64,000 nt of DNA from Lewinella sp. 4G2 (lineage in GTDB: Bacteria > Bacteroidota > Bacteroidia > Chitinophagales > Saprospiraceae): assembly GCF_001625015.1 (NCBI RefSeq), contig NZ_LVWJ02000014.1, positions 806,001 to 870,000 on the forward strand, read 5' to 3'. Each line of letters begins with the position of its first letter. The first letter of the stretch is position 1. The position numbers were made by a program, and so were the translations under genes. Below the pieces are notes generated by a model, which was not told the DNA's origin, did no database searches, and saw nothing but the letters and a program-made list of their open reading frames with translations. Of the stretch, positions 1 to 64,000 are shown one piece after another.

Positions 1-489
1 ACCTACGATGAGCAAGATCCCAGTCTTCGCGATTTCTATACGGACTACGACCCCCTCAACGCCAATTACCTTGATAAGAAGGAGTACGAGGAGTACTACG
101 CCGGGTTAAGCGATGAAGAGAAAGCCGTACTTGATGCCAACAAGTACTACTATGAGCTCACCTTCGAAAACAAGGGTGGATTGGTCATGCCAATCATCCT
201 GGAATTCACCTTTGCCGACGGTACCACCGAAGTGCAGCGCATCCCCGCCGAGATCTGGAAGATGGATTACAAGAAGGTGAGCAAAGTATTCCCGTTCACT
301 AAAGAGGTAACCAAAATCAACTTGGACCCCTTCCTGGAAACGGCGGATACGGATCGGAGTAACAACTACTACCCTTCCCAAACGGAAACAAATCGTTTTG
401 ACCTTTACCAGGGCCGCCGTCGTGGTGGTGGAGAAAACCCAATGCAACGCGACCGCCGCGCCAAGGAGGCTGAAGGGGCTGGCCGTTAG
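1..489 (+). CDS. M1 family aminopeptidase, C-terminal fragment
   Basis: Open from the first base in frame 1 and ending at TAG 487-489, so only the last 162 residues of a longer protein are present. The fragment reads as the C-terminal domain of the large Bacteroidota M1 metallopeptidases: a beta-type stretch (ELTFENKGGLVMPIILEF), then PAEIW and the LETADTDRSNNYYP segment typical of this family tail. The zinc-binding HEXXH region would lie upstream of the window. The protein ends in a basic, Gly/Arg-rich tail. The family trims peptides from the N-terminus and is usually exported. A strong hairpin follows 42 bases after the stop. Confidence 0.8.
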   Translation, partial: TYDEQDPSLRDFYTDYDPLNANYLDKKEYEEYYAGLSDEEKAVLDANKYYYELTFENKGGLVMPIILEFTFADGTTEVQRIPAEIWKMDYKKVSKVFPFTKEVTKINLDPFLETADTDRSNNYYPSQTETNRFDLYQGRRRGGGENPMQRDRRAKEAEGAGR

Positions 490-531
490 TAAATCGCCGC
501 GCCATTACTGACCTTATTACTCCAACTTGGA

Positions 532-567
532 GGGAAGGCCGGGTAGAGAGATCTGCCCGGCCTTCCC
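532..567 (+). terminator. Perfect 12-bp hairpin after M1 peptidase
   Basis: Arms 532-543 (gggaaggccggg) and 556-567 (cccggccttccc) pair without mismatch around a 12-nt loop. The sequence after it is only moderately T-rich. It sits between the M1 peptidase and mvaD and probably ends the upstream transcript. Confidence 0.65.
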
Positions 568-639
568 GTATTTATCCTATTCCTATGCTGACCCGCGACG
601 GTAGATCCGTCGTATTTTGCGGCCTCATAAATACAGCTT

Positions 640-1746
640 TTGATGACCTACGACCGCCCCGACCTAACCATTATTTCCAGCGACGTACAGCCGGGTTCGC
701 TGCGTTGGCGGAGCCCTTCGAACATTGCGTTGGTGAAGTACTGGGGGAAATACGGTGATCAATTGCCCCGCAACGCTTCCGTCAGCTTTACGCTGGATGG
801 TGCGGCTACGGACACCACGCTGCACTACAACGTGAGAAAGGACCACGGTCAGGGGGTGGACGTCCAGCTATCCCTGGACGGTAAACTAAACGAAGGATTC
901 AGCACGCGCACGGCAAAATTTTTCGAACGGCTTTTACCCATCTATCCCTTTTTGAAGCAATTAAGCTTCCGGATTGAAACCAATAATAGTTTCCCTCACT
1001 CCGCCGGTATCGCCAGCTCGGCGTCGGGGATGAGTGCCCTGGCCCTCTGCCTCGTCAGTTTGGAAGAAAAATTATTTGAGCCATTTAAGGACCGCGCCGC
1101 CTTCTTTCATAAGGCGAGTTACCTGGCCCGTTTGGGTTCGGGTAGTGCTTGCCGGTCCGTTTACGGTGGCGCAGCCGTTTGGGGTAAAGTCGATGGCGTC
1201 CCCACCAGCAGCGAAGAGTACGCCGTCGCGGTTACGGAAAAACTGCACCCAGTATTTCAGACTTACCACGACGATATTCTGCTGATCTCCAAATCAGAAA
1301 AGTCTGTCAGCAGTCGGGCCGGGCACGGTTTGATGGAGGGTAACCCTTACGCGCCCGCCCGGTACGCTCAAGCCAACCAGCGGACGAACGAGATGGTGGA
1401 GGTACTCAAAAGGGGAGACGTTGAGCGCTTCGGAGAGATCTTGGAGAGCGAGGCCCTTACTCTTCACGCACTGATGATGAGTAGCCAACCACCCTATGTT
1501 TTGATTCGGCCAAATACCCTGGCAGTGATTGAACGCTTGCAGGAATTTCGTTCATCAACCGGTATCCCACTCTACTTCACTTTGGATGCTGGCCCTAACC
1601 TCCACTTACTTTATCCAAATGTGGATGCCGCAAGTGTAAAACGCTTCATCCGGGAGCAGTTGCTGTATTTCTGCGAGGACCAAATGTACCTGGCCGATCG
1701 GGTAGGTAAGGGACCGGAGCAACTTGAAGTAAGTGTAAGTGATTGA
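640..1746 (+). CDS. mvaD: Diphosphomevalonate decarboxylase
   Basis: A 368-residue cytosolic GHMP-family enzyme that decarboxylates mevalonate 5-diphosphate to isopentenyl diphosphate using ATP, the last step of the classical mevalonate pathway. Diagnostic segments are SPSNIALVKYWGKYGDQLP near residue 25, the GHMP phosphate loop HSAGIASSASGMSALALC near residue 120, GSGSACRSVYGGAAVWG near 166, and FTLDAGPNLHLLYP near the C-terminus. Length fits the family. Two ATG codons lie at 640 and 643; the first is used here. No other mevalonate gene is adjacent, so the pathway is dispersed in this genome. Confidence 0.95.
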   Translation: MMTYDRPDLTIISSDVQPGSLRWRSPSNIALVKYWGKYGDQLPRNASVSFTLDGAATDTTLHYNVRKDHGQGVDVQLSLDGKLNEGFSTRTAKFFERLLPIYPFLKQLSFRIETNNSFPHSAGIASSASGMSALALCLVSLEEKLFEPFKDRAAFFHKASYLARLGSGSACRSVYGGAAVWGKVDGVPTSSEEYAVAVTEKLHPVFQTYHDDILLISKSEKSVSSRAGHGLMEGNPYAPARYAQANQRTNEMVEVLKRGDVERFGEILESEALTLHALMMSSQPPYVLIRPNTLAVIERLQEFRSSTGIPLYFTLDAGPNLHLLYPNVDAASVKRFIREQLLYFCEDQMYLADRVGKGPEQLEVSVSD

Positions 1747-1812
1747 TAATCAGTATTTTACGTTCATATTGAGAGATGGTGAACCATGTTTTAACTCTAG
1801 TGTACTCTAGTT

Positions 1813-2343
1813 ATGCGCATCGTCCTGACCCTAAGTGCTCTCCTCGTCCTTTTCGTAGCTACTACGGCTTGCGGCCAACAAGCGGTGCCCGAGCGCCTGC
1901 TGACCCGCCACGCTCCACTTGATGATAAACTGAGCCGGCTACTATCAGTGGATGCTTACACCATCAGCGCAGAGGAGGCCGTCGATCTACGTGATGCCCT
2001 CTTTTTAGATGCCAGAGAAAAGGAAGAGTACCAAGTCAGCCACCTTCCCGGTGCGCTTCACCTGGGTTACGACCGGGTGAAGTACGATCTACTGGAATCT
2101 TACGGTAAGGACACTCCTATCGTAGTCTACTGTACCGTCGGTTACCGCAGCGAAAAGATCGCCGAAAAGCTTCGGAAGCGAGGTTATAGTAGCGTACATA
2201 ACCTTTATGGAAGTCTGTACGCCTGGAAACTGGCCGGACTCCCCTTGGTGGACGACCAGGGTTCCATGACGGACCGTATTCACACCTACAACGAGAAGTG
2301 GGGCCGGCTAATTCCCGATGATTTAGGTGAAAAGGTGCACTAG
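1813..2343 (+). CDS. Rhodanese-like domain protein, exported
   Basis: A 176-residue protein with an N-terminal hydrophobic segment ending in TTACGQQ, either a lipoprotein with a non-ideal lipobox or a secreted protein. The rhodanese fold covers about residues 45-150: DAREKEEYQVSHLPGA, then the active-site loop CTVGYRS with catalytic Cys107, then the GSLYAWKLAGLP stretch that closes the domain. Such domains carry sulfur as a persulfide or bind oxyanions; the physiological substrate cannot be read from the sequence. Directly upstream of the ATG is an exact 8-bp direct repeat (ACTCTAGT at 1794-1801 and 1804-1811) that could be a regulator site. Confidence 0.85.
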   Translation: MRIVLTLSALLVLFVATTACGQQAVPERLLTRHAPLDDKLSRLLSVDAYTISAEEAVDLRDALFLDAREKEEYQVSHLPGALHLGYDRVKYDLLESYGKDTPIVVYCTVGYRSEKIAEKLRKRGYSSVHNLYGSLYAWKLAGLPLVDDQGSMTDRIHTYNEKWGRLIPDDLGEKVH

Positions 2344-2494
2344 CAAGTTGAGCTATATCATTCGCGGAACTCACACATTCCTGTAGATAATGGAAGTTAC
2401 CTCAGTAAAAGCCACGAGAGAGTTGAGCAATTTCCTACCGTGGAACCTTGCAAATCACTGACTGGCCGAATAATGACCCTTCCGGCGAAACACG

Positions 2495-2502
2495 TACCTT
2501 TG
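2495..2502 (+). promoter_or_regulatory. Bacteroidota -7 box TACCTTTG
   Basis: Exact match to TAnnTTTG, 23 bases before the ATG at 2526. It lies inside a longer possible reading frame opened by TTG at 2448 and argues that translation really begins at 2526. No good TTG -33 element is seen at the usual spacing. Confidence 0.6.
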
Positions 2503-2525
2503 CAGCGCTAAAAATACCCTCCGCT

Positions 2526-3794
2526 ATGAAGGATCTATTCGACAAATTTGACCACAAAGGCCCCCTCGGCCAGTACCAGGATGTTGCCCACGGCTACTTC
2601 TCTTTCCCCAAGCTGGAAGGTGAACTCGGCCCCCGCATGACCTTCCGCGGTAAGGAATGCATCATTTGGAGTATCAACTCTTACCTCGGGATCACCAACC
2701 ACCCGGAAGTACGCAAAGCTGACGCTGAGGCTGCCGCTGACTACGGAATGGCCTACCCCATGGGCGCTCGCATCATGAGCGGGGAAACCGACGCTCACCT
2801 CCAGCTGGAGAAAGAGCTTGCTGAATTTACCCAGAAGGAAGACGCTCTCCTCCTCAACTTCGGTTACCAGGGTATCATGTCCATCGTAGATGCCTGTTTG
2901 AGCCGCCACGACGTCGTTGTTTACGACCGTGACGACCACGCCTGTATTATGGACGGAATCCGGATGCACCAGGGCCCCAAGTACGCCTTCAAGCACAACG
3001 ATATTGACCACTTCCTCGTCCGCATGGAACAAGCCAAGAAGGAAGCGGAAAAGCGGAATTCTGGCATCCTCGTCATCACCGAAGGTGTCTTCGGTATGCG
3101 CGGTGAGCAGGGTATCCTCAAAGAGATCTGCGAATACAAAGAAAAATACGGTTTCCGCCTGCTGGTGGACGATGCCCACGGCTTCGGAACCATGGGTGCC
3201 ACCGGTGCCGGCGCCGGCGAAGAGCAGGGCGTTCAGGATCAGATCGACGTCTACTTCTCGACCTTCGCCAAAGCGATGTCCGGATTCGGCGCCTTCGTAT
3301 CCGCTGATAAGAGCATCATCGACTTCTTCCGCTACAATCTGCGTAGCCAGGTATTCGCCAAGAGCCTCTGTATGCCCATGGTGAAGGGTGCCCTGACGCG
3401 CCTCCGCCTCCTCCGCGAACACCCTGAACTGCGGGAAGACCTGTGGCGCAACGTGAATATGCTCCAGAAGGGTCTCCGCGATGCCGGGTTCGACATCGGT
3501 AACACCGGTGCCTGCGTAACGCCCGTCTTCATGAAGGGTACCCCCTACGAAGCCGGAGCGCTGATCTACGATATGCGCGAGAACTACGGTATCTTCTGTT
3601 CCATCGTGCTGCCTCCCGTCATCCCCAAGGGCCAGTTGATCCTCCGCCTCATCCCTACCGCCGAACACACCGTCGAGGATATCGAGACCACGCTCGCTGC
3701 CTTCCGCGAAGTACGCACGAAGCTGGAAGATGGCACCTACGCGAAGATGGCTGAGATGCTTGCACAGGGTGTTGTGGAAGGAGTTATTCAGTAG
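2526..3794 (+). CDS. PLP-dependent alpha-oxoamine synthase-like aminotransferase (class I/II)
   Basis: A 422-residue fold-type I PLP enzyme of the alpha-oxoamine synthase group (Kbl, serine palmitoyltransferase, KAS-like), which condense an amino acid with an acyl-CoA. Visible landmarks are the GARIMSGETDAHLQLEKELAEF region, the cofactor Asp motif LLVDDAHGFGTMGATGAG, and the PLP lysine in STFAKAMSGFGAF. Which acyl-CoA and amino acid it uses is not decided by sequence; a role in sphingolipid or sulfonolipid-type base synthesis, common in Bacteroidota, is possible inference. The ATG at 2526 is preferred to an upstream TTG at 2448 because the family N-terminus (MKDLFDKFD) and a -7 box fit it. 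Confidence 0.85.
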   Translation: MKDLFDKFDHKGPLGQYQDVAHGYFSFPKLEGELGPRMTFRGKECIIWSINSYLGITNHPEVRKADAEAAADYGMAYPMGARIMSGETDAHLQLEKELAEFTQKEDALLLNFGYQGIMSIVDACLSRHDVVVYDRDDHACIMDGIRMHQGPKYAFKHNDIDHFLVRMEQAKKEAEKRNSGILVITEGVFGMRGEQGILKEICEYKEKYGFRLLVDDAHGFGTMGATGAGAGEEQGVQDQIDVYFSTFAKAMSGFGAFVSADKSIIDFFRYNLRSQVFAKSLCMPMVKGALTRLRLLREHPELREDLWRNVNMLQKGLRDAGFDIGNTGACVTPVFMKGTPYEAGALIYDMRENYGIFCSIVLPPVIPKGQLILRLIPTAEHTVEDIETTLAAFREVRTKLEDGTYAKMAEMLAQGVVEGVIQ

Positions 3795-3810
3795 TTAGTC
3801 GGGCAGTATT

Positions 3811-3869
3811 TAGTCTGGTAGTCGGGTAGTGCACGTATGTCATGCGCGCACTACCCGACTACCAGACTA
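3811..3869. terminator. Convergent 22-bp perfect hairpin
   Basis: Arms 3811-3832 and 3848-3869 are perfect inverted repeats around a 15-nt loop. The arms are built from reiterated words (agtctggtagtcgggtagt). It lies between two convergent genes, so it can end transcription from both sides. Confidence 0.7.
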
Positions 3870-3879
3870 CGCTACTACA

Positions 3880-4743
3880 TCATCTGCTCTTAAAGAACTT
3901 CAGTAGCCCCCGCGTATAATCTTCCGTCGTTTCCAGACTGAGGCTATCCGCACCGGATTTCTTAAACGCATCCTGGTAATACGTCTGGTGCCGGTCGTAC
4001 CATTCCTGGTATTTGCGCCTCACTTTGCGGCTACCGGTATCTACCCACTGCATTTGCCCGGATTCGGCGTCCCGCGCGTGGATCAATCCTACGTCGGGCA
4101 ATTCCTTTTCACGGGGGTCGTAGAGGTGCATCCCAATGACGTCGTGGCGGCGGGCGGCCAGCCGGAGGGAACGTTCGTAGCCGTCAGCCAGGAAGTCAGA
4201 CACGAGGAAGCAAATACTGCGTTTCTTCACCATGTTGGTAAAGAAGGTGAGGGCTTTGCTGATGTCCGTTCCCGTCCCCGTAGGGCGCGTATCGATGAGT
4301 TCACGGATGATGCGTAGGATGTGTCCCCTACCCTTTTTGGGAGGCAAGAACTTCTCTACTCTATCGCTGAAGAGTAGCAAACCTACCTTATCGTTATTAT
4401 TCGTCGCGCTAAAGGCCAGTACGGCGCAGATCTCGGTGATGAGATCATTCTTCATCTGCTTCGTGGTACCGAAGAAGCTGGATTTACTGATATCCACCAG
4501 CAACATAACGGTCAGTTCCCGTTCTTCCTCGAATACTTTGACGTAGGGGTCGCCCGAGCGCGCCGTAACGTTCCAGTCGATGTTCCGCACGTCGTCGCCG
4601 TACTGGTAGCCGCGGACTTCGCTGAAGGACATCCCCCGGCCTTTGAAGGCACTCTGGTACTCCCCCGCAAAGATCTGCCGGCTGAGGCCTTTAGTCTTGA
4701 TCTCGATCCGCCGGACGCGCTTAAGTAATTCGCTGGTTTCCAT
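3880..4743 (-). CDS. DUF58 domain-containing protein
   Basis: A 287-residue protein with the DUF58 signature GEYQSAFKGRGMSFSEVRGYQYGDDVRNIDW near residues 27-57, followed by a von Willebrand A-like part with a MIDAS-type motif (LLVDISKSS). DUF58 proteins usually work with a MoxR-type AAA ATPase and VWA membrane proteins; none of those is adjacent here. The function of the family is not firmly established; chaperone or metal-insertion roles have been proposed. The ATG at 4743 (METSELLKRVRRIEIKTKGLS) is chosen over a start 33 bases upstream because it matches the usual family N-terminus. Confidence 0.85.
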   Translation of the reverse strand: METSELLKRVRRIEIKTKGLSRQIFAGEYQSAFKGRGMSFSEVRGYQYGDDVRNIDWNVTARSGDPYVKVFEEERELTVMLLVDISKSSFFGTTKQMKNDLITEICAVLAFSATNNNDKVGLLLFSDRVEKFLPPKKGRGHILRIIRELIDTRPTGTGTDISKALTFFTNMVKKRSICFLVSDFLADGYERSLRLAARRHDVIGMHLYDPREKELPDVGLIHARDAESGQMQWVDTGSRKVRRKYQEWYDRHQTYYQDAFKKSGADSLSLETTEDYTRGLLKFFKSR

Positions 4744-4794
4744 ACGAACGCAAGTTAGGTAATTCCGTAGGCCCAACGCCGGACATTTCTCTAC

Positions 4795-6567
4795 CTATAA
4801 ACCGAATAAGAGAGGGACTAATAACGATGTCAGACCCCAACAGATCAGGTTGAGGGGGGTACCCACCCGGGTAAAGTCCAGAAATTTGTAGCGGCCGGCA
4901 CCGTACACCATGGCGTTGGTCTGGTACCCCACCGGCGTCATGAAACTGGCGCTGGCGGCGATGGCTACTGTAACCAGTAAGGGTTGCGGATCAATCCCCA
5001 ACTGGGCGGCGGCGGCAATGGCGACGGGTGCCAGCAGGGCTGCCGTTGCGTTGTTACTCATGAGTTCCGTCAGCAAGTTAGTTGTCAGGTATAGGGCGGC
5101 GATTAACGCGAATGGCCCCCAACCGGCTACCGTACCAGTGAGAATACCGGCAATGTCTTCATCGAGGCCACTATTACTCATTGCCTTCCCCAGGCTGAGG
5201 GCGCCGGCCAGTAAGAAAACGATCCTCCAATCAATCGCTTCGTAAGCTTCCTGCATGCTTAAGGTGCGGCCTAGCACGAGCATGCAGACACCCATCAGCG
5301 CCGCGATGCTGATGGGCAGAATACCCGTCGTGGCCAGCGTCACCAGGCCAATAATGGTAGCCAGGACGAAGTAGAAGCGGTTGCGGTTAAAGTCACCCAA
5401 CGCATCGCTGGAGAGGAGAATGAACGGGCTATCCTGCCGCTGCTCGATCTTCTGCAGTTCGGTGAGGTAGTGGCTCTTCACTTCGGCCAGGATGACGTCA
5501 CCCGCCAGCAGGGGGAGTTCGTACAACTGCTCGTTCAGCGTCTCTTCCCGATGGCGGATGGCCAGCGGGACGGCCCGGTAACTCCGCCGGAAATCCACCT
5601 GCCGGAGGGTTTTACCCACAAACTCTGAGTTGGGCGTTACCACCATCTCCACGAGGCTGGAGTTATCCCGTTCCAGGCCGGTGCCCATTACCTGAACGCT
5701 GCCGGAATGGTCCACCAATTTGACCCAGTCTTTCAGGTTCTTGATCTTTTCCCGGTCGCAACGCACCTTTAGGGTATCACCGGCTAACAACCGAAAATCC
5801 CCGGGTGGCAGGGTGAAACGGTCGTTATCGCGGCGGATCTCGATGATGTCCATGTCCATTTCCCGCACGATGGGGCTATCCATGATCCGTACGCCCGCCA
5901 GGGTTTGGTTATCCAGAATAACAATCTCGGCCAGGTAGTCGTGGAGCGCAAATTGCTCGGCGAGGCTTTCCTCGGCCTCCCTGTCCGGGAGCAAACGTTG
6001 CCCGAAATAAGTCAAGTAGATCACCCCTACGACGAGTAGCGCGATTCCAATCGGCGCCAGGGTGAACACGGAGAATCCCGGTAACCCATTACTCTCCGCA
6101 ATGCCACTGACCAGGATATTGGTCGAGGTACCGATCAGCGTACACATTCCTCCGAGGATACTCGCGTAGGAGAGGGGAATCAGCAATTTTGCGGGGTTGA
6201 TCTTCGCCGAAGCCGCAATTCTACCCACGATCGGGATGAATACGGCCACCACCGGAGTATTATTGATGAAGGCGGAGATCACTGCCACCAGCAACATCAG
6301 CAGCAGGGTGGCGTAGCGCGGGCGCGTTCGGAACCGCTCCGCCATTCCGCCGGCCACCAGTTGTAGGGCACCGGTTTTTAACAGCGCCGCGGAGAGCACG
6401 AACATGAAGGCAACCGTCAGCGTCGCGCCGTTACTGAACCCGTCCAGCCCCTCGGTGGGCGATACTACCCCGGTCGCTACTAAAGTGACGATGATGAGCA
6501 TCGCGATGAGGTCCACCGTCAGCCATTCGGTGACGAACAGGATCACGGCGCCCAGGGCAACGAGCAA
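4795..6567 (-). CDS. SLC13-family permease with two RCK_C domains
   Basis: A 590-residue inner-membrane transporter of the DASS/SLC13 type. About six membrane segments lie in residues 1-200, with the conserved SAFINNTPVVAVFIPIV and IGTSTNILVSG helical-hairpin motifs. A soluble middle part (roughly 205-375) holds two TrkA-C/RCK_C-like domains, and more membrane segments follow, with the second hairpin motif MSNNATAALLAPVAIA. Members move dicarboxylates, sulfate or other anions with sodium; the substrate is not determined here. The start is a TTG at 6567, as no ATG is available in the right place; a -7 promoter box lies about 50 bases upstream. Confidence 0.85.
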   Translation of the reverse strand: MLVALGAVILFVTEWLTVDLIAMLIIVTLVATGVVSPTEGLDGFSNGATLTVAFMFVLSAALLKTGALQLVAGGMAERFRTRPRYATLLLMLLVAVISAFINNTPVVAVFIPIVGRIAASAKINPAKLLIPLSYASILGGMCTLIGTSTNILVSGIAESNGLPGFSVFTLAPIGIALLVVGVIYLTYFGQRLLPDREAEESLAEQFALHDYLAEIVILDNQTLAGVRIMDSPIVREMDMDIIEIRRDNDRFTLPPGDFRLLAGDTLKVRCDREKIKNLKDWVKLVDHSGSVQVMGTGLERDNSSLVEMVVTPNSEFVGKTLRQVDFRRSYRAVPLAIRHREETLNEQLYELPLLAGDVILAEVKSHYLTELQKIEQRQDSPFILLSSDALGDFNRNRFYFVLATIIGLVTLATTGILPISIAALMGVCMLVLGRTLSMQEAYEAIDWRIVFLLAGALSLGKAMSNSGLDEDIAGILTGTVAGWGPFALIAALYLTTNLLTELMSNNATAALLAPVAIAAAAQLGIDPQPLLVTVAIAASASFMTPVGYQTNAMVYGAGRYKFLDFTRVGTPLNLICWGLTSLLVPLLFGL

Positions 6568-6619
6568 GGTTATGGTAGCGGGGGTGAGGATACCGAAAGA
6601 GGATTTTCGTACTAGCCCG

Positions 6620-6627
6620 CAAATATA
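6620..6627 (-). promoter_or_regulatory. Bacteroidota -7 box TATATTTG upstream of SLC13 gene
   Basis: On the minus strand this reads TATATTTG, an exact TAnnTTTG match. It predicts transcription starting near 6613, about 45 bases before the TTG start codon. No convincing -33 element is visible. Confidence 0.55.
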
Positions 6628-6694
6628 CTCCGGTGCCGCGTGGTGGTTCGTCCCCTACCCCTACCGTCCCGGAGGGTTCCGTCCTGACATCAGG

Positions 6695-6710
6695 GCGCTG
6701 CCGCAGGTGC
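6695..6710 (+). repeat. Dispersed GC repeat, copy 1
   Basis: Reads GCGCTGCCGCAGGTGC. It lies in the gap between the SLC13 and SDR genes and pairs with the inverted copy 46 bases further on. Confidence 0.8.
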
Positions 6711-6756
6711 GGGGGAGGTCGGCAAGTAAGCGCTTTATCCCCTTTCCCATCACTCA

Positions 6757-6772
6757 GCACCCGCGGCAGCGC
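6757..6772 (-). repeat. Dispersed GC repeat, copy 2
   Basis: Reads GCGCTGCCGCGGGTGC on the minus strand and is preceded there by ccatttg. Together with copy 1 it forms an inverted pair (15 of 16 positions complementary). Confidence 0.8.
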
Positions 6773-6817
6773 CAAATGGTGACGTTCAGAAAATGACGAT
6801 TGCAATGCGGCACGGGA

Positions 6818-7594
6818 TTAAGCCTTCGCCTGCATCTTCTCAATCATAGACAGTTGAACGCTCTTCGGCAGGAGGGGCAAGCCGCCCTTGATCATGAATT
6901 TGAGACCTACTTCGGTAATGACCTCCAGTTTACCGGCCTCCATGCCCTTGTAGCCGGCTTTTGCGGTGTACTCCGGCGTCTTGGCGTCCTTGAACAGATC
7001 GGTATCGGACATATCCGCCGTATCGGCAAACTCGGTGCGGACGGCCCCCGGGTTGAGGGTGGTCAGCATAACGCCCGTGCCCTCCACCTCCTTAGCAACC
7101 GCCCAGGTAAAGGAATTTACGAAAGCCTTGGTCGCGAAGTAGGTGGCCTGCAGCGGCCCCGGCATGTAACCGGCCGTGCTGCTCGTGTTGAGGATCTTGC
7201 CCCGCCCGTGCCGCACCATCTCGTTGAGAAATAGATGGGTGAGTTTGACGACGGCCTTGACGTTCAGGTCGATCATTCCCAGGTCGGCTTTGAGCGCTCG
7301 TTCGTGGAACTTTCCGTGGCCGCCAAACCCTGCGTTGTTGAAGAGGTATTCCACCTCGATCCCGGCTGCCTTGACGGCGTCAAACACCTCCTGACAAGCA
7401 TTTTCCGCGGTAAGATCTTTGGCGATGACCATCGTGGCCACGCCGTACTGCTTGGTGAGCTCGGCGGCCAATTCTTTCAGTTCCGCCTCCCGCCGGGCGA
7501 CGATGATGACGTCCCGTTTGCGGGAAGCGTGTTCGTGCGCCAGGGCGCGGCCAATGCCAGAGGAGGCACCGGTAACTAGTCCTACGTTGACCAT
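6818..7594 (-). CDS. SDR family NAD(P)-dependent oxidoreductase
   Basis: A 258-residue short-chain dehydrogenase. The Rossmann dinucleotide motif TGASSGIGRALA is near residue 7, followed by NNAGFGG near 83, the catalytic Ser in LNTSSTAGY, and the YFATK Tyr/Lys pair; PG after the active site completes the classical SDR pattern. The substrate is unknown; the sequence resembles the YqjQ/DltE-like ketoreductase group. A TTG seven codons upstream would also open the frame, but the ATG at 7594 (MVNVGLVTGASSG) gives the standard N-terminus. The TTG falls in a promoter-like TACCCTTTG, which supports the later start. Confidence 0.88.
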   Translation of the reverse strand: MVNVGLVTGASSGIGRALAHEHASRKRDVIIVARREAELKELAAELTKQYGVATMVIAKDLTAENACQEVFDAVKAAGIEVEYLFNNAGFGGHGKFHERALKADLGMIDLNVKAVVKLTHLFLNEMVRHGRGKILNTSSTAGYMPGPLQATYFATKAFVNSFTWAVAKEVEGTGVMLTTLNPGAVRTEFADTADMSDTDLFKDAKTPEYTAKAGYKGMEAGKLEVITEVGLKFMIKGGLPLLPKSVQLSMIEKMQAKA

Positions 7595-7695
7595 GAGTTT
7601 GTGTTTCTTATTCAAAGGGTATGCCGGTGGGATGTTCGCTCATCGGCCATTCATCCCGCGCAATCGAGATTCGATCCCGCTTCGTCGAGAATGGC

Positions 7696-7725
7696 TTGAC
7701 ACGGCTGATTTCGGGCCTAGTTTTG
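7696..7725 (+). promoter_or_regulatory. Promoter for SPFH gene (TTG-N19-TAGTTTTG)
   Basis: TTG at 7696-7698 and TAGTTTTG at 7718-7725 are separated by 19 bases, matching the Bacteroidota -33/-7 pattern. Transcription would start near 7731, giving a leader of about 35 bases before the ATG at 7767. Confidence 0.65.
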
Positions 7726-7766
7726 GTGGAAACAAGTAATCACAAACACCCTTTAAATACCGCATT

Positions 7767-8948
7767 ATGAAAATTTCCAGTAAGCAAATCCTCATCATCG
7801 TCGGCCTGTTGGTCACCGCCGTCGCCGTCTTCGCTTTCAACCCTTTTTCCGTGAATGACCAGGGTTACCGAACGGTCGTACAGGGCATCACGGGCGCCGA
7901 AACGGTGCGTTTCCAACCGGGTATGTACTGGGCGGGCTTCTTCAGTAAAACCACCAAGTATGCGGACGTAGTAACCGTACAAGTGGAGAGAGCCGAAAAG
8001 CGAAAATCGGACATCAGCTACTTCTCCGAGCCAATCCGCTGCCAGTTTGCGGACGGTACCTACGCCAACCAGGTAGGGTACTCCGTAAAGTGGAAACTCC
8101 CCAACAGCGAAGAGCGCATGCTCGCCATCCACAAGGACTACCGCGAGCAGAGCCGGCTGGCCGCTAGCCTGGCCGACTACTCCAAAGAATGTGCCAATTA
8201 TTCCTTCCAGTTGATGGATAGTGAGCGCCATTACTCGGGAGGCAAGTCGGAACTCGCCGAGGCCTTTAAGTTCCAGCTTCGCAACGGGCAGTACATCATC
8301 GACCAGCAGGAGAAGATCCGTATTGACTCCGCCAGCGGGGAAAAGATCCGCTCCTACGAGAACAACCCCCGGACGAACCCGGACGGAACCTTCATCCTCG
8401 CCAAGAGTGACGTGCAACAGTACGACATCATCCCCAACTTCGTCGCGATCACGCTGGTCGACTACGAAAGTGTCGTCAACGAGAAGCTTAAGGCGAAGGT
8501 CGAGCAGAGCACCCGCGAAGCCATCGCCAAGCAGGAACTCGTCACCGCCCAGCAGGAAGCCCTTACCGCCGAGATGCGCGGCCGCCAGAAGGTAGCCGAA
8601 GTACGCGCCACCGAGGAAGCCGCCAAGATCGAAGCCGAGATCCGCGCCCAGGCTGAAACGGCCGTCAGTAAGGAGCAGGCCCTCCAGGCTAAATTCCAGG
8701 CCGACAAAGCCCTCGCAGAGGGTCGCGCTTCCGCCGAGGTTGCCCGACTGAAAGTACAGGCCGGTCTCTCCCCCCTCGAGAAAGCTCAGATCGAAAAGGA
8801 GACCCGCATCGGGGTAGCCGCTGAGCTCGCCAAAGTGAAGGTCCCCCAGATCGTCATCGGTGGCGGCGACGGCCAGGGCGCGGACGCCATGGATGCTATC
8901 GGCGTCAACATGCTCATGGAAGTCATGGGTAAGTTGGAGAAGAAGTAA
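7767..8948 (+). CDS. SPFH/Band 7 domain membrane protein
   Basis: A 393-residue protein with one N-terminal membrane segment (about residues 7-25) and an SPFH domain up to about residue 240, including NDQGYRTVVQG and YADVVTVQVERAEKR. A long Ala/Glu/Lys/Arg-rich coiled coil (about 240-345) and a short Gly-rich tail follow. SPFH proteins oligomerise into membrane rings or microdomain scaffolds and can regulate membrane proteases. No NfeD-like or FtsH gene is adjacent, so its partner is not apparent. It has its own promoter and a strong downstream terminator, which suggests single-gene transcription. Confidence 0.87.
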   Translation: MKISSKQILIIVGLLVTAVAVFAFNPFSVNDQGYRTVVQGITGAETVRFQPGMYWAGFFSKTTKYADVVTVQVERAEKRKSDISYFSEPIRCQFADGTYANQVGYSVKWKLPNSEERMLAIHKDYREQSRLAASLADYSKECANYSFQLMDSERHYSGGKSELAEAFKFQLRNGQYIIDQQEKIRIDSASGEKIRSYENNPRTNPDGTFILAKSDVQQYDIIPNFVAITLVDYESVVNEKLKAKVEQSTREAIAKQELVTAQQEALTAEMRGRQKVAEVRATEEAAKIEAEIRAQAETAVSKEQALQAKFQADKALAEGRASAEVARLKVQAGLSPLEKAQIEKETRIGVAAELAKVKVPQIVIGGGDGQGADAMDAIGVNMLMEVMGKLEKK

Positions 8949-8988
8949 GGCACTTCTCTGATCTCTACCACGTGGAGCCAAAACATAC

Positions 8989-9018
8989 GAAAGCCCATCC
9001 CGCAAGGGATGGGCTTTC
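8989..9018 (+). terminator. Strong 13-bp terminator hairpin with GCAA loop
   Basis: Arms 8989-9001 (gaaagcccatccc) and 9006-9018 (gggatgggctttc) pair perfectly around a GCAA tetraloop, 40 bases after the SPFH stop codon. The stem itself ends in T-rich sequence. Confidence 0.8.
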
Positions 9019-9023
9019 TGTGT

Positions 9024-9056
9024 CTAGTCCCGGAGGGGCGCCTAATGTAGCGAGGG
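9024..9056 (+). repeat. CTAGTCCCGGAGG repeat, copy A
   Basis: A 33-nt unit beginning CTAGTCCCGGAGGGGCG and ending GTAGCGAGGG. Unlike the other two copies it lacks the following hairpin. Confidence 0.75.
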
Positions 9057-9108
9057 ACCGCCGCGCCAGCATGGGGCAACCTTTCTCAACATTATCGATG
9101 CGGAATTA

Positions 9109-9155
9109 CTAGTCCCGGAGGGGCGTCTACCGTAGCGAGGGGATGCTTCCCCTCG
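9109..9155 (+). repeat. CTAGTCCCGGAGG repeat, copy B, with hairpin
   Basis: The same unit at 9109-9141, running into the hairpin cgagggga-tgct-tcccctcg (9136-9155) and a TTTTCGTTTTT tract, so it resembles a terminator on the plus strand. Confidence 0.75.
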
Positions 9156-9287
9156 TTTTCGTTTTTCCCTCGCATTCGTTATTCCCTACGTTTTCAGTAT
9201 TCCTCGTACTCAATTCGCATTCGTTGTTCTGCCAAATTTTATCGCCACCAAAAATTCAATACCCCATCTCCCAAACATAAAACTCCT

Positions 9288-9926
9288 TTAATACCGGTAC
9301 CTAAACTCCATCTCCTCAGGATTAATATTTAAATACCGAGTAACGTAGGTGCGAATGCCCAGTCCTGATTTTTTAAAAGATTGATTCAATACCTTTTCTG
9401 GTACTTCTAGTGTTGATGGGAAATCAACTTTCCACCGCCCATCCTCAAGTTCATATTGGTAGGTGGATAGGATCGAAACCTTACCTCCAGTAGGGACTAC
9501 CACGTAAAGATTAGCGGTTGTGCTGCTGGTTGACATCGCATCATCTAGTTGCAGGCCCGGTTGAAAAGGACCAGTCCCCAAGAAAGTAAACGCACTGAGC
9601 AAATCGGGCGCTTCAACACCATCCAGCGAAGTAGAATCTATCCTTAGTTCATTCACCAGTTGCTGAAAGAGCATCATGGTCATCAACGGACGTTCGCTAG
9701 AATGGCCTAAATGCAGCATTTCGGTTTCATTGTCCGTCCTGGCGCTTTCGATAATCGTATTCAAATATTGTAAAGAGCCGGTAGTGACCATTGCAGGCAA
9801 TTCGTCAAACGCTTGGTTTTCTGCGGCGGAACAAAGGTCTGTGAAGGATTGCTTTACGTCATTAGTGCTGCTACACGAGTACAACGTAATCATGAGCAGT
9901 AAGGAAAAGAAAGGGGTAAATTTCAT
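9288..9926 (-). CDS. Orphan lipoprotein, unknown function
   Basis: A 212-residue protein with a signal peptide and clear lipobox (LYSCSS, Cys near residue 18), so it should be lipid-anchored in the envelope. No known domain is recognised; the body is acidic and mixed, with a C-terminal half that looks beta-rich (ANLYVVVPTGGKVSILSTYQYELEDGRWKVDF), reminiscent of small secreted domains. The coding sequence is visibly more AT-rich than its neighbours and is flanked by direct copies of the CTAGTCCCGGAGG repeat, which suggests acquisition or exchange as a block. The ATG at 9926 is the only sensible start. Confidence 0.75.
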   Translation of the reverse strand: MKFTPFFSLLLMITLYSCSSTNDVKQSFTDLCSAAENQAFDELPAMVTTGSLQYLNTIIESARTDNETEMLHLGHSSERPLMTMMLFQQLVNELRIDSTSLDGVEAPDLLSAFTFLGTGPFQPGLQLDDAMSTSSTTANLYVVVPTGGKVSILSTYQYELEDGRWKVDFPSTLEVPEKVLNQSFKKSGLGIRTYVTRYLNINPEEMEFRYRY

Positions 9927-9963
9927 TAGGGTTCTAGTTCAGGTGGGCAAGTTGCCCAAAATA

Positions 9964-10003
9964 CAAAAGCTCCCATTCTTCAGAAGAAGAATGGGAGCTT
10001 TTG
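9964..10003 (-). terminator. 17-bp perfect terminator hairpin downstream of aconitase
   Basis: Arms 9964-9980 and 9987-10003 are perfect inverted repeats with a 6-nt loop. On the minus strand the 3' arm ends in TTTTG, followed by TATTTTG, consistent with an intrinsic terminator about 75 bases after the aconitase stop. Confidence 0.8.
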
Positions 10004-10007
10004 ATCT

Positions 10008-10054
10008 CTAGTCCCGGAGGAGCGCCTAATGTAGCGAGGGGATGTTTCCCCTCG
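10008..10054 (+). repeat. CTAGTCCCGGAGG repeat, copy C, with hairpin
   Basis: Unit at 10008-10040, continuing into the hairpin cgagggga-tgtt-tcccctcg (10035-10054) and a T-rich tail, nearly identical to copy B 899 bases away and in the same orientation. Confidence 0.75.
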
Positions 10055-10077
10055 TTTTCGTTTTCCCTCGTTTCCGT

Positions 10078-12351
10078 CTACTTCCCAGCCGCAACGTCCT
10101 CCCGAATCTTATTCAGCGCCGAACCAGCCCGCACCCAGTCAATCTGAGCGGCGTTATAAGTGTGGTTCGTCACGACGACATCGGAGGTGCCATCAGCGTG
10201 GTCAAAGGTCAGTTCCAGCTGCATGCCGGGGGCAAAGTCGCTGAAGTTCTTGATGCTCACCTTGTCATCCTGGCGGATGAGTGCGTAATCATCCGGGTTA
10301 GCGAACGTGAGGGCGAGCATACCCTGCTTCTTGAGGTTCGTTTCGTGGATACGGGCGAAAGACTTTACCAGTACCGCGTGGACGCCGAGGAAGCGGGGCT
10401 CCATGGCAGCGTGCTCGCGGGAAGATCCTTCACCGTAGTTCTCTTCACCCACGACGATCTGGCCAACGCCGTTATCACGGTACGTAATGGCGGAAGTTGG
10501 TACCGGGTGGTACTCGTTCGTGAGGTAGTTGATGACCGTGTTGGTCTTTTCGTTGTAGGCGTTCACCGCGCCGATCAGACAGTTCTGGCTGATGTTCTCG
10601 AGGTGGCCACGGAACTTGAGCCACGGTCCGGCCATGGAGATGTGGTCCGTCGTACACTTACCCGCCGCCTTGATGAGAATGCGCATATCCTGCACCTGCT
10701 CATTCTTGATTGGCTTAAAGGGATCCAAAAGCTGGAGACGATCGGAAGTTGGGCTTACAACAACGTTAATACCGGAACCATCTTCGGCGGGTGCCTGGAA
10801 ACCGGCGTCCTCTACGGCAAAACCATTCGGGGGTAGTTCGTAACCCTGGGGTGGGTCAAGCTTCACCTGCTCGCCCTTATCGTTGGTCAGCGTATCCGTC
10901 AGGGGGTTGAACTTCATGCTACCACTCAAAGACATGGCCGTTACCAACTCGGGGCTGGCGACGAATCCACGCGTCTGGGGGTTACCATCATTCCGCTTGG
11001 CGAAGTTCCGGTTGAAGGATGTGATGATGGAGTTGGCTCGGTTCGGGTCGTCCGTATGGCGGGCCCACTGGCCGATACAGGGGCCACAGGCGTTAGCGAG
11101 GACGACACCGTCAATTTCTTCAAAGGCATCGAGGATACCGTCGCGTTCCACGGTGAAGCGGATCTGCTCGGAACCAGGTGTTACGGTAAATTCAGATTTG
11201 AATTTCAGGCCTTTTGCCTTCGCGTCCTTAGCGATGTTGGCGGCGCGGTCCAGGTCTTCGTAGGAAGAGTTGGTACAGGAGCCGATCAGGCCAACCTCAA
11301 GTACGGGCGGGAATTCAAACTCCTCCACGGCAGCGGCAAATTCGCTGATGGGGAAAGCACGGTCCGGCGTGTACGGGCCATTAATGTGTGGTTCCAGTGT
11401 ATTGAGGTCGATCTCAATGACGCGGTCGAAGTACTTCTCGGGGTTGGCGTAACACTCAGCGTCGCCGGTGAGATGTTCAGCGACCTGGTCGGCGAGCTTC
11501 GCTACGTCGGCTCGGTCGGTGGCTTTCAGGTAGCGGCTCATGCTCTCGTCGTAACCGAACGTAGAGGTGGTAGCGCCGATCTCGGCACCCATATTACAGA
11601 TGGTGCCCTTACCGGTACAGCTCATGGACTGGGCTCCTTCGCCGAAGTATTCGACGATAGCGCCGGTGCCACCCTTCACGGTGAGGATACCGGCTACTTT
11701 GAGGATGACGTCCTTTGGGGTCGTCCAACCACCCAATTTACCGGTCAGTTTAACGCCGATCACTTTGGGTTGCTTGAGTTCCCAGGGCATACCGGCCATC
11801 ACGTCGACGGCGTCAGCACCACCAACACCGATGGCGACCATACCGAGGCCACCCGCGTTGGGCGTGTGGCTGTCGGTACCGATCATCATACCGCCGGGGA
11901 AGGCGTAGTTCTCGAGCACGATCTGGTGGATGATACCCGCGCCGGGCTTCCAGAAACCGATGTTGTACTTGTCGGAAACCGTGCTCAGGAAGTCGTACAC
12001 TTCTTTATTCACGTCGTTGGCAACCGCGAGATCGACGTCAGCGCCAACCTTGGCCTGGATGAGGTGATCACAGTGTACCGTTGAAGGCACGGCAACTTCC
12101 GTGCGGCCAGCCATCATGAATTGTAGTAGGGCCATTTGCGCGGTAGCATCCTGCATCGCTACGCGGTCGGGCTGGAAGAAAACGTAGTCACCACCACGGG
12201 TGTATTCGCGTAGCGGGCTTTCGGGGTGAAGGTGGGTGTAGAGAATTTTCTCGGTCAGGGTCAGGGGGCGCCCGAGCTTTTCACGGGCTGCGGCTACTTT
12301 GCCGGGGAGGTCTGCGTAGACCTTTTTGATCAGATCAATATCGAATGCCAT
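10078..12351 (-). CDS. acn: Aconitate hydratase
   Basis: A 757-residue [4Fe-4S] enzyme that interconverts citrate and isocitrate through cis-aconitate in the TCA cycle. The length and N-terminus are those of the mitochondrial-type aconitase found in Bacteroidota. Cluster cysteines are visible in [13 protein letters not shown] (near residue 355) and in [10 protein letters not shown] (near 420). [11 protein letters not shown] near residue 160 and the C-terminal swivel-domain motif [19 protein letters not shown] complete the active site. The ATG at 12351 gives [18 protein letters not shown], a typical start. It ends just before a strong hairpin and appears to be a single-gene unit. Confidence 0.96.
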
Positions 12352-12408
12352 GTGCTAGCGGTTTCTGTTTTCTTTATTTAGATAATCGACTTTCCCAGTT
12401 CATCTTTT

Positions 12409-12424
12409 GCGCTGCCGCAGGTGC
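12409..12424 (+). repeat. Dispersed GC repeat, copy 3
   Basis: GCGCTGCCGCAGGTGC in the upstream region of the aconitase gene, followed by cgggcaaatgggataag, which matches the extended right flank of the family. Confidence 0.85.
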
Positions 12425-12590
12425 CGGGCAAATGGGATAAGTGGCCGTCGTCGGGAAGATAACGCACCACTCTTGAAAAGGTGGACAAAGGTAGAGATTA
12501 GTACCGGACTCTGGTAGTATTACTAAGGCCGGTAGAAGATATCGTTTACCTTCCGCCGATCCCCCACGCTATGGGTTTCAACCAAACGGG

Positions 12591-15071
12591 TTAGTCTACC
12601 TCGAGTACCTCATCAACGCGGGCCACCAGGTCCTCCAAATGGTAACGAACGATACCTCTGGGATAACGAGTTGCGGAAGTAATTGCCCGGTCACGGATGT
12701 TGCTCAATTCTGCTCGCGCGGCAGCGTTGACGTCGCTTACTGCCTCCCCGTCTTTCACGGTCATCAATTTACCAAGTTGGGTAACGTAGGAGCGTTGCAC
12801 GTTCCGGCGCACTCCATCAATTGGCGTACTTCTCTTTAGCTCCGAAAAGATGCCGCCGCTGAGGTCCGTCAGGAGTTCCGTCAAACTATAGGCTGAGTTA
12901 GCTCCAGTAGCAAAAGCGGACTGTTCCACGAGCCGATCCAAACGGTCTTGCCGCAAAAGGCTCCGCAACTGCCGGTCGTGAAGCTCATGGATCCGCTCCA
13001 GCGTGCCGGTGGGGCCGATGTTGCGGATGATGTTCTCCTGAAGTAACCACTGCGGCGTAGTGAATACGTGCTCATTAAGGAATTTTACACTTCGCTTCTG
13101 CTCGGCGGCACTCAACGGCGTGTAGGTAAAACCGGCCTGGTCCGTCGTCTTCGGAAGTTCGTAGACGCCACCTACGTTGGCGATGACGTGGCCACCAAAT
13201 CGGCGCCAAACACCCAGTAATTCACCGTAGAGTTCCTCCAGGTCCGCGTACCCTTCGCCTGGCGTGGCCGTCCATTCCGCCAGGCGGGGAGCAACGCGTT
13301 TGAGATTCTTCAGTGCGAGCGTAGAGGCATAGACGGGGTCATCACCGACGGCCTCCGTTTGGCTGGAAGGGTCGAAGCGGTTGCTGCCGCCGAAGAGGTA
13401 CTTCGGGTCATTATTCTTTTCGTCGATCCAGGAGCGGAGGATGGGGACTTCCGCCGCGGCCGTCTCCGCACCGGGGATGTACCGGTAACCCCAGTTGATG
13501 GCGTACAGATCATAGGGGCCGAGCATCCGTACCCAGCGCACGCCCTTGTCCTCGGGTTGGGCGACGTAATTGTACCGGGTGTAGTCCATGATGGTCGTTG
13601 CCAATCCCCACTCATTCGTAAAGGTGGCCGAGCGGAGGGAGTCCACGGGGTAAGCAAAGCTGGCCTTCATGTTGTGGGGTAAACCCAGGGCGTGGCCCAC
13701 CTCGTGGGCAATGACCATCCGCATCATTTCGCCGATCTCCGCTTCCGGCGTATTGAGCGTCCGGGCACTGGGGTTGGCCGCACCAGTTTCGAGCAGGTAA
13801 CGGTTGCGGTAGGAACGGAGGTGGTTATGGTACCAGATGATGTCCGACTCGATGATCTCACCGCTGCGGGGGTCGCTCACGCTTGGGCCCATAGCATTCC
13901 GGGTTTCACTGGCGACGTAGCGGACGACGCTGTAACGGGCGTCCTCCGCGCTCCAGTCCGGATCTTCTTCCCGGGTCGGGGCCACCTTAGCGACGATGGC
14001 ATTCTTGAAGCCGGCCACCTCAAAGGCTCTCTGCCAGTCCTCAATCCCCTGCTTGAAGTAGGGCACGAATTTGGTGGGCGTGGCCGGGTCGATGTAGTAG
14101 ACGATGGGCTTAACGGGTTCCACCAATTCACCACGGGCGTAGGCGGCCGGGTCTTTGGGTTCCATTCTCCAGCGGCGGATGTAGCGTTTCCGGTCAGCCT
14201 TCAGTGCTTCGGATCCGTAATCGACCTGGCTGACGGTGAACCAGCCCACCCGCGGGTCGTACATCCGGGGCGTCATCGGTTCTTCTGGAAGGAGGTACAG
14301 GCTCTGGGCCATTTCCAGGCTGATCGTACCCGTGCGGGAGTTGCTGGGTGGTTCCCCGGCGCTGTAGGTCATTTCGTGGCGGACCTCCACGTTTTCTGGA
14401 TAGGCTGCCATCCGACTGATGAAACTGCGCTTCCCGTCCAGGCTCCGGACCTTGTATTGTTTTCGGATCCGGCTGGAGAGGCCACTGATGGCCGGAACGT
14501 CCGAAGTAAAGAATTTGCTTACCTCAATCACCGCCGCCGTACTGTCCGGATTGAACGTAACGATGGGGAAGGAATTGATCAGCGGTGCAAAGTTGTTATT
14601 CTGCACCGAAATATTGATCGGAAGCCGCTCATCGGCCACGCTGCTGAAGCTGACGGACCGCAGGTGAATATTATCAAAACTGCGTTCCCAGTGGACGACC
14701 TGCTCGTTCGTTTTCGTCCCCGCATTGAAGTATCCGCCCCCCAGGTTGGCGGGAATCTTCGCGATCCGGCTGACGAGTAACATGTCCTGGCCAAAGCGCC
14801 CGAAGGGCACCTCGAAGTAATACTTATCCCCAACCCGGTGGGTAACGAAGAGGCCCCGGGTAGTCTCCACCTCTTTGGTAATCACTTCGTCGTACTTCTT
14901 GAATTTTGGCTTAGCCTCCTTCTTCTTTGGGGTAGGTGGCGTGGTGTCTTGCACCATGGTGGTGACCGCCGCGGCTGGGTCAGCCTGTTTTTTCTTCCGT
15001 CGTTTCTGGGCGTCCAGTGGGCTGGAAGTAAGTAGTAGGAACAGGGAAAGGAACAATAAATAACGGGTCAT
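12591..15071 (-). CDS. Zinc-dependent metalloprotease, DUF5117/DUF5118 type
   Basis: An 826-residue exported protein with an N-terminal signal peptide (cleavage near SSPLDAQ) followed by a Lys/Pro-rich linker. An N-terminal domain of the DUF5118 type leads into a DUF5117-like region and a metzincin-like catalytic motif HEVGHALGLPH at residues 456-466, whose three His residues should bind zinc. A downstream DLYAINWGYRYIPG segment may hold the structural turn. The family is widespread in Bacteroidota, but natural substrates are not known. A paralogue, interrupted by a stop codon, lies at 36.5-39.0 kb. The start ATG at 15071 directly opens the signal peptide. Confidence 0.9.
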   Translation of the reverse strand: MTRYLLFLSLFLLLTSSPLDAQKRRKKKQADPAAAVTTMVQDTTPPTPKKKEAKPKFKKYDEVITKEVETTRGLFVTHRVGDKYYFEVPFGRFGQDMLLVSRIAKIPANLGGGYFNAGTKTNEQVVHWERSFDNIHLRSVSFSSVADERLPINISVQNNNFAPLINSFPIVTFNPDSTAAVIEVSKFFTSDVPAISGLSSRIRKQYKVRSLDGKRSFISRMAAYPENVEVRHEMTYSAGEPPSNSRTGTISLEMAQSLYLLPEEPMTPRMYDPRVGWFTVSQVDYGSEALKADRKRYIRRWRMEPKDPAAYARGELVEPVKPIVYYIDPATPTKFVPYFKQGIEDWQRAFEVAGFKNAIVAKVAPTREEDPDWSAEDARYSVVRYVASETRNAMGPSVSDPRSGEIIESDIIWYHNHLRSYRNRYLLETGAANPSARTLNTPEAEIGEMMRMVIAHEVGHALGLPHNMKASFAYPVDSLRSATFTNEWGLATTIMDYTRYNYVAQPEDKGVRWVRMLGPYDLYAINWGYRYIPGAETAAAEVPILRSWIDEKNNDPKYLFGGSNRFDPSSQTEAVGDDPVYASTLALKNLKRVAPRLAEWTATPGEGYADLEELYGELLGVWRRFGGHVIANVGGVYELPKTTDQAGFTYTPLSAAEQKRSVKFLNEHVFTTPQWLLQENIIRNIGPTGTLERIHELHDRQLRSLLRQDRLDRLVEQSAFATGANSAYSLTELLTDLSGGIFSELKRSTPIDGVRRNVQRSYVTQLGKLMTVKDGEAVSDVNAAARAELSNIRDRAITSATRYPRGIVRYHLEDLVARVDEVLEVD

Positions 15072-15258
15072 ACGGGGCTGGTTGTGAGTAGCCCAAAATC
15101 AGAACGAGCGGCTACTTTAAATTGGTTAGGGGAAAAAAGCGACCCTAAAGTACAATGATGATCATGGCTTCCCCCCAGTTTACGGATCGTTAACAGCGTC
15201 TAGACCAGTGATCGTTGGCTAGTAGACATTAGGACTCCACCTCGTTGACCCCTGCTCT

Positions 15259-15879
15259 TTATCCAGTAATTAACGCCACCAACTCCGCCGTCATCATGGC
15301 GGTGGCGCCCCAGATCTCTTCACCGTTCACGGCGTAGTAGGGGACGTCCTTAATTAATAGCCCACGCGACGTTTTTCGGTCACCCACTTTCCGGTTAGTT
15401 GGGTCCAGGAGTTGTTGGAAGGGTACCCAGAGTGTCCGCTCCACTTCGCTTGCTTGCAACTTAAACTCCGCACCTGCGGCAGCGCCCCAGTACCCGACGA
15501 AGGGGTCCACGATGAAATTGCTGACGGGAATATAAAGGGGCGTGAGGGCGCCCAGGATCTCAACGTCATTGCGGTCAATACCGATCTCTTCCTCTGCCTC
15601 CCGTAGTGCGGTGTCCTTCGCGTCCGTATCGCCGGGATCGACTGAGCCGCCGGGGAAGGAGATCTGTCCGGCGTGGCGGTCGTTCGGCGGGCTCGTCCGC
15701 TGGATGAACAGCAGGTTGAGCTCGCCCTCGAAGTGGTGGAAAAGGGCCAGGACGGAGGCTACGCGCGCATTCTTGGGTGGCTCGGGAAAATCCCCCCGGC
15801 CGGGAGGGGCAAGACGTGCCTGCGCCTGCCGGCCGGGAAGTGGAGAAGTGCTCAGGGCAAGGCGAATCTGATCTAGCAT
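15259..15879 (-). CDS. NUDIX hydrolase, CoA pyrophosphatase-like
   Basis: A 206-residue protein with a complete Nudix box at about residues 77-100 (GGSVDPGDTDAKDT, then REAEEEIG), preceded by the RTSPPNDRHAGQISFPGG stretch characteristic of the NudL/CoA-diphosphatase branch. It should cleave CoA or acyl-CoA into phosphopantetheine and adenosine bisphosphate in the cytosol. About residues 132-137 (GAAAGA) are encoded by a copy of the dispersed GC repeat. The ATG is preceded, 4 bases upstream, by a 17-bp palindrome that could occlude ribosome entry. Confidence 0.88.
   Translation of the reverse strand: MLDQIRLALSTSPLPGRQAQARLAPPGRGDFPEPPKNARVASVLALFHHFEGELNLLFIQRTSPPNDRHAGQISFPGGSVDPGDTDAKDTALREAEEEIGIDRNDVEILGALTPLYIPVSNFIVDPFVGYWGAAAGAEFKLQASEVERTLWVPFQQLLDPTNRKVGDRKTSRGLLIKDVPYYAVNGEEIWGATAMMTAELVALITG
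15470..15485 (-). repeat. Dispersed GC repeat, copy 4 (in Nudix gene)
   Basis: GCGCTGCCGCAGGTGC on the coding strand of the Nudix gene, translated in the frame that yields Gly-Ala-Ala-Ala-Gly-Ala. Confidence 0.8.
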
Positions 15880-15882
15880 ACC

Positions 15883-15899
15883 CGCCTAACAGTTAGGCG
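15883..15899 (-). promoter_or_regulatory. 17-bp palindrome just before Nudix start
   Basis: CGCCTAACAGTTAGGCG is a perfect 8-bp inverted repeat around one central base. It ends about 4 bases before the Nudix ATG, so it may act as an operator or as an RNA hairpin over the ribosome-binding region. Confidence 0.45.
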
Positions 15900-15929
15900 C
15901 CGGTAATGATTAGCCCGGCTGGAGATACC

Positions 15930-17840
15930 TTAGCGGACGAGCAGCCGAACCGCCTGACCACTATTCAGATCCTGCACGGTGTAGATACCTTTCGGCAGGC
16001 CTGCGAGCGATAGTTCTGTTTGACCGGGGCGCAGTTGGTGTGTAGCCAGGGTAAGACCGCGCAGGTCGATGAAACGTAGTACGCGGCCGGCTGGACTCGG
16101 TGCGAAGCTTGACCGGTCACTTACCGGATTGGGCCATACGCGCAGGGGTTCGCTCGATTGACAACCATCCACCATTACTACTTTACTGTACTCATAGCTA
16201 CCATCTACATCAACCATTTTAAGGCGGAAATACTGTTTATTAAGGGCGGATGTAGACGCGGTGTGTTTACCCATCGCCGCTGCGTCACTAGCAACCTTTT
16301 GGGAGGCTACTACAGACCAATCCGTCAGGTCATGCTTTGACTCCAGGATGAATTCAGCGACGTCGAGTGCCTCCTCAACCTCCCAAAGGAGCGTGGTTTT
16401 GCAAGACGCAACGTCCGTTTTTGCCGTAAAACTGCTCAGCGTTACTGGCAGGACGGTGCAGGCGGTAACATCCAGGGTGAAATTGGCGCAACGCTCGCTA
16501 TCAAATACCGTATCGATCGGTGTGCCTGCCGCCGCACCGACCTGCTCTACGCAAATGTCTCCCGTAATATCCCGCGGACCGGAGGGGCCGGGGCGGTAGT
16601 CCTCAACCGTAATCTGAAAACGGTTGGTCTGGTCGTCGATCAGGCGCACGTTCTCAAAATTGACGTTGCCGTAGCAAGGGTCGTTGACGCCCTGATTAGT
16701 ATCATCGTAAAAAGGTGGCTGAACGAGAATTGGGCCGGCGCCCTGGTTACGGAAAGAATTGGAGACGTTTTCAACCGTCGTATTGATGATGCTGACCGCG
16801 AGCCCATCCGCCCACTGGCGGACGTTGATGCCCGACCATGGCTCATCACGAATTTCGGAATTGCTGAGCACGAACGTGCCCGGAGAAGAGGATCGGTCCG
16901 CAACGTTATTCGTGATGTCCGCCCCGTCAAAGGGGTTAAAGATGTTCTGGATATCGACGGCATTCCGTCGCCTTGTTGCATCCTGCCCGTTACCGGTCAC
17001 CAGCGCCCGGTCGATAACAATGTCCGTTGCGGGGGTGGTGGCGTTGATGTCAACACCTGCGAATTGAATGCCATTACCGGCGTTGCCGGAAAATTCACAG
17101 TCGATAAATTCGATATCCTGCATGACGTGGTAACGGCGGAAGGGCTCAAAATCGACGCCCGATTCCGGTTCCGCACCTTCCGTGTTGATGAACTGACTGT
17201 TCGTTACCAGTAAACCGATCACGCTCGATACGCTGATGCCCTGCCGGTTATTGTCGTCGCAGATCACGTTATCAATCACGATGTTTTCGCAGGGCGGAAT
17301 GGGTTCAAAATCCGTGACGTCGCCATCTCCATCGATGTCATTTAGATCTTGTACGAAGGCCGGGCCGACAAGAATTCCGTCTCCGGGCGCGCCCGTAATG
17401 GTCAGGTTTTGAATGGTTGCGTTCGTGGCACCGTAGACGTCAATACCGTGGCGAAATTGACTGGCGCGATTATACTCGGTTTTATCCAGCAGGAAATTGC
17501 CTCCGTTGCCTTCGATGGTTACCCCGTCCACTTGGCGAATTTGTACGAGGGACTCAAATTCAGAAAGCGCATTCGGCTCTGCTTGTAGCGTTACCGCAGT
17601 GTTTTCCAGTTCTAGCGTTACCCCATTTCGGCGGATAAACAGGGCGTCGCTGATCCAGTTTTGACCGACGTCCGCAAGGACAATGCGGGTAAGCGCGGGG
17701 TCGTCGAGGGCTGCCTGAATACAAGCCGTGGCGTCGGTAGGGTTACAGTTACTGGCGTTAAGGGTAAGGGTTTGGGCATGAGCGTGGTGGCTACTGAGCA
17801 CAAAGAGGAGGCTCACGCAGAGGTGTAGAATGGATTTCAT
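15930..17840 (-). CDS. Right-handed beta-helix protein with T9SS sorting domain
   Basis: A 636-residue secreted protein. After the signal peptide (MKSILHLCVSLLFVLSSHHAHAQ split at residue 23) come repeated beta-helix coils of the parallel pectate-lyase-like type, with runs such as NVTLELENT-like rungs and repeated NITI/VISI strands (about residues 35-430). A fibronectin-like bridge (LPVTLSSFTAK) and a type A T9SS sorting domain (LRVWPNPVSD through KGIYTVQDL) follow. It is expected at the cell surface or outside and may bind or degrade polysaccharide; no catalytic residues are assigned. A longer frame opens at 17972, but the signal peptide fixes the ATG at 17840. Confidence 0.85.
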   Translation of the reverse strand: MKSILHLCVSLLFVLSSHHAHAQTLTLNASNCNPTDATACIQAALDDPALTRIVLADVGQNWISDALFIRRNGVTLELENTAVTLQAEPNALSEFESLVQIRQVDGVTIEGNGGNFLLDKTEYNRASQFRHGIDVYGATNATIQNLTITGAPGDGILVGPAFVQDLNDIDGDGDVTDFEPIPPCENIVIDNVICDDNNRQGISVSSVIGLLVTNSQFINTEGAEPESGVDFEPFRRYHVMQDIEFIDCEFSGNAGNGIQFAGVDINATTPATDIVIDRALVTGNGQDATRRRNAVDIQNIFNPFDGADITNNVADRSSSPGTFVLSNSEIRDEPWSGINVRQWADGLAVSIINTTVENVSNSFRNQGAGPILVQPPFYDDTNQGVNDPCYGNVNFENVRLIDDQTNRFQITVEDYRPGPSGPRDITGDICVEQVGAAAGTPIDTVFDSERCANFTLDVTACTVLPVTLSSFTAKTDVASCKTTLLWEVEEALDVAEFILESKHDLTDWSVVASQKVASDAAAMGKHTASTSALNKQYFRLKMVDVDGSYEYSKVVMVDGCQSSEPLRVWPNPVSDRSSFAPSPAGRVLRFIDLRGLTLATHQLRPGQTELSLAGLPKGIYTVQDLNSGQAVRLLVR

Positions 17841-18044
17841 CAAAAAAGTAGGTTGCGGGCTCAGTCCGTTCGGGGGGGATAAGACCGCAGAAGTGGGTTT
17901 TGTTTGGGTTGGCGGTGTTAAAACGCTAACTGAAGTACGCATGGGTAACGGATACTGCACGGGCGTGCACAACCCATCCGCTCATGGTTACGCCATGGGG
18001 CTCAAAGCATACAATTCTTAAGGGATCTATCGCAGTTTCGCCAC

Positions 18045-18821
18045 TTAGGCGTTACTAACCTTGAGGTAATTATCCAAGGCCTTTTCCATGCTGGGCACGG
18101 CCGGTGGGCTGGGGGAAATATCCACCCGCAAACCGTGGTCTTCACAGGCCTTGGTTGTCTTACGGCCGGCTACGGCAAGGCGCGTTTCTTTCTGCTCGAA
18201 CGTAGGGAAATTCTCGTAGAGGGAATCAATACCCATGGGGCTGTAGAAAACAAGGATGTCGTAGTACACCTCTTTTAAATCCGAGAGATCTGCGGCTACG
18301 GTGCGGTACATCTGGGCCGGCGTCCAGTCAAAATCGTTATCGTCGAGGTACTTAGCGACGAACTTAGAACCGAGGTTGTTGGTAGGCAGTAAAAACTTCT
18401 CCTTACTCCGGTGCTTCTTGAGCGTTGGTGCCAAATCCTGAATGGTACGCTGGCCAAAGAACACCTTGCGTTTGCGGTAGACGATGAACTTCTGCAGGTA
18501 GTTGGCCACCGACTCCGTCATGCAGTAGTACTTGGTATCCTGGCTCATTTCAATGCGCATCTCCTTACAAAGGCGGAAGAAGTGCTCGATAGCCAGTTTT
18601 GAGGTAAAGATGATGGCCGAGTACTCATCCGGGCGGATGCGCTCTTTGCGAAACTCCTTTTCCGTCAGCCCCTCTACCTCGATGAAGGAGCGCCAGTCAA
18701 TTTGTAGATCATACTTACTCTCCAGGCGGGAGAACGGGCTGCGTTCCGGAACGGGCTGAGAGACGAGGATCGTTTTAACGGGCTTGCGGGTAACCGCTTG
18801 GTCTTCAGATTGGGTAGCCAT
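18045..18821 (-). CDS. hemD: Uroporphyrinogen-III synthase
   Basis: A 258-residue protein of the HemD family, which closes hydroxymethylbilane with inversion of ring D to make uroporphyrinogen III for heme synthesis. Sequence conservation in this family is low; supporting segments are ILVSQPVPERSPF at the start, SAIIFTSKLAIEHFF, YDILVFYSPMGIDSL and AVAGRKTTKACEDHGL. In Bacteroidota this gene commonly sits beside DUF4271, as it does here (71 bases downstream of it, same strand), which strengthens the call. Confidence 0.85.
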   Translation of the reverse strand: MATQSEDQAVTRKPVKTILVSQPVPERSPFSRLESKYDLQIDWRSFIEVEGLTEKEFRKERIRPDEYSAIIFTSKLAIEHFFRLCKEMRIEMSQDTKYYCMTESVANYLQKFIVYRKRKVFFGQRTIQDLAPTLKKHRSKEKFLLPTNNLGSKFVAKYLDDNDFDWTPAQMYRTVAADLSDLKEVYYDILVFYSPMGIDSLYENFPTFEQKETRLAVAGRKTTKACEDHGLRVDISPSPPAVPSMEKALDNYLKVSNA

Positions 18822-18890
18822 AACGGAAAGATTTTAGTTGAATGGGGGTGGGGTGTCAGAAAAAAGGGAGGCGCGCCAAAGGGCATGAGA

Positions 18891-19823
18891 TCAAATCAAA
18901 CTACTGTTCAAGTAGCGGTAAAAGAGGAGGAGCGGCGCAATTTCAATGGCGCAAATATACAAAAGTAAATGCACGGGCCGCGTGGCGGCCACGGGACCAA
19001 TGATGAAGAAGCCGCGCGTCAGGTGCAGGAAATAGAGGAGCGCAGCCACCGCTACGCCGGCGTACAGAAACGTCACCCGCAGGTTCTCCGGAGCGTAAGA
19101 AACCCCCAAATTAATGGGCACGAAAACGATGCCCGCCAGAATGGAAAATACCATCAACACAAAGGCGTAGCGGCTCGTTTCTTTCCGTACGGGGAACAGC
19201 CTGCCAACCACCCAAACAACCCACTGCTTGAGATTCACGGCCGCGGCGGCCACCAGGGAATACGTCAGCCAGCTCAACCAAACGTTGCGGCCCAGCCCCA
19301 CGCTATAGTGCGCCGTGAGTAAGTGCAGAAAGAACCCAATCACCAGGAAATAAAATGAATAGCAAATCCAGAGCGCCGTCTCCTCGCCACCCGACCGGCG
19401 CGTATACAGCTGGTTCATCAGGCTTTCGTTGACGGTACCGCGGATGCACTGCCGCAACAAACCACCAAACAATACCCACAGACTAGCCAGGCCGACGAGC
19501 AAAATCAGTTGAATGGCCACGATGGCGCCCTTACCCTTATTGGGGTCCGCCGTCTGAATCACGAGCGGCCCGGAGCGCGGTAAATTTTGCGCTGCCGCAG
19601 GTGCACTGTTGGAGGGGTTTACGGTACCAGGCCCCCGGCGAATGTCGAAGGGCGTCAACGGAGGGCCCTGCGCTACCGTCGTATCCCCTACCCTGGTGGA
19701 TTGAGGCAAACGGGCGGTGATCTCGAAGGGGTTGGACCGGTCCTGTGCGCCCAACTCCCCACCCAGCGAAAGGAGTAGAAAAAGGACGTACAATAAGGAT
19801 CGGTATGTAAGCAAACGGGCCAC
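18891..19823 (-). CDS. DUF4271 membrane protein
   Basis: A 310-residue protein with a signal-like N-terminal helix, an extracytoplasmic low-complexity stretch (about 25-100) and six or so membrane helices from about residue 100 to the end, including the conserved RCIRGTVNESLMNQLYTRR-like loop. The function of DUF4271 is not known; linkage with hemD is conserved, so a tie to heme or tetrapyrrole supply is a reasonable inference only. The start is GTG at 19823. A TACCTTCG box (19830-19837, one mismatch to the -7 consensus) ends 6 bases before it. Part of the N-terminal linker (APAAAQ) is encoded by a dispersed GC repeat. Confidence 0.8.
   Translation of the reverse strand: MARLLTYRSLLYVLFLLLSLGGELGAQDRSNPFEITARLPQSTRVGDTTVAQGPPLTPFDIRRGPGTVNPSNSAPAAAQNLPRSGPLVIQTADPNKGKGAIVAIQLILLVGLASLWVLFGGLLRQCIRGTVNESLMNQLYTRRSGGEETALWICYSFYFLVIGFFLHLLTAHYSVGLGRNVWLSWLTYSLVAAAAVNLKQWVVWVVGRLFPVRKETSRYAFVLMVFSILAGIVFVPINLGVSYAPENLRVTFLYAGVAVAALLYFLHLTRGFFIIGPVAATRPVHLLLYICAIEIAPLLLFYRYLNSSLI
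19589..19604 (+). repeat. Dispersed GC repeat, copy 5 (in DUF4271 gene)
   Basis: GCGCTGCCGCAGGTGC, antisense to the DUF4271 gene, where the complement encodes the Ala-Pro-Ala-Ala-Ala-Gln linker. Confidence 0.8.
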
Positions 19824-19956
19824 TAAGCACGAAGGTAAGGCGCGTGGGGCTTGGTCCTACAGTTCGGTGATTCGGGTAAGGAGGGGAAGTCGGGTAGGGA
19901 GCCAATTTAGCTGGCGCGGTGTCCGTTCACCCCGTATTAATACCTTGTTAACCAGT

Positions 19957-19970
19957 CGGGTAATTACCCG
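19957..19970. promoter_or_regulatory. 14-bp palindrome upstream of histidine kinase
   Basis: CGGGTAATTACCCG is a perfect palindrome about 93 bases before the kinase start and lies in the divergent gap with the DUF4271 gene. It is a candidate operator, possibly for autoregulation by the adjacent response regulator. Confidence 0.35.
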
Positions 19971-20062
19971 GTGGTGGTACCGCAGCCGCCACATTTGCGT
20001 TAATTGGTGGGCTGCCACGATATTGTAGCTACCGACCACCCTTCAGTAGTGGGAACCTCATT

Positions 20063-21364
20063 ATGCAAGAAAACGTATTACGCCGCGTCATTACCCTGGG
20101 GGTGATTGCCATCCTCGGCATCGTCGGGATGCAGTCCTACTGGGTGATCACTACCTGGGATCTGAACGATACGGAGTTCAGCCAAAAAGCCAAACTGGCC
20201 CTGATCGGTGTGGCCCGGCAAATCGCGGCGGCCAATAATGCGGACTTACCAACGGCGGGGATTATCCGTCAGCAATCAAGCAACTACTTCATCGTCAACA
20301 TCGAGAGCGAGATCGACGCCTTCCAGTTGGAGGACCTAATGGAGCAGGAACTCATCCGGCTGGGGCTGGACGTCCCCTTCGAGTACGCCATCTTTGATTG
20401 TACCTCCGACCAGATGGCCTACGGAGCCGTCTGCCAGGCCCCCGGTGGCGATAAAAAAATGGACCTGGACCTCACGGGGAGCTACCTGCCCCCGGATAAG
20501 GAACTGCTCTACTACTTCGGAGTGAAGTTTCCTACCCGGACGGGGTACATCTGGAAGAAGATGCAATTGGTCCTCTTCCTCTCGCTCATCCTTGCCCTGA
20601 CGGTGGCCTTTTTTATCTATTCCGTGATTGTGATCATCCGCCAGCGCCGCCTGGCAACGATGCAAAAGGATTTCATCGATAACATGACCCACGAGTTCAA
20701 GACGCCGCTTTCCACCATCCGGATTGCGGCCGGGGTCTTCTTGCGGGACGACTACGTGAGCCACGATAAACGCCTTTCCCGCTACGCGCAGTTAATCCAC
20801 CAGCAGTACGAACGGCTCAACGGTCAGGTCGAGAAAGTGCTCAACATTTCCCGCATTGAAAAAGGCAACTTTGAGATCAAGCAAGAAAGGGTAGATCTCC
20901 AGGATCTCCTGCCCGACCTCCTCAACAGTACGCGGGCCCGCACGGAAGAACTTAACGGCAGCCTCCGCACGGATTTCCCCGACACTCCCCTACCCGTAAT
21001 GGCGGACCCACTCCACCTGTCGAACATCCTCCATAACTTGTTGGACAATGCGGTTAAGTACAGTGGTAATACGCCTGAATTAACGGTTGCCGGCCACCGG
21101 GAAAGCAACCACTTGACGGTATCCGTAACCGACCGTGGCCCCGGGATTGCGCCCGAACACCAGGCTAACCTTTTCGAAAAGTTCTACCGCATCCCTACGG
21201 GAGACGTTCACGACGTTAAAGGCTTTGGCCTGGGGTTGTTCTACGTTGCTCAGATCTGTAAAGCCCACGGTTGGCCCATCGACGTAAAGAGCACCCTGGG
21301 TAAGGGGACAACTTTCAGCATTCAATTTCCCCTCTTGCCCGTTTTAGAAACCATACCCGCATGA
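20063..21364 (+). CDS. Sensor histidine kinase
   Basis: A 433-residue membrane kinase. Membrane helices at about residues 8-28 and 172-195 enclose a periplasmic sensor region of about 140 residues with no recognised fold. The cytoplasmic part has the H-box DNMTHEFKTPLSTI with phospho-acceptor His210, the N-box HNLLDNAVKYS, the G1 box VTDRGPGIAP, the F box FEKFYRIP and the G2 box GFGLGLFYV. No HAMP domain is obvious. It overlaps the following response regulator by 4 bases (ATGA), so the two are translated together. The signal sensed is unknown. Confidence 0.93.
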   Translation: MQENVLRRVITLGVIAILGIVGMQSYWVITTWDLNDTEFSQKAKLALIGVARQIAAANNADLPTAGIIRQQSSNYFIVNIESEIDAFQLEDLMEQELIRLGLDVPFEYAIFDCTSDQMAYGAVCQAPGGDKKMDLDLTGSYLPPDKELLYYFGVKFPTRTGYIWKKMQLVLFLSLILALTVAFFIYSVIVIIRQRRLATMQKDFIDNMTHEFKTPLSTIRIAAGVFLRDDYVSHDKRLSRYAQLIHQQYERLNGQVEKVLNISRIEKGNFEIKQERVDLQDLLPDLLNSTRARTEELNGSLRTDFPDTPLPVMADPLHLSNILHNLLDNAVKYSGNTPELTVAGHRESNHLTVSVTDRGPGIAPEHQANLFEKFYRIPTGDVHDVKGFGLGLFYVAQICKAHGWPIDVKSTLGKGTTFSIQFPLLPVLETIPA

Positions 21365-22095
21365 ATTCCGCAAGCCAATCCACCACGAGTACCGACGTTG
21401 CCCGCGCTCATCTTTTCTACGTAGAGGATGATGAAAGCCTCAGTTTCGTAACGAGGGACAATTTGGAGTTCAGCAACTTCCGGGTGACGCACTGCGCAAC
21501 GGGTGATGAAGCGTTGGAAAAAATCAACGCGGTAAGCTTTGATTACGATCTCTGCCTATTGGACGTCATGCTGCCGGGTGTGGATGGTTTTGAGTTGGCC
21601 GAACGAATCCGGGCACGTAATCAGGACATTCCCATCATCTTCCTTACCGCAAAGAGTCTGAAGGATGATCGCTTGCGTGGTTTGCGGTTGGGAGCGGATG
21701 ATTACATCACCAAACCCTTTAGCATTGAGGAATTGATCCTTAAGGTGGAGGTATTTCTGCGCCGTAACCGCGTTCGCCCCGCCAGCCCCGCTTACGACCC
21801 CAAGCAGATTGGGGACTATCACTTTGCCCTCGATAAGCTTCAGCTGACGTACAAAGACGAAGAACCCCGCCGCCTCACCCGCCGGGAGGCGGAATTACTG
21901 CAGTACCTCTCTACGCGTCGGGATCAAGTCAGTGAACGTGGAGACATCTTGGAGAAGATTTGGGGAGAGAATGACTATTTCCTCGGTCGTTCGCTGGATG
22001 TATTCATCAGCCGCTTACGTAAATACCTTAAGCAGGACGAGCGGATCGCCATTGAGAATATTCACGGGGTAGGGTTCACCCTGACGGTTAAGTAG
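21361..22095 (+). CDS. OmpR-family response regulator
   Basis: A 244-residue cytosolic regulator. The receiver domain (about 15-130) has the acidic pair in YVEDDES, phospho-acceptor Asp68 in CLLDVMLPG, the conserved Thr/Ser in FLTAKS, and Lys in YITKPF. A winged-helix Trans_reg_C DNA-binding domain fills residues 145-244 (LTRREAELLQYL, DVFISRLRKYL, IHGVGFTL). It is the cognate partner of the overlapping kinase. Targets are unknown; the palindrome upstream of the kinase gene is a possible site. Confidence 0.94.
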   Translation: MNSASQSTTSTDVARAHLFYVEDDESLSFVTRDNLEFSNFRVTHCATGDEALEKINAVSFDYDLCLLDVMLPGVDGFELAERIRARNQDIPIIFLTAKSLKDDRLRGLRLGADDYITKPFSIEELILKVEVFLRRNRVRPASPAYDPKQIGDYHFALDKLQLTYKDEEPRRLTRREAELLQYLSTRRDQVSERGDILEKIWGENDYFLGRSLDVFISRLRKYLKQDERIAIENIHGVGFTLTVK

Positions 22096-22153
22096 ATTAC
22101 CCCATTCTATTGAGGGGTGGAATACATTTCCCATTAGGGCAGCCAGAAGTCCG

Positions 22154-22840
22154 TTAACGAATTCGGTAGGGAAAACCTCTACTTACCCAACGGGCTACCC
22201 GCTCGACGGACTCATTGGCAGTCGTCTGCCAATCGATGTTGATATCGGCTTCATCTCCGTAGAGGACAATGCCATCAGCATCTACGAGGCTGGCTACAAC
22301 GCCCACGGAATAGGTGCGGGCTCCCCGGTTTGCGATTGCGCCCGGCAATGGCCCGCCAGCGTTGTTGAGCACCGCCCCCACCACGGAGATTGTGGCCGAA
22401 GCTTCATCACTAATGAATCGTTCCTTAGTAATGCTGGTGATGACAATAGCATCTACACCTAGTGCAGCGGTGAGAAACTCTGGAGCTTCTAGATGGGCTA
22501 GATGAGGTTCAATTCCCGCTTCGCGTAATTGGTTATTCGTCGTATTGATGGATTGAAAATTTATGCGAAGCCCCTGCCGGTAACTATTGGCTCGGTTTAG
22601 TAATGCTGACTGAATAGTTCGCTGCAATAGTGTGGCTTCCTCCCTGCGCGTAACGTCTTCCTGTTCCTCTGACCAGTCTCTCGGCATCCGGCCGGTATAG
22701 AGTACTTCAGCCGGAATTACCGCAATGACGCGATGTTCTGCCGTGCGGTCATCAAAGTCGTTCGCAACGTAGGCGGGTTGGCGTTGGCAGCTACTTAGGC
22801 AAAGCGTGTAGAAAGCGGTAAGGACGAGTAAATAGCGCAT
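22154..22840 (-). CDS. Lipoprotein of unknown function
   Basis: A 228-residue protein with signal peptide and lipobox LSSC (Cys near residue 18). The body includes an early beta-strand segment (HRVIAVIPAEVLYTG), a helical charged region, then VDAIVITSITKER and a glycine-rich stretch, a layout similar to small envelope lipoproteins with a TolB-N or Rossmann-like core. I do not recognise a named family. It has its own -7 box, and its coding strand opposes the two-component genes. Confidence 0.7.
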   Translation of the reverse strand: MRYLLVLTAFYTLCLSSCQRQPAYVANDFDDRTAEHRVIAVIPAEVLYTGRMPRDWSEEQEDVTRREEATLLQRTIQSALLNRANSYRQGLRINFQSINTTNNQLREAGIEPHLAHLEAPEFLTAALGVDAIVITSITKERFISDEASATISVVGAVLNNAGGPLPGAIANRGARTYSVGVVASLVDADGIVLYGDEADINIDWQTTANESVERVARWVSRGFPYRIR

Positions 22841-22886
22841 GTCGTAGGGTTTGTGGTATTTGTTAATGGATGATTACTGGGTACGA

Positions 22887-22894
22887 CAAACATA
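22887..22894 (-). promoter_or_regulatory. Bacteroidota -7 box TATGTTTG for lipoprotein gene
   Basis: Exact TAnnTTTG match on the minus strand, 46 bases ahead of the ATG at 22840. No clear -33 TTG is seen. Confidence 0.5.
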
Positions 22895-22923
22895 TGGGGT
22901 GGCGTGTGCGGGGTGTCTTATCT

Positions 22924-22979
22924 GCTTATTAAAGAATAAGCATCAAACCGTTAAAGTGATTTTTTACTAATTAAAAAAT
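22924..22979. other. Two AT-rich hairpins between infB and lipoprotein gene
   Basis: GCTTATT/AATAAGC (22924-22930 with 22935-22941) and ATTTTTTA/TAAAAAAT (22959-22966 with 22972-22979) are perfect inverted repeats in a markedly AT-rich patch. They may be promoter-associated or terminator-like. Confidence 0.4.
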
Positions 22980-23025
22980 GATATTCAATTAATTATAGGG
23001 CGTTAGCAAATCACTACGTACCATC

Positions 23026-23068
23026 ACAAAACAAAACCGGCCACCCAACGTATCGTCGGGCGGCCGGT
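23026..23068 (-). terminator. infB terminator
   Basis: On the minus strand an 11-bp stem (plus 23058-23068 with 23036-23046, one G-T pair) is followed by TTTTGTTTTG. It starts about 30 bases after the infB stop and is a textbook intrinsic terminator. Confidence 0.85.
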
Positions 23069-23099
23069 CATTCCTTTTACGCAGGCTGGTTGGCGTGGC

Positions 23100-25910
23100 T
23101 TACTTCATCTTCTGAGCAATTTCCACGATCTCGTAACCTTCAATTACGTCGCCTTCTTTAATGTCATTAAAGTTCTTGACGTTAAGGCCACACTCGAAGC
23201 CGGCGCGAACTTCTTTCACGTCATCCTTGAAGCGTTTAAGGCTGGCGAGCTCGCCGGTCATCCCCTCTTTAAGTGGGTAGACAACGATACCGTCCCGAAT
23301 AACGCGGATGAGCGTGTTACGGGTAACCTTACCCTCGTCGACGTAACAGCCGGCGATGGTACCGATCTTGGAGATCTTGAAGGTCTCCCGAACGGTGATC
23401 TGGCAAACGGTACGCTCTTCCTTGGTTGGTTCGAGCATGCCTTCGATGGCATCCTTGATCTCGTCGATGGCTTTGTAGATGACCGAGTAGGTCTTGATCT
23501 CTACTCCTTCGCGTTCGGCCAGTTTCCGGGCGGAGCCGGATGGGCGAACCTGGAAACCAACGATGATGGCATCCGAAGCCGTAGCCAACAGAATATCCGA
23601 GTCGATGATCTGGCCAACGGCCTTGTGGATCACATTGACCTGTACCGTTTCCTGGCTAAGTTTGATCAACGAGTCAGACAGGGCTTCTACGGAACCATCT
23701 ACGTCACCTTTTACGATGAGGTTGAGCTCTTTGAAGTTACCCAGTGCGAGGCGGCGGCCGATCTCGTCGAGGGAGATACGCTTGCTGGCCCGGTTAGCCT
23801 GTTCACGAGCAATCTGTGCGCGGCGGCCGGCCAATTGGCGGGCTTCCTGCTCACTACTCATCACTTTGAGCATTTCACCGGCCTGTGGCGCGCCGTCCAA
23901 TCCCAGTAGGAGAGTCGGGCTGCCGGGGTAGACTTCTTTGACGCGTTTGCCACGTTCGTTGAACATGGCTTTGACGCGTCCGGAGTTCTCACCGGCTACG
24001 ATGATGTCCTGAATTTTCAGGGTACCGTGGTTAATGATGATCTTGGTAACGTAACCGCGGCCCTTCTCCAACGATGCCTCCACGATGGTGGCAACTGCCG
24101 GGCGGTCCGGGTTAGCTTTCAGTTCGAGTACCTCTGCTTCCAGTTCGATGAGTTCCATGAGGTCCTCGATTCCAATCCCTTTGAGGGCGGAGATATCGGC
24201 GCTCTGGTACTTACCACCGTAAGCTTCGATGGCGTAGCCCATGCTGGCGAGTTCACCCTTGATCTTATCGGGGTTAGCACCCGGCTTATCGATCTTGTTG
24301 ATCGCGAAGATCATCGGAACCCCCGCCGCTTCGGCGTGGCTGATGGCTTCCTTCGTCTGGGGCATGATGTCGTCATCCGCAGCGATGATGATCACGGCAA
24401 TGTCCGTCACCTTCGCACCACGGGCACGCATGGCAGTAAAGGCTTCGTGGCCCGGTGTATCGAGGAAGGTGATCTTCTTACCGTTGTCCGTCTTCACTTC
24501 GTAGGCACCAATGTGCTGAGTGATACCACCCGCTTCGCCCTCGGTTACGCTGGCTTTACGGATGTAATCTAGCAGCGAGGTTTTACCGTGGTCAACGTGA
24601 CCCATAACGGTAACGATCGGTGGGCGCTCGACGAGGTCTTCGGGGTCGTCTTCGTAAACGTCTTCTTCTTCGACGTCTTCTTCGGCGGAGATGAATTCCG
24701 TTTCGTGGCCAAATTCTTCGGCAACAAGTTCGATGATCTCGGCGTCCAGTCGCTGGTTGATGGAAACGATCACGCCGGCGTTCATACAGGCCATGATGAC
24801 TTCGCCAATACCGACGTCCATCATGTTGGCCAGTTCCTGCGCGGTGACGAATTCCGTTACCTGGAGCTTATCCGTGGTGCGTTCCGCCTCGACGGCTTCC
24901 TGGCGTTCACGAACACGTTCGCGGTGGTCACGACGGGCACGCTGGCGCTTCTTCTTGCCACCACCGCCCTGGATGCGGGCCATGGTTGCTTTGATCTTGT
25001 CCTCAATTTCCTTGGCGGAAACTTCTTTGGGTTCGTCCCGACGTCCCTTTCCGGGAGCGGGGCGGCCACGGTTATTACCGGGGCGGTTGCCACCTCCGGT
25101 AGAGGGGCCAGTAGTGATCTTCTTGCGCTTACGCTTGCGGCGTTCACCGGCATTTGCGTCAGGCTTTTTGATCTCAATCTTACCCATGACCTTGAGGCCA
25201 CGGAGCGCTGGGGTCTTAGCACGAACGCGAGGATCTCCCTCGGTCGGGGTACTGGGCGTAGCACCAGGCGTGGTGGGCGCAGCAGGAGTTGCAACGGCTG
25301 GTTTGGGAGCATCCGCCGCGGGAGCGCGGTCACCCTGCGGCGCCGGAGCAGCTGGCTTGGGTGTATCTGCTTTAGCGGCTGGCTTTGGAGCTTCCTCCTT
25401 CTTTTTGGGTTTCGGCTTAGCCCGGTTCTTGGCGGCGTCCAGATCAATGGTGCCCATGACCTTTAGGCCAGGAACCTTCCGGCCTTCCGTAGCCTCACTA
25501 CTTTCCTTAGCGGGCGCGGCTGGTGTGGGTGCCGCTGGAGTAATCGGAGCCGCGGCAGCAGGTGGTGGCGGCGGGGTAGCTCCGGGAACGCTCGGTGGAG
25601 GCGGCGGTGGTGGCATGCCTGCGGGGCGTGGTGGTGGGGGCAAAGAAGGGCCTTTACCCGCGGCACCGGGAGGTGGTGGGGGTGGAGGTGGTGGAACAGC
25701 GGTGGGCCGGGTGTTGAACTCCATGGCATCCGCCTTCTTCTTATCCGACGCGGCGCTGGCAAAGGCGGAACGCACCACGGACATCATCTCCGGCGTAAGC
25801 TTCGAGGTTGGCTTATTGTCAATCTCAAAACCCTGCTTGGAGAGGTGCTCGACGATGGTCTGCGTCCCAATATTTAACTCGCTGGCTACCTTGATTAGTC
25901 GTTTACTCAT
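23100..25910 (-). CDS. infB: Translation initiation factor IF-2
   Basis: A 936-residue GTPase that brings initiator fMet-tRNA to the 30S subunit. It has an N-terminal IF2_N domain ([22 protein letters not shown]), a long Pro/Ala/Lys-rich linker (about 60-330, including polyproline runs near residues 70-115) and the G domain with [18 protein letters not shown] and NKIDKPG. Domains II to IV follow, up to [14 protein letters not shown]. The ATG at 25910 is chosen over a start 18 bases upstream because [13 protein letters not shown] is the standard Bacteroidota N-terminus. It lies downstream of rimP-nusA but is separated from nusA by over 500 bases and has its own promoter. Confidence 0.97.
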
Positions 25911-26025
25911 TCGATCAATTACGCACAAACAAAAGGTGACCGCGCTGTGCAGACGCGGGGCGATTTAAGACAACCCTAAATAGCCGGTTTTTCCTCTCTT
26001 GGCACCACCCTGAAGAGGAACAGGA

Positions 26026-26058
26026 CCGGGACAAATTCCCGGAAGCGATGCAAAGATA
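26026..26058 (-). promoter_or_regulatory. infB promoter box and leader hairpin
   Basis: Plus 26051-26058 reads TATCTTTG on the minus strand, an exact -7 match. It would give a leader of about 135 bases that begins with a CCGGGA/TCCCGG hairpin near 26026-26042. Confidence 0.55.
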
Positions 26059-26368
26059 AGTCTTTTGGTACAAGCCCCCACGTGATGTGGAAAGTTCGCA
26101 TTCAGATAACTTATCGTTCAATTTTACCCGCCTGACGGCCACCATTTTAGCTTGGTGCATACACCTCGTAACATACGAGACACGTCCAGCGGGCTATATC
26201 CAACAAGGCGAGATAAGCCTTTGTTGCAAACTACTTTTATCTAATACTTCTAGCGCCCACGTTTGGACGGAGTTAAATAGGAAATAGCAGTTGTATGGAG
26301 CCATTTTACCAGCATCGAACAACAGTGAACACCTGGTGGTACACCGCCGCGGCGAAGGCTTCCCCAGC

Positions 26369-26408
26369 CGGAGTAGGGTGATTCTACCTAAAGGACCACC
26401 CTACTCCG
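26369..26408 (-). other. 12-bp hairpin after nusA
   Basis: Arms 26369-26380 (cggagtagggtg) and 26397-26408 (caccctactccg) are perfect inverted repeats with a 16-nt loop, 11 bases after the nusA stop. There is no T-tract, so processing or partial termination is more likely than a standard intrinsic terminator. Confidence 0.5.
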
Positions 26409-26419
26409 AAAGGGACTGC

Positions 26420-27655
26420 TTACTCTTCGAATTCCGCAGCCAGGACGCTGAGGACGGCCATGACCGTTTCCTCCTCCAGGTCCGTACGGCGGATGAGTTC
26501 TTCCGAAGACAGCTCGAGTACGGACTTCGCCGTATCCAGACCAATGGCCTTGAAGGAATCCAAAACCCAGGCTTCGATCTCGTCCTTAAATTCGTCGAGG
26601 TCGACGTCTTCAATTTCGACTTCGTTGTTGCGGTATACGTCAATCTCGTACTCCACCAGGCGGCTGGCCAGCTTGATGTTGGTGCCACCCTTACCGATGG
26701 CCAGGCTGACCTGATCGGGCTCGAGGTAGACCTTTGCGCGGCGGGCTTCTTCGTCCAACTCAATGTTGCTGACGCGAGCCGGCGTGAGTGAACGCTGGAT
26801 GTACAGCGAGGTATTATTCGTGTAGTGGATCACGTCGATGTTCTCCGAGTTGAGCTCACGGACGATACCGTGGATCCGGGAACCCTTCATACCGACACAG
26901 GCACCGACGGGGTCGATGCGATCGTCGTAAGACTCAACGGATACCTTGGCGCGTTCGCCGGGGATGCGGACGATGCCCTTGATGGTGATGAGGCCATCCT
27001 CAATTTCGGGGACTTCCTGCTCCATCAGCTTGGCGAGGAAGCGCTCGTCGGCGCGGGATACGATAACAACGGGGTTGTTGTTATTGCGCATCTCGACTTC
27101 CTTGATGATGCCGCGGACCATATCGCCCTTGCGGAAGTAATCTCCCCGGACGGTTTCGGTGCGGGGCATCACGAGTTCGCGGCCGTTGGAGTCGTCGATG
27201 ACGAGTACCTCGCGCTTGAGGATCTGCTGTACTTCGCAGAGTACGAGTTCCCCTACCCGCTCGGTGTAGCTGCGGTAGAGTTCGTCCTTCTCGAGGTCCA
27301 TGATCCGGCTGATGAGCGTCTGCCGGGCGGCCATAATGGAGCGGCGGCCGAAGTCTTCGAGGAAGAGTTGCTGGTAGCACTCCTCACCGACTTCGTAGTC
27401 GTCGTCCACCGCCAGGGCTTCGGAGAGGCTGATCTCGGAGAGTTCGTCGGTTACTTCACCGTCCGGGACGATCTCGCGTACGCGCCACAATTCGAGGTCT
27501 CCCCGGTTGGCGTTTACAATGATGTTGAAGTTGTCGTCCGTCGTGAACTTCTTCTTGATGAGGGTGCGAAACACATCCTCCAGTACCCGCACCATGGTGG
27601 GGCTGTCAATGGCTTTGCCGGAGCTGAACTCCTTGAAAGTATCTACTAAATTCAT
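26420..27655 (-). CDS. nusA: Transcription termination/antitermination factor NusA
   Basis: A 411-residue RNA-binding factor that attaches to RNA polymerase. An N-terminal polymerase-binding domain (about 1-125) is followed by an S1 domain (LVLCEVQQILKREVLVIDD, GIIKEV) and two KH domains, with VGACVGMKGSRIHGIV and SLAIGKGGTNIKLASRL as the GXXG-type RNA-binding loops. It ends in a short acidic tail and lacks the extra C-terminal AR repeats of E. coli NusA, which is normal for Bacteroidota. It is 3 bases downstream of rimP, the conserved rimP-nusA order. Confidence 0.96.
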   Translation of the reverse strand: MNLVDTFKEFSSGKAIDSPTMVRVLEDVFRTLIKKKFTTDDNFNIIVNANRGDLELWRVREIVPDGEVTDELSEISLSEALAVDDDYEVGEECYQQLFLEDFGRRSIMAARQTLISRIMDLEKDELYRSYTERVGELVLCEVQQILKREVLVIDDSNGRELVMPRTETVRGDYFRKGDMVRGIIKEVEMRNNNNPVVIVSRADERFLAKLMEQEVPEIEDGLITIKGIVRIPGERAKVSVESYDDRIDPVGACVGMKGSRIHGIVRELNSENIDVIHYTNNTSLYIQRSLTPARVSNIELDEEARRAKVYLEPDQVSLAIGKGGTNIKLASRLVEYEIDVYRNNEVEIEDVDLDEFKDEIEAWVLDSFKAIGLDTAKSVLELSSEELIRRTDLEEETVMAVLSVLAAEFEE

Positions 27656-27658
27656 GGC

Positions 27659-28129
27659 TTAGAAGCTGATTTTTACGAGTGCTTTTTTGATGTCGCCAAA
27701 CACGATGGCCGTCTCTTCCACGACGGTCAACTTACGCTTGCCCTCCTTGCGGCGGACTTTGGCGGTGAGGACAATCCCTTCTTCCGTAACGGAGATGAGC
27801 TCGCCCTTATATTTTTCGCCTTCCTGGGTGGTTACATCCAGGGTGCGGCCTTTATTTTTTACGTACTGCCGGTGGAATTTCAGGGGGCGGTCCACCCCGG
27901 GGCTGCTGACGTTGAGGGTGTACTTCTCCCCCAGCGGCTGTTCTTCGTCGAGGTAGGCTTCGATGACACGGCTGGTCTTCTGGCACTTCTCAAAGGTCAT
28001 GGCGGAGTCGCTATCGATGAAGACGTCGAGTTTGGTGTTCGTCTGCTTGACGTCCACCACGTAACAGTCGGCGAATGCTTCGTTCTCCGCAAAAAAGGAT
28101 TCCACGATTTCGGTGATCTTATCGACCAT
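27659..28129 (-). CDS. rimP: Ribosome maturation factor RimP
   Basis: A 156-residue cytosolic factor needed for 30S subunit maturation. An N-terminal alpha/beta domain carries VDVKQTNTKLDVFIDSD and LNVSSPGVDRPLK (the family's SSPGxDRPL motif), and a C-terminal SH3-like barrel follows. It is the first gene of the minus-strand rimP-nusA unit. A dispersed GC repeat lies in its leader about 30 bases before the ATG. Confidence 0.95.
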   Translation of the reverse strand: MVDKITEIVESFFAENEAFADCYVVDVKQTNTKLDVFIDSDSAMTFEKCQKTSRVIEAYLDEEQPLGEKYTLNVSSPGVDRPLKFHRQYVKNKGRTLDVTTQEGEKYKGELISVTEEGIVLTAKVRRKEGKRKLTVVEETAIVFGDIKKALVKISF

Positions 28130-28160
28130 GTTCGGCTGGTTTGTTTATCCCAATTTCTTC

Positions 28161-28176
28161 GCACCCGCGGCAGCGC
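28161..28176 (-). repeat. Dispersed GC repeat, copy 6
   Basis: GCGCTGCCGCGGGTGC in the rimP leader with both flanks well preserved (caatttggg before, gaagaaattgggataa after), making it one of the most complete copies. Confidence 0.85.
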
Positions 28177-28237
28177 CCAAATTGAAGAACTGCTAAAGGT
28201 GATAAGCGACCGACCGGCAAAACGGACGGTACTGGCA

Positions 28238-28267
28238 TAAAAAAGAGGGAATCTTGCGATTCCCTCT
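28238..28267 (-). terminator. Terminator of the S9 peptidase gene
   Basis: On the minus strand AGAGGGAATC and GATTCCCTCT (plus 28258-28267 with 28244-28253) form a 10-bp stem with a GCAA loop, followed by TTTTTTATGCC. It lies about 65 bases after the peptidase stop. Confidence 0.85.
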
Positions 28268-28333
28268 GGGTAGTTTTTTAGACTTGTTTGGCAAAGATAA
28301 CGCTTGTCGCGCACATTGGTTGAATGGCGATTT

Positions 28334-30529
28334 TTAGCGGGCGCTGTTACCCAGTTTCTCCACGAGGAAATTGGTCATTTTCGTGTAGAGGTGCAGCCGC
28401 GTCGGGCCACCGTAGATGCCGTGGTTGCGGTTGGGGTAGAAGTAGGTATCGAACTGCTTGTTGTTCATGATGAGGGCGTTGGCCATCTCCGCGGTGTGTT
28501 GGAAGTGGACGTTGTCATCCCCCATCCCGTGCACGAGCAGCAGGTCGCCTTCGAGGCGGTCGGCGTAGTGGATCGGGCTGTTCTTGTCGTAGCCATCCTT
28601 GTTCTCCTTGTAGGTACGCATATAGCGCTCGGTGTAGATGGTGTCGTACCACTTCCAATTGGTGACGGGCGCCACGGAAATGGCCGCGGCGAAGGTGTCG
28701 TTACCCTGCAGGATGCAGTGCAGGGCCATGAAGCCACCGTAGGACCAGCCGAAGATGCCAATGCGATCCGCGTCGATGTAGGACTGACCACCGAGGTACT
28801 TCGCGGCGGCGATCTGGTCTTCTGTTTCCTGCTTACCGAGCGTCAGGTAGGTTTGCTTTTTCATCAGCTCACCCCGGGCGCCGGTACCGCGGTTATCGAC
28901 GACGGCCACGACGAAACCCTGCTGGGCCAGCATCTGGAACCAGGCCATGTTGGCGCCGCGCCAGTTATCCAGCACCTGCTGGCTGCCGGGGCCGCCGTAG
29001 ACGTGCATGAGCAGCGGGTGCTCCACGCTTTCGTCCATTCCGGCGGGCTTGATCATGTAGCCATTCAGCGTGGTACCCTCCTCGGTGGTGAAGTCGAAGA
29101 ATTCTACGGGTTGGTAACCGTAGGCCTGAGTTCTGGCCAGCAGGTCCTCGTTGCTGATGATCCGGCGTACGGATTCTCCGCTGCCGTCCATCACCGAGAT
29201 TACGGCGGGCTGGTTGATGGTCTGGTGGTTCAGCACGAAGTAATCGTAGGTGCTGGAGAACTGGGCGGAGCTCGTACCTGGCTCAGCGGCCAACGGACGG
29301 GGCAGGTCGCGGCCGCGGAGGCTCTTTACGTACACCTCCCGGCCCAACGCGTTCTTTTTGGCCGCCTGGAAGTAGACCTGGCCGTCGTGGAAGCCGTAGA
29401 AGTCCGTCACGTCCCACTTACCCATGGTGATCTGCTGTTGCTCCTTGGCGTTGTTCAGACCGTGGAGGTAGATGTGGTTGTAACCATCGATCTCGCTCGT
29501 CCAGATGAACTGCTTGCCGTCCGCGAGGAAGGTCAGGTTATCATGCACGTCGATGTAGTACTTACTGGCTTCCTTCAGGATGGTCTTTTCTTCGCCGGTC
29601 TTCAGGTCGAAAAGTTGAAGTTGAGTTTGGTTCTGGTAGCGGTTCATGACTTGAGCGACGACCTGATCGCCGCGGGTCGTCCACGTCACGCGGGGCAGGT
29701 AGTGCCAGCGGTCGAGTTTGTCCTTATTTACCGTGATCAGGTCTTTGGTCGCGCCGGTGCCGACATTATAAGCGTGGAGGGAAACGGTGCTGTTCTCCTC
29801 CCCTACTTTGGGGTATTTGAAGGTGTTGTACTCGGGGTACATGTCGTTGTGGAAGTCCGTGTAGGTGAACTCGGGTACCTGCTTCTCGTCGAATTTCAGG
29901 TAAGCGAGGTGGCTGCCGTCGGGGCTCCAGTGGATGGCGGAACTGAAGGCAAATTCTTCTTCGTACACCCAGTCGGCCGCGCCGTTGATGATGGCGTTCA
30001 CGGCACCGTCGGTGGTGACCTGCGTGAGCTCACCGCCGTCCAGGTTTTTGATCCAGATGTTATTGTCCACCACAAAAGCGACGCGTTTTCCGGTGGGGTC
30101 CAGCGAAGCCAGTCGGTGCTTCTTTTCGGGGTAGACGGCCGTCAGTTTTTTGCTGTCCACGTCATAGACGTAGAAGAAACTCTGGCTGCTGCGGCGGAAG
30201 AGTTGTTCCGATTCACTACTGATGACGAGTTGCTTTTCGTCGTCGCTCAGGTAATAGTTATCGATGCGGCCGCTGAACCCGGCCTGGCCTTCAAGGTCGG
30301 CGCCATCCACGATCACGCCGGTCTCTTTTCCACTGGTGATGTCGTAGGTCCGGATCTTGTTTTTCGAGAGGCGGGTGTAAGTCTTACCGTCGGCCAGAAA
30401 GTTGAACCCACTGACGCGGTCGGCGCTGAAGATGTAGTTCTGCCAAATGTCCTCCAGCGAGATGTTCTTGGTCTGGGCGCTGGCGCCGGTGCAAAGGAAG
30501 AGGGCGAGTAAAAGGGATAGGTAGCGCAT
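28334..30529 (-). CDS. S9 family peptidase, dipeptidyl peptidase IV-like
   Basis: A 731-residue exported serine peptidase expected to remove dipeptides after proline. The signal peptide ends at LFLCTGASAQ. An N-terminal DPP-IV beta-propeller (about 40-480) precedes the alpha/beta-hydrolase domain with the nucleophile in GWSYGGFMALH, the Asp in MGDDNVHFQHT and the His in NRNHGIYGG. A longer frame runs to 30682, but the signal peptide fixes the ATG at 30529. The signal-peptide cleavage region (minus strand of 30477-30492) resembles a diverged dispersed GC repeat. Confidence 0.93.
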   Translation of the reverse strand: MRYLSLLLALFLCTGASAQTKNISLEDIWQNYIFSADRVSGFNFLADGKTYTRLSKNKIRTYDITSGKETGVIVDGADLEGQAGFSGRIDNYYLSDDEKQLVISSESEQLFRRSSQSFFYVYDVDSKKLTAVYPEKKHRLASLDPTGKRVAFVVDNNIWIKNLDGGELTQVTTDGAVNAIINGAADWVYEEEFAFSSAIHWSPDGSHLAYLKFDEKQVPEFTYTDFHNDMYPEYNTFKYPKVGEENSTVSLHAYNVGTGATKDLITVNKDKLDRWHYLPRVTWTTRGDQVVAQVMNRYQNQTQLQLFDLKTGEEKTILKEASKYYIDVHDNLTFLADGKQFIWTSEIDGYNHIYLHGLNNAKEQQQITMGKWDVTDFYGFHDGQVYFQAAKKNALGREVYVKSLRGRDLPRPLAAEPGTSSAQFSSTYDYFVLNHQTINQPAVISVMDGSGESVRRIISNEDLLARTQAYGYQPVEFFDFTTEEGTTLNGYMIKPAGMDESVEHPLLMHVYGGPGSQQVLDNWRGANMAWFQMLAQQGFVVAVVDNRGTGARGELMKKQTYLTLGKQETEDQIAAAKYLGGQSYIDADRIGIFGWSYGGFMALHCILQGNDTFAAAISVAPVTNWKWYDTIYTERYMRTYKENKDGYDKNSPIHYADRLEGDLLLVHGMGDDNVHFQHTAEMANALIMNNKQFDTYFYPNRNHGIYGGPTRLHLYTKMTNFLVEKLGNSAR

Positions 30530-30692
30530 TGGCTCGGTTTGGTTCAGGATAGTAAAGGAACGGCCCGTAAATATGGTTGTATTGTACGGATGGAGATGGG
30601 TGCCGAAGGTCTGCAATTTTACCAACAGGTTTTTCCACACCATTCTCCACATTTTGTTTGAAGTATTGTGCCCGTGCAACACGGCCAGTCCG

Positions 30693-30700
30693 TAACTTTG
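30693..30700 (+). promoter_or_regulatory. Bacteroidota -7 box TAACTTTG abutting dnaB
   Basis: Exact TAnnTTTG match ending only 7 bases before the dnaB ATG, so the predicted transcript would begin at or within a few bases of the start codon. A TTG lies at 30666-30668, at a longer than usual 24-base spacing. Confidence 0.55.
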
Positions 30701-30707
30701 TGGGGTT

Positions 30708-32252
30708 ATGGCAAAGGACAGGACTTACGATCGCAGAGAAGGGGCAAAGGGCTCTAAATACAGCAACCGCAACACGTTAGCGGAGGCGAATTTACCCGAA
30801 TACAGCAAGCTGCCCCCCCAGGCAACGGACTTAGAAGAAGCCATCCTCTCCGCCCTGCTCATCGAGAAGGAAGCGATGACGAAAGTGATCGACATCCTGG
30901 CGCCGGAAGCTTTCTACAAACCGGCTCACCAGGCCATTTACCGGGCCATGCGCCGCCTCTTTGAGAAAAGCCTACCGATCGATATTCTGATGGTCCGCGA
31001 AAACCTGAAAAAGGAGGGCGAAGCGGAGATCGCCGGTGGCGCCGCCTACCTGGCGCAGTTGACGAATAAAGTGTTGAGCTCCGCCAACATCGAATTCCAT
31101 GCCCGGATCGTGGTTGAAAAGTTCATCCAGCGGGAGTTGATCCGTACGAGCACCGAGGTGATCAAGGAAGCCTACGAGGAAGGCACTGACGTGCTCGACC
31201 TCCTCGATCAGGCCGGCCGTAACGTCTTCGAGATCACCGAAAAGAACATGGGCCGCCAGGTGGCCGATATGGGTACGCTGGCCCAAAAACTGATGGACCA
31301 GCTCACCATGCTCCGCGAGAAGGAGGATGGGCTGACGGGGGTGCCCACCGGCTTCACCGAGCTGGACCGGCTGACCTCCGGCCTCCAGGGCTCCGACCTC
31401 ATCATCATCGCCGCCCGCCCGGCGATGGGTAAGACCTCATTCGTACTGAGTATGGCCCGCAACGCGGCCGTGGACTACAAACGCGGCGTGGCCATCTTCA
31501 GCCTGGAGATGAGCGCCACCCAGTTGGCCGGCCGGATCTTCAGTCAGGACGCAGAAGTGAATGGCCAGAAAATGCGGAACGGCAAGTTCGACGATGATGA
31601 GTGGATCCGCCTCACCGCGGCGATGTCCCGCGTCGGTGAAGCCCCGATCTTCATCGACGACACTCCGGGCATCAACGTATTCGAACTCCGCGCCAAGTGC
31701 CGCCGCCTCAAGCAGGAAAAGGGTATCGATATGGTCATCATCGATTACCTCCAACTTATGTCCGGCGCCGGCGAAAGCAACAAGGGCATGAACCGGGAGC
31801 AGGAAGTCTCCGGCATCAGCCGTGCCCTCAAAGGCCTGGCCAAAGAATTGGAAGTACCGGTGATTGCGCTGTCTCAGCTCAGCCGGGCGGTAGAGAGCCG
31901 TGGTGGAGATAAACGCCCGCAGCTCAGTGACTTACGCGAATCTGGTAGCATCGAACAGGACGCAGACATCGTAATGTTCCTCCACCGCCCCGAATACTAC
32001 GGCATCCACGAAGACGAAATGGGTAACTCCAACGCCGGTATCGCCAACGTCATCGTCGGGAAGAACCGCCACGGTGAAGCCAAGGACATCCGCATGGCCT
32101 TCATCAACGACTTCGCCCGCTTCGCCGACCTCGAAGACCCCGATTTCAACCTCCTGCCCGACGGCGCCATCTCCCCCGAATCCGGCGGCCAGCCCTACGG
32201 CTCCACCACCATCCCCTCGCGAATGAATACGGACGAGGATATACCGTTTTAA
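30708..32252 (+). CDS. dnaB: Replicative DNA helicase DnaB
   Basis: A 514-residue hexameric helicase that unwinds DNA at the replication fork. A DnaB N-terminal domain (PPQATDLEEAILSALLIEKEAM, about residues 35-135) is joined to the RecA-like ATPase, with Walker A region AARPAMGKTSF near residue 240, FSLEMSATQLAGR, Walker B region MVIIDYLQLMSG, and the C-terminal IVGKNRHGEAKDIRMAF arginine finger segment. The next in-frame Met lies within the conserved N-domain, so the ATG at 30708 must be used, placing the promoter box almost on the start codon. An imperfect 32-nt hairpin follows the stop. Confidence 0.96.
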   Translation: MAKDRTYDRREGAKGSKYSNRNTLAEANLPEYSKLPPQATDLEEAILSALLIEKEAMTKVIDILAPEAFYKPAHQAIYRAMRRLFEKSLPIDILMVRENLKKEGEAEIAGGAAYLAQLTNKVLSSANIEFHARIVVEKFIQRELIRTSTEVIKEAYEEGTDVLDLLDQAGRNVFEITEKNMGRQVADMGTLAQKLMDQLTMLREKEDGLTGVPTGFTELDRLTSGLQGSDLIIIAARPAMGKTSFVLSMARNAAVDYKRGVAIFSLEMSATQLAGRIFSQDAEVNGQKMRNGKFDDDEWIRLTAAMSRVGEAPIFIDDTPGINVFELRAKCRRLKQEKGIDMVIIDYLQLMSGAGESNKGMNREQEVSGISRALKGLAKELEVPVIALSQLSRAVESRGGDKRPQLSDLRESGSIEQDADIVMFLHRPEYYGIHEDEMGNSNAGIANVIVGKNRHGEAKDIRMAFINDFARFADLEDPDFNLLPDGAISPESGGQPYGSTTIPSRMNTDEDIPF

Positions 32253-32257
32253 AGTAG

Positions 32258-32329
32258 CGAGATTCGAGTATCAAGTACCGAGTTGCTAGACTCAGGCCAT
32301 GCTACTCGTTACTTGCCACTCGTAACTCG
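32258..32329. terminator. Imperfect 32-nt-arm hairpin after dnaB
   Basis: Arms 32258-32289 and 32298-32329 are largely complementary around an 8-nt loop and are built from reiterated words (cgagt, caagta). It fills almost the whole gap between dnaB and the methyltransferase and may end the dnaB transcript. Confidence 0.55.
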
Positions 32330-32338
32330 CAACTCCCC

Positions 32339-33295
32339 ATGCTCCCCTTCCAAAACCGCCTCAAGAAAATGGCCCGCCACCACGGCAAATGGGCCCGCCG
32401 CCAGGAACTCGACGCCTACCGGATCTACGATGCGGACCTGGACGAGTACCCCATCACCGTGGACCGCTACGGCGAACAACTCTACGTCTCCATCTACCAC
32501 CGCCGGGGGGAAGAATGGACGGACGCAGACTTCCAGGACCGCAAGCTCGCCTACCGCGATGCCATCACCGAAACCCTGGAAGTGGGCCGGGACCAGGTTT
32601 TCTTCAAACTCCGCAAGCGGCAATCCGGGACGGATCAGTACGAAAAACTATCCGTCGCCCAACGCGAATTCACGGTGGCGGAAAATGGCCTCGGCTTCAT
32701 CGTCAACCTCACCGATTACCTCGATACCGGCCTTTTCCTGGACCACCGCCAGACGCGGATGATGATCGCCAAGGACGTTCAGGCCACGGAGAACGCCGTC
32801 GTGCTCAACCTCTTTGCCGGGACCTGTTCCTTCACCATCTACGCCGCGGCCGCGGGTGCCAAGCGCGTGGATTCAGTGGAACTCTCCAAAACCTACCTGG
32901 ACTGGGGGGAAAGGAACCTCGCCCTCAACGAATTGGAAAAGGGGAACCACCGCTTCCTCCAGGAGGACGCCATGCAGTGGCTGAAGAAGGACCGCAACCC
33001 CAATTACGATATCGTGATCCTGGACCCACCCACCTTCTCCAACTCCAAACGAATGCGGGACAGCCTAGACGTACAACGCGACCACGTAGGCCTCATCAAC
33101 CGCTCGCTATCCCTCCTCAAGCCCGGTGGCCGGCTTTACTTCATGACGAGTTTCCGCAAGTTTAAACTAGCCGAGGACTACCTGAAGGGGGCCGCATCCG
33201 TTAAAGAGATTACCGGACAAACGGTACCGCCGGATTTCCGAAAACGAAAGCCACACCGGTGTTGGTTGTTGGTGCGAACTGACGAGGAAGCGTAA
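32339..33295 (+). CDS. RlmK/RlmI-like class I SAM-dependent rRNA methyltransferase
   Basis: A 318-residue protein that resembles the stand-alone C-terminal half of RlmKL, which makes m7G in 23S rRNA. Matching segments are DQYEKLSVAQREFTVAENG, NLTDYLDTGLFLDHRQTR, SAM-binding LNLFAGTCSFTIYAAAAGA near residue 160, the acidic VDSVELS strand, and the catalytic-pocket DIVILDPPTFSNSKR. No THUMP domain is present. The exact rRNA position is inferred, not shown. An ATG 10 codons downstream (32369) is an alternative start. Confidence 0.85.
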   Translation: MLPFQNRLKKMARHHGKWARRQELDAYRIYDADLDEYPITVDRYGEQLYVSIYHRRGEEWTDADFQDRKLAYRDAITETLEVGRDQVFFKLRKRQSGTDQYEKLSVAQREFTVAENGLGFIVNLTDYLDTGLFLDHRQTRMMIAKDVQATENAVVLNLFAGTCSFTIYAAAAGAKRVDSVELSKTYLDWGERNLALNELEKGNHRFLQEDAMQWLKKDRNPNYDIVILDPPTFSNSKRMRDSLDVQRDHVGLINRSLSLLKPGGRLYFMTSFRKFKLAEDYLKGAASVKEITGQTVPPDFRKRKPHRCWLLVRTDEEA

Positions 33296-33372
33296 CCGCT
33301 CCGTGAGAAGGCTACCCTTTTAACTTACTCGCCGGATAGGTGTTGGCAACATCACCATTTGAATCTCCTGCC

Positions 33373-35217
33373 ATGCCCGCCCCCGAACTGAATACTTACC
33401 TCCGGAAAGTCCTCCACAACTTACCCGCAGACTGGCTCAACCTGACCACCCACCGGCTCAATATCTACGACGAAAGCCAGGCCAAAACCGAGTTTACCGC
33501 AGCCTTCGAAGCACACTTCGCCGCTAATAGCGTGGACCGGGTAGCCCTCACGAATTTGCCAACCGCTTACGACTACATCCGCCTCGGCCATCCGCTGTCG
33601 TGCGTGTTGGAATGGGCGCTGGCCAAACGATTCTCCCTTCCCGCCACCCACGTCATCAGCTTCTCTTCGCGGACGATGCCGCTACTGGCCATCCTGCGGC
33701 AAAACGCCCTGGACGGCAGGGCTACGCGGATCGTAAACGGGGCCGCCCTGCCCAATCAATTCTCTGCGGAAGTCGTCCGCGAAGTCTATGGGTACAGCTT
33801 TGAACTGGTTGCTGCATCGGAACTAGCTGCCAGCACGGAGTTTGCCGGCACTACGGTGCTTTACCGTTCGGATACTGAAGAGGCTGCGACGGAAATTCCC
33901 GCATGGGTGGACTACCTCGTGCAGTCCTACGGAGACAGCGGGAGCATACTCTACATCGGGCCAGACCACGGCGCCAACATCAGCAATATCCAGCACGTGC
34001 GCCGGCGGGAAACCATTGCCATGACGCCGGCCAACTGCCTGCGCGAATTGGAAAAGATGGTTGGATTACCCGTCGTCGAGCCCGTCGCCCAGCTTAATCT
34101 CGAAGCGAATCGCAGGGCCGTCCGCGCCGACATCGCCGCAGTGACGGGTACCAAAACTCAACCAATCGTCGGCTCCAGCGGCCTGTCCGTGCAGTACGCC
34201 ATCATGATGGGGCTGGTGGACGATGCCGCCGCGCGCTACCCCGGTAAGCCAATTCGGTTCGTGGTGCCGCCCAACTGTTACGGGGGGACGAACGACCAGG
34301 CCCGCCGCGTCGCCGCTTGCCTGGAAAACGTCACGATCGTCGACCTGCCCGTGGACGGCGATAACGACATGGTCAACAGTACCGAACGGGCGCTGGAGCA
34401 ACTCGCGGCGGAGGACGCCGTCCCCTATATCATCGCCGAGATCCCCACGAATCCCCGCGTGGAGGTGCCCGATCTGGCCGCCCTCAAATGGGTGCTTAGC
34501 ACCAAGCGTCAGACGGCGAAGGGTACTGACGCCATTCCGCCCGTATTCATTCTGGACCAGACCTTTTGCCCCAACGTCCACTTTTTGGGGCCGGACGATA
34601 CGCTTTCCACCGTGCCGGCGGTGGCCTACGCGAGTGGCTCGAAGTTCCCCAGCGGTGGCCGCTGTACGGCTGGTTACTGCGTCGGCAATGCCCTGGCGGA
34701 GCCGTTAATGACTAAGATCGAACGCCACTTGTTGCTCTGCGACAACGAGGCTACGGCGGGGCAGTACGCGGTTCTCGCCGAGCAATTTCCGTCCATGCTC
34801 GAGCGCATCGAGGCGGCCTACCGGAACACCCGCGCTTTTGTCGATTTCATCGGCCGGGTGCTCCCGGAGGCGAAGATCAATTTCGTCTCCCCCGAGTTGG
34901 CGGAGCGGGGCTTCACGCCGTCGGTATTCTCGCTCGATCTACCGACCAAGGGCGCCACGCCGGCCGAGCGGGAGGCCCACAAAAGAGCCCTTAACCACCG
35001 CCTAATCAAAATGATGATCACCGAGCTGCCAGAGGAATCAAAATACTGCGTCAGTTACGGTCAGCTGAAGGGTTGTTACTGGACCATCCCGGCCACCTCT
35101 ACCCAGGGTACGACCAAGGAGGCGGATAAGGACTACATCGCCCGCGTATCACTCTCGCCGGACCTCGATCTGGCCCGCCATCAAGAAGTTTTTCAGGATT
35201 TCGTAGACAGCATTTGA
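33373..35217 (+). CDS. PLP-dependent enzyme, Cys/Met-metabolism-like, unknown substrate
   Basis: A 614-residue protein, clearly longer than classical cystathionine gamma-synthases (about 400). The C-terminal two thirds read as a fold-type I PLP enzyme: VGSSGLSVQYAIMMGLVDD and PNCYGGTNDQARRVA form the cofactor pocket, AEIPTNPRVEVPDL resembles the EtPTNP motif of the Cys/Met family, and the Schiff-base lysine is in YASGSKFPSGG. The N-terminal part (about 1-260) has no domain I recognise. The substrate cannot be assigned. The ATG at 33373 is preferred to a GTG 11 codons upstream. Confidence 0.75.
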   Translation: MPAPELNTYLRKVLHNLPADWLNLTTHRLNIYDESQAKTEFTAAFEAHFAANSVDRVALTNLPTAYDYIRLGHPLSCVLEWALAKRFSLPATHVISFSSRTMPLLAILRQNALDGRATRIVNGAALPNQFSAEVVREVYGYSFELVAASELAASTEFAGTTVLYRSDTEEAATEIPAWVDYLVQSYGDSGSILYIGPDHGANISNIQHVRRRETIAMTPANCLRELEKMVGLPVVEPVAQLNLEANRRAVRADIAAVTGTKTQPIVGSSGLSVQYAIMMGLVDDAAARYPGKPIRFVVPPNCYGGTNDQARRVAACLENVTIVDLPVDGDNDMVNSTERALEQLAAEDAVPYIIAEIPTNPRVEVPDLAALKWVLSTKRQTAKGTDAIPPVFILDQTFCPNVHFLGPDDTLSTVPAVAYASGSKFPSGGRCTAGYCVGNALAEPLMTKIERHLLLCDNEATAGQYAVLAEQFPSMLERIEAAYRNTRAFVDFIGRVLPEAKINFVSPELAERGFTPSVFSLDLPTKGATPAEREAHKRALNHRLIKMMITELPEESKYCVSYGQLKGCYWTIPATSTQGTTKEADKDYIARVSLSPDLDLARHQEVFQDFVDSI

Positions 35218-35250
35218 TGCTGACCCGGTAATTGTTTTAATATCATTTGG

Positions 35251-35266
35251 GCGCTCACGCAGGTGC
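35251..35266 (+). repeat. Dispersed GC repeat, copy 7
   Basis: GCGCTCACGCAGGTGC, one base off consensus, between two convergent genes, with atttgg before it and cgggttatggagg after. Confidence 0.75.
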
Positions 35267-35349
35267 CGGGTTATGGAGGATTAAAAAGGATATATCGCCA
35301 CGGATAAAACTATCCCATAAACTGGTGTATCAGCCTTACTGCTGATGGG

Positions 35350-36405
35350 CTACAGCACTTCGCGGGTCGTCCCCTCGACTTTCAGAATCAAGTCCGCTCC
35401 GTAGCAACCGGCGGGTGTTTGGTAGCCAGGCTGAAGGTCGCCGTCCAGTACGCGTTTAGTGATCATCAGTGCCGTTTCAGCCGTCAGGGTGTAGCCCTCA
35501 ATCGTGCGGAGGCGCGCCGCGAAGGTCTCGCCTTTTGCATTAGTTGCCCTTCCGTAGACGTAGCTTTCGGCGCGTTCACGACGCTCCGATCCGGGGCCCG
35601 CGGGCCGGTCGGCTACCCGTTTCTTGAGGAAGTTCTTAACGAATGAGGATCGGAGTAACGGCCCCAGGTAATTCCCCATTTTCATGAGTTGGATCTGAGA
35701 GGTAGGGACGGCGAAATAGGTCTCCACGTTAGGTATGCCGGTCGTATGGTAAGCGGTGAATACATCTCCCCAGGGGATGGTGACGGCACGTAGTTCGTCC
35801 TCTTTGGTGAAGGGAAAGGTCTCGGTTTTGTAGGCGCCGGGTACGTCCTGGATCTCACCGTTCCGGCGGACCTTGCCGGGATGGCCAAGGCTTTCCAGCA
35901 TCGTTTGGGCCGTGCCGTGGGAGATGCTACCACCCTTCCAGGCGAAGGCAAGAACCAACTCCGTGGCATCCGGAAGCTGCTGGTGGCAGAAGGCGGCAAT
36001 GCAGTCGGTGGGGACGACATCGAATCCGACGCCCGGCATGGCCATCAAACCGGCTTCGGCGAATGCATTACTCAGGCTGGCGGCGTGGGCGAACACGTCG
36101 ATCTCACCCGTAATGTCCAGGTAGTGCGTTCCGGTGGCGAGGCAGGCAGCAAGCATCGGTGCGGCCGTCTGGCTGAAGGGGCCTGCGGCGTGGAGGACGA
36201 GTGGGTAATCCGCCAAGAGTGCCTCGAGCGCAGAGGTGTCGGACAAACTGACGGCGCGGTAATCCAATCCCTTCTCTGCCGCGAGGGGTTTTAGCTTTTC
36301 CTCATTCCGTCCACAAAGGAGTGGCCGTAACCCGTAGGCGGCGGCGCGTTCGGTAATCAGCCGACCGGTATACCCGTAGGCGCCGTAGAGGACGAAATCA
36401 TTCAT
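35350..36405 (-). CDS. Saccharopine dehydrogenase-like NADP-binding protein
   Basis: A 351-residue oxidoreductase of the saccharopine-dehydrogenase / trans-acting enoyl reductase family. The N-terminal Rossmann motif is FVLYGAYGYTGRLI, followed by LCGRNEEKL, VLHAAGPFSQTAAPML and YLDITGE, all characteristic of this group. The second half carries GVGFDVVPTD and a catalytic-like domain with unknown substrate. True lysine biosynthesis or degradation is unlikely from this family branch; lipid or polyketide reduction is known for some relatives. It stands alone and runs divergently from the broken metalloprotease gene. Confidence 0.82.
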   Translation of the reverse strand: MNDFVLYGAYGYTGRLITERAAAYGLRPLLCGRNEEKLKPLAAEKGLDYRAVSLSDTSALEALLADYPLVLHAAGPFSQTAAPMLAACLATGTHYLDITGEIDVFAHAASLSNAFAEAGLMAMPGVGFDVVPTDCIAAFCHQQLPDATELVLAFAWKGGSISHGTAQTMLESLGHPGKVRRNGEIQDVPGAYKTETFPFTKEDELRAVTIPWGDVFTAYHTTGIPNVETYFAVPTSQIQLMKMGNYLGPLLRSSFVKNFLKKRVADRPAGPGSERRERAESYVYGRATNAKGETFAARLRTIEGYTLTAETALMITKRVLDGDLQPGYQTPAGCYGADLILKVEGTTREVL

Positions 36406-36586
36406 AGCTTGTCATCAGTAATTATCCGGGACCATAAAGGTAACGAGTTGGCGGGGGCAGCTACCGGTTTACCGCGGGCTCCTTTGTACCTTGGGACGTT
36501 CCCAATCCGCTGAGTTTTCATCCCGAACCTTTGTGTTATGTCCTTACCCAGAATTTGCCTCATCAGCTGTTTTTTCCTATTGCTTT

Positions 36587-36602
36587 GCACCTGCGTCAGC
36601 GC
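36587..36602 (-). repeat. Dispersed GC repeat, copy 8 (in protease signal peptide)
   Basis: Minus strand reads GCGCTGACGCAGGTGC. On the plus strand it encodes the end of the signal peptide, with Thr-Cys-Val-Ser-Ala leading into the cleavage site before Gln23. Confidence 0.8.
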
Positions 36603-38376
36603 CCAAAAAAATGGGGATAAGGCCATTAAAAGTATTGCGGAAGTGACGGCAGGAATGGAGAAGGCCGAAGGCTACTTCACGACCTACTGGAGCGATGCGG
36701 AAGGAAAAGTGTACGTGGAGATCGACCGGTTTGACGAGGATTTCCTGTACGTGAACAGCCTCGCCGCCGGCCTGGGAAGTAACGACATTGGCCTGGACCG
36801 GAACCAACTGGGGGACAACCGCGTGGTGCGTTTTCAGCGGGTAGGGCCAAAGGTTCTACTCGTGCAGCGCAACCTGGATTACCGCGCCGTAAGCGACAAC
36901 GAAGACGAAGTCGCCAGCGTGCGCGACGCCTTTGCCCAATCCGTACTCTTCGGTTTTAAAGCCGTAGCGATGACTGGCGGCCGGGCCCTGATCGATCTCA
37001 CCCCGATGTTGCTGAGTGACGCCCACGGCGTGATCCAAAATCTGAAACGGGGGAAGCAGGGCAGCTTCAAAGTGGATGCTTCCCGCAGTGCCGTGTACCG
37101 CGACCGCACGAAGAACTTCCCCAAAAACAGCGAATTTGAAGCCACGCTCACCTTTACTGGAGAAGCTACCGGCAGGCAGGTAAGGAGCGTCGCGGCCACG
37201 CCAAACAGCTTCTCGCTGCGGATGCACCACAGTTTTGTGGAATTGCCGGACGATAATTACCGACCCCGAAAGTTTGACCCCCGCTCCGGCTACTTTCAGA
37301 TGAGCTACGCGGATTACGCCACGCCGATCGACCAACCCCTGCGTAAACGCTTCATCACCCGCCACCGGTTGGAGAAGAAGAACCCTGCCGCCGCCACGAG
37401 CGAAGCCGTCGAACCAATCGTTTACTACCTCGACCGGGGTGCCCCCGAACCCGTGAAATCCGCCCTGCTGGAAGGGGCCCGCTGGTGGAACGAAGCCTTC
37501 GAGGCGGCGGGGTACAAAAATGCCTTTCGGGTGGAAGTCTTGCCGGAAGGCGCGGACCCGCTGGACGTGCGGTACAACGTCATCAACTGGGTGCACCGCA
37601 GCACCCGGGGTTGGAGTTACGGGAGTAGCGTGATTGACCCCCGGACCGGTGAGATCATTAAAGGACACGTCCTGCTGGGTAGCCTGCGGGTGCGGCAGGA
37701 TTTCCTGCTGGCGCAAGGATTGGTACCCGCCTACGCGGAAGGGGAAACGCCCGACCCCCGGCTACAGGAAATGGCCCTCGCCCGCCTGCGGCAACTGAGC
37801 GCTCACGAAGTTGGCCACACGATCGGCCTGGCGCACAATTTCGCGGCCTCCGTAAACGGAAGAAGCTCGGTGATGGATTACCCCCACCCCTACGTCACGC
37901 TGAAGGATGGGGAAGTTGATTTCAGCAAGGCCTACGGTGTAGGAATTGGCAGCTGGGATAAACGAACCATCCAGTACGGCTACCAGGAATTCGCCGGAGC
38001 CAAAGCGGAGCGGGAAGGCCTGGCCACCCTTCTGGAAGAAAACGAACGCATGGGCCTCCTCTACCTGAGTGATGCCGACGCCCGCCCGGTGGGGAGCAGC
38101 CAGCCGAACGCTCACCTCTGGGACAACGGGGTGGACGCAACCCAGGAACTCGTCCGGCTCCTGGAGCTACGGGAACACGCCCTGGCCAAACTGGGTGTCG
38201 ATAACCTCGCCCCGGGCCAGCCGGTCTCCGAACTGGAGAAAGTGCTTACGCCCGTTTACCTGATGCATCGCTACCAGGTGGAGGCCGTCGCAAAAAAGAT
38301 CGCCGGCTACCACTACCAATACGAAACCGTGGGCGGCTACGAATCCTCGGGGATCAAACCCGTAAATGACGACGAG

Positions 38377-38379
38377 TAG
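38377..38379 (+). other. Premature amber stop (Q614*)
   Basis: TAG replaces the CAG expected from the paralogue; the reading frame continues open for another 199 codons to the stop at 38974-38976. Confidence 0.8.
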
Positions 38380-39030
38380 CGCCGCGCCATCGCCGGCCTC
38401 CTCGGCACCCTGCAGCCGGAAACCCTGAAGTTGCCGGCGCACCTCTACCGGCTAATCCCACCCCCCGCCATGGGCTACGGCCGTGACCGGGAACTCTTTA
38501 CGAGCCGGAACGGTGGCGGCTTGGACGTATTCGCCATGGCCGAGCTATCGGTGGATAACACCCTGAAGTTCATGCTCAATCCCCACCGGCTGGCCCGGCT
38601 GGCGGAGCAAAGGGCGCTCTACCCTGATCTGGAGGTACCTGATTTGGCCACCTACCTCAGCAATACCTGGAAAGCGGCCGGCGATGAACCGACTACGCAG
38701 ACGGCCGATGCTTACGGGATGGCCCTTGCACGGATGGTCCAACGGCGCATCGTCGAGGCCCTGATGCGGGTTAGTAAGGATGCCTCCGCCGCGGAACTGG
38801 TTAGGGTTGCGACTATGAATGAACTCCACCGCATCAGTACTCAGCTAAAAAGTGATAGCCAGAACTACGTCTACCTGAAGGGCCGCATCGATAATTTTCT
38901 GCGCAGCCCCGAAGAAACGGTCCTGCCACCAGTGGGAAGTCTACCCGACGGCTCGCCGATTGGTTGTGGGCAATAATTTTCGGATCATTACCACGCTAAT
39001 ACCTACCATTTATTTAATCAGGGAAGACCG

Positions 39031-39495
39031 ATGAACACCTCCCCCGACTTCCGCCGAACGGACTCTACCGACCCGGCGCTGCTACCCCTCATCAAGGAAC
39101 TCGATGAACACCTTTACGGCATCTACGGCGACCGAATGGAATTTTTCAATCTCTACAATGGGCTGGAGTACATCAAGCACGTCGTGATCGTCTCCTTTGA
39201 AGACCAAGCGGTCGGTTGCGGCTCGCTGAAAGAGTATGAATCAGGGACCGTAGAACTTAAACGGATGTACGTTTCACCGGATGCCCGCGGCCGGGGTATC
39301 GGTTCCGAACTCGTGGAGGAGTTGGTAAGTTGGGCCAGTGAGCTCGGCTACAGCAGAATGATCCTCGAAACTGGTCACGAAATGCCGGACGCCGTCGCCC
39401 TCTACAAGAAAAACGGGTTCTCCCGGATACCCAACTACGGGCAGTACGTGGGCGTGACGGAGAGTTGGTGCTACGAAAGAGTATTTAATCGGTAG
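39031..39495 (+). CDS. GNAT family N-acetyltransferase
   Basis: A 154-residue acetyltransferase. The acetyl-CoA binding motif A is clear: VELKRMYVSPDARGRGIG, then SELVEELVSWASELG, with the C-terminal ALYKKNGFSRIPNYGQY strand-helix typical of GNAT proteins. The acceptor (small molecule or protein) is not determined. It stands 54 bases after the broken protease and 77 bases before the MBL-fold gene, same strand, and may share a transcript with the latter. Confidence 0.9.
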   Translation: MNTSPDFRRTDSTDPALLPLIKELDEHLYGIYGDRMEFFNLYNGLEYIKHVVIVSFEDQAVGCGSLKEYESGTVELKRMYVSPDARGRGIGSELVEELVSWASELGYSRMILETGHEMPDAVALYKKNGFSRIPNYGQYVGVTESWCYERVFNR

Positions 39496-39572
39496 ACGAT
39501 CTCCCGCACCTCATTTTCGGAACAATAACCGCTACTTCAACTTACTTCTACCCAACTCGTAACCTCTACCCT

Positions 39573-40217
39573 ATGCCAACTTCCATCGTCACGCTGACCT
39601 TCAATGCCGTTCAGGAAAATACTTATATCGTTTACGACGACGATACTCGGGAGGCCATCATCTTCGACCCCGGTTGCTTCAGTAACGCGGAGGAGCAGGA
39701 GTTGAGTAAAGCGATCGAGGATCGAGACCTGAAGCCGGTCAAGCTGATCAACACCCACTGCCATTTCGACCACGTGTTTGGCAACGCCTTCGTGAAAGAG
39801 AAATACGGGCTCGAATTGGGTATCCACGAGTTGGAGGCGCCTATCCTGGAAGCGGCACCCCTCGTAGTGAGTATGTACGGTATGCCGCCAATGACGGCCT
39901 CCCCACCGGCGGACCACTTTATTCAGGAGGGCGACGTCATTTCACTGGGCGAGGCACGCTTTGAGGTGCTGTTTTGCCCCGGCCACTCCCCGGGCAGTAT
40001 TTGCTTCTATAACCGGGGCGAGGCCTACGTGATTGCCGGCGACGTCCTGTTCCACCGCAGTATTGGCCGGACGGACCTGCCGGGCGGCGACCACAAAACG
40101 CTGTTGCGCAGCATTAAACGGGAGTTGTTGGTGCTGGACGACAACGTCCGCGTCTACCCCGGCCACGGAGAACCGACCACGATTGGTGAGGAACGAAGGG
40201 AGAATCCGTTCTTCTAA
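39573..40217 (+). CDS. MBL-fold metallo-hydrolase, glyoxalase II-like
   Basis: A 214-residue hydrolase with the metal-binding motif THCHFDHVFG near residue 59, a second His in CPGHSPGS, Asp in IAGDVLF and the C-terminal YPGHGEPT. This ligand set matches the YcbL / glyoxalase II branch, which hydrolyses thioesters such as S-lactoylglutathione-like compounds; the precise substrate is not known here. No signal peptide is present, so it is cytosolic. The ATG at 39573 gives MPTSIVTLTFNAVQENTYIV, a normal family start. Confidence 0.9.
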   Translation: MPTSIVTLTFNAVQENTYIVYDDDTREAIIFDPGCFSNAEEQELSKAIEDRDLKPVKLINTHCHFDHVFGNAFVKEKYGLELGIHELEAPILEAAPLVVSMYGMPPMTASPPADHFIQEGDVISLGEARFEVLFCPGHSPGSICFYNRGEAYVIAGDVLFHRSIGRTDLPGGDHKTLLRSIKRELLVLDDNVRVYPGHGEPTTIGEERRENPFF

Positions 40218-40282
40218 GGAATCCAGCAAATTAAGCGGCCTCTATTGCCAGCGTTTTTTCACCAGGAATAAGACGGCGTGGA

Positions 40283-41812
40283 CTATCCCTTGATCGCATC
40301 AAAGGCATCGTACCCAACGCGAAGGCGGCGAACGGATTCCTCCTGGCCGACGACTTCCAGGATTCCGAAGGCATCCGGCCCCTGAACGGTACCCGATACG
40401 GCAACGCGGAGAATGGGGAGCACCTGGCCGAAGCCCAACTCGTTGGCCTTCATGAAGGCAACAACGTCTTCCTTGATGCAATCTGCCGTCCAGGTGGAGG
40501 AATTACTTAGTTGGTCCGCCAGCGCATTGAATTTTTCCCGGAGTTCGGGCTTCCACTTTTTGCGGATGGGCTTTTCCTCGTAGTCGGTTACGGGCTCCAC
40601 GAAGTACTTACCCTCCAAGTAGAATTCGGGGATGAGGTGGATTCGCTCCTTGAGGAGGCCGGCAATTGCGGTAGCCTTTTCCACTGGTATTTCGTGGCCA
40701 TTGGTGGCGAATTGCTCCTGTACTATGGTTGCCAACTCCGTGTCTGACGTAGCGATGAGGTACTGTTGATTGTACCATTTGGCCTTTTCGATGTCGAAGC
40801 GGGCCCCGGAATTATTGATGCGGTCCAGCGTAAAAGATTGGGCTAGCTCTTCGAGGCTGAATACTTCCTGCTCCGTCCCCGGGTTCCAGCCGAGGAAGGC
40901 GATGAAGTTAACCATGGCTTCCGGCAGGAATCCATCCTCCCGGAAACCGGCGAATTGTTCTTTTTTGACGTGGTCATCCCAGCGGAGGGGGAAGACGGGG
41001 AAGCCAAGGTCGGCGCCTTTGCGCTTGCTGAGTTTCCCTTTGCCGTTAGGGTTGAGGAGTAGCGGGAGGTGTACGAAAGTAGGCGCGGACCAGTCCGAAG
41101 CCCGGTAAAGCAGGACGTGGAGGGCGGTGCTGGGTAGCCATTCTTCCCCCCGGATGACGTGGCTGATCTTCATCAGGTGGTCATCCACGATGTTGGCGAG
41201 GTGGTAGGTGGGCAGGCCGTCGGCCTTCATCAAAACCTGGTCGCCCAGCTCATCGGTTTGGAAGGATACTTCGTTGCGGACGACATCCTGAAAGGTGACC
41301 GTCTGGCCCGGATCGATCTTGAAGCGAACGACGTATGGCGATTTGTTTTTGAGCAACTCCTCCGTTTCATCGGTGCTCAGCGAGAGCGAGTTGCGCATGC
41401 TCATCCGGGTAGCGGCGCCGTAGCGGAAGTTGTGGTTACCGGCTTCTTTTTCCGCGGCGCGGCGGGCTTCCAGCTCGTCCTCCGTATCGAAAGCGTAATA
41501 AGCCTCCCCTTTTTGTAGGAGGTATTCGACGTGCGCTGCGTAGAGTTCCCGCCTTTCGCTCTGTCGGTAGGGACCGTAATTCCCCTCTTTTTCTGGCCCT
41601 TCGTCGGGGCTGATCCCGCACCAGGCCAGGGCATCGATGATGTACTGTTCGGCGCCTTCTACGTAGCGTTTTTGGTCCGTATCCTCAATGCGCAGGATGA
41701 ATTTGCCACCGTTCGCGCGGGCGAAAAGGTAGTTGTATAGGGCGGTGCGCAGGCCACCGATGTGGAGGGGGCCGGTGGGGGACGGGGCAAAGCGTACGCG
41801 GACGGGATTCAT
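40283..41812 (-). CDS. gltX: Glutamate--tRNA ligase
   Basis: A 509-residue class I aminoacyl-tRNA synthetase that charges tRNA-Glu. The HIGH-type motif is in [20 protein letters not shown] at residues 7-26, the KMSKS-type motif is in [16 protein letters not shown] near residue 255, and the C-terminal anticodon-binding domain completes the typical length. The start ATG at 41812 gives [14 protein letters not shown], standard for the family. It is convergent with the MBL-fold gene and divergent from the polysaccharide deacetylase. Confidence 0.97.
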
Positions 41813-42179
41813 GGGATCGTAATTAAAAATGGGAAGGGTATAAAAATTATGTTTGGTAAGCAGCGTTTCGGACCGACTGATCGTTCATTTAACCAACCAG
41901 CGAAGGGGAACTTTTTAAAATAACTTCGAGTTATCAAGGTAAGGTTCCGCAAATGTAGCTGATATAGTTATAGGCCCGATTGTGCTTCTCCGTTTCCGGG
42001 GGATTCCCTTCGGAGCCGCTAGCCTTCTTCCGGTGGTCTTTTGGTCTGCCACCGTATACAACTCCAGATTTAAGCTTTCACTCAACACACCGACTACACC
42101 TGCGCAATTGCGGAGGTGATAGACTTTTCTATACACCTGTTTTACATCCATCAACCGTTCTCTCGAAAAAACCGACGTT
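41813..42179. other. Divergent gltX / deacetylase intergenic region
   Basis: 367 bases between divergent genes. It should hold both promoters, but no exact TAnnTTTG box was found on either strand. The gltX-proximal part is AT-rich. A minus-strand frame at 41915-42154 has no recognisable protein features and is not called. Confidence 0.5.
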
Positions 42180-42863
42180 ATGTATTTAGTTAAAACACCA
42201 CGGCTCGTTCAGAAGCTACTCCCTAATTTTCACTGGAAGGTAACTTCCAGTACGGATGCCCCTACGATCTATCTCACTTTTGACGATGGCCCGATCCCAC
42301 AAATCACACCCTGGATCGTGGAGCAGTTAGCGGCCTTCAACGCTAAGGCTACCTTTTTCTGCGTGGGCAATAATGTCCGCAAGTACCCCGCGATCGTGGA
42401 AGCAACGCTGGAAGCCGGCCATACGATTGGTAACCACACCATGCACCACCTGGATGGTTGGCAGAGTGATAATATGCCGTACTTCCACGACGTACGCCAC
42501 TGCGCCGTTCAGATCAAGAGCTCTCTTTTCCGCCCGCCCTACGGTCGGTTAAAGCCCAGCCAGGCACAATTTCTGCAGCGTCACTACGAGATCGTGATGT
42601 GGGATGTGCTGTCCGGCGATTTCGATCCCGAACTCACTCCGGAGGACTGCTTCCAGAACGTTATCCGTAACGCCGGCCCCGGCAGTATTGCTCTCTTCCA
42701 CGATAGCCTGAAGGCGGAGCAAAACGTGCGGAATATTCTGCCGCGCATTCTTGCCCATTACGCAGCGCTCGGTTACCGCTTCGAGGCACTCACACCGGAG
42801 TTGCTTACCCAAACTGCCGCTGATCCAGTTGTTGCGGGCACGCAGTTACGGACGGCTAGCTAA
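42180..42863 (+). CDS. Polysaccharide deacetylase family protein
   Basis: A 227-residue NodB-type (CE4) deacetylase that should remove acetyl groups from N-acetylated glycans such as peptidoglycan or chitin-like polymers. The catalytic Asp pair is in YLTFDDGPIP near residue 33, the metal His pair is in GNHTMHHLDGW near residue 83, SSLFRPPYGRL carries the motif-3 Arg, and ALFHDS the C-terminal His. No clear signal peptide is seen; the short N-terminus (MYLVKTPRLVQKLLPNFHW) resembles the PgdA-like cytosolic or membrane-associated forms common in Bacteroidota. Confidence 0.92.
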   Translation: MYLVKTPRLVQKLLPNFHWKVTSSTDAPTIYLTFDDGPIPQITPWIVEQLAAFNAKATFFCVGNNVRKYPAIVEATLEAGHTIGNHTMHHLDGWQSDNMPYFHDVRHCAVQIKSSLFRPPYGRLKPSQAQFLQRHYEIVMWDVLSGDFDPELTPEDCFQNVIRNAGPGSIALFHDSLKAEQNVRNILPRILAHYAALGYRFEALTPELLTQTAADPVVAGTQLRTAS

Positions 42864-42885
42864 GCCCCGAACCATTGCTTAAGAA

Positions 42886-42918
42886 GACGGCCACTCCAGA
42901 AAATCTGGGGTGGCCGTC
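42886..42918 (+). terminator. 15-bp terminator hairpin after deacetylase
   Basis: Arms 42886-42900 and 42904-42918 pair with one G-T wobble around an AAA loop, 22 bases after the deacetylase stop, followed by a short T-rich stretch. Confidence 0.75.
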
Positions 42919-43016
42919 CTGATTTGAGGCCTTTACCAAAAGGTCAATTTGCGCCTTATCTTTATACCCATCCCCTTCGATCGGGCAGATTTACCGGTAC
43001 ATTTCCTCACCAGAAC

Positions 43017-46000
43017 TTGCGCACCATCATCCTTACTCAGTTCAAAACCGCATTTACGCTGGCCCTACTGTTGTTCGCAGGCGGTGCCTACGGTCAGGTA
43101 ACTCCCTTCTTCTTGGATGCCGCCCCGGCGGATACGATGGTTGCCTGCCAGCAAGATTTGCCGGGGACAGATTCCCTCCGCGCCGTCGTGTTACTCAGCG
43201 ATGGCGTTTTATTGGATACGGTCAACGTGGGTGCCATCAATACCTTCGGCGTCACTTCTGATGATTGTTCGGGAACCATCCTCCGGATCTGGGTAGTGAG
43301 CGACGTTGCTGGGACGGCCCGGGATACCCAGGCCATCGATTATCGGGATACCATCGCTCCTTCTTTTGCGCTGCCGCAGGATACCGTGATCAGTTGTTCA
43401 ACAACCCTTTCCACTCCGGAACTGACCGGCATACCGACGGACCTCTCCGATAACTGTAGCCCCACCGATTCACTAGTTGTGGGGTACGCCGACACGACGA
43501 GCGTGGACCCCTCCTGCAATAATTGCCGGATCGTCCGACGCACGTGGCGCGTGACGGACGAGTGCGGGAACGAAAGCAGCGGCATACAAACCATCCGGGT
43601 AGCGGATACGATCGCTCCCTTCAGTAACTGTCGCCTCGTCCGCATCAGTATTGACCCTTCCGGCCTCGGACCAACTCTGGTGGACCCACAGTTATTCAAT
43701 GATGGCAGTACGGACAACTGCGGTATCGAAACCCTCTCAACTAATATTCTTTCGCTCACCTGTGAGCAAATTGGCCAAACCCTCCCCGTAAGCTTGGTGG
43801 TTGCGGACAGCAGCAGTAACCGCGACACCTGCTTTACCACGATTACGGTCATCGGGGAAGTACCCAACCCCACGGCGAGTGACATGACCTGCGGTGGGGA
43901 TACCCTGCGCCTGTTCGCCAACCCACCGACGGCAACCTCCGGCGGCATATCCTTCTACACCTACCGCTGGTTCGGCCCCTTCAACAACCTCCTGAGTACC
44001 GACGAAAACCCAGTGCTTCCCCAAGTGAATCAGAATGCCGATGGTGGTTACCGGGTAGAAATCCGCGGACTCACCGGCTGTACGACCGACAATGTGGTGA
44101 ACGTCCAAATTGGTGATGTCCCTACCACTCCGACGCTAACTGTTCCGGCTACAGTGATTTGTTTTGGAGACGCCGTTTCCCTCTCCTCGCCGAGTAGTTA
44201 CGTTGGTGACGTGCGCTACCTCTGGTTTCGGGGGACGCCAAGCGCTGCTACCCCACTGGACACTACCGAAACGGGGTTCCTGATCACCGAATTACCGGCT
44301 GATGCAAACTCCGCCACATTTTACGTCGTGGCCGAAGTGGATGGCTGCGTCAGCGCTCCTTCCGATCTGGTCAGCGTGCAAGCCGTGCCCCAGCCAGTAA
44401 TTTCCGTGGCGACGGCTACGGCCAGCGTTTGCCAGAACGAAGAAATTATCCTGATGGCACAAGGGGATCCCACCCTGACGTACCGGTGGGTAAGCCCCAC
44501 GGGCGTCCAATTCGCCGGCGCGAACCTGGTTGTCAGCAACGCCCAACCCGGCGATGCCGGTCTGTATACCGTAGTAGCCTTTTCCGACGAGCGCTGCCAG
44601 AGTGAACCCGTAACGGTAAGGCTGGACGTACTGCCCTCGCTTCCACCTTCCGCCGTCGAGGGACCCGTGGAGGTTTGCCCGGGCACCACATTCCGACTGT
44701 CCGCCGCTAACCCCAACGCGGACGGGTACGAATTCTCCGGCCCCTCCGGCCAACTCATCAACTCAGCTGGCCCGACGATTACCATTGAGAATGCGAATGC
44801 CAGCGTGGCCGGAAGCTGGACGGTCAGGCTTTTGAACGGTACCTGCCTGTCCCAACCGGGCCCCCCGCTACGAATCAACCTGTTGCCCGGCGTAACGGCC
44901 GCCGCCCGGGTTACCCCCGATCCGGTTTGCGAAGGCAATGACCTTCGCCTGATTGCCACTAACGTCGGAGCCGGTGGTACTTACCGCTGGTCCGGCCCCG
45001 AAGGTTTTTCCGAGGTAGGCCGTACCCCCATCATCCAAAACGTAACCCGGGAAAATACCGGCCTCTATAACCTGACCGTCACGGACGGTGCCGGCTGTAC
45101 GGATGAGACTACCGTAGACATAACCGTCCGCCCAGGCATCACTATCAATGCCATTACCGCCATCGGAAACGAGTGCCTGGAACCCGGTCAGGTCGTTAGT
45201 TTGTCTGCTGATGTCACGCCGACGCTCAATCCTGGCGCCTATCGTTATGAGTGGACGGCTCCGGATGGGACCATCAGCGAGAATGCAAACCTGACCATCG
45301 CTACCCCTACCCCGGCGGCCAACGGCACCTACCGCCTAAGGGTGGAAAACGCACTGGGCTGCCGTTCCCCACAAGCAAGTTTCGACCTGGAACTCGATTT
45401 TGCCCCCCTCGCTCCCGGCCAACCTACCACTGATAATGCCCGCTACGATTACTGTTTCGGTGAGTCCATTGAATTGCGCACGAACCCCATCGGAGGTGCG
45501 AGCAGCTACCTCTGGTCTGGCCCTAACGGGTTCCGGCGCGAAACCGCCACTCCAGTCTTAACGCTGGAAGAGCTTACTGCATCCCGGGCGGGAAACTACA
45601 GCGTCGTAGCCTTAGAGGGGAACTGTAGCTCACCGAGTTCCAGCCCGCGTGCCATCAGCGTTACGCTCCCGCCGGATGTCTCGGCCGCTGTGCTCGATCC
45701 TGTCTGTACCGGCGGTCCCATCCGTTTTTCTACCCAGGATCTGGCGGGTGTCACTTATGCCTGGTCCGGGCCGAACGGCTTTACTTCCAGCGAAGTGAAT
45801 CCGACTATTCCTGGAGCGGACCCTGCGGCGAATAATGGAACCTACCAACTCATTGTCTCCCGGAACGATTGCCCGGCGGCGCCAATCAACGTGGACGTTA
45901 CCGTGCGCCCCCTTCCCCAAAGGCCCGCCCTGGACCCCGTTACGGCAATTTGCGCGGACGAACCGGGAACATCCATAACGCTTACTGTGGCCGCCGGCTC

Positions 46001-47531
46001 CCGTACGCCGGGTGCGACCTACCAGTTCATCCAGGTACCTGGAGGACACATTTTGAATAGTGGCCCTGACCCCGATTTGAATATTGATGACCTCACCGTA
46101 TTTGCTGGCCTGACCCAAACCAACGTACGGGTCACGGCTACGGTGGACGGTTGTACGAGCGAGCCATCACCAACAACGACCGTTGCGCTCAACCGGACCT
46201 TTGGTCTTAATGCGAATGCGGGGGTGGACACCACCGTTTGCCCTGGCCAACTCTTCCTTGGTGCCGAACGCTCATCTCAAGTTTCCGGGCGCTGGACGCA
46301 GGTGCAGGGTAACGACCAGGCCAGCTTCGTGGACCCGACCGACCCCAGCACCCGGGTAACGGGCATCACCGAAACGGGCAGCCCCTACCAATTTGTCTGG
46401 ACGCTCAACAATGGCGCTTGCGTTGACTTCAGTAGCGATACCGTGACGATCGGGGTTACCCCAGCCGTTGTGGCCGATGCCGGCGAAAATTTGGTGGCTT
46501 GCATTGGTTCCCCCGTTATCCTCAATCCTGGCCCTGCCCCAGCGGGTGCGACCGGGCGGTGGACCCAACGCGCTACCCAGGCCCTCATCGGCGTAGAGAT
46601 CGACGAGCCGGCCAACCCGAATACGACCATCAGCGGTCTGAGAACGGACAACGTATACACCTTCACCTGGGTGGTGTCCGACCGGTGCGGAGAAAGCAGT
46701 GACGTCATTGCCGTCAGCGTAAGTGACCCGGACCCCCGAGCGGGTGCTAACCAACGGATTTGTGCGGAAGACCCTACCATCAGCCTGCGGGCGGTTTCCC
46801 CCAGCGTGGGATCTACGGGCAGGTGGTACGGCGCGGATAGCGACCTGACCTTCTCCAACCCCGCCGGCCCCGCGACTACGGTGACGGACCTCATCCCCGG
46901 AGAGAACCGCCTGGTCTGGGAACTAGACAATGGCGTTTGTGGAGACCGTTCGCGGGATACCCTGTTGGTCAATTTCCTCCTGCCCCCTCTTCCCGCAGCG
47001 GACGTAGTGACGGTACCCTTCCAGGGGAGCTCTGACTTCAACCCTACCGCGAACGACGATAACCCATTTGACGCCGTCATTGATTTCGGAGGGCTCACCC
47101 CGGATCTGGGCAACCTGATGGGTAATGGTGACGGCACTTACTCCTTCGTCGCCCCCGCCAATTTCGTCGGGGTAGTAGAAGCGACCTACCTGGTCATTAC
47201 CGAAGGGTGTGAGGATACGCCCGCTACCGTCCGCTTTGAGATTGGTGAGGATGCCTCCTGTGAGATCCCTAACATTTTCACTCCCAACGGCGATGGGGTG
47301 AACGACAACTTCGTTATCCCCTGCCTACTCAACGGCGAAGCCTTCCCTCGGAGTGAGGTGACCGTCTATAACCAGTGGGGCGACGAGGTCTTCCGTAGCG
47401 GCCAACCCTACCGGAATGACTGGTCCGGTACTTTTCAGGGTGGTGATCTGCCAGTGGGGACCTATTTCTATTTAGTGAACCGCGGGGATGGTACCCAGAC
47501 CATGACCGGTGACGTAAGAATCGAACGATGA
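43017..47531 (+). CDS. Large T9SS adhesin with Ig-like repeats and CHU_C C-terminus
   Basis: A 1504-residue cell-surface protein. A signal peptide (RTIILTQFKTAFTLALLL to GAYGQ) leads into two HYR-like modules with DNCSPTDS and DECGNESSG-type cysteine patterns. A long series of Ig-like / PKD-like repeats follows (about residues 330-1250; recurring YRWSGPEGF, YLWSGPNGF, YAWSGPNGF strands). The end is a gliding-motility-associated domain (IPNIFTPNGDGVNDNFVIP to GDVRIER), a type B T9SS sorting signal. No ATG is available; TTG at 43017 fits the signal peptide, with another TTG at 42924. It overlaps the PorP/SprF gene by 4 bases, the usual partner that anchors such adhesins. Confidence 0.88.
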   Translation: MRTIILTQFKTAFTLALLLFAGGAYGQVTPFFLDAAPADTMVACQQDLPGTDSLRAVVLLSDGVLLDTVNVGAINTFGVTSDDCSGTILRIWVVSDVAGTARDTQAIDYRDTIAPSFALPQDTVISCSTTLSTPELTGIPTDLSDNCSPTDSLVVGYADTTSVDPSCNNCRIVRRTWRVTDECGNESSGIQTIRVADTIAPFSNCRLVRISIDPSGLGPTLVDPQLFNDGSTDNCGIETLSTNILSLTCEQIGQTLPVSLVVADSSSNRDTCFTTITVIGEVPNPTASDMTCGGDTLRLFANPPTATSGGISFYTYRWFGPFNNLLSTDENPVLPQVNQNADGGYRVEIRGLTGCTTDNVVNVQIGDVPTTPTLTVPATVICFGDAVSLSSPSSYVGDVRYLWFRGTPSAATPLDTTETGFLITELPADANSATFYVVAEVDGCVSAPSDLVSVQAVPQPVISVATATASVCQNEEIILMAQGDPTLTYRWVSPTGVQFAGANLVVSNAQPGDAGLYTVVAFSDERCQSEPVTVRLDVLPSLPPSAVEGPVEVCPGTTFRLSAANPNADGYEFSGPSGQLINSAGPTITIENANASVAGSWTVRLLNGTCLSQPGPPLRINLLPGVTAAARVTPDPVCEGNDLRLIATNVGAGGTYRWSGPEGFSEVGRTPIIQNVTRENTGLYNLTVTDGAGCTDETTVDITVRPGITINAITAIGNECLEPGQVVSLSADVTPTLNPGAYRYEWTAPDGTISENANLTIATPTPAANGTYRLRVENALGCRSPQASFDLELDFAPLAPGQPTTDNARYDYCFGESIELRTNPIGGASSYLWSGPNGFRRETATPVLTLEELTASRAGNYSVVALEGNCSSPSSSPRAISVTLPPDVSAAVLDPVCTGGPIRFSTQDLAGVTYAWSGPNGFTSSEVNPTIPGADPAANNGTYQLIVSRNDCPAAPINVDVTVRPLPQRPALDPVTAICADEPGTSITLTVAAGSRTPGATYQFIQVPGGHILNSGPDPDLNIDDLTVFAGLTQTNVRVTATVDGCTSEPSPTTTVALNRTFGLNANAGVDTTVCPGQLFLGAERSSQVSGRWTQVQGNDQASFVDPTDPSTRVTGITETGSPYQFVWTLNNGACVDFSSDTVTIGVTPAVVADAGENLVACIGSPVILNPGPAPAGATGRWTQRATQALIGVEIDEPANPNTTISGLRTDNVYTFTWVVSDRCGESSDVIAVSVSDPDPRAGANQRICAEDPTISLRAVSPSVGSTGRWYGADSDLTFSNPAGPATTVTDLIPGENRLVWELDNGVCGDRSRDTLLVNFLLPPLPAADVVTVPFQGSSDFNPTANDDNPFDAVIDFGGLTPDLGNLMGNGDGTYSFVAPANFVGVVEATYLVITEGCEDTPATVRFEIGEDASCEIPNIFTPNGDGVNDNFVIPCLLNGEAFPRSEVTVYNQWGDEVFRSGQPYRNDWSGTFQGGDLPVGTYFYLVNRGDGTQTMTGDVRIER

Positions 47532-48487
47532 AAGCAACCTTTACCTTTCCGGCCTTCCTTCTTGCGTTACTTGCCCTCTTACCCGGCACCCGCGTCAGCG
47601 CCCAACAGGATGCGCAGTATACCCAGTTCATCTTTAATAAGTTGGGATATAACCCGGGCTTTGCCGGCGCCGTGGAATCTGGTGAGATATCCGTGATTGC
47701 GCGCCGGCAGTGGTTCGGGCTGGCCGGGGCACCGAGCAGCCAGATCGCTACTTTTAATACGGCGTTTGCGGACCAACGCTCCGGCGTCGGCCTGCGCCTT
47801 AGCCAGGTATCCGTAGGCTTGGAACAACAGTTGAACGCCGACGTGAGCTACGCTTACGGCTTCCCCATCGGGCCGGGAGTACGGATGGGTCTGGGGATTT
47901 CCGCTTCCGCCCGCTACTTCCGGATCGACTATCAAAACGCCCGCCCCGTGCAGGGTGGTGGAGTGGATACGGCCATTCCCGGAGCCGCATCCTCTAAAGT
48001 CGTACCAAATTTCGGCGCCGGTGTTTACGTGAATGGGCGGAAATTTTACGTGGGATTGAGTACGCCCCGCCTCCTACAAAACAACCTGGATCTGGGGACT
48101 GACGAGACCATCATCGCCCGCGAGGCCCGCCATTACTACTTCATGGGTGGATTGAAGATTCCGCTCGGCGAAAGCGTGAAAATGCAGCCGCAAGCCCTGG
48201 TCAAGTACCTTCCCAACGCGCCCTTCGATGCGGATCTGAACTTGCTATTCTACTTCGGTGAGAATGTCTTTGCCGGCGGTGGCTACCGGGTGGGTGGTGA
48301 CGGGAGCGGGGAATCCGCCAACGTGCTTTTCGGTGCCATCCTGGCGCAACACATCACCTTTTCCTTTGCCTACGACCTGGGCCTAAGCCAACTGAATACC
48401 GACCAGGGGGGAAGCCTGGAAGGAATGGTGATGTACAGTTTTGGCCGCCGCGGCAGTGGCTCGGTGATCGATCCGCGGGATCTCTAA
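47528..48487 (+). CDS. PorP/SprF family T9SS outer-membrane protein
   Basis: A 319-residue outer-membrane beta-barrel protein with signal peptide ending at TRVSAQ. The family hallmark QDAQYTQFIFNKLGYNPGFAG opens the mature protein, followed by VIARRQWFGLAGAPSSQ, repeated amphipathic strands, and the C-terminal SFAYDLGLSQLN...YSFGRR end. In known systems PorP/SprF proteins attach type B cargo such as SprB at the surface. The ATGA overlap with the preceding adhesin shows the two are co-translated and probably act as a dedicated pair. Confidence 0.92.
   Translation: MKATFTFPAFLLALLALLPGTRVSAQQDAQYTQFIFNKLGYNPGFAGAVESGEISVIARRQWFGLAGAPSSQIATFNTAFADQRSGVGLRLSQVSVGLEQQLNADVSYAYGFPIGPGVRMGLGISASARYFRIDYQNARPVQGGGVDTAIPGAASSKVVPNFGAGVYVNGRKFYVGLSTPRLLQNNLDLGTDETIIAREARHYYFMGGLKIPLGESVKMQPQALVKYLPNAPFDADLNLLFYFGENVFAGGGYRVGGDGSGESANVLFGAILAQHITFSFAYDLGLSQLNTDQGGSLEGMVMYSFGRRGSGSVIDPRDL
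47586..47601 (-). repeat. Dispersed GC repeat, copy 9 (in PorP/SprF signal peptide)
   Basis: Minus strand reads GCGCTGACGCGGGTGC; on the plus strand it encodes Gly-Thr-Arg-Val-Ser-Ala at the signal-peptidase site, in the same frame as copy 8. Confidence 0.8.
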
Positions 48488-48506
48488 ACCAAGCTTATGG
48501 CCAATA

Positions 48507-50372
48507 CTACCGACCCAGGTGCACGAGTAGCACCGATACATCGGCGGGGCTCACGCCACTGATCCGGCTGGCCTGACCAATTGTACGTGGCTTAAGCTTA
48601 TTCAACTTCTGGCGGGCCTCTTTTGAAAGCGCGCTCAGTGTTTCGTAGTCGAAGGAGCTACCCAGTTTGATGCCTTCCAGACGGTTCATTTTATCGACGG
48701 CCACTTTTTCCCGTTCGATGTAGCCCTCGTACTTCATGGTCACCTCTGCGAGGTTGATCGTCTCGGCGTCGTAGGCGTTGAGAAATTCCTGAAAATCAGG
48801 AACGGCTTGCCCGAGGCCATTGATGCTGACTTCGTGTCGACCCAGCAGGGACATCATTTTTACGCCCTGTTTGAGTTGGGCGGTTCCGAGCGTTTCCAGC
48901 CACGGGTTCATTTGGTCCGGCGTAACGCTCAGGGTGTTCATCTTGCGGCGGATGTCTTCCACTGCGGCCCGCTTGGCTTCCACCCTTTCCATACGGCCGT
49001 CCATGTTACGGACGCCTAGTTTTTGGGCGAGGGGGCTGAGCCGCAGGTCAGCGTCGTCCTGGCGGAGTAGGATGCGGTATTCGGCCCGGCTGGTGAACAT
49101 CCGGTAAGGCTCCTCGGTGCCCTTATTGATAAGGTCATCGATCAGAACGCCGATGTAGGCCTCGCTGCGCTTGAGCACGAAGGGATCGCGCTCCTGTACC
49201 TTGAGGGCGGCGTTCATGCCCGCCATCAAGCCCTGGCAACCGGCTTCTTCGTAGCCCGTCGTGCCGTTGATCTGGCCGGCGAAGTAGAGGCCCTCGACGA
49301 GGTGGGTTTCCAACGTCGCCTGCAGTTGAGTTGGCTGAAAGAAGTCGTACTCAATGGCGTAACCGGGGCGGAACATCTTGGCATCCTCAAAGCCCACCAC
49401 TTTGCGGATGGCCTTGTACTGTACATCCTCCGGAAGGCTGGAACTGAACCCATTCACGTATATCTCGCACGTATTGCGCCCTTCCGGCTCAACGAATAGC
49501 TGGTGGCGATCGCGGCCGGCAAAGCGGTCAATCTTGTCCTCAATACTGGGGCAGTAGCGGGGCCCAAGGCCACGGATGCGGCCGTTGAACATGGGGCTGC
49601 GGTCGAACCCTTCCCGCAGGGTATCGTGTACTTCCTTGCTCGTATAGGTGATGTGGCAGGGCAGTTGGTCCACCAGTGGCGGGGTATCCGTGTAGCTGAA
49701 GCGGCCGGGGTTTTCGTCGCCAGGTTGTACTTCCATACGGTCCCAGTGGAGGCTGCGTCCGTCGAGGCGGGCGGGGGTGCCCGTTTTCATGCGGCCGGCT
49801 TCGAAGCCGAGTTCCTGGAGTTGGGCCGTCAGGCCGGTTGCGGCCCGTTCACCCGCCCGGCCACCACCAAACTGCTTTTCACCGATGTGGATGGTACCAT
49901 TGAGAAAGGTCCCGTTCGTCAACACGACGGATTTAGCGGGGATCTCCAGACCAAGGGAGGTGTAGACACCCTGCGCTCGGCCGTCTTTGACGATGATGCC
50001 GGTGACCATTTCCTGCCAGAAATCTACGTTCTCGTGGGCTTCCAGTTTTTCGCGCCAGTTGAGGGCGAAGGCCATCCGGTCGGACTGTGCCCGGGGGCTC
50101 CACATGGCCGGCCCCTTACTCCGGTTGAGGAGGCGGAACTGGACCATCGTTTCGTCCGTAATGATTCCGGAGTAACCACCCAGGGCGTCAATCTCCCGAA
50201 CGATTTGTCCTTTACCAACGCCACCCATGGCGGGGTTGCAGCTCATCTGCGCGATGGTCTGGAGGTTCATGGTGGCGAGCAGGACTTTACTGCCGAGGTT
50301 AGCCGCGGCGATGGCGGCTTCACAACCGGCGTGGCCGGCACCAACTACAATGACGTCGTACGTAGGGAACAT
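48507..50372 (-). CDS. mnmG: tRNA uridine-5-carboxymethylaminomethyl synthesis enzyme MnmG
   Basis: A 621-residue FAD protein that, with MnmE, modifies the wobble uridine of several tRNAs. The N-terminal FAD motif VIVVGAGHAGCEAAIA is followed by CNPAMGGVGKGQIVREIDALGG, the conserved GidA signature, and FNGRIRGLGPRYCPSIEDK near the middle; the C-terminal helical domain ends at VSVLLVHLGR. A longer frame reaches 50396, but the ATG at 50372 (MFPTYDVIVVGAGHAG) is the family start. A strong hairpin made of two inverted dispersed repeats lies about 30 bases upstream in the leader. Confidence 0.96.
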   Translation of the reverse strand: MFPTYDVIVVGAGHAGCEAAIAAANLGSKVLLATMNLQTIAQMSCNPAMGGVGKGQIVREIDALGGYSGIITDETMVQFRLLNRSKGPAMWSPRAQSDRMAFALNWREKLEAHENVDFWQEMVTGIIVKDGRAQGVYTSLGLEIPAKSVVLTNGTFLNGTIHIGEKQFGGGRAGERAATGLTAQLQELGFEAGRMKTGTPARLDGRSLHWDRMEVQPGDENPGRFSYTDTPPLVDQLPCHITYTSKEVHDTLREGFDRSPMFNGRIRGLGPRYCPSIEDKIDRFAGRDRHQLFVEPEGRNTCEIYVNGFSSSLPEDVQYKAIRKVVGFEDAKMFRPGYAIEYDFFQPTQLQATLETHLVEGLYFAGQINGTTGYEEAGCQGLMAGMNAALKVQERDPFVLKRSEAYIGVLIDDLINKGTEEPYRMFTSRAEYRILLRQDDADLRLSPLAQKLGVRNMDGRMERVEAKRAAVEDIRRKMNTLSVTPDQMNPWLETLGTAQLKQGVKMMSLLGRHEVSINGLGQAVPDFQEFLNAYDAETINLAEVTMKYEGYIEREKVAVDKMNRLEGIKLGSSFDYETLSALSKEARQKLNKLKPRTIGQASRISGVSPADVSVLLVHLGR

Positions 50373-50403
50373 AGCTTTGCACTTTTTCTCATCCAATTAC
50401 CTC

Positions 50404-50419
50404 GCACCCGCGTCAGCGC
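50404..50419 (-). repeat. Dispersed GC repeat, copy 10
   Basis: GCGCTGACGCGGGTGC on the minus strand, in the mnmG leader. It pairs with copy 11 to give a near-perfect hairpin. Confidence 0.85.
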
Positions 50420-50432
50420 CCAAAGTTGTTTG

Positions 50433-50448
50433 GCGCTGACGCAGGTGC
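50433..50448 (+). repeat. Dispersed GC repeat, copy 11
   Basis: GCGCTGACGCAGGTGC, inverted relative to copy 10 and 13 bases from it; the AAA/TTT flanks also pair. Confidence 0.85.
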
Positions 50449-50511
50449 AGTGTTAGGAAACACGGATGAGCGCCGCAAAGTTACGGCCTTTCCCACCCTT
50501 AGTGAAAGTAA

Positions 50512-52107
50512 CTACCGGCGGACGACCCGGTGTGTTTGCCAGGCCCCGGACGAAAACCGAACGCCCACGGAATAAACACCGGCTGGTAGCGACCCGAGGT
50601 CAAGTTTGAGAGATTGACTGTAACCTGCTTTTTGCTTAAAGAAGAACTGCCCCGCAGCGTCGCACACTTCCACGTAGTTGATCAACGCCTTCTCGCTGAA
50701 AAGTGTCAGCAAGTCGTTCGTGGGGTTGGGGTAAAGTCGAAGCATGGTGTGTTCGGCCGGCGCGAGCGTGGAAGTAGTACAACTACCACAGGCGGACGTA
50801 CCACAGTCAATACCGGTTTCGTCACCGTTCTGGATGAGATCGTTACAGGACCAACCGTTGCGGATGGCTTCCCCCTCCGCGAGAAGCTCGGAGAGGATAT
50901 CGGAGGTAGCCGGCGTAAGGGAGTTGATCAGGTCATTCGTCTCGAACGAGTCGGTGGATACCGCGTAAAATTCCTGGCCGCCGTCGTCGAATTGAATGAG
51001 CTTATAATCGTCGTTACGAATCGCGTAACCACTGCGAGCGTTGCCGTTTGTATTGACCAGATCGATGTAATTAAAGGGTCGGGTGGTTGCCGTACCATCC
51101 GTTAGCAAGCCGGAAAAATCGAAGCTATTTTGGAGGCCCCCAGCGAGCTCCGCCCCGACGACGGAAAGAATGGTGGCGTGGAGGTCGACGATGTTCACCA
51201 GCCCGTCCTCCCGTTCACCCTTGCGCGTGATGCCAGCGCCGGCCAGGATGAATGGCACCCGTAAACCACCCTGATAGAGTGAGCCTTTGCCCCGGCGATC
51301 CGGATAATCCTTCAACACATTACCGGGGGTGCCATTGTCGCCAACAAAAATGACGAGCGTATTGGCCCGCTCTTCCTCAGTCAGGCCGTTGAGCAGCGAA
51401 CCGATCTCGTGGTCAAGATTCTCGATCATGGCCAGGTACTTACCGGTATTGTCCGCAGTATTTGCCACGGAAAAGGTACCCGCCGGTGGGATGTGGTAGG
51501 GCGTGTGCGGGGTGCCGTGAGCGAGCCAGAGGAACCATGGTTGGTGTCGTTCGCTGACCCATTCCGTGGCGGCATTCGTCAGGGCCGCCGAAGCATATTC
51601 AGTTGAGGTAGAGGTGCTGCCGGATCGCGTCCGCGGCCAACTGAAGTAGTCTCCGACGGAACCACTAAGGAAACCATCGTAATGATCCATGCCAAACGCA
51701 AGCGGGTCATTAGCCGATGCACGTTGCGTTAAGTGCCACTTCCCGATGAGGGCGGTGGCGTAGGCATTGTTCGTGGCTACGTCAATCTCGCGAAACAGCG
51801 AAGGCAAGAAAACGGATAGGTTGCCGGGCACGCCCTCTACCCCATTGTTAACGCCGTACTGGCCAGTCATCAACGCCGCGCGGCTCGGAGAACAGACGGG
51901 TGCGGCCCAGGCATTCGTGAAGGTGAGGCCAACGGCCCGCAGGCTATCCAGGGTGGGCGTGGCGGCCAGGCCTTCACCGGTGTGGTACCCATTCAGGCGG
52001 TCCACCCCCAGATCATCCGCAATGATGAGTAGCACGTTGGGTTGGTCTTGACCCGTAAGGGGGGCGATCAGAATAATCCACAAAAAGAGTAAGATTGACT
52101 TTTTCAT
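50512..52107 (-). CDS. Sulfatase with T9SS sorting domain
   Basis: A 531-residue secreted type I sulfatase. A signal peptide (MKKSILLFLWIILIAPLTG) precedes metal-binding VLLIIADDLGVDRLNGY and the formylglycine site CSPSRAALMTGQYG (Cys to be converted to FGly), then GKWHLTQR and a C-terminal alkaline-phosphatase-like fold with GDNGTPG. A Cys-rich link (NGDETGIDCGTSACGSC) and a type A sorting domain (LRLYPNPTNDLL to SLPAGVYSVGVRF) follow. It would desulfate glycans outside the cell. A longer frame reaches 52251, but the signal peptide sets the ATG at 52107, 1 base after the stop of the YHYH gene. Confidence 0.9.
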   Translation of the reverse strand: MKKSILLFLWIILIAPLTGQDQPNVLLIIADDLGVDRLNGYHTGEGLAATPTLDSLRAVGLTFTNAWAAPVCSPSRAALMTGQYGVNNGVEGVPGNLSVFLPSLFREIDVATNNAYATALIGKWHLTQRASANDPLAFGMDHYDGFLSGSVGDYFSWPRTRSGSTSTSTEYASAALTNAATEWVSERHQPWFLWLAHGTPHTPYHIPPAGTFSVANTADNTGKYLAMIENLDHEIGSLLNGLTEEERANTLVIFVGDNGTPGNVLKDYPDRRGKGSLYQGGLRVPFILAGAGITRKGEREDGLVNIVDLHATILSVVGAELAGGLQNSFDFSGLLTDGTATTRPFNYIDLVNTNGNARSGYAIRNDDYKLIQFDDGGQEFYAVSTDSFETNDLINSLTPATSDILSELLAEGEAIRNGWSCNDLIQNGDETGIDCGTSACGSCTTSTLAPAEHTMLRLYPNPTNDLLTLFSEKALINYVEVCDAAGQFFFKQKAGYSQSLKLDLGSLPAGVYSVGVRFSSGAWQTHRVVRR

Positions 52108-52108
52108 G

Positions 52109-53473
52109 CTATTCCAGAATGATTTTGCGGACGGTCGCTTCGGAGCCCTCCCCGATGCGGACGAGGTACAGGCCCCGGTGCAGGGTTTGGGTGTCGAAGT
52201 AAGCAATTGTCTGTCCGGACCGAATGGATTTTTCCGTGATGACCCGGCCACTACCGTCTAGTAAAGTGACGGAGTAATCCTGGCGTGCCAAACCCGGCAA
52301 TTGTACGGCGATTAGATCGGCGGCGGGGTTGGGAAAGACGTTCACGGATAGCAGATCGGTCACCGTTTCAGTAGCCGTCGTGCCGTTGAATACCGTTGTG
52401 GCCTCGGTCACACTAGTCACTTTACGGTTCTCCGAGACGCCGGCGAAAGTAGGGCCGACGGCGTAGGGGTAGGCGGAGACCCAATTCTCGTCCACCGTAG
52501 CAAAGTAAGCGTAAGTGCCCTCGGGGTATTCCGGAGTGACGCAGAAGCGACCATTGTGGCTGTCCAAAAAGTCTTCCGCGTTCGCGGCGGGGGGGACGAA
52601 AACGTAATCCTCACGGAAGTAACCGAGCGGGTAAGTCGCGCTCACCGGTGGCCCGTCGGCTACGTCGGTGCCATCGCCGTGGGTGGTCCGCTCGGTGATG
52701 TTCCGTAATTCGTAGCTGGATTTTATGCGGGTGATACCGCCGGTCCCATCCGCGTTTTTGAAGCCATAGGCACCATAGATTGGGAAACCGTCGTAGGCAA
52801 AACCAATGAGGGGCGCGTGCTCAGTACTATCAATGGCGTACAGTCCCTCGGCATCGTAAAGGTTACATACCGTGGAGGTTACTTCCAGATCCAATTTGAA
52901 CGCGGAAGGGTTCTGGTGGTGATGGTAGTTGCCCCGCGCCGGATGGCCCTTTGCGCAGTCGAACCCTTCCCGCTCTGCGGGGATGGCATCCCGATTCCAG
53001 GCCTGTTCGGCGCGCGGGCCACCGGGGCAGGCGGTCCGGCCGGGGCCACCGCAAAGGTCGTTGGTCGTGGTGTTCCAGGCTACCCCGTCCCGGTAGTCAA
53101 AAAGGGATACGCCGTTGATGAAGATGCCGATGTTGCCGCCGGTGGTGACGATCAGTGCACCGGTGTTGATGACCGGATTAAGCGGGATGCGGTAGATGGC
53201 CGCCTGGTCCTCCGCTTGCGACGGATTCCGATCCTGAAAGGGCCCGGTTGGGTAAGCCGGAATTCCAGCGGTAGAGACATAAACAAAATCATCGGAATAC
53301 TCTACCCGCTGGCAGTTGACGGGTAAGTTGTTTTCGATCAGCACGCCGCTCCCTTGAACGTAATAGGTGCCGGTTTCCGTAGTGTTCTGTAACCAGGAGG
53401 TGATGGCGGGAGAGAGCTGAGCACTGGCCGGTATGGACAAGAGCAGTGAAACGCAAAAGATAAAGTGGCGCAT
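52109..53473 (-). CDS. YHYH domain protein with T9SS sorting domain
   Basis: A 454-residue secreted protein. The signal peptide ends at IPASAQ. The YHYH domain (about 60-330) contains GNYHHHQNPSAFKLDL and IGFAYDGFPIYGAYGFKN, the two hallmarks of this family, and the chain ends in a type A sorting domain (VNVFPNPAADLIAVQL to RGLYLVRIGEG). The biochemical role of YHYH proteins is not established; the His clusters suggest metal binding. It lies immediately before the sulfatase and 134 bases after the diheme peroxidase, all on the same strand. Confidence 0.85.
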   Translation of the reverse strand: MRHFIFCVSLLLSIPASAQLSPAITSWLQNTTETGTYYVQGSGVLIENNLPVNCQRVEYSDDFVYVSTAGIPAYPTGPFQDRNPSQAEDQAAIYRIPLNPVINTGALIVTTGGNIGIFINGVSLFDYRDGVAWNTTTNDLCGGPGRTACPGGPRAEQAWNRDAIPAEREGFDCAKGHPARGNYHHHQNPSAFKLDLEVTSTVCNLYDAEGLYAIDSTEHAPLIGFAYDGFPIYGAYGFKNADGTGGITRIKSSYELRNITERTTHGDGTDVADGPPVSATYPLGYFREDYVFVPPAANAEDFLDSHNGRFCVTPEYPEGTYAYFATVDENWVSAYPYAVGPTFAGVSENRKVTSVTEATTVFNGTTATETVTDLLSVNVFPNPAADLIAVQLPGLARQDYSVTLLDGSGRVITEKSIRSGQTIAYFDTQTLHRGLYLVRIGEGSEATVRKIILE

Positions 53474-53606
53474 AATTTGTAGTTATTTTCCGCTTGCGGG
53501 TAGGTGGTACGTTGCGGAAGAGTTCTGATAAAGTCGAATACTTGGTGTGAAAGGGCGCTGAAAGAGGTGGTCAGGTTGGCCAGCATTCCGGCCCCAACCA
53601 CACGCC

Positions 53607-54584
53607 CTACCACGGTCGGTGCTCTTTGTTGAGCACAAATTCCCTGTCGTCCAGCGTCAGCAGGAAAGCGATCAGGTCAGACTGGTCGTTGGCGGAGAGT
53701 GGTATCGGATCTTCGCGGGTAGCGTAGTGCCGCAGCACCTGCCGCAACTTACGGAAGCGGCCGTCGTGCATATACGGATGCGTAAAACTGAGGTTCCGCA
53801 GGGAAGGCACCTTGAACCGCAAACTGTCCTCCGGCAAGTTCGTGATCATCATCCGCCCAAAATCGTTGAGCGTGGTATCCACCGCAAGGCCATTACGCTC
53901 GAAAGCATAATTGGTGAACAAAGGCTCGGTGTGGCAAGCATTGCAGTTGGCCTTAAAAAGTTGGTACCCCTTCAGTTCCTGATTCGTAAAGGAGTCTCGA
54001 CCAGCCTTGATCCGATCGTAGCGGGCACCGGCCGAGACCAAGGTAAGCTGAAACTGGGCCAGCGCCTTTAACAGATTTGGCCCCGTAACCCCCTCCTCCC
54101 CGAAAGCGCGCTGGAAGTCCGCCGCGTAACTCGAATCCCCCCGCAGCCGGGTGATCACTTCGTTGATGCTACTCCCCATTTCATCTTCGTGATGAATGGG
54201 CGCGAGCGGCTGCAACTCGATACTGTGGTGGGCCCCGTCGTGGTGAAAACTGGTGGTCCAGGCCAAGTTGAACAGCGCGGGGGCGTTGCGCAAACCAATG
54301 CGGTCGTCAATCCCGTGGCTCAGGTCATGGTCCGTATGCGCAAAGGCAGCGAAGGGAGAGTGGCAGGTGGCGCAGGCGATCGTCCCATCCGCGGAAAGGA
54401 TCTCATCGTAGAAGAGTCGTTTTCCCAACTCTACCCGGCCCTGACGCAAAGGGTTGGCGGCGAAGTCGTAGGCGGGTTCCGGAAAGTGAGCGGGACGCCA
54501 ATAATCACGCAAGCCAACCGGTCCGGTGGCGGTCGCTAATAGCACCAGCGCCAGCATCACGAAGAGGTAGCTTAATTGCTTCAC
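53607..54584 (-). CDS. Diheme cytochrome c peroxidase / MauG family protein
   Basis: A 325-residue exported protein with an N-terminal membrane or signal helix and two c-type heme motifs, CATCH at residues 71-75 and CNACH at 214-218. The layout (LGKRLFYDEILS, FSHGID-type region, NVPSLRNL-like VPSLRNLSFTHPYMHDGRF) is that of the CcpA/MauG family, which reduce peroxide or oxidise protein residues through high-valent heme. It overlaps the upstream MbnP-like gene by 4 bases, the same pairing as MbnH with MbnP, in which the diheme enzyme modifies a Trp of its partner. Action in the periplasm is expected. Confidence 0.92.
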   Translation of the reverse strand: MKQLSYLFVMLALVLLATATGPVGLRDYWRPAHFPEPAYDFAANPLRQGRVELGKRLFYDEILSADGTIACATCHSPFAAFAHTDHDLSHGIDDRIGLRNAPALFNLAWTTSFHHDGAHHSIELQPLAPIHHEDEMGSSINEVITRLRGDSSYAADFQRAFGEEGVTGPNLLKALAQFQLTLVSAGARYDRIKAGRDSFTNQELKGYQLFKANCNACHTEPLFTNYAFERNGLAVDTTLNDFGRMMITNLPEDSLRFKVPSLRNLSFTHPYMHDGRFRKLRQVLRHYATREDPIPLSANDQSDLIAFLLTLDDREFVLNKEHRPW

Positions 54585-55273
54585 CGGGATGCACGTTTTA
54601 TTGAGAAAGCACGCTGCAGCGAATCCGCAAATTCGAGGGCTTCAGCCGTGGGGCTCATAATGCGGTAATCGGTACTAAGATCACGGTTATGGATGATCTT
54701 ATCCAAGTCCAGCCGGACCGTTAGGAAAGACGAGCCGTCCGTACGGAGTACCACCCGCCGCGCGGTATTGAAGGGTGCCTGAAATCCACCAATATGAAAC
54801 TGGAAGCGGTGGCCCCGTGCCGGGCATTCCGCTGCGGTGCCTTCTAACTTAAAGTTGATATAGCCGCTCCGCCAGGTCCAATACATCCCCTTTGTCGGGT
54901 CGAGGTCGCCACCAAAAACCCCGGCTGCAGTCTTAGTGCTGTCGACGCCGATGGTGAATTGGAGGTCATCCCATTCTAGCTCCGGTGGGGTAGCTATTTC
55001 TAGGAGTTGGCTTTCGGGTATAGCGGCGTCGACCAAATGGTAGCTGTCCGGTTCGGTGTAAACCACCGTGCCACCATTGAGTAGTTGGACCCTCGTCACG
55101 TAATAGCGCAGGGTGTGGATCCCCAACTTTGTACCTGCGGCAGCGCCCTGATCTGCTGTAGTCAGATTAAGTGCCTCACCCTCCAGTACGGCCTCAAAAC
55201 TAATGACCGTTGATTGGCCGAAAGCGAACGGTCCGGCGAGTAGACACAAAACAAGAAGGACTTTAGTGGCCAT
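54581..55273 (-). CDS. MbnP-family protein
   Basis: A 230-residue exported protein with a signal peptide ending near PFAFGQ. It contains the family core LGIHTLRYYVTRVQLLNGG, then a DLDPTKGMYWTWRSGYINFKLEG-type segment (here residues near 125-145) with the Trp pair, and the GHRFQFHIGG strand with His residues. MbnP proteins bind copper and are partners of MauG-like diheme enzymes. Sequence near residue 45 (GAAAGT) is encoded by a dispersed GC repeat. It overlaps the Spy-like gene by 11 bases upstream and the peroxidase by 4 bases downstream, a tight operon. Confidence 0.88.
   Translation of the reverse strand: MATKVLLVLCLLAGPFAFGQSTVISFEAVLEGEALNLTTADQGAAAGTKLGIHTLRYYVTRVQLLNGGTVVYTEPDSYHLVDAAIPESQLLEIATPPELEWDDLQFTIGVDSTKTAAGVFGGDLDPTKGMYWTWRSGYINFKLEGTAAECPARGHRFQFHIGGFQAPFNTARRVVLRTDGSSFLTVRLDLDKIIHNRDLSTDYRIMSPTAEALEFADSLQRAFSIKRASR
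55131..55146 (-). repeat. Dispersed GC repeat, copy 12 (in MbnP gene)
   Basis: GCGCTGCCGCAGGTAC on the minus strand, one base off consensus, encoding Gly-Ala-Ala-Ala-Gly-Thr. Confidence 0.7.
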
Positions 55274-55721
55274 GCTTACCTCCTTTACGCCCCGGTGGGC
55301 CGGCGAGAATTCGGCGCAGGTTTTGGTCTACAAACTCCGGATAACGCGAGCGTTGGTCTTCCCCCAGCAGGCTCTTTACGTAGATGAGGTGAGCATAAGT
55401 CTTTTGGATTTTTTCTCGCTCGAGGCGGTCGATTGCAGATGGGATGGTTGGGTTTTGGGGTGCGGGCTCCGTTTTAAGTTGTTGAAACCAGTCGTGAAGC
55501 ACGTCCCGGTGCTGGCGGTTGATGTCCTCCATAGCCCGCTTGTGTTGGCGTTGGCTCTCGTGAAAGAACTCCTGCTGCTGCTCGGTCAGGTTCAGGATAT
55601 TTTTGGCTCGCGGGCCCGAATGCCCACCGTGATGTGGCCCCCTGAAGAGTAGGAAAGCAAGGCCAATATTAGCCAGGAGCAGCAACAAACTGGCTACTTG
55701 GTATACGCGTAATTTGTCCAT
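55263..55721 (-). CDS. Spy/CpxP-like periplasmic protein (heavy-metal sensor type)
   Basis: A 152-residue protein with one N-terminal membrane helix (about 8-27) followed by His-rich GPHHGGHSG, then a helical region with the LTxxQ-like motif NLTEQQQEFFHESQ and a His-containing coiled coil (QRQHKRAMEDINRQHRDVLHDW). It ends in Gly/Lys/His-rich HGH. This is the fold of Spy/CpxP and of CnrX-type metal sensors that control ECF sigma factors. Its position 1 base after a probable anti-sigma gene supports a role in metal or envelope-stress sensing; the metal is not known. Confidence 0.8.
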   Translation of the reverse strand: MDKLRVYQVASLLLLLANIGLAFLLFRGPHHGGHSGPRAKNILNLTEQQQEFFHESQRQHKRAMEDINRQHRDVLHDWFQQLKTEPAPQNPTIPSAIDRLEREKIQKTYAHLIYVKSLLGEDQRSRYPEFVDQNLRRILAGPPGRKGGKHGH

Positions 55722-55722
55722 A

Positions 55723-55998
55723 TCAATCTTCGAATTCGTAGTTGTTCAGTAGCGACCACTCTTCGGCGGCACCAGCCTCCGTGAGTGATGTTTGGTAGCT
55801 GATCAGAGCCGTGACGTTGAGACTCAAAATGAGTACTGCCGCCGCGGCTAGGGCCCGCCATTCAGGGGGGGTGAAGGTGCGCGTGCGGGCCAGGCCGGTC
55901 ATAATTCTGGGAAGGAGGTGCTCCGGTGCTTTGGCCCGAGGTAGCGCTCCAAGCCGTTCAATCTCCCGATCCAAATCTGGTAATTCTGCCATGATCAT
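55723..55998 (-). CDS. Probable anti-sigma factor, small membrane protein
   Basis: A 91-residue protein with a charged N-terminal half (LPDLDREIERLGALPRAKAPEHLLPRIM), one membrane helix (about 46-66) and a short acidic tail. It is not a recognised family by sequence alone. It overlaps the ECF sigma gene by 4 bases (ATGA) and precedes the Spy-like gene, exactly where a single-pass anti-sigma factor would be expected. A second ATG 6 bases downstream is possible, but the overlap favours 55998. Confidence 0.65.
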   Translation of the reverse strand: MIMAELPDLDREIERLGALPRAKAPEHLLPRIMTGLARTRTFTPPEWRALAAAAVLILSLNVTALISYQTSLTEAGAAEEWSLLNNYEFED

Positions 55999-56555
55999 TT
56001 TTTGCGGTTGGGGTAGGTAGATTCGAGGTTGACCCTGAGTTGTTTTTTGCTGCGCATTAGTAAGCCTTCGATGGATTTGAGACTGACCTCCATGATGTCC
56101 GCCACTTGCTGCCGGGGTAGTTCTTCGACGAAACTGAGTACGAAGGCCGTCTTCTGGCGGTCGGGCAAGCCGTAGATCGCCGCGAATAAAGCCCGGTTGC
56201 GCTCCCGGTCTTCAAGTAAACTGCCGGGATGGTCAAAGTCTACCGGAGAGGTTTTCCGCTCCCGTAGGCTCAGCAGGCTTCTGCGCTGGCGTTTTTTCAG
56301 TGCCGTCAGGGAGGTATTGACGGTGATTCGGTACAACCAGGTGGTAAACTGGCTTTCCCGTTTGAAGCTGGCGGCGTTCCGCCAGACCTTCGTGAATACA
56401 TCCTGCGTCACCTCCTCCGCGTCCGCCGTTCTTTGCAGGTAGGTCAGCGCCGTATTGTACACCCTATCCGCATGGCGGGTGTAAAGCGCGCGCAGGGCTT
56501 CCACCCGGCCTGCGGCTACGTCATCGATCAGATCTGCGTCCGCCGCTTGGGGCAT
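55995..56555 (-). CDS. ECF-type RNA polymerase sigma-70 factor
   Basis: A 186-residue sigma factor with region 2 (residues about 20-85: YTRHADRVYNTALTYLQRTADAEEVTQDVFTKVWRNAASF, TWLYRITVN) and region 4 (about 125-175: LPDRQKTAFVLSFVEELPRQQVADIMEVSLKSIEGLLMRSKKQL), with no region 1 or 3. It is first in the minus-strand block that continues through the anti-sigma, Spy-like, MbnP and diheme peroxidase genes, so it most likely controls that block. Its target promoter is not identifiable from a single copy. Confidence 0.93.
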   Translation of the reverse strand: MPQAADADLIDDVAAGRVEALRALYTRHADRVYNTALTYLQRTADAEEVTQDVFTKVWRNAASFKRESQFTTWLYRITVNTSLTALKKRQRRSLLSLRERKTSPVDFDHPGSLLEDRERNRALFAAIYGLPDRQKTAFVLSFVEELPRQQVADIMEVSLKSIEGLLMRSKKQLRVNLESTYPNRKK

Positions 56556-56649
56556 GGAGGGAATTCGCTTTTGTGGGTTAGACGGAGATGGACAGCGAAA
56601 TCCTTCGCGAGAGTCCAGCTTTTTAGCTTTGGCTAATAGTGGTATGTGG

Positions 56650-56665
56650 GCGCTGCCGCAGGTGC
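56650..56665 (+). repeat. Dispersed GC repeat, copy 13
   Basis: GCGCTGCCGCAGGTGC in the divergent gap between the sigma factor and AraC genes, followed by tagcaaattgggaaggg, a good extended right flank. Confidence 0.85.
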
Positions 56666-56802
56666 TAGCAAATTGGGAAGGGGACCAACCGGCACACCTG
56701 CCGTCACAATCTATCTACAATAGCCACCCTAAACAAACGTACCGGAACTACGGCTGACGTTTTTGGACTATTTCCTGCTGATGCCACCTTTACCTTGTGG
56801 CC

Positions 56803-57666
56803 ATGGTCATCATCCCCCAACGCTTATTCAGTGATGAGAACGTCCGCGTCTTTGCCCGCGACGGGCAGAATGCCATCTTGCAGAAACGTTTGCGCAAGGA
56901 CCTCATTCGCCGGGAGGCTTATGTGGCAAGCCACGCCATCAGCATGGTACTCAGCGGGGAGCAGACCATTGAAACCTACGAAGGCAATGGCTGTACCATC
57001 CGGGAGGGGGAAATGATCCTCATCCCCCGTGGTGTCTATTACGTGACCGACATCCAGGTTAGTGACGACGCTTTTGAGAGTATCCTCTTCTACTTTGATG
57101 ACGACACTGTCCGCCAATTCACCGCAGGGTTGGCCGTAACGGTGGCTGATCGGCTGAGGGCACCCGAATACCTGCACCTTCCGCAGCCAACGCTGGTGCG
57201 CAGTTTCGTAGCTGCCCTTACGGCTACTTATAGTAACGCTAAAATGAGTCCGGAACTGCTCCGGCTAAAGACCCTCGAATTGCTGCATTTAAGTGCCCCC
57301 GCGTTCCCGCAGCAGACGTTCGCCAACTTCCTGTTTCGATTGACGATCCCCGCCAAACGAAACATCCGGCCCTTCATGGAGGAGAACGCCACTAAACCAT
57401 TATCGGTGGCGGATTACGCCTACCTCACCGGTCGGAGCCTCTCCACCTTCCGTCGGGATTTTAAAGACCAGTTCGGTACCACCCCACAACGATGGATCAA
57501 GGACCGCCGGATCAAGCACGCCGTCAGCTTGCTGGAACACCAGGACCTCCACGTTACCGACCTGGCCGACGCGGCGGGCTACCAGAACGTATCCTATTTC
57601 ATCCGGGAGTTCCGCTCCACGACGGGGCTAACCCCGAAACAATTTATGCTGCAACGTAAGGGCTAG
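56803..57666 (+). CDS. AraC family transcriptional regulator
   Basis: A 287-residue regulator with a cupin-like N-terminal sensor domain (about 20-110, including VLSGEQTIETYEGNGCTIREGEMILIPRG) and a C-terminal pair of helix-turn-helix motifs (about 190-285: PLSVADYAYLTGRSLSTFRRDFKDQFGTTPQRWI and LHVTDLADAAGYQNVSYFIREFRSTTGLTPKQFM). The effector is unknown. The ATG at 56803 is preferred to a GTG at 56797. A TACCTTG element ends 5 bases before this ATG, so the mRNA may be nearly leaderless. Confidence 0.9.
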   Translation: MVIIPQRLFSDENVRVFARDGQNAILQKRLRKDLIRREAYVASHAISMVLSGEQTIETYEGNGCTIREGEMILIPRGVYYVTDIQVSDDAFESILFYFDDDTVRQFTAGLAVTVADRLRAPEYLHLPQPTLVRSFVAALTATYSNAKMSPELLRLKTLELLHLSAPAFPQQTFANFLFRLTIPAKRNIRPFMEENATKPLSVADYAYLTGRSLSTFRRDFKDQFGTTPQRWIKDRRIKHAVSLLEHQDLHVTDLADAAGYQNVSYFIREFRSTTGLTPKQFMLQRKG

Positions 57667-57756
57667 CCAAGAGGCCATCCTTCCAACAGCTGTCTGCTCG
57701 CCCGACAGCAAGCGGATACCAAAAGCAAATAATTAACCCAACTCAACGATTAGACA

Positions 57757-58626
57757 ATGAAAACTTCCTTCATCGGCCTCGGCATCATGGGTAGCCGCAT
57801 GGCTGCCAATCTCCTGGCCAATAACTTCCCCATCACCGTTTGGAACCGGACTGCGTCAGCCTCCGCTGCACTAAAAGAGAAAGGTGCCACCGTTGCGGAT
57901 TCGCTGGAAGCAGCCGTGCAGGACGCCGACGTGGTATTCAGCATGCTCTCCAAGCCCGAGGCCGTCGCGGATTGCTTTTTTGGGGAAGCCGGCGCACTGT
58001 CCCAAATGAAAAAGGATGCTCTCTGGGTAGATTGTAGCACTAACAACCCCGCCTTCACCCGCCAGGCTGCCGAGGAGGCAAGCAGCCACGGCGTGCGATT
58101 TTTTGAAGCACCGGTAGCTGGCTCCAAGCCGCAGGCGGAAGGTGCCCTGCTGGCGTTCTTCGTAGGTGCCATGGAAGCAGATATTCAACCCATCAAACCC
58201 ATGCTGGAAGCAATGGGCCAAAAGATCGTCCCCTTCGGTAAGGTGGGTCAGGGCAGTGCCTACAAGATGTTGGTGAACATCATGCTGGCCCAATCCATGC
58301 TCGTATTCTCCGAAGCCGTCCTCCTCGGTGAAAAGCTGGGTATTGATCGTGAGCTGCTACTGAACGTCGTGCCGGATCTGCCCGTGATTGCGCCCTTCAC
58401 CAAGTTCAAGACTGATATGATTCGGAAGGATGATTACCCCGTCAACTTCCCGCTGGAGCTGATGCATAAGGACCTCCACTTAGCAGCCCTCTCCGCTTAT
58501 GAAGTTGGCCAACCACTCATTCTGGCGAATGCGACCAAAGAGGTGTACGCTGGCGCATTGCGTGCCGGAATGGGGCGGGAGGATTTTGCTGCGGTGCACC
58601 GGTTTTTGGAAGGTGAGCGTGATTAG
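57757..58626 (+). CDS. NAD(P)-dependent beta-hydroxyacid dehydrogenase
   Basis: A 289-residue enzyme of the 3-hydroxyisobutyrate dehydrogenase / GLYR1 family. The N-terminal dinucleotide motif is SFIGLGIMGSRMAANLLANN, followed by the substrate-binding region WVDCSTNNPAF and FFEAPVAGSKPQAEGALL. The catalytic Lys lies in GQGSAYKMLVNIMLA, near residue 172, and the C-terminal helical domain contains FPLELMHKDLHLA. The branch resembles succinic-semialdehyde/glyoxylate reductases; the physiological substrate is not determined. Confidence 0.92.
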   Translation: MKTSFIGLGIMGSRMAANLLANNFPITVWNRTASASAALKEKGATVADSLEAAVQDADVVFSMLSKPEAVADCFFGEAGALSQMKKDALWVDCSTNNPAFTRQAAEEASSHGVRFFEAPVAGSKPQAEGALLAFFVGAMEADIQPIKPMLEAMGQKIVPFGKVGQGSAYKMLVNIMLAQSMLVFSEAVLLGEKLGIDRELLLNVVPDLPVIAPFTKFKTDMIRKDDYPVNFPLELMHKDLHLAALSAYEVGQPLILANATKEVYAGALRAGMGREDFAAVHRFLEGERD

Positions 58627-58638
58627 GTTTTGGTTTTT

Positions 58639-59020
58639 GCGCTGCGCGCTGTTTTCGCAAAGGGGATAAAGGAGTTAAAGACGGAAGAGAAGATGTTGTA
58701 GCAAGCCCTTCTTACCCTTCTCTAGCGCCTTAAACTTCTCAGCAAAACCTGTTCCGCAAGGCAGTTTGGGTAGGTGCGCTACGCGCTTATTTCGCAAAGA
58801 AGATAAGGATGATTAAGACGAAAGAGAAGCTGTTGTAGCGTGCGCTTCTCAGTCTTCTCTACCGCCCTAAACATCTTTGCGAAACCAGTTCGCGAATTGG
58901 CACAATTAGTGCGCTGCGCGCTTATTTCGCAAAGGAGATAAGGATGATTAAGACGAAAGAGAAGTTGTTGTAGCGTGCGCTTCTCAGTCTTCTCTACCGC
59001 CCTAAACTTCTTTGCGAAAC
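58639..59020. repeat. Tandem 136-bp hairpin repeat, three copies
   Basis: Units begin at 58639, 58775 and 58911, an exact 136-base period. Each has a conserved 110-nt core starting gcgct(g/a)cgcgct; the third lacks the spacer. Copies 2 and 3 differ at about four core positions, while copy 1 is more diverged. Within each core, two 39-nt arms (58926-58964 and 58980-59018 in copy 3) form an imperfect hairpin, best at the ends (TTCGCAAAG with CTTTGCGAA) and near the loop. Confidence 0.85.
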
Positions 59021-59078
59021 AAATTACCGAAGGCAAATCCCAGGTAACTACTTCAACTTATCCGCTTAAATACAAAAC

Positions 59079-59103
59079 GCCCCCTCCCAAACAGGAAGGG
59101 GGC
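59079..59103 (-). terminator. recA terminator
   Basis: On the minus strand a GC-rich stem (plus 59097-59103 with 59079-59085, extended by two more pairs past a one-base bulge) is followed by GTTTTGTATTT. It lies about 54 bases after the recA stop. Confidence 0.75.
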
Positions 59104-59156
59104 ATTAGTCATGTATTCAGCATCTTCTGGAGCGTTGAGTTCTACTCCAGGTTACT

Positions 59157-60239
59157 TTACACCGCAGCGTCAGCAGCTTTGCCTTTGCCGTTCTTGGCGG
59201 CTTCCAGTTCGGCTTCTTCCTCTTCGGTGATGCCCATGAGGCGGTTCTTGATCTTGGTTTCGATCTCATCGGCTACCTCGGGGTTGTCCTGCATGAAGAT
59301 TTTGGCGGCTTCGCGGCCCTGGGCAATCTTAGCGTCGCCATAGCCATACCAGGCGCCGGACTTGCTCACGATATCCTGGTCCACACCAAGGTCGACGATC
59401 TCGCCTACTTTGGAAATGCCTTCGCCGTACATGATGTCGAACTCAGCGATCCGGAAGGGGGGCGCCAGTTTGTTCTTGGCCACCTTCACTTTCACGTGGT
59501 TACCAATGACGGCACCCTGCTTGTCCTTGATCGCAGCACCGGAGCGGCGGATGTCGATCCGCATGGAAGCGTAGAATTTGAGGGCGTTACCACCGGTGGT
59601 CGTTTCGGGGTTACCGAACATGACACCGATCTTTTCGCGCAGCTGGTTGATGAAGATGCAACAGCATCCCGTCTTACCGATCGTACCGGTCAGTTTACGC
59701 ATGGCCTGGCTCATCAGACGCGCCTGGAGGCCCATCTTGGAGTCACCCATTTCACCTTCGATCTCCGCGCGGGGTACGAGGGCGGCTACGGAGTCAACGA
59801 CAAGGATGTCGACGGCGCCGGAGCGGATAAGGTTTTCAGCAATCTCGAGCGCTTGCTCACCGTTGTCCGGCTGGGAGATCAGGAGGTTGTCGGTATCTAC
59901 TCCCAGGTTCTGGGCGTAGAAACGGTCGAAGGCGTGCTCCGCATCAACGATGGCGGCGATGCCACCGCGCTTCTGGCATTCGGCGATGGCATGGATCGCC
60001 AATGTCGTCTTACCCGAAGATTCAGGGCCGTAGATCTCGATGATCCGGCCCTTGGGGAAACCACCGATGCCAAGCGCGACATCGAGGCCGAGGGATCCCG
60101 TTGGGATAGCCTCAATGTTTGCCGCCTCGCTTTCGCCAAGGCGCATGATGGTACCTTTTCCGTAAGCCTTGTCGAGACGATCAATCGTCATCTGAAGTGC
60201 TTTAAGCTTAGCGGCGGTTTCTTTATTCTTATCTGCCAT
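59157..60239 (-). CDS. recA: Recombinase RecA
   Basis: A 360-residue ATP-dependent recombinase that pairs single-stranded DNA with homologous duplex and activates the SOS response. Visible are the Walker A motif [10 protein letters not shown] near residue 70, the DAEHAFD segment, [15 protein letters not shown], Walker [25 protein letters not shown], and the DNA-binding loop 2 region [29 protein letters not shown]. An acidic C-terminal tail ([13 protein letters not shown]) is typical. The ATG at 60239 is preceded by a clear Bacteroidota promoter. It is a single-gene unit between two large adhesin-type and repeat regions. Confidence 0.97.
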
Positions 60240-60275
60240 AATACTGCTGTTAAAAGAACTTGTTTTGTTAGGCTA

Positions 60276-60306
60276 CAAATATAAACACAAATCAAACAAT
60301 GCACAA
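60276..60306 (-). promoter_or_regulatory. recA promoter (TTG-N20-TATATTTG)
   Basis: On the minus strand a TTG (plus 60304-60306) is followed 20 bases later by TATATTTG (plus 60276-60283), matching the Bacteroidota consensus. It predicts a leader of about 30 bases. No LexA-like site is evident. Confidence 0.7.
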
Positions 60307-60460
60307 CAGTATTCGAAAATAATGGCAAATAAATTCCCTATTTAGGTGTAAAAACCTAAAGTGTAACTTTTAAGATTACGAAAAATGTTTGAAAAGTCAG
60401 CTTTTGGTGCTAGAATTGGTCCTCAACAAGGACGATCCGTCCCGCGTCACCAATTTTTTG

Positions 60461-60476
60461 GCACCCGCGGCAGCGC
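60461..60476 (-). repeat. Dispersed GC repeat, copy 14
   Basis: GCGCTGCCGCGGGTGC on the minus strand in the recA-adhesin gap, followed there by caaaaaattggtgacg, which keeps the AATTGG right flank. Confidence 0.85.
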
Positions 60477-60513
60477 CCTCTGAAGGTCAGCAGCAGAAAT
60501 GAGACTCTATAGA

Positions 60514-63500
60514 CTACTTGAGAACGGTAACGTCGCCCCGGTAGAGGAGAGATTCTCCGTCCAGGAACTCCACCCGAACCATGTACACGAATACACCGGG
60601 GTTGACGGGCTTATTGTTCGCCGCGTTCCCATTCCACAATCTGATGCCGTCGAGGCAATTGGGGGGCACCTCAGTTTCCTGGTACACCAGACCACCCCAG
60701 CGGTCGTAAATCTGCACGTCGGAGATGCGCGTGACGCCCTGGCAGGCGAAGACCCGGAAGTCATCGTTGCGGCCATCACCGTTGGGGCTGAATACGTTGG
60801 GAATGTAGACGTTGCGGTTGGCATCGACGTTGACGAAGATGTCCGCAAAGGCCAAACAGCCATTGCTATTGGTTACCTGCAGTGCGTAAGCCTGGTCGCT
60901 GAATGGAGAGACGATCGGGTTACGAATGGAATCCGCGCTCAGGAAGGTCGCTGGCGTCCATAGGTAACTATATACATCGCCGACCGGGCTGACGATCGGG
61001 TTGAAGCGCGTCAGGGTATCCCCCAACTCAATGGTGATCTCTTCGGGGAGGCTGATCACGATCTCCGGCGGTTGGTTGACGGTAAGGATTTGCTGCGCCG
61101 AACAGCCCGCCGCATCAAATACGGTAACGATGACTTCACCGGCAAAGGCATCCGCCGGCTGGTCGATACCTACCCGGAAGCCATTGTTGTTGACGGAGAA
61201 AGTGTAATCCTCCGGCCCGGTCGCTGTTCCACCCGCCACGTTATCTACAAATACGGAGGTAGGTTGGCCAAAACAGAGGGGTTCCTCAATCGGTAGCACG
61301 TTAAACGTGATCAGGTCCGGCTCGCTGATGTCGTAGCGCACGCTATCCTGACAGCCATTCACGTCGGTGATCGTGACGCCGTAGCTCCCGGGGGGTAAGC
61401 CGGTAGCAGTACTGGAGGAAGGGTCCGCAACGTTACCCGACCAGGTATACGGCGCATCCCCAAGGTCATTGTTGTTGACGCTATTCACGAATACCGTGAT
61501 CATCCCGTCGGATTCTCCCGAGCAAGTCACGGAAGCCGACATGGTCGAATCGATGGCCAGGTCCAGCACGTCCGGTTCAATGATGGTAAAGACGAACGGA
61601 TCGGGGCTACAGCCATTTTCGTCGGTGATCACCACTTCGTAGGTGCCTGCGGGTAGATTTTCCAGGCTGTTGTCGGTATCCGGGAAGCCCGTCCAGCTAA
61701 ACGTGTAGTCGCCCGTACCGCCGGTCACCTCGGTCAGTACGATGGATCCATCCGCGGCGCCGTTACAGCTCACCTGAGTAAAGACGGGCACGATCGCGAA
61801 GGGTTCCGGGCTGGTGATCTCATCGGTAAATACCTCCGTACAGGTACCGTCCGTAACGGTCACGGATATTGGTCCGCGCGCCAGGCCGGTCACGGTGCTG
61901 GAGTTACCCATCTCGGAAAAACCATTGGACCAGTTGAACGTGAACATCCCCTGCGTACCGTCGTCGAAAGCGGCGGAGAAGGATGCCTGACCGTCCGCGA
62001 TGTTATCGTCGGGGCAGGAGACGGGTGTTGTCGTAAAGGTGCCGGTAATGGCCGCGGGGTCTTCCAGTACGAATGAGTCCATAAAGGCTGGCTCACAATT
62101 ATTGGCGTCCGTAATGGTTACCGAGTAAGTCCCTGCGGAGAGACCACCGAGGACATTGTTCTGAGTAATTACGCCAGGGTTGGTGCTGTACTCGTAATTG
62201 TAGGTCCCATCCATGTTAGGTGTACCGCCACTCGCAGTGAAGGTCAGGCTACCGTCCGCATCTCCGGGGCAGGTGGGGTTGACGGGTGTGACGCTGAGGA
62301 GTTCCACTGGGGTCGGGCTGGCCACGATTCCAATCTGCGCGTTTTCACAACCATTGGAGGTGGTCACCACGATGCCGTACAGCCCAATGGCCAGATCACT
62401 AATCGTAGCGTTGCTACCAATCGGATTATCGGGGTCGACGAAGGTAGAATCCGGATTCAACCGGAACCATTCAATACCCGTAACCGTCTCGCCGGGGGGC
62501 GGGGTGATCGTCGCGGTAAGCATGCCGTCCGTATCGCCGGGGCAAGAAATAAAGCTGAGCGGAATCGGATCAATTTGCGCTGCCGCTGGTGCGGAGATTC
62601 GGAAGGAATCGAGGATCTCACACATATTGGCGTCCGTAACGAAAAGGACGTAGTTGGAGTCGGGTTCGAGACCGTCAATGAAGGGCCCGGGGGTAATGGT
62701 GTCAAAAGCCATGTCGAGGCTATCATTCGTCCAACGGTAGGTATAAGGCATCGTTCCACCGGAGACGGCCGCCGTTGCCTCCCCACCCATTTGGGGGATA
62801 CAAGTCGCGTCGCGAATGACCAGGTCTTCGTCGAAGACCAACTCTTCGGGAGAGGTAATTTCAAAAGTATCCGTAAAGGAACAGCCGGCCGGGTCCTCAT
62901 CCCGCAGCGTAATCGAATACATGCCTGGGCCCAGATCGTCAAAAGCGGTAGGTACGGTAATATCCGTCACCTCTACGTCGGCACTGGAAATGCCAGAGGA
63001 TAGCTCGATCAGGGTAAAGAAGAAGTTACCCACCTGCGGCGCACCGGATGTGCTACCGACTACCTCGATGATACCGTCATTGGCGCCAAAACACTGAACG
63101 TTGGTCAGCGTCTCGGTGATCAGCAGGCTCTTGTTAGCGTCCACCGTAAAGTTGGAGGTGGTCATACAGCCGGACTGGTCCGTAACCGTAACGGCGTAGC
63201 TACCGGGCAGAAGTCCGGTGCGGTTGGACATGGTCGTATTAAGGTCGGTACCCAAGCCTCCTGGCCAGGCAAAGTCGAAGGAACCGTCGCCACCGTCGGC
63301 GGTGATGGTGATAGAGCCATCCGCCGCCCCGTCACAGGTAGCGGCACTGACGGCATCGGCGGGGTTATCCGGCCGGACCGTAATGGGCAGCGGTTGGCCC
63401 AGGAACTGGCTGACGTCCGTCATACACCCCTCGGGCGAGGTCACCGTCACCTCGTAAGAGCCGGACTCCAGCCCGGTCAGGACGTTGCTCGTTTCCGTGC

Positions 63501-64000
63501 GCCCCTCCCAGGAGAAAGTGTAACCGGCGGCTACGGGGTTATTCACCTCAACGCTGTTGGCAAAGACCTGGACCTGGATGGCTCCGTCATCCCCACCGTT
63601 ACAGGTTGGCCGGTTGAGTGGTTGGATGACCAGGTCAAGGCTTAGCCCTTGATTGATGGTGACCGGGCGTAATTCCTCCGTGCCGGCACCGTTAACGATC
63701 CGGACTTCGTACATCCCGTTGGGCAAATTATCGAAGGTGGTGGAAGCGGGGACGGTAGCTACGGTGCGGGCATCCATAAAGGTTCCCCCTGGCAGGCTGC
63801 GAATGTCAAAAGTGATGGGCCCTGGAGTATTGGTCACGTCAACCGTGATGGTTCCATTATCGTCCATGTCACACACTTCATCCGTCTTGGATACCTCGAT
63901 CCCGAACTGCATGGCCAGGATGGTGATGTTACCATTGTTGAAGTTGATATCGCTGGTGGTACCCATTGGTGGCCCGTCCAAGCGGGTGAACTCGGCGGGA
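60514..64000 (-). CDS. SprB-like giant adhesin with CHU_C C-terminus, 5' end missing
   Basis: Open to the right edge of the window; 1162 residues of the C-terminal part are present. The chain is a tandem array of about 80-95-residue SprB-type repeats, each with a central strand and motif such as SCPGDTDGMLTA, TCPGDADGSLTF, SCNGAADGSIVL and TCSGESDGMITV. Each repeat ends with GTYEVVITDENGC-like or GSYGVTITDVNGC-like strands. The end is a gliding-motility-associated type B sorting domain (VYIPNVFSPNGDGRNDDFRVFAC to YRGDVTVLK). Such proteins are exported by T9SS and can act as motility adhesins or in surface attachment. No PorP/SprF gene follows it in the window. Confidence 0.9.
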   Translation of the reverse strand, partial: PAEFTRLDGPPMGTTSDINFNNGNITILAMQFGIEVSKTDEVCDMDDNGTITVDVTNTPGPITFDIRSLPGGTFMDARTVATVPASTTFDNLPNGMYEVRIVNGAGTEELRPVTINQGLSLDLVIQPLNRPTCNGGDDGAIQVQVFANSVEVNNPVAAGYTFSWEGRTETSNVLTGLESGSYEVTVTSPEGCMTDVSQFLGQPLPITVRPDNPADAVSAATCDGAADGSITITADGGDGSFDFAWPGGLGTDLNTTMSNRTGLLPGSYAVTVTDQSGCMTTSNFTVDANKSLLITETLTNVQCFGANDGIIEVVGSTSGAPQVGNFFFTLIELSSGISSADVEVTDITVPTAFDDLGPGMYSITLRDEDPAGCSFTDTFEITSPEELVFDEDLVIRDATCIPQMGGEATAAVSGGTMPYTYRWTNDSLDMAFDTITPGPFIDGLEPDSNYVLFVTDANMCEILDSFRISAPAAAQIDPIPLSFISCPGDTDGMLTATITPPPGETVTGIEWFRLNPDSTFVDPDNPIGSNATISDLAIGLYGIVVTTSNGCENAQIGIVASPTPVELLSVTPVNPTCPGDADGSLTFTASGGTPNMDGTYNYEYSTNPGVITQNNVLGGLSAGTYSVTITDANNCEPAFMDSFVLEDPAAITGTFTTTPVSCPDDNIADGQASFSAAFDDGTQGMFTFNWSNGFSEMGNSSTVTGLARGPISVTVTDGTCTEVFTDEITSPEPFAIVPVFTQVSCNGAADGSIVLTEVTGGTGDYTFSWTGFPDTDNSLENLPAGTYEVVITDENGCSPDPFVFTIIEPDVLDLAIDSTMSASVTCSGESDGMITVFVNSVNNNDLGDAPYTWSGNVADPSSSTATGLPPGSYGVTITDVNGCQDSVRYDISEPDLITFNVLPIEEPLCFGQPTSVFVDNVAGGTATGPEDYTFSVNNNGFRVGIDQPADAFAGEVIVTVFDAAGCSAQQILTVNQPPEIVISLPEEITIELGDTLTRFNPIVSPVGDVYSYLWTPATFLSADSIRNPIVSPFSDQAYALQVTNSNGCLAFADIFVNVDANRNVYIPNVFSPNGDGRNDDFRVFACQGVTRISDVQIYDRWGGLVYQETEVPPNCLDGIRLWNGNAANNKPVNPGVFVYMVRVEFLDGESLLYRGDVTVLK
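62577..62592 (+). repeat. Dispersed GC repeat, copy 15 (in SprB-like gene)
   Basis: GCGCTGCCGCTGGTGC, one base off consensus, antisense to the adhesin gene, where the complement encodes Ala-Pro-Ala-Ala-Ala-Gln as in copy 5. Confidence 0.7.

Follow-up and report, generated by a model that had tools for sequence, protein, structure and literature searches.

To our knowledge, uptake sequences are known only from the Neisseriaceae and the Pasteurellaceae, and in Neisseria the known receptor is carried by the type IV pilus machinery. Limited lists of openly licensed literature contained no uptake-type sequence in Bacteroidota or Lewinella. The Neisseria DUS occurs in dialects that differ by a few bases, according to the available parts of the report (PMC3630211). 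Its spacing has been linked to recombination tract length and many recent DUS were gained by recombination rather than by point mutation, as far as the available text of another study goes (PMC2397512). For Haemophilus influenzae, the accessible portion of one paper describes sequence orientation and position as being without effect on uptake (PMC1939737). In the Pasteurellaceae, reverse-complement copies of the USS are favored at gene starts, at least in the accessible portion of the source (PMC2346458).

Abundance, form, and dialects of the repeat

The window (the whole 64-kb stretch of Lewinella sp. 4G2 DNA that was analyzed) contains 12 exact and three one-mismatch copies of a 16-bp core between positions 6695 and 62592 (Table 1). 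A preliminary description had arrived at the same total of 15 and the same division into seven plus-strand and eight minus-strand copies; its four copies with one mismatch became three on recount. Its view that chance predicts no copies agrees with a shuffle mean of 0.33 against 18 core matches at two or fewer mismatches. It had also placed six copies in genes, of which five are inside (15470, 36587, 47586, 55131, and 62577) and the sixth, at 19589, is uncertain. A sixteenth copy combines a degenerate core with a good flank.

Table 1. Copies of the repeat in the 64-kb window
Feature	Position	Strand	Core	Score (bits)	Context
Copy	6695..6710	+	exact	36.6 (PWM)	intergenic; inverted partner at 6757
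Copy	6757..6772	-	exact	40.8 (PWM)	intergenic
Copy	12409..12424	+	exact		intergenic; relative G002 has a respelled copy at the same position
Copy	15470..15485	-	exact		within NUDIX gene, sense strand, encoding GAAAGA
Copy	19589..19604	+	exact		upstream of DUF4271 gene or in its extended start; start codon uncertain
Copy	28161..28176	-	exact	45.5 (top score of window)	intergenic, upstream of rimP-nusA; degenerate G002 counterpart
Sixteenth copy	30477..30492	+	2 mismatches	32.5 (including flanks)	strong flanks; antisense, start of peptidase-like gene
Copy	35251..35266	+	1 mismatch	37.9	intergenic, convergent
Copy	36587..36602	-	exact		antisense in leader (LLLCTCVSAQ) of DUF4953 (Met-zincin) gene
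Copy	47586..47601	-	exact		antisense in leader of PorP/SprF gene
Copy	50404..50419	-	exact		intergenic; divergent pair with 50433
Copy	50433..50448	+	exact		intergenic
Copy	55131..55146	-	1 mismatch		sense, within MbnP-like gene 54581-55273
Copy	56650..56665	+	exact	41.7	intergenic, divergent
Copy	60461..60476	-	exact		intergenic, 222 bp upstream of recA (Pfam)
Weak copy	62577..62592	+	1 mismatch	24.9	antisense within SprB-repeat gene 60514-63981

The repeat is confirmed as real and genome-wide. Exact core copies number 811 in the 5.2-Mb genome (G000), 406 and 405 on the two strands, and the reversed control contains none. The comparison with a Markov background proposed in the preliminary description came out far above expectation, with 129 core copies against 0.01 under an order-5 model in 760 kb of G000 (of 5214 kb, in stretches chosen by convenience). 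Among 167 copies, conserved positions extend from about -5 to +33 around the core. The flanks previously reported as shared are real, with TTTGG 5' of the core and, downstream, G at +20, AA at +22/23, and GGG at +25/27. The element is roughly 35-40 bp long, carries about 34 bits of information over 39 positions, and is not palindromic as a whole.

High copy number is limited to one genus, probably Neolewinella. Across 199 family genomes, the bipartite form is present in 399 to 1425 copies in the four genus members and in 0 to 6 copies in the other 195. Related species have hundreds of copies each in other spellings. When only the exact core was searched for, G003, G010, G012, and G020 appeared free of the element, which proved wrong for the first three; G020 probably also has it in another spelling. 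The G010 spelling is very different from the others; the six comparisons of motifs with that of G010 depend on one another, and the G003 motif also scores fairly high against G010 in the other orientation (10/1000). Sequence from the relatives was chosen by convenience and comprised 513 kb of G002, 280 kb of G010, 200 kb of G012, and 40-80 kb of the others. Since the G002 scan gave 17 matches in reversed sequence against 174 copies, some of the G002 copies are probably false. Viral contigs include at least 120 stretches with a match, with a single match in each of the 80 stretches listed.

Position among genes and spacing on each strand

The element is tolerated in genes and is denser between them. 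Position-weight scans and a gene caller, both home-made, placed 103 of 187 G000 copies (a set that includes a doubtful match at 32844) within predicted genes, which make up 84% of the 760 kb, and 84 outside; at least one gene, the MbnP-like gene of the window, escaped the caller, so that the copy at 55131 was counted as intergenic. With 84 copies outside predicted genes, codon or signal-peptide preference alone was rejected. Copies within genes are balanced in orientation (49 sense, 54 antisense), never use one of the sense frames, and frequently coincide with stretches of Ala/Gly or with leader peptides; those within the first 35 codons comprise 17 antisense and 4 sense copies. In tandem gaps 26 copies are co-directional and 23 opposed. 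An RNA-level signal was discarded because neither set prefers the direction of transcription. Convergent gaps contain 6 copies against 15.7 expected by length, which indicates that the copies are not mainly terminators, and this role was rejected. Of the terminator-like inverted pairs suggested previously, the close pairs are upheld and a mainly terminating function is not.

Each strand has a separate spacing rule, in which same-strand copies are mutually exclusive within about 2 kb and opposite-strand copies are independent. In G000, a single same-strand interval is shorter than about 2 kb (26.6 in shuffles), the depletion extends to 4 kb and is gone by 5 kb, and same-strand gaps longer than 16 kb are also rarer (7 versus 20.0 in shuffles). 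Opposite-strand copies do not avoid each other, and inverted pairs closer than 500 bp are in mild excess in G000 and G002. Since copies avoid their own strand and not the other, the strands alternate, as they do in 140 of 184 neighbor pairs in G000. Exclusion and alternation were reached by 0 of 5000 label shuffles each in G000 and in G002 (17 same-strand intervals below 2 kb in G002, against 37.7 in shuffles), and were likewise unmatched by shuffles in G010 despite its other spelling. Alternation alone is weak in G003, where 280 of 5000 shuffles reach it, and the spacing effect is weak or absent in G004, G006, G011, and G013 (40-80 kb each); the shuffle tests covered G000, G002, G003, and G010. 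In ten genomes, each strand has a copy density of one in 5.3-11.3 kb. Polarity by chromosome region was absent from the stretches read, where strands alternate locally, and replication-strand polarity was rejected on this ground. A toy model of strand-specific redundancy at a 1-kb scale gave an alternation of 0.74 and a CV of 0.49, compared with 0.76 and 0.47 observed, with parameters that were chosen rather than fitted and with alternation of only 0.66-0.56 at scales of 2-8 kb. Strand-blind toy models gave 0.50-0.51 and 0.87-0.94, respectively.

Comparison with known systems and rival readings

The repeat resembles the Neisseria DUS, as far as the latter is described in the available text (PMC3630211), in being abundant, non-palindromic, present in genes and gaps, and divided into dialects. 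It differs in its length, roughly three times that of the 12-base DUS, in its depletion between convergent genes, in belonging to a genus without a recognized type IV filament ATPase, and in its per-strand spacing rule, of which the available parts of the DUS and USS literature compared contain no report. The antisense excess at gene starts is shared with the USS, but in-gene orientation is balanced here and biased to the reverse complement in the USS, to judge from the accessible portion of that study (PMC2346458), and the USS comparison differs again in the unrecognized pilus ATPase. Orientation governs spacing here, whereas in the accessible part of the H. influenzae work neither orientation nor position matters for uptake (PMC1939737), so that the known mechanism gives no reason to expect strand-specific spacing. 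Exclusion on the same strand only speaks against orientation indifference of the DUS/USS kind, although it is a measure of spacing and not of uptake.

It is highly improbable that the repeat is a short mobile palindromic element of the REP/RAYT, MITE, or Rickettsia type, a reading that the preliminary description had put beside uptake sequences. Like REP/RAYT elements, the copies are dispersed and GC rich and form some close inverted pairs, and Y1 transposase is matched six times in the genome and at least once in 20 of the 21 genomes of the genus. However, none of the five Y1 genes taken with their flanks is regularly bordered by copies, the element lacks overall palindromy, more than a hundred copies lie in genes, and a mobile element would not predict strand-specific exclusion. 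Site alignments between G000 and G002 (14 + 16) contain no element-sized clean insertion and no precise empty site; copies are kept or changed by substitution, and several losses are same-length substitutions. In this small sample from one relative, with kept, degenerate, and absent sites tallied by eye, 9 of the 14 G000 sites that lie in G002 alignments have a copy with a gapless core in the corresponding position of G002, and in four of the nine, core position 5 has the letter typical of G002. Retention without core indels argues against mobile insertion and for a watermark similar to uptake sequences. The 32 kb of G000/G002 aligned with G010 contain one G010 site, which is without a counterpart.

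The main rival, which we consider unlikely, is a Chi-like directional signal that the repair nuclease-helicase of the genus would recognize on one strand during degradation of a DNA end, switching to recombination. As a break is processed from both sides, each strand would need regular copies of its own, which directly explains why plus and minus copies cannot replace each other, and the density is of the same order as for Chi in E. coli, which has 67 sites in 250 kb when both strands are counted. Known Chi sites are read directionally but have 5-8 bases, far fewer than an element that is moreover respelled within one genus, and E. coli Chi displays the opposite pattern of same-strand clustering (22 pairs closer than 1 kb versus 9.0 expected in 250 kb). 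Selection against direct repeats, between which recombination deletes DNA, has a small chance of being the cause of the exclusion; it would allow the element to be an ordinary, orientation-blind uptake sequence and fits the restriction of the exclusion to direct orientation and the tolerance of inverted pairs. Slippage between 16-35 bp repeats reaches far less than the 4 kb over which G000 is depleted, the shortage of long same-strand gaps is left unexplained, and strand-blind uptake would make opposite-strand copies redundant, yet these are not depleted. About equally doubtful is some other chromosome signal specific to a strand, for example a place where a DNA motor loads or takes its orientation, a start for DNA packaging, or a site for a nucleoid protein. 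Directionality, genome-wide occurrence, and kilobase-scale spacing suit it, but local alternation without regional polarity is unlike pointers along replication arms, transcription direction is of no account, and respelling between species is unusual for housekeeping DNA motors.

A putative self-DNA recognition sequence

The reading that we favor, with a probability of roughly 0.5, is that the repeat is a putative self-DNA recognition sequence of about 35-40 bp, with species dialects and one strand read at a time, that would mark the DNA of kin for natural transformation. A copy number in the hundreds, the even split between strands, tolerance in genes, dialects, and substitution at orthologous sites fit the uptake-type alternative of the preliminary description, whose interpretation as a whole is partly supported. 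ComEC was found in all 21 genus genomes and in 10 of 14 control genomes, and being widespread is weak as evidence. The type IV pilus ATPase (PF00437) was not recognized in the genus by a search that a very divergent system could escape; 20 of 21 genomes have partial matches only (24-84 of 370 positions, 19-25 bits), and in 11 of these genomes the score narrowly exceeds the cut-off of 24.9 bits. The same search recovered the family in all 14 control genomes, with 13 exceeding the cut-off. Strand-specific spacing together with the lack of a recognizable pilus ATPase sets the element apart from known uptake sequences. From these sequence patterns we infer a function as an uptake mark that may be kept by biased uptake in a pilus-less transformation pathway. 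A putative surface or periplasmic receptor, other than a type IV minor pilin, would bind the mark directionally or in single-stranded form, after which DNA would enter through ComEC. Copies would spread and keep their spacing by molecular drive, the spacing being held because a fragment with a same-strand mark would gain nothing from a second.

The broader proposal falls somewhat short of an even chance: self-DNA recognition throughout this genus of Bacteroidota may read one strand without a type IV pilus and may have evolved its own ruler for each strand, the mark being respelled almost unrecognizably in one outlying species with the spacing rule unchanged. If true, an independent, pilus-less case in a genus of about 20 species would mean that genome watermarks arose more than once. 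Per-strand spacing would offer a way to study, by computation alone, whether the mark is read as a single strand or directionally, and the motif is a possible bait for the DNA receptor of Bacteroidota competence.

Abundance and taxonomic range of the repeat

The 16-bp core of the dispersed repeat, GCGCTGMCGCRGGTGC, occurs in the window as 12 exact copies and 3 copies with one mismatch, 7 on the plus strand and 8 on the minus strand. The preliminary description had given the same total and strand split but counted four one-mismatch copies. A motif scan with flanks added a sixteenth copy and a doubtful match that is not counted as a copy (Table). Across the whole host genome (G000; 5,213,657 bases in 21 contigs) the exact core is present 406 times in forward and 405 times in reverse orientation (811 in all), while the reversed pattern, used as a control, has no match. 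The 760 kb examined in full (the window and parts of contigs C11, 1-396000, and C14, 1-300000) hold 129 exact copies against 0.01 expected under an order-5 Markov model, in keeping with the earlier claim that chance predicts none. The longest copy-free stretch of this sample (21 kb) may be recently acquired DNA. Short tandem runs adjoin some intergenic or gene-end copies.

A scan of named genomes for the core returned at least 119 stretches; among the 80 loci listed, 3 are from two species of Neolewinella (Bacteroidota, Saprospiria) and the remainder are single matches in a wide range of bacteria. The exact core is found in 7 of 298 family genomes, five of which are members of the host genus, taken to be Neolewinella. 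The bipartite form GGCG-N4-CGCRGGTGC, sought in 199 family genomes, reaches 399 to 1425 copies in four members of the genus and 0 to 6 copies in the other 195.

Species-specific spellings and their history

A relaxed search (core with two free positions, one mismatch) of 21 genomes of the genus (G000 and its relatives G001-G020) gave 148 to 1259 matches in 16 genomes, where the reversed control gave 6 to 58, and 6 to 50 matches in G003, G010, G012, G014 and G020, where it gave 3 to 11. A midpoint-rooted tree of one gene from 20 of the 21 species (G010 left out) splits into one clade in which most counts are high, G013 being an exception, and another in which matches are fewer or the spelling differs. 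Spellings, or dialects, were derived from stretches of ten relatives; G004, G006, G011 and G013 gave a weaker consensus. The spacer is one base longer in G013 and G020 and, in part, in G001; exact patterns for this form find up to 156 copies in G013, 60 in G020 and 181 in G001. The longer-spacer variant (such as GGCGCTCACCGCAGGTGC) forms inverted pairs 67-81 bp apart in G001, which may be a distinct hairpin element that arose from the mark. In G005, 4 of 26 copies run straight into a C run, a short loop and a G run (about tcccccccggccccccgaagggggg), a predicted strong hairpin fused to the element. The palindrome-containing 11-mer GTCGGCCGACG, found 17 times over both strands in 80 kb of G003 (stretches L242-L245) against 0.38 expected, is unrelated to the mark.

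Matches are fewest in G012 and G010, each of which has its own motif. When the G010 motif is reverse-complemented and aligned without gaps, six other dialects match it at one common offset, with scores equalled by 3 to 23 of 1000 column shuffles; the opposite orientation always scores lower, its score being reached by 10 to 441 of 1000 shuffles. On these grounds, the G010 motif is probably the same mark in a spelling that has drifted far.

Comparison of 102 G000 copies (window and C11) with stretches of G002 placed 14 within alignments. Read by eye, 9 of these keep a copy at the same place with a gapless core (four carry the letter of G002 at position 5 of the core), 2 are degenerate and 3 are absent, two of them in badly gapped stretches. 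From G002 to G000, alignments cover 16 of 132 copies, of which 11 are kept; at three of the five sites that lack a copy the difference is a same-length substitution. The kept sites, these substitutions and an in-gene site with four spellings across four genomes point to many copies being old and respelled via substitution. The precise empty sites that the preliminary description expected of a mobile element did not appear, as none of the 30 G000-G002 site alignments contains a clean element-sized insertion. Matches to Y1-type (HUH) transposases occur in 20 of the 21 genus genomes, with six in G000.

Table. Spellings of the mark and positions of individual features (C, contig; L, sequence stretch)
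Feature	Genome	Position	Sequence or remark
Spelling	G000		GGGCGCTGcCGCaGGTGC
Spelling	G005 and G009		GGGCGCGGcCGCAGGTGC
Spelling	G002		GGCGCGG.CGCgGGTGC
Spelling	G003		GGGCGGGG.CGCgGGTGC
Own motif	G012		GGGCGGCGGAGCGCAGGTA; 17 seed matches in 200 kb, two apparently off target
Own motif	G010		agCatTGCTACTTTG.tagccaaaa; 84 copies in 280 kb vs 3 in reversed sequence
Sixteenth copy	G000	window 30477	
Doubtful match	G000	window 32844	18.4 bits
Leader-encoding antisense copies	G000	window 36587, 47586; many C11 places	LLALFLCTCVSAQ
Copy-free stretch	G000	C14:91609-112880	
Adjoining tandem runs	G000	C11:389560, 392619, 215539	around TCTAAAGTCTAACGTCTAAAG and GAGTTGCAAGTTTC
Site with four spellings	G000	C11:121569	G000, G002, G005, G009
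Inverted pair	G001	C23:76585/76664	
Inverted pair	G001	C23:114291/114370	
Inverted pair	G001	C34:207798/207865	
Inverted pair	G001	C38:141319/141400	
Hairpin-fused copy	G005	L216:18145 (+)	
Hairpin-fused copy	G005	L216:4898 (-)	minus numbered from opposite end
Hairpin-fused copy	G005	L217:15265 (+)	
Hairpin-fused copy	G005	L218:9993 (+)	

Orientation, spacing and gene context

Neighbouring copies in G000 alternate in strand in 140 pairs and share a strand in 44. Same-strand pairs closer than 1.5 kb are absent (33 expected), and the observed/expected ratio rises from 0.09 at 1.5-2 kb through 0.32 (2-3 kb), 0.55 (3-4 kb) and 0.82 (4-5 kb) to about 1 beyond, with a mean same-strand spacing of 8.2 kb (CV 0.47). 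The ratio is about 1 by 3-4 kb in G002 and in four pooled relatives. Pairs on opposite strands are not consistently depleted; below 500 bp they are mildly in excess in G000 and G002. When strand labels were shuffled 5000 times per genome, no shuffle of G000 or G002 alternated as much as the observed order or had as few same-strand intervals under 2 kb; in G005, G009, G001 and G003, alternation was reached by 19, 3, 13 and 280 shuffles and the short-interval lack by 103, 37, 12 and 324. G010, whose spelling differs, has strand alternation at 61 of 80 neighbours, where shuffles reach 59 at most, and 2 same-strand intervals below 2 kb, where shuffles give 17.3.

Among 187 motif copies in the 760 kb of G000, where predicted genes cover 84%, 103 lie within genes and 84 outside. 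Eighty of the latter could be assigned to a gap between genes, with 49 in tandem gaps (47.6 expected by length), 25 in divergent gaps (16.7) and 6 in convergent gaps (15.7). Copy orientation is independent of transcription, with 49 sense and 54 antisense copies in genes and 26 and 23 by direction in tandem gaps. One of the sense reading frames contains no copy, and one of the antisense frames contains 5. The first 35 codons hold 21 copies, 17 of them antisense, and many of these look by eye like signal peptides. In antisense copies the element and its purine-rich 3' flank encode what looks like a signal peptide, and thus the mark is built into leaders of secreted proteins. Pasteurellaceae uptake sequences, as PMC2346458 reports, are likewise found more often as the reverse complement at gene starts, but the overall in-gene bias described there is absent here.

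Proposed recognition of the mark and possible role in DNA uptake

For this spacing to arise, copies on the two strands must have roles that are alike yet not interchangeable over a few kb. The uptake signal of Haemophilus influenzae is orientation-blind as measured in PMC1939737; with a signal of that type opposite-strand neighbours would be redundant, which they are not. The observed spacing would arise if the mark were recognised on one strand, or if processing ran directionally from it. A simple birth-death model, meant as a demonstration rather than a fit and giving a copy value only when no other copy on its fragment has the same strand, gave alternation of 0.74 and a CV of 0.49 at a 1 kb scale and alternation of 0.66 to 0.56 at 2-8 kb scales, whereas orientation-blind versions gave 0.50-0.51.

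A Chi-like directional recombination signal is the main rival, since it too would need separate marks on the two strands. Motif length and the change of spelling from species to species argue against it, and same-strand pairs of Escherichia coli Chi below 1 kb show the reverse pattern (22 against 9.0 expected in 250 kb). The preferred reading is natural transformation in which the mark is read on one strand, since the dialects, genus confinement and density of the mark match those of uptake sequences. Among the openly licensed papers listed on uptake sequences in Bacteroidota or Lewinella, on Bacteroidetes competence and on the spacing of uptake sequences, none reported this element or a same-strand spacing rule.

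Each of the 21 genus genomes has one copy of ComEC. A search of these genomes for the type II/IV secretion ATPase family gave only partial matches (24 to 84 of 370 positions, just above the cut-off in 11 genomes); the open frames that contain them are 301 to 1074 residues long. The genus is therefore read as having no type IV filament system, though a very divergent one could escape the search. Riemerella anatipestifer, of the same phylum, is reported to require ComEC, DprA, ComF, RecA and four proteins unlike known machinery for transformation (PMC8459023); this suggests another route through the outer membrane in the phylum.
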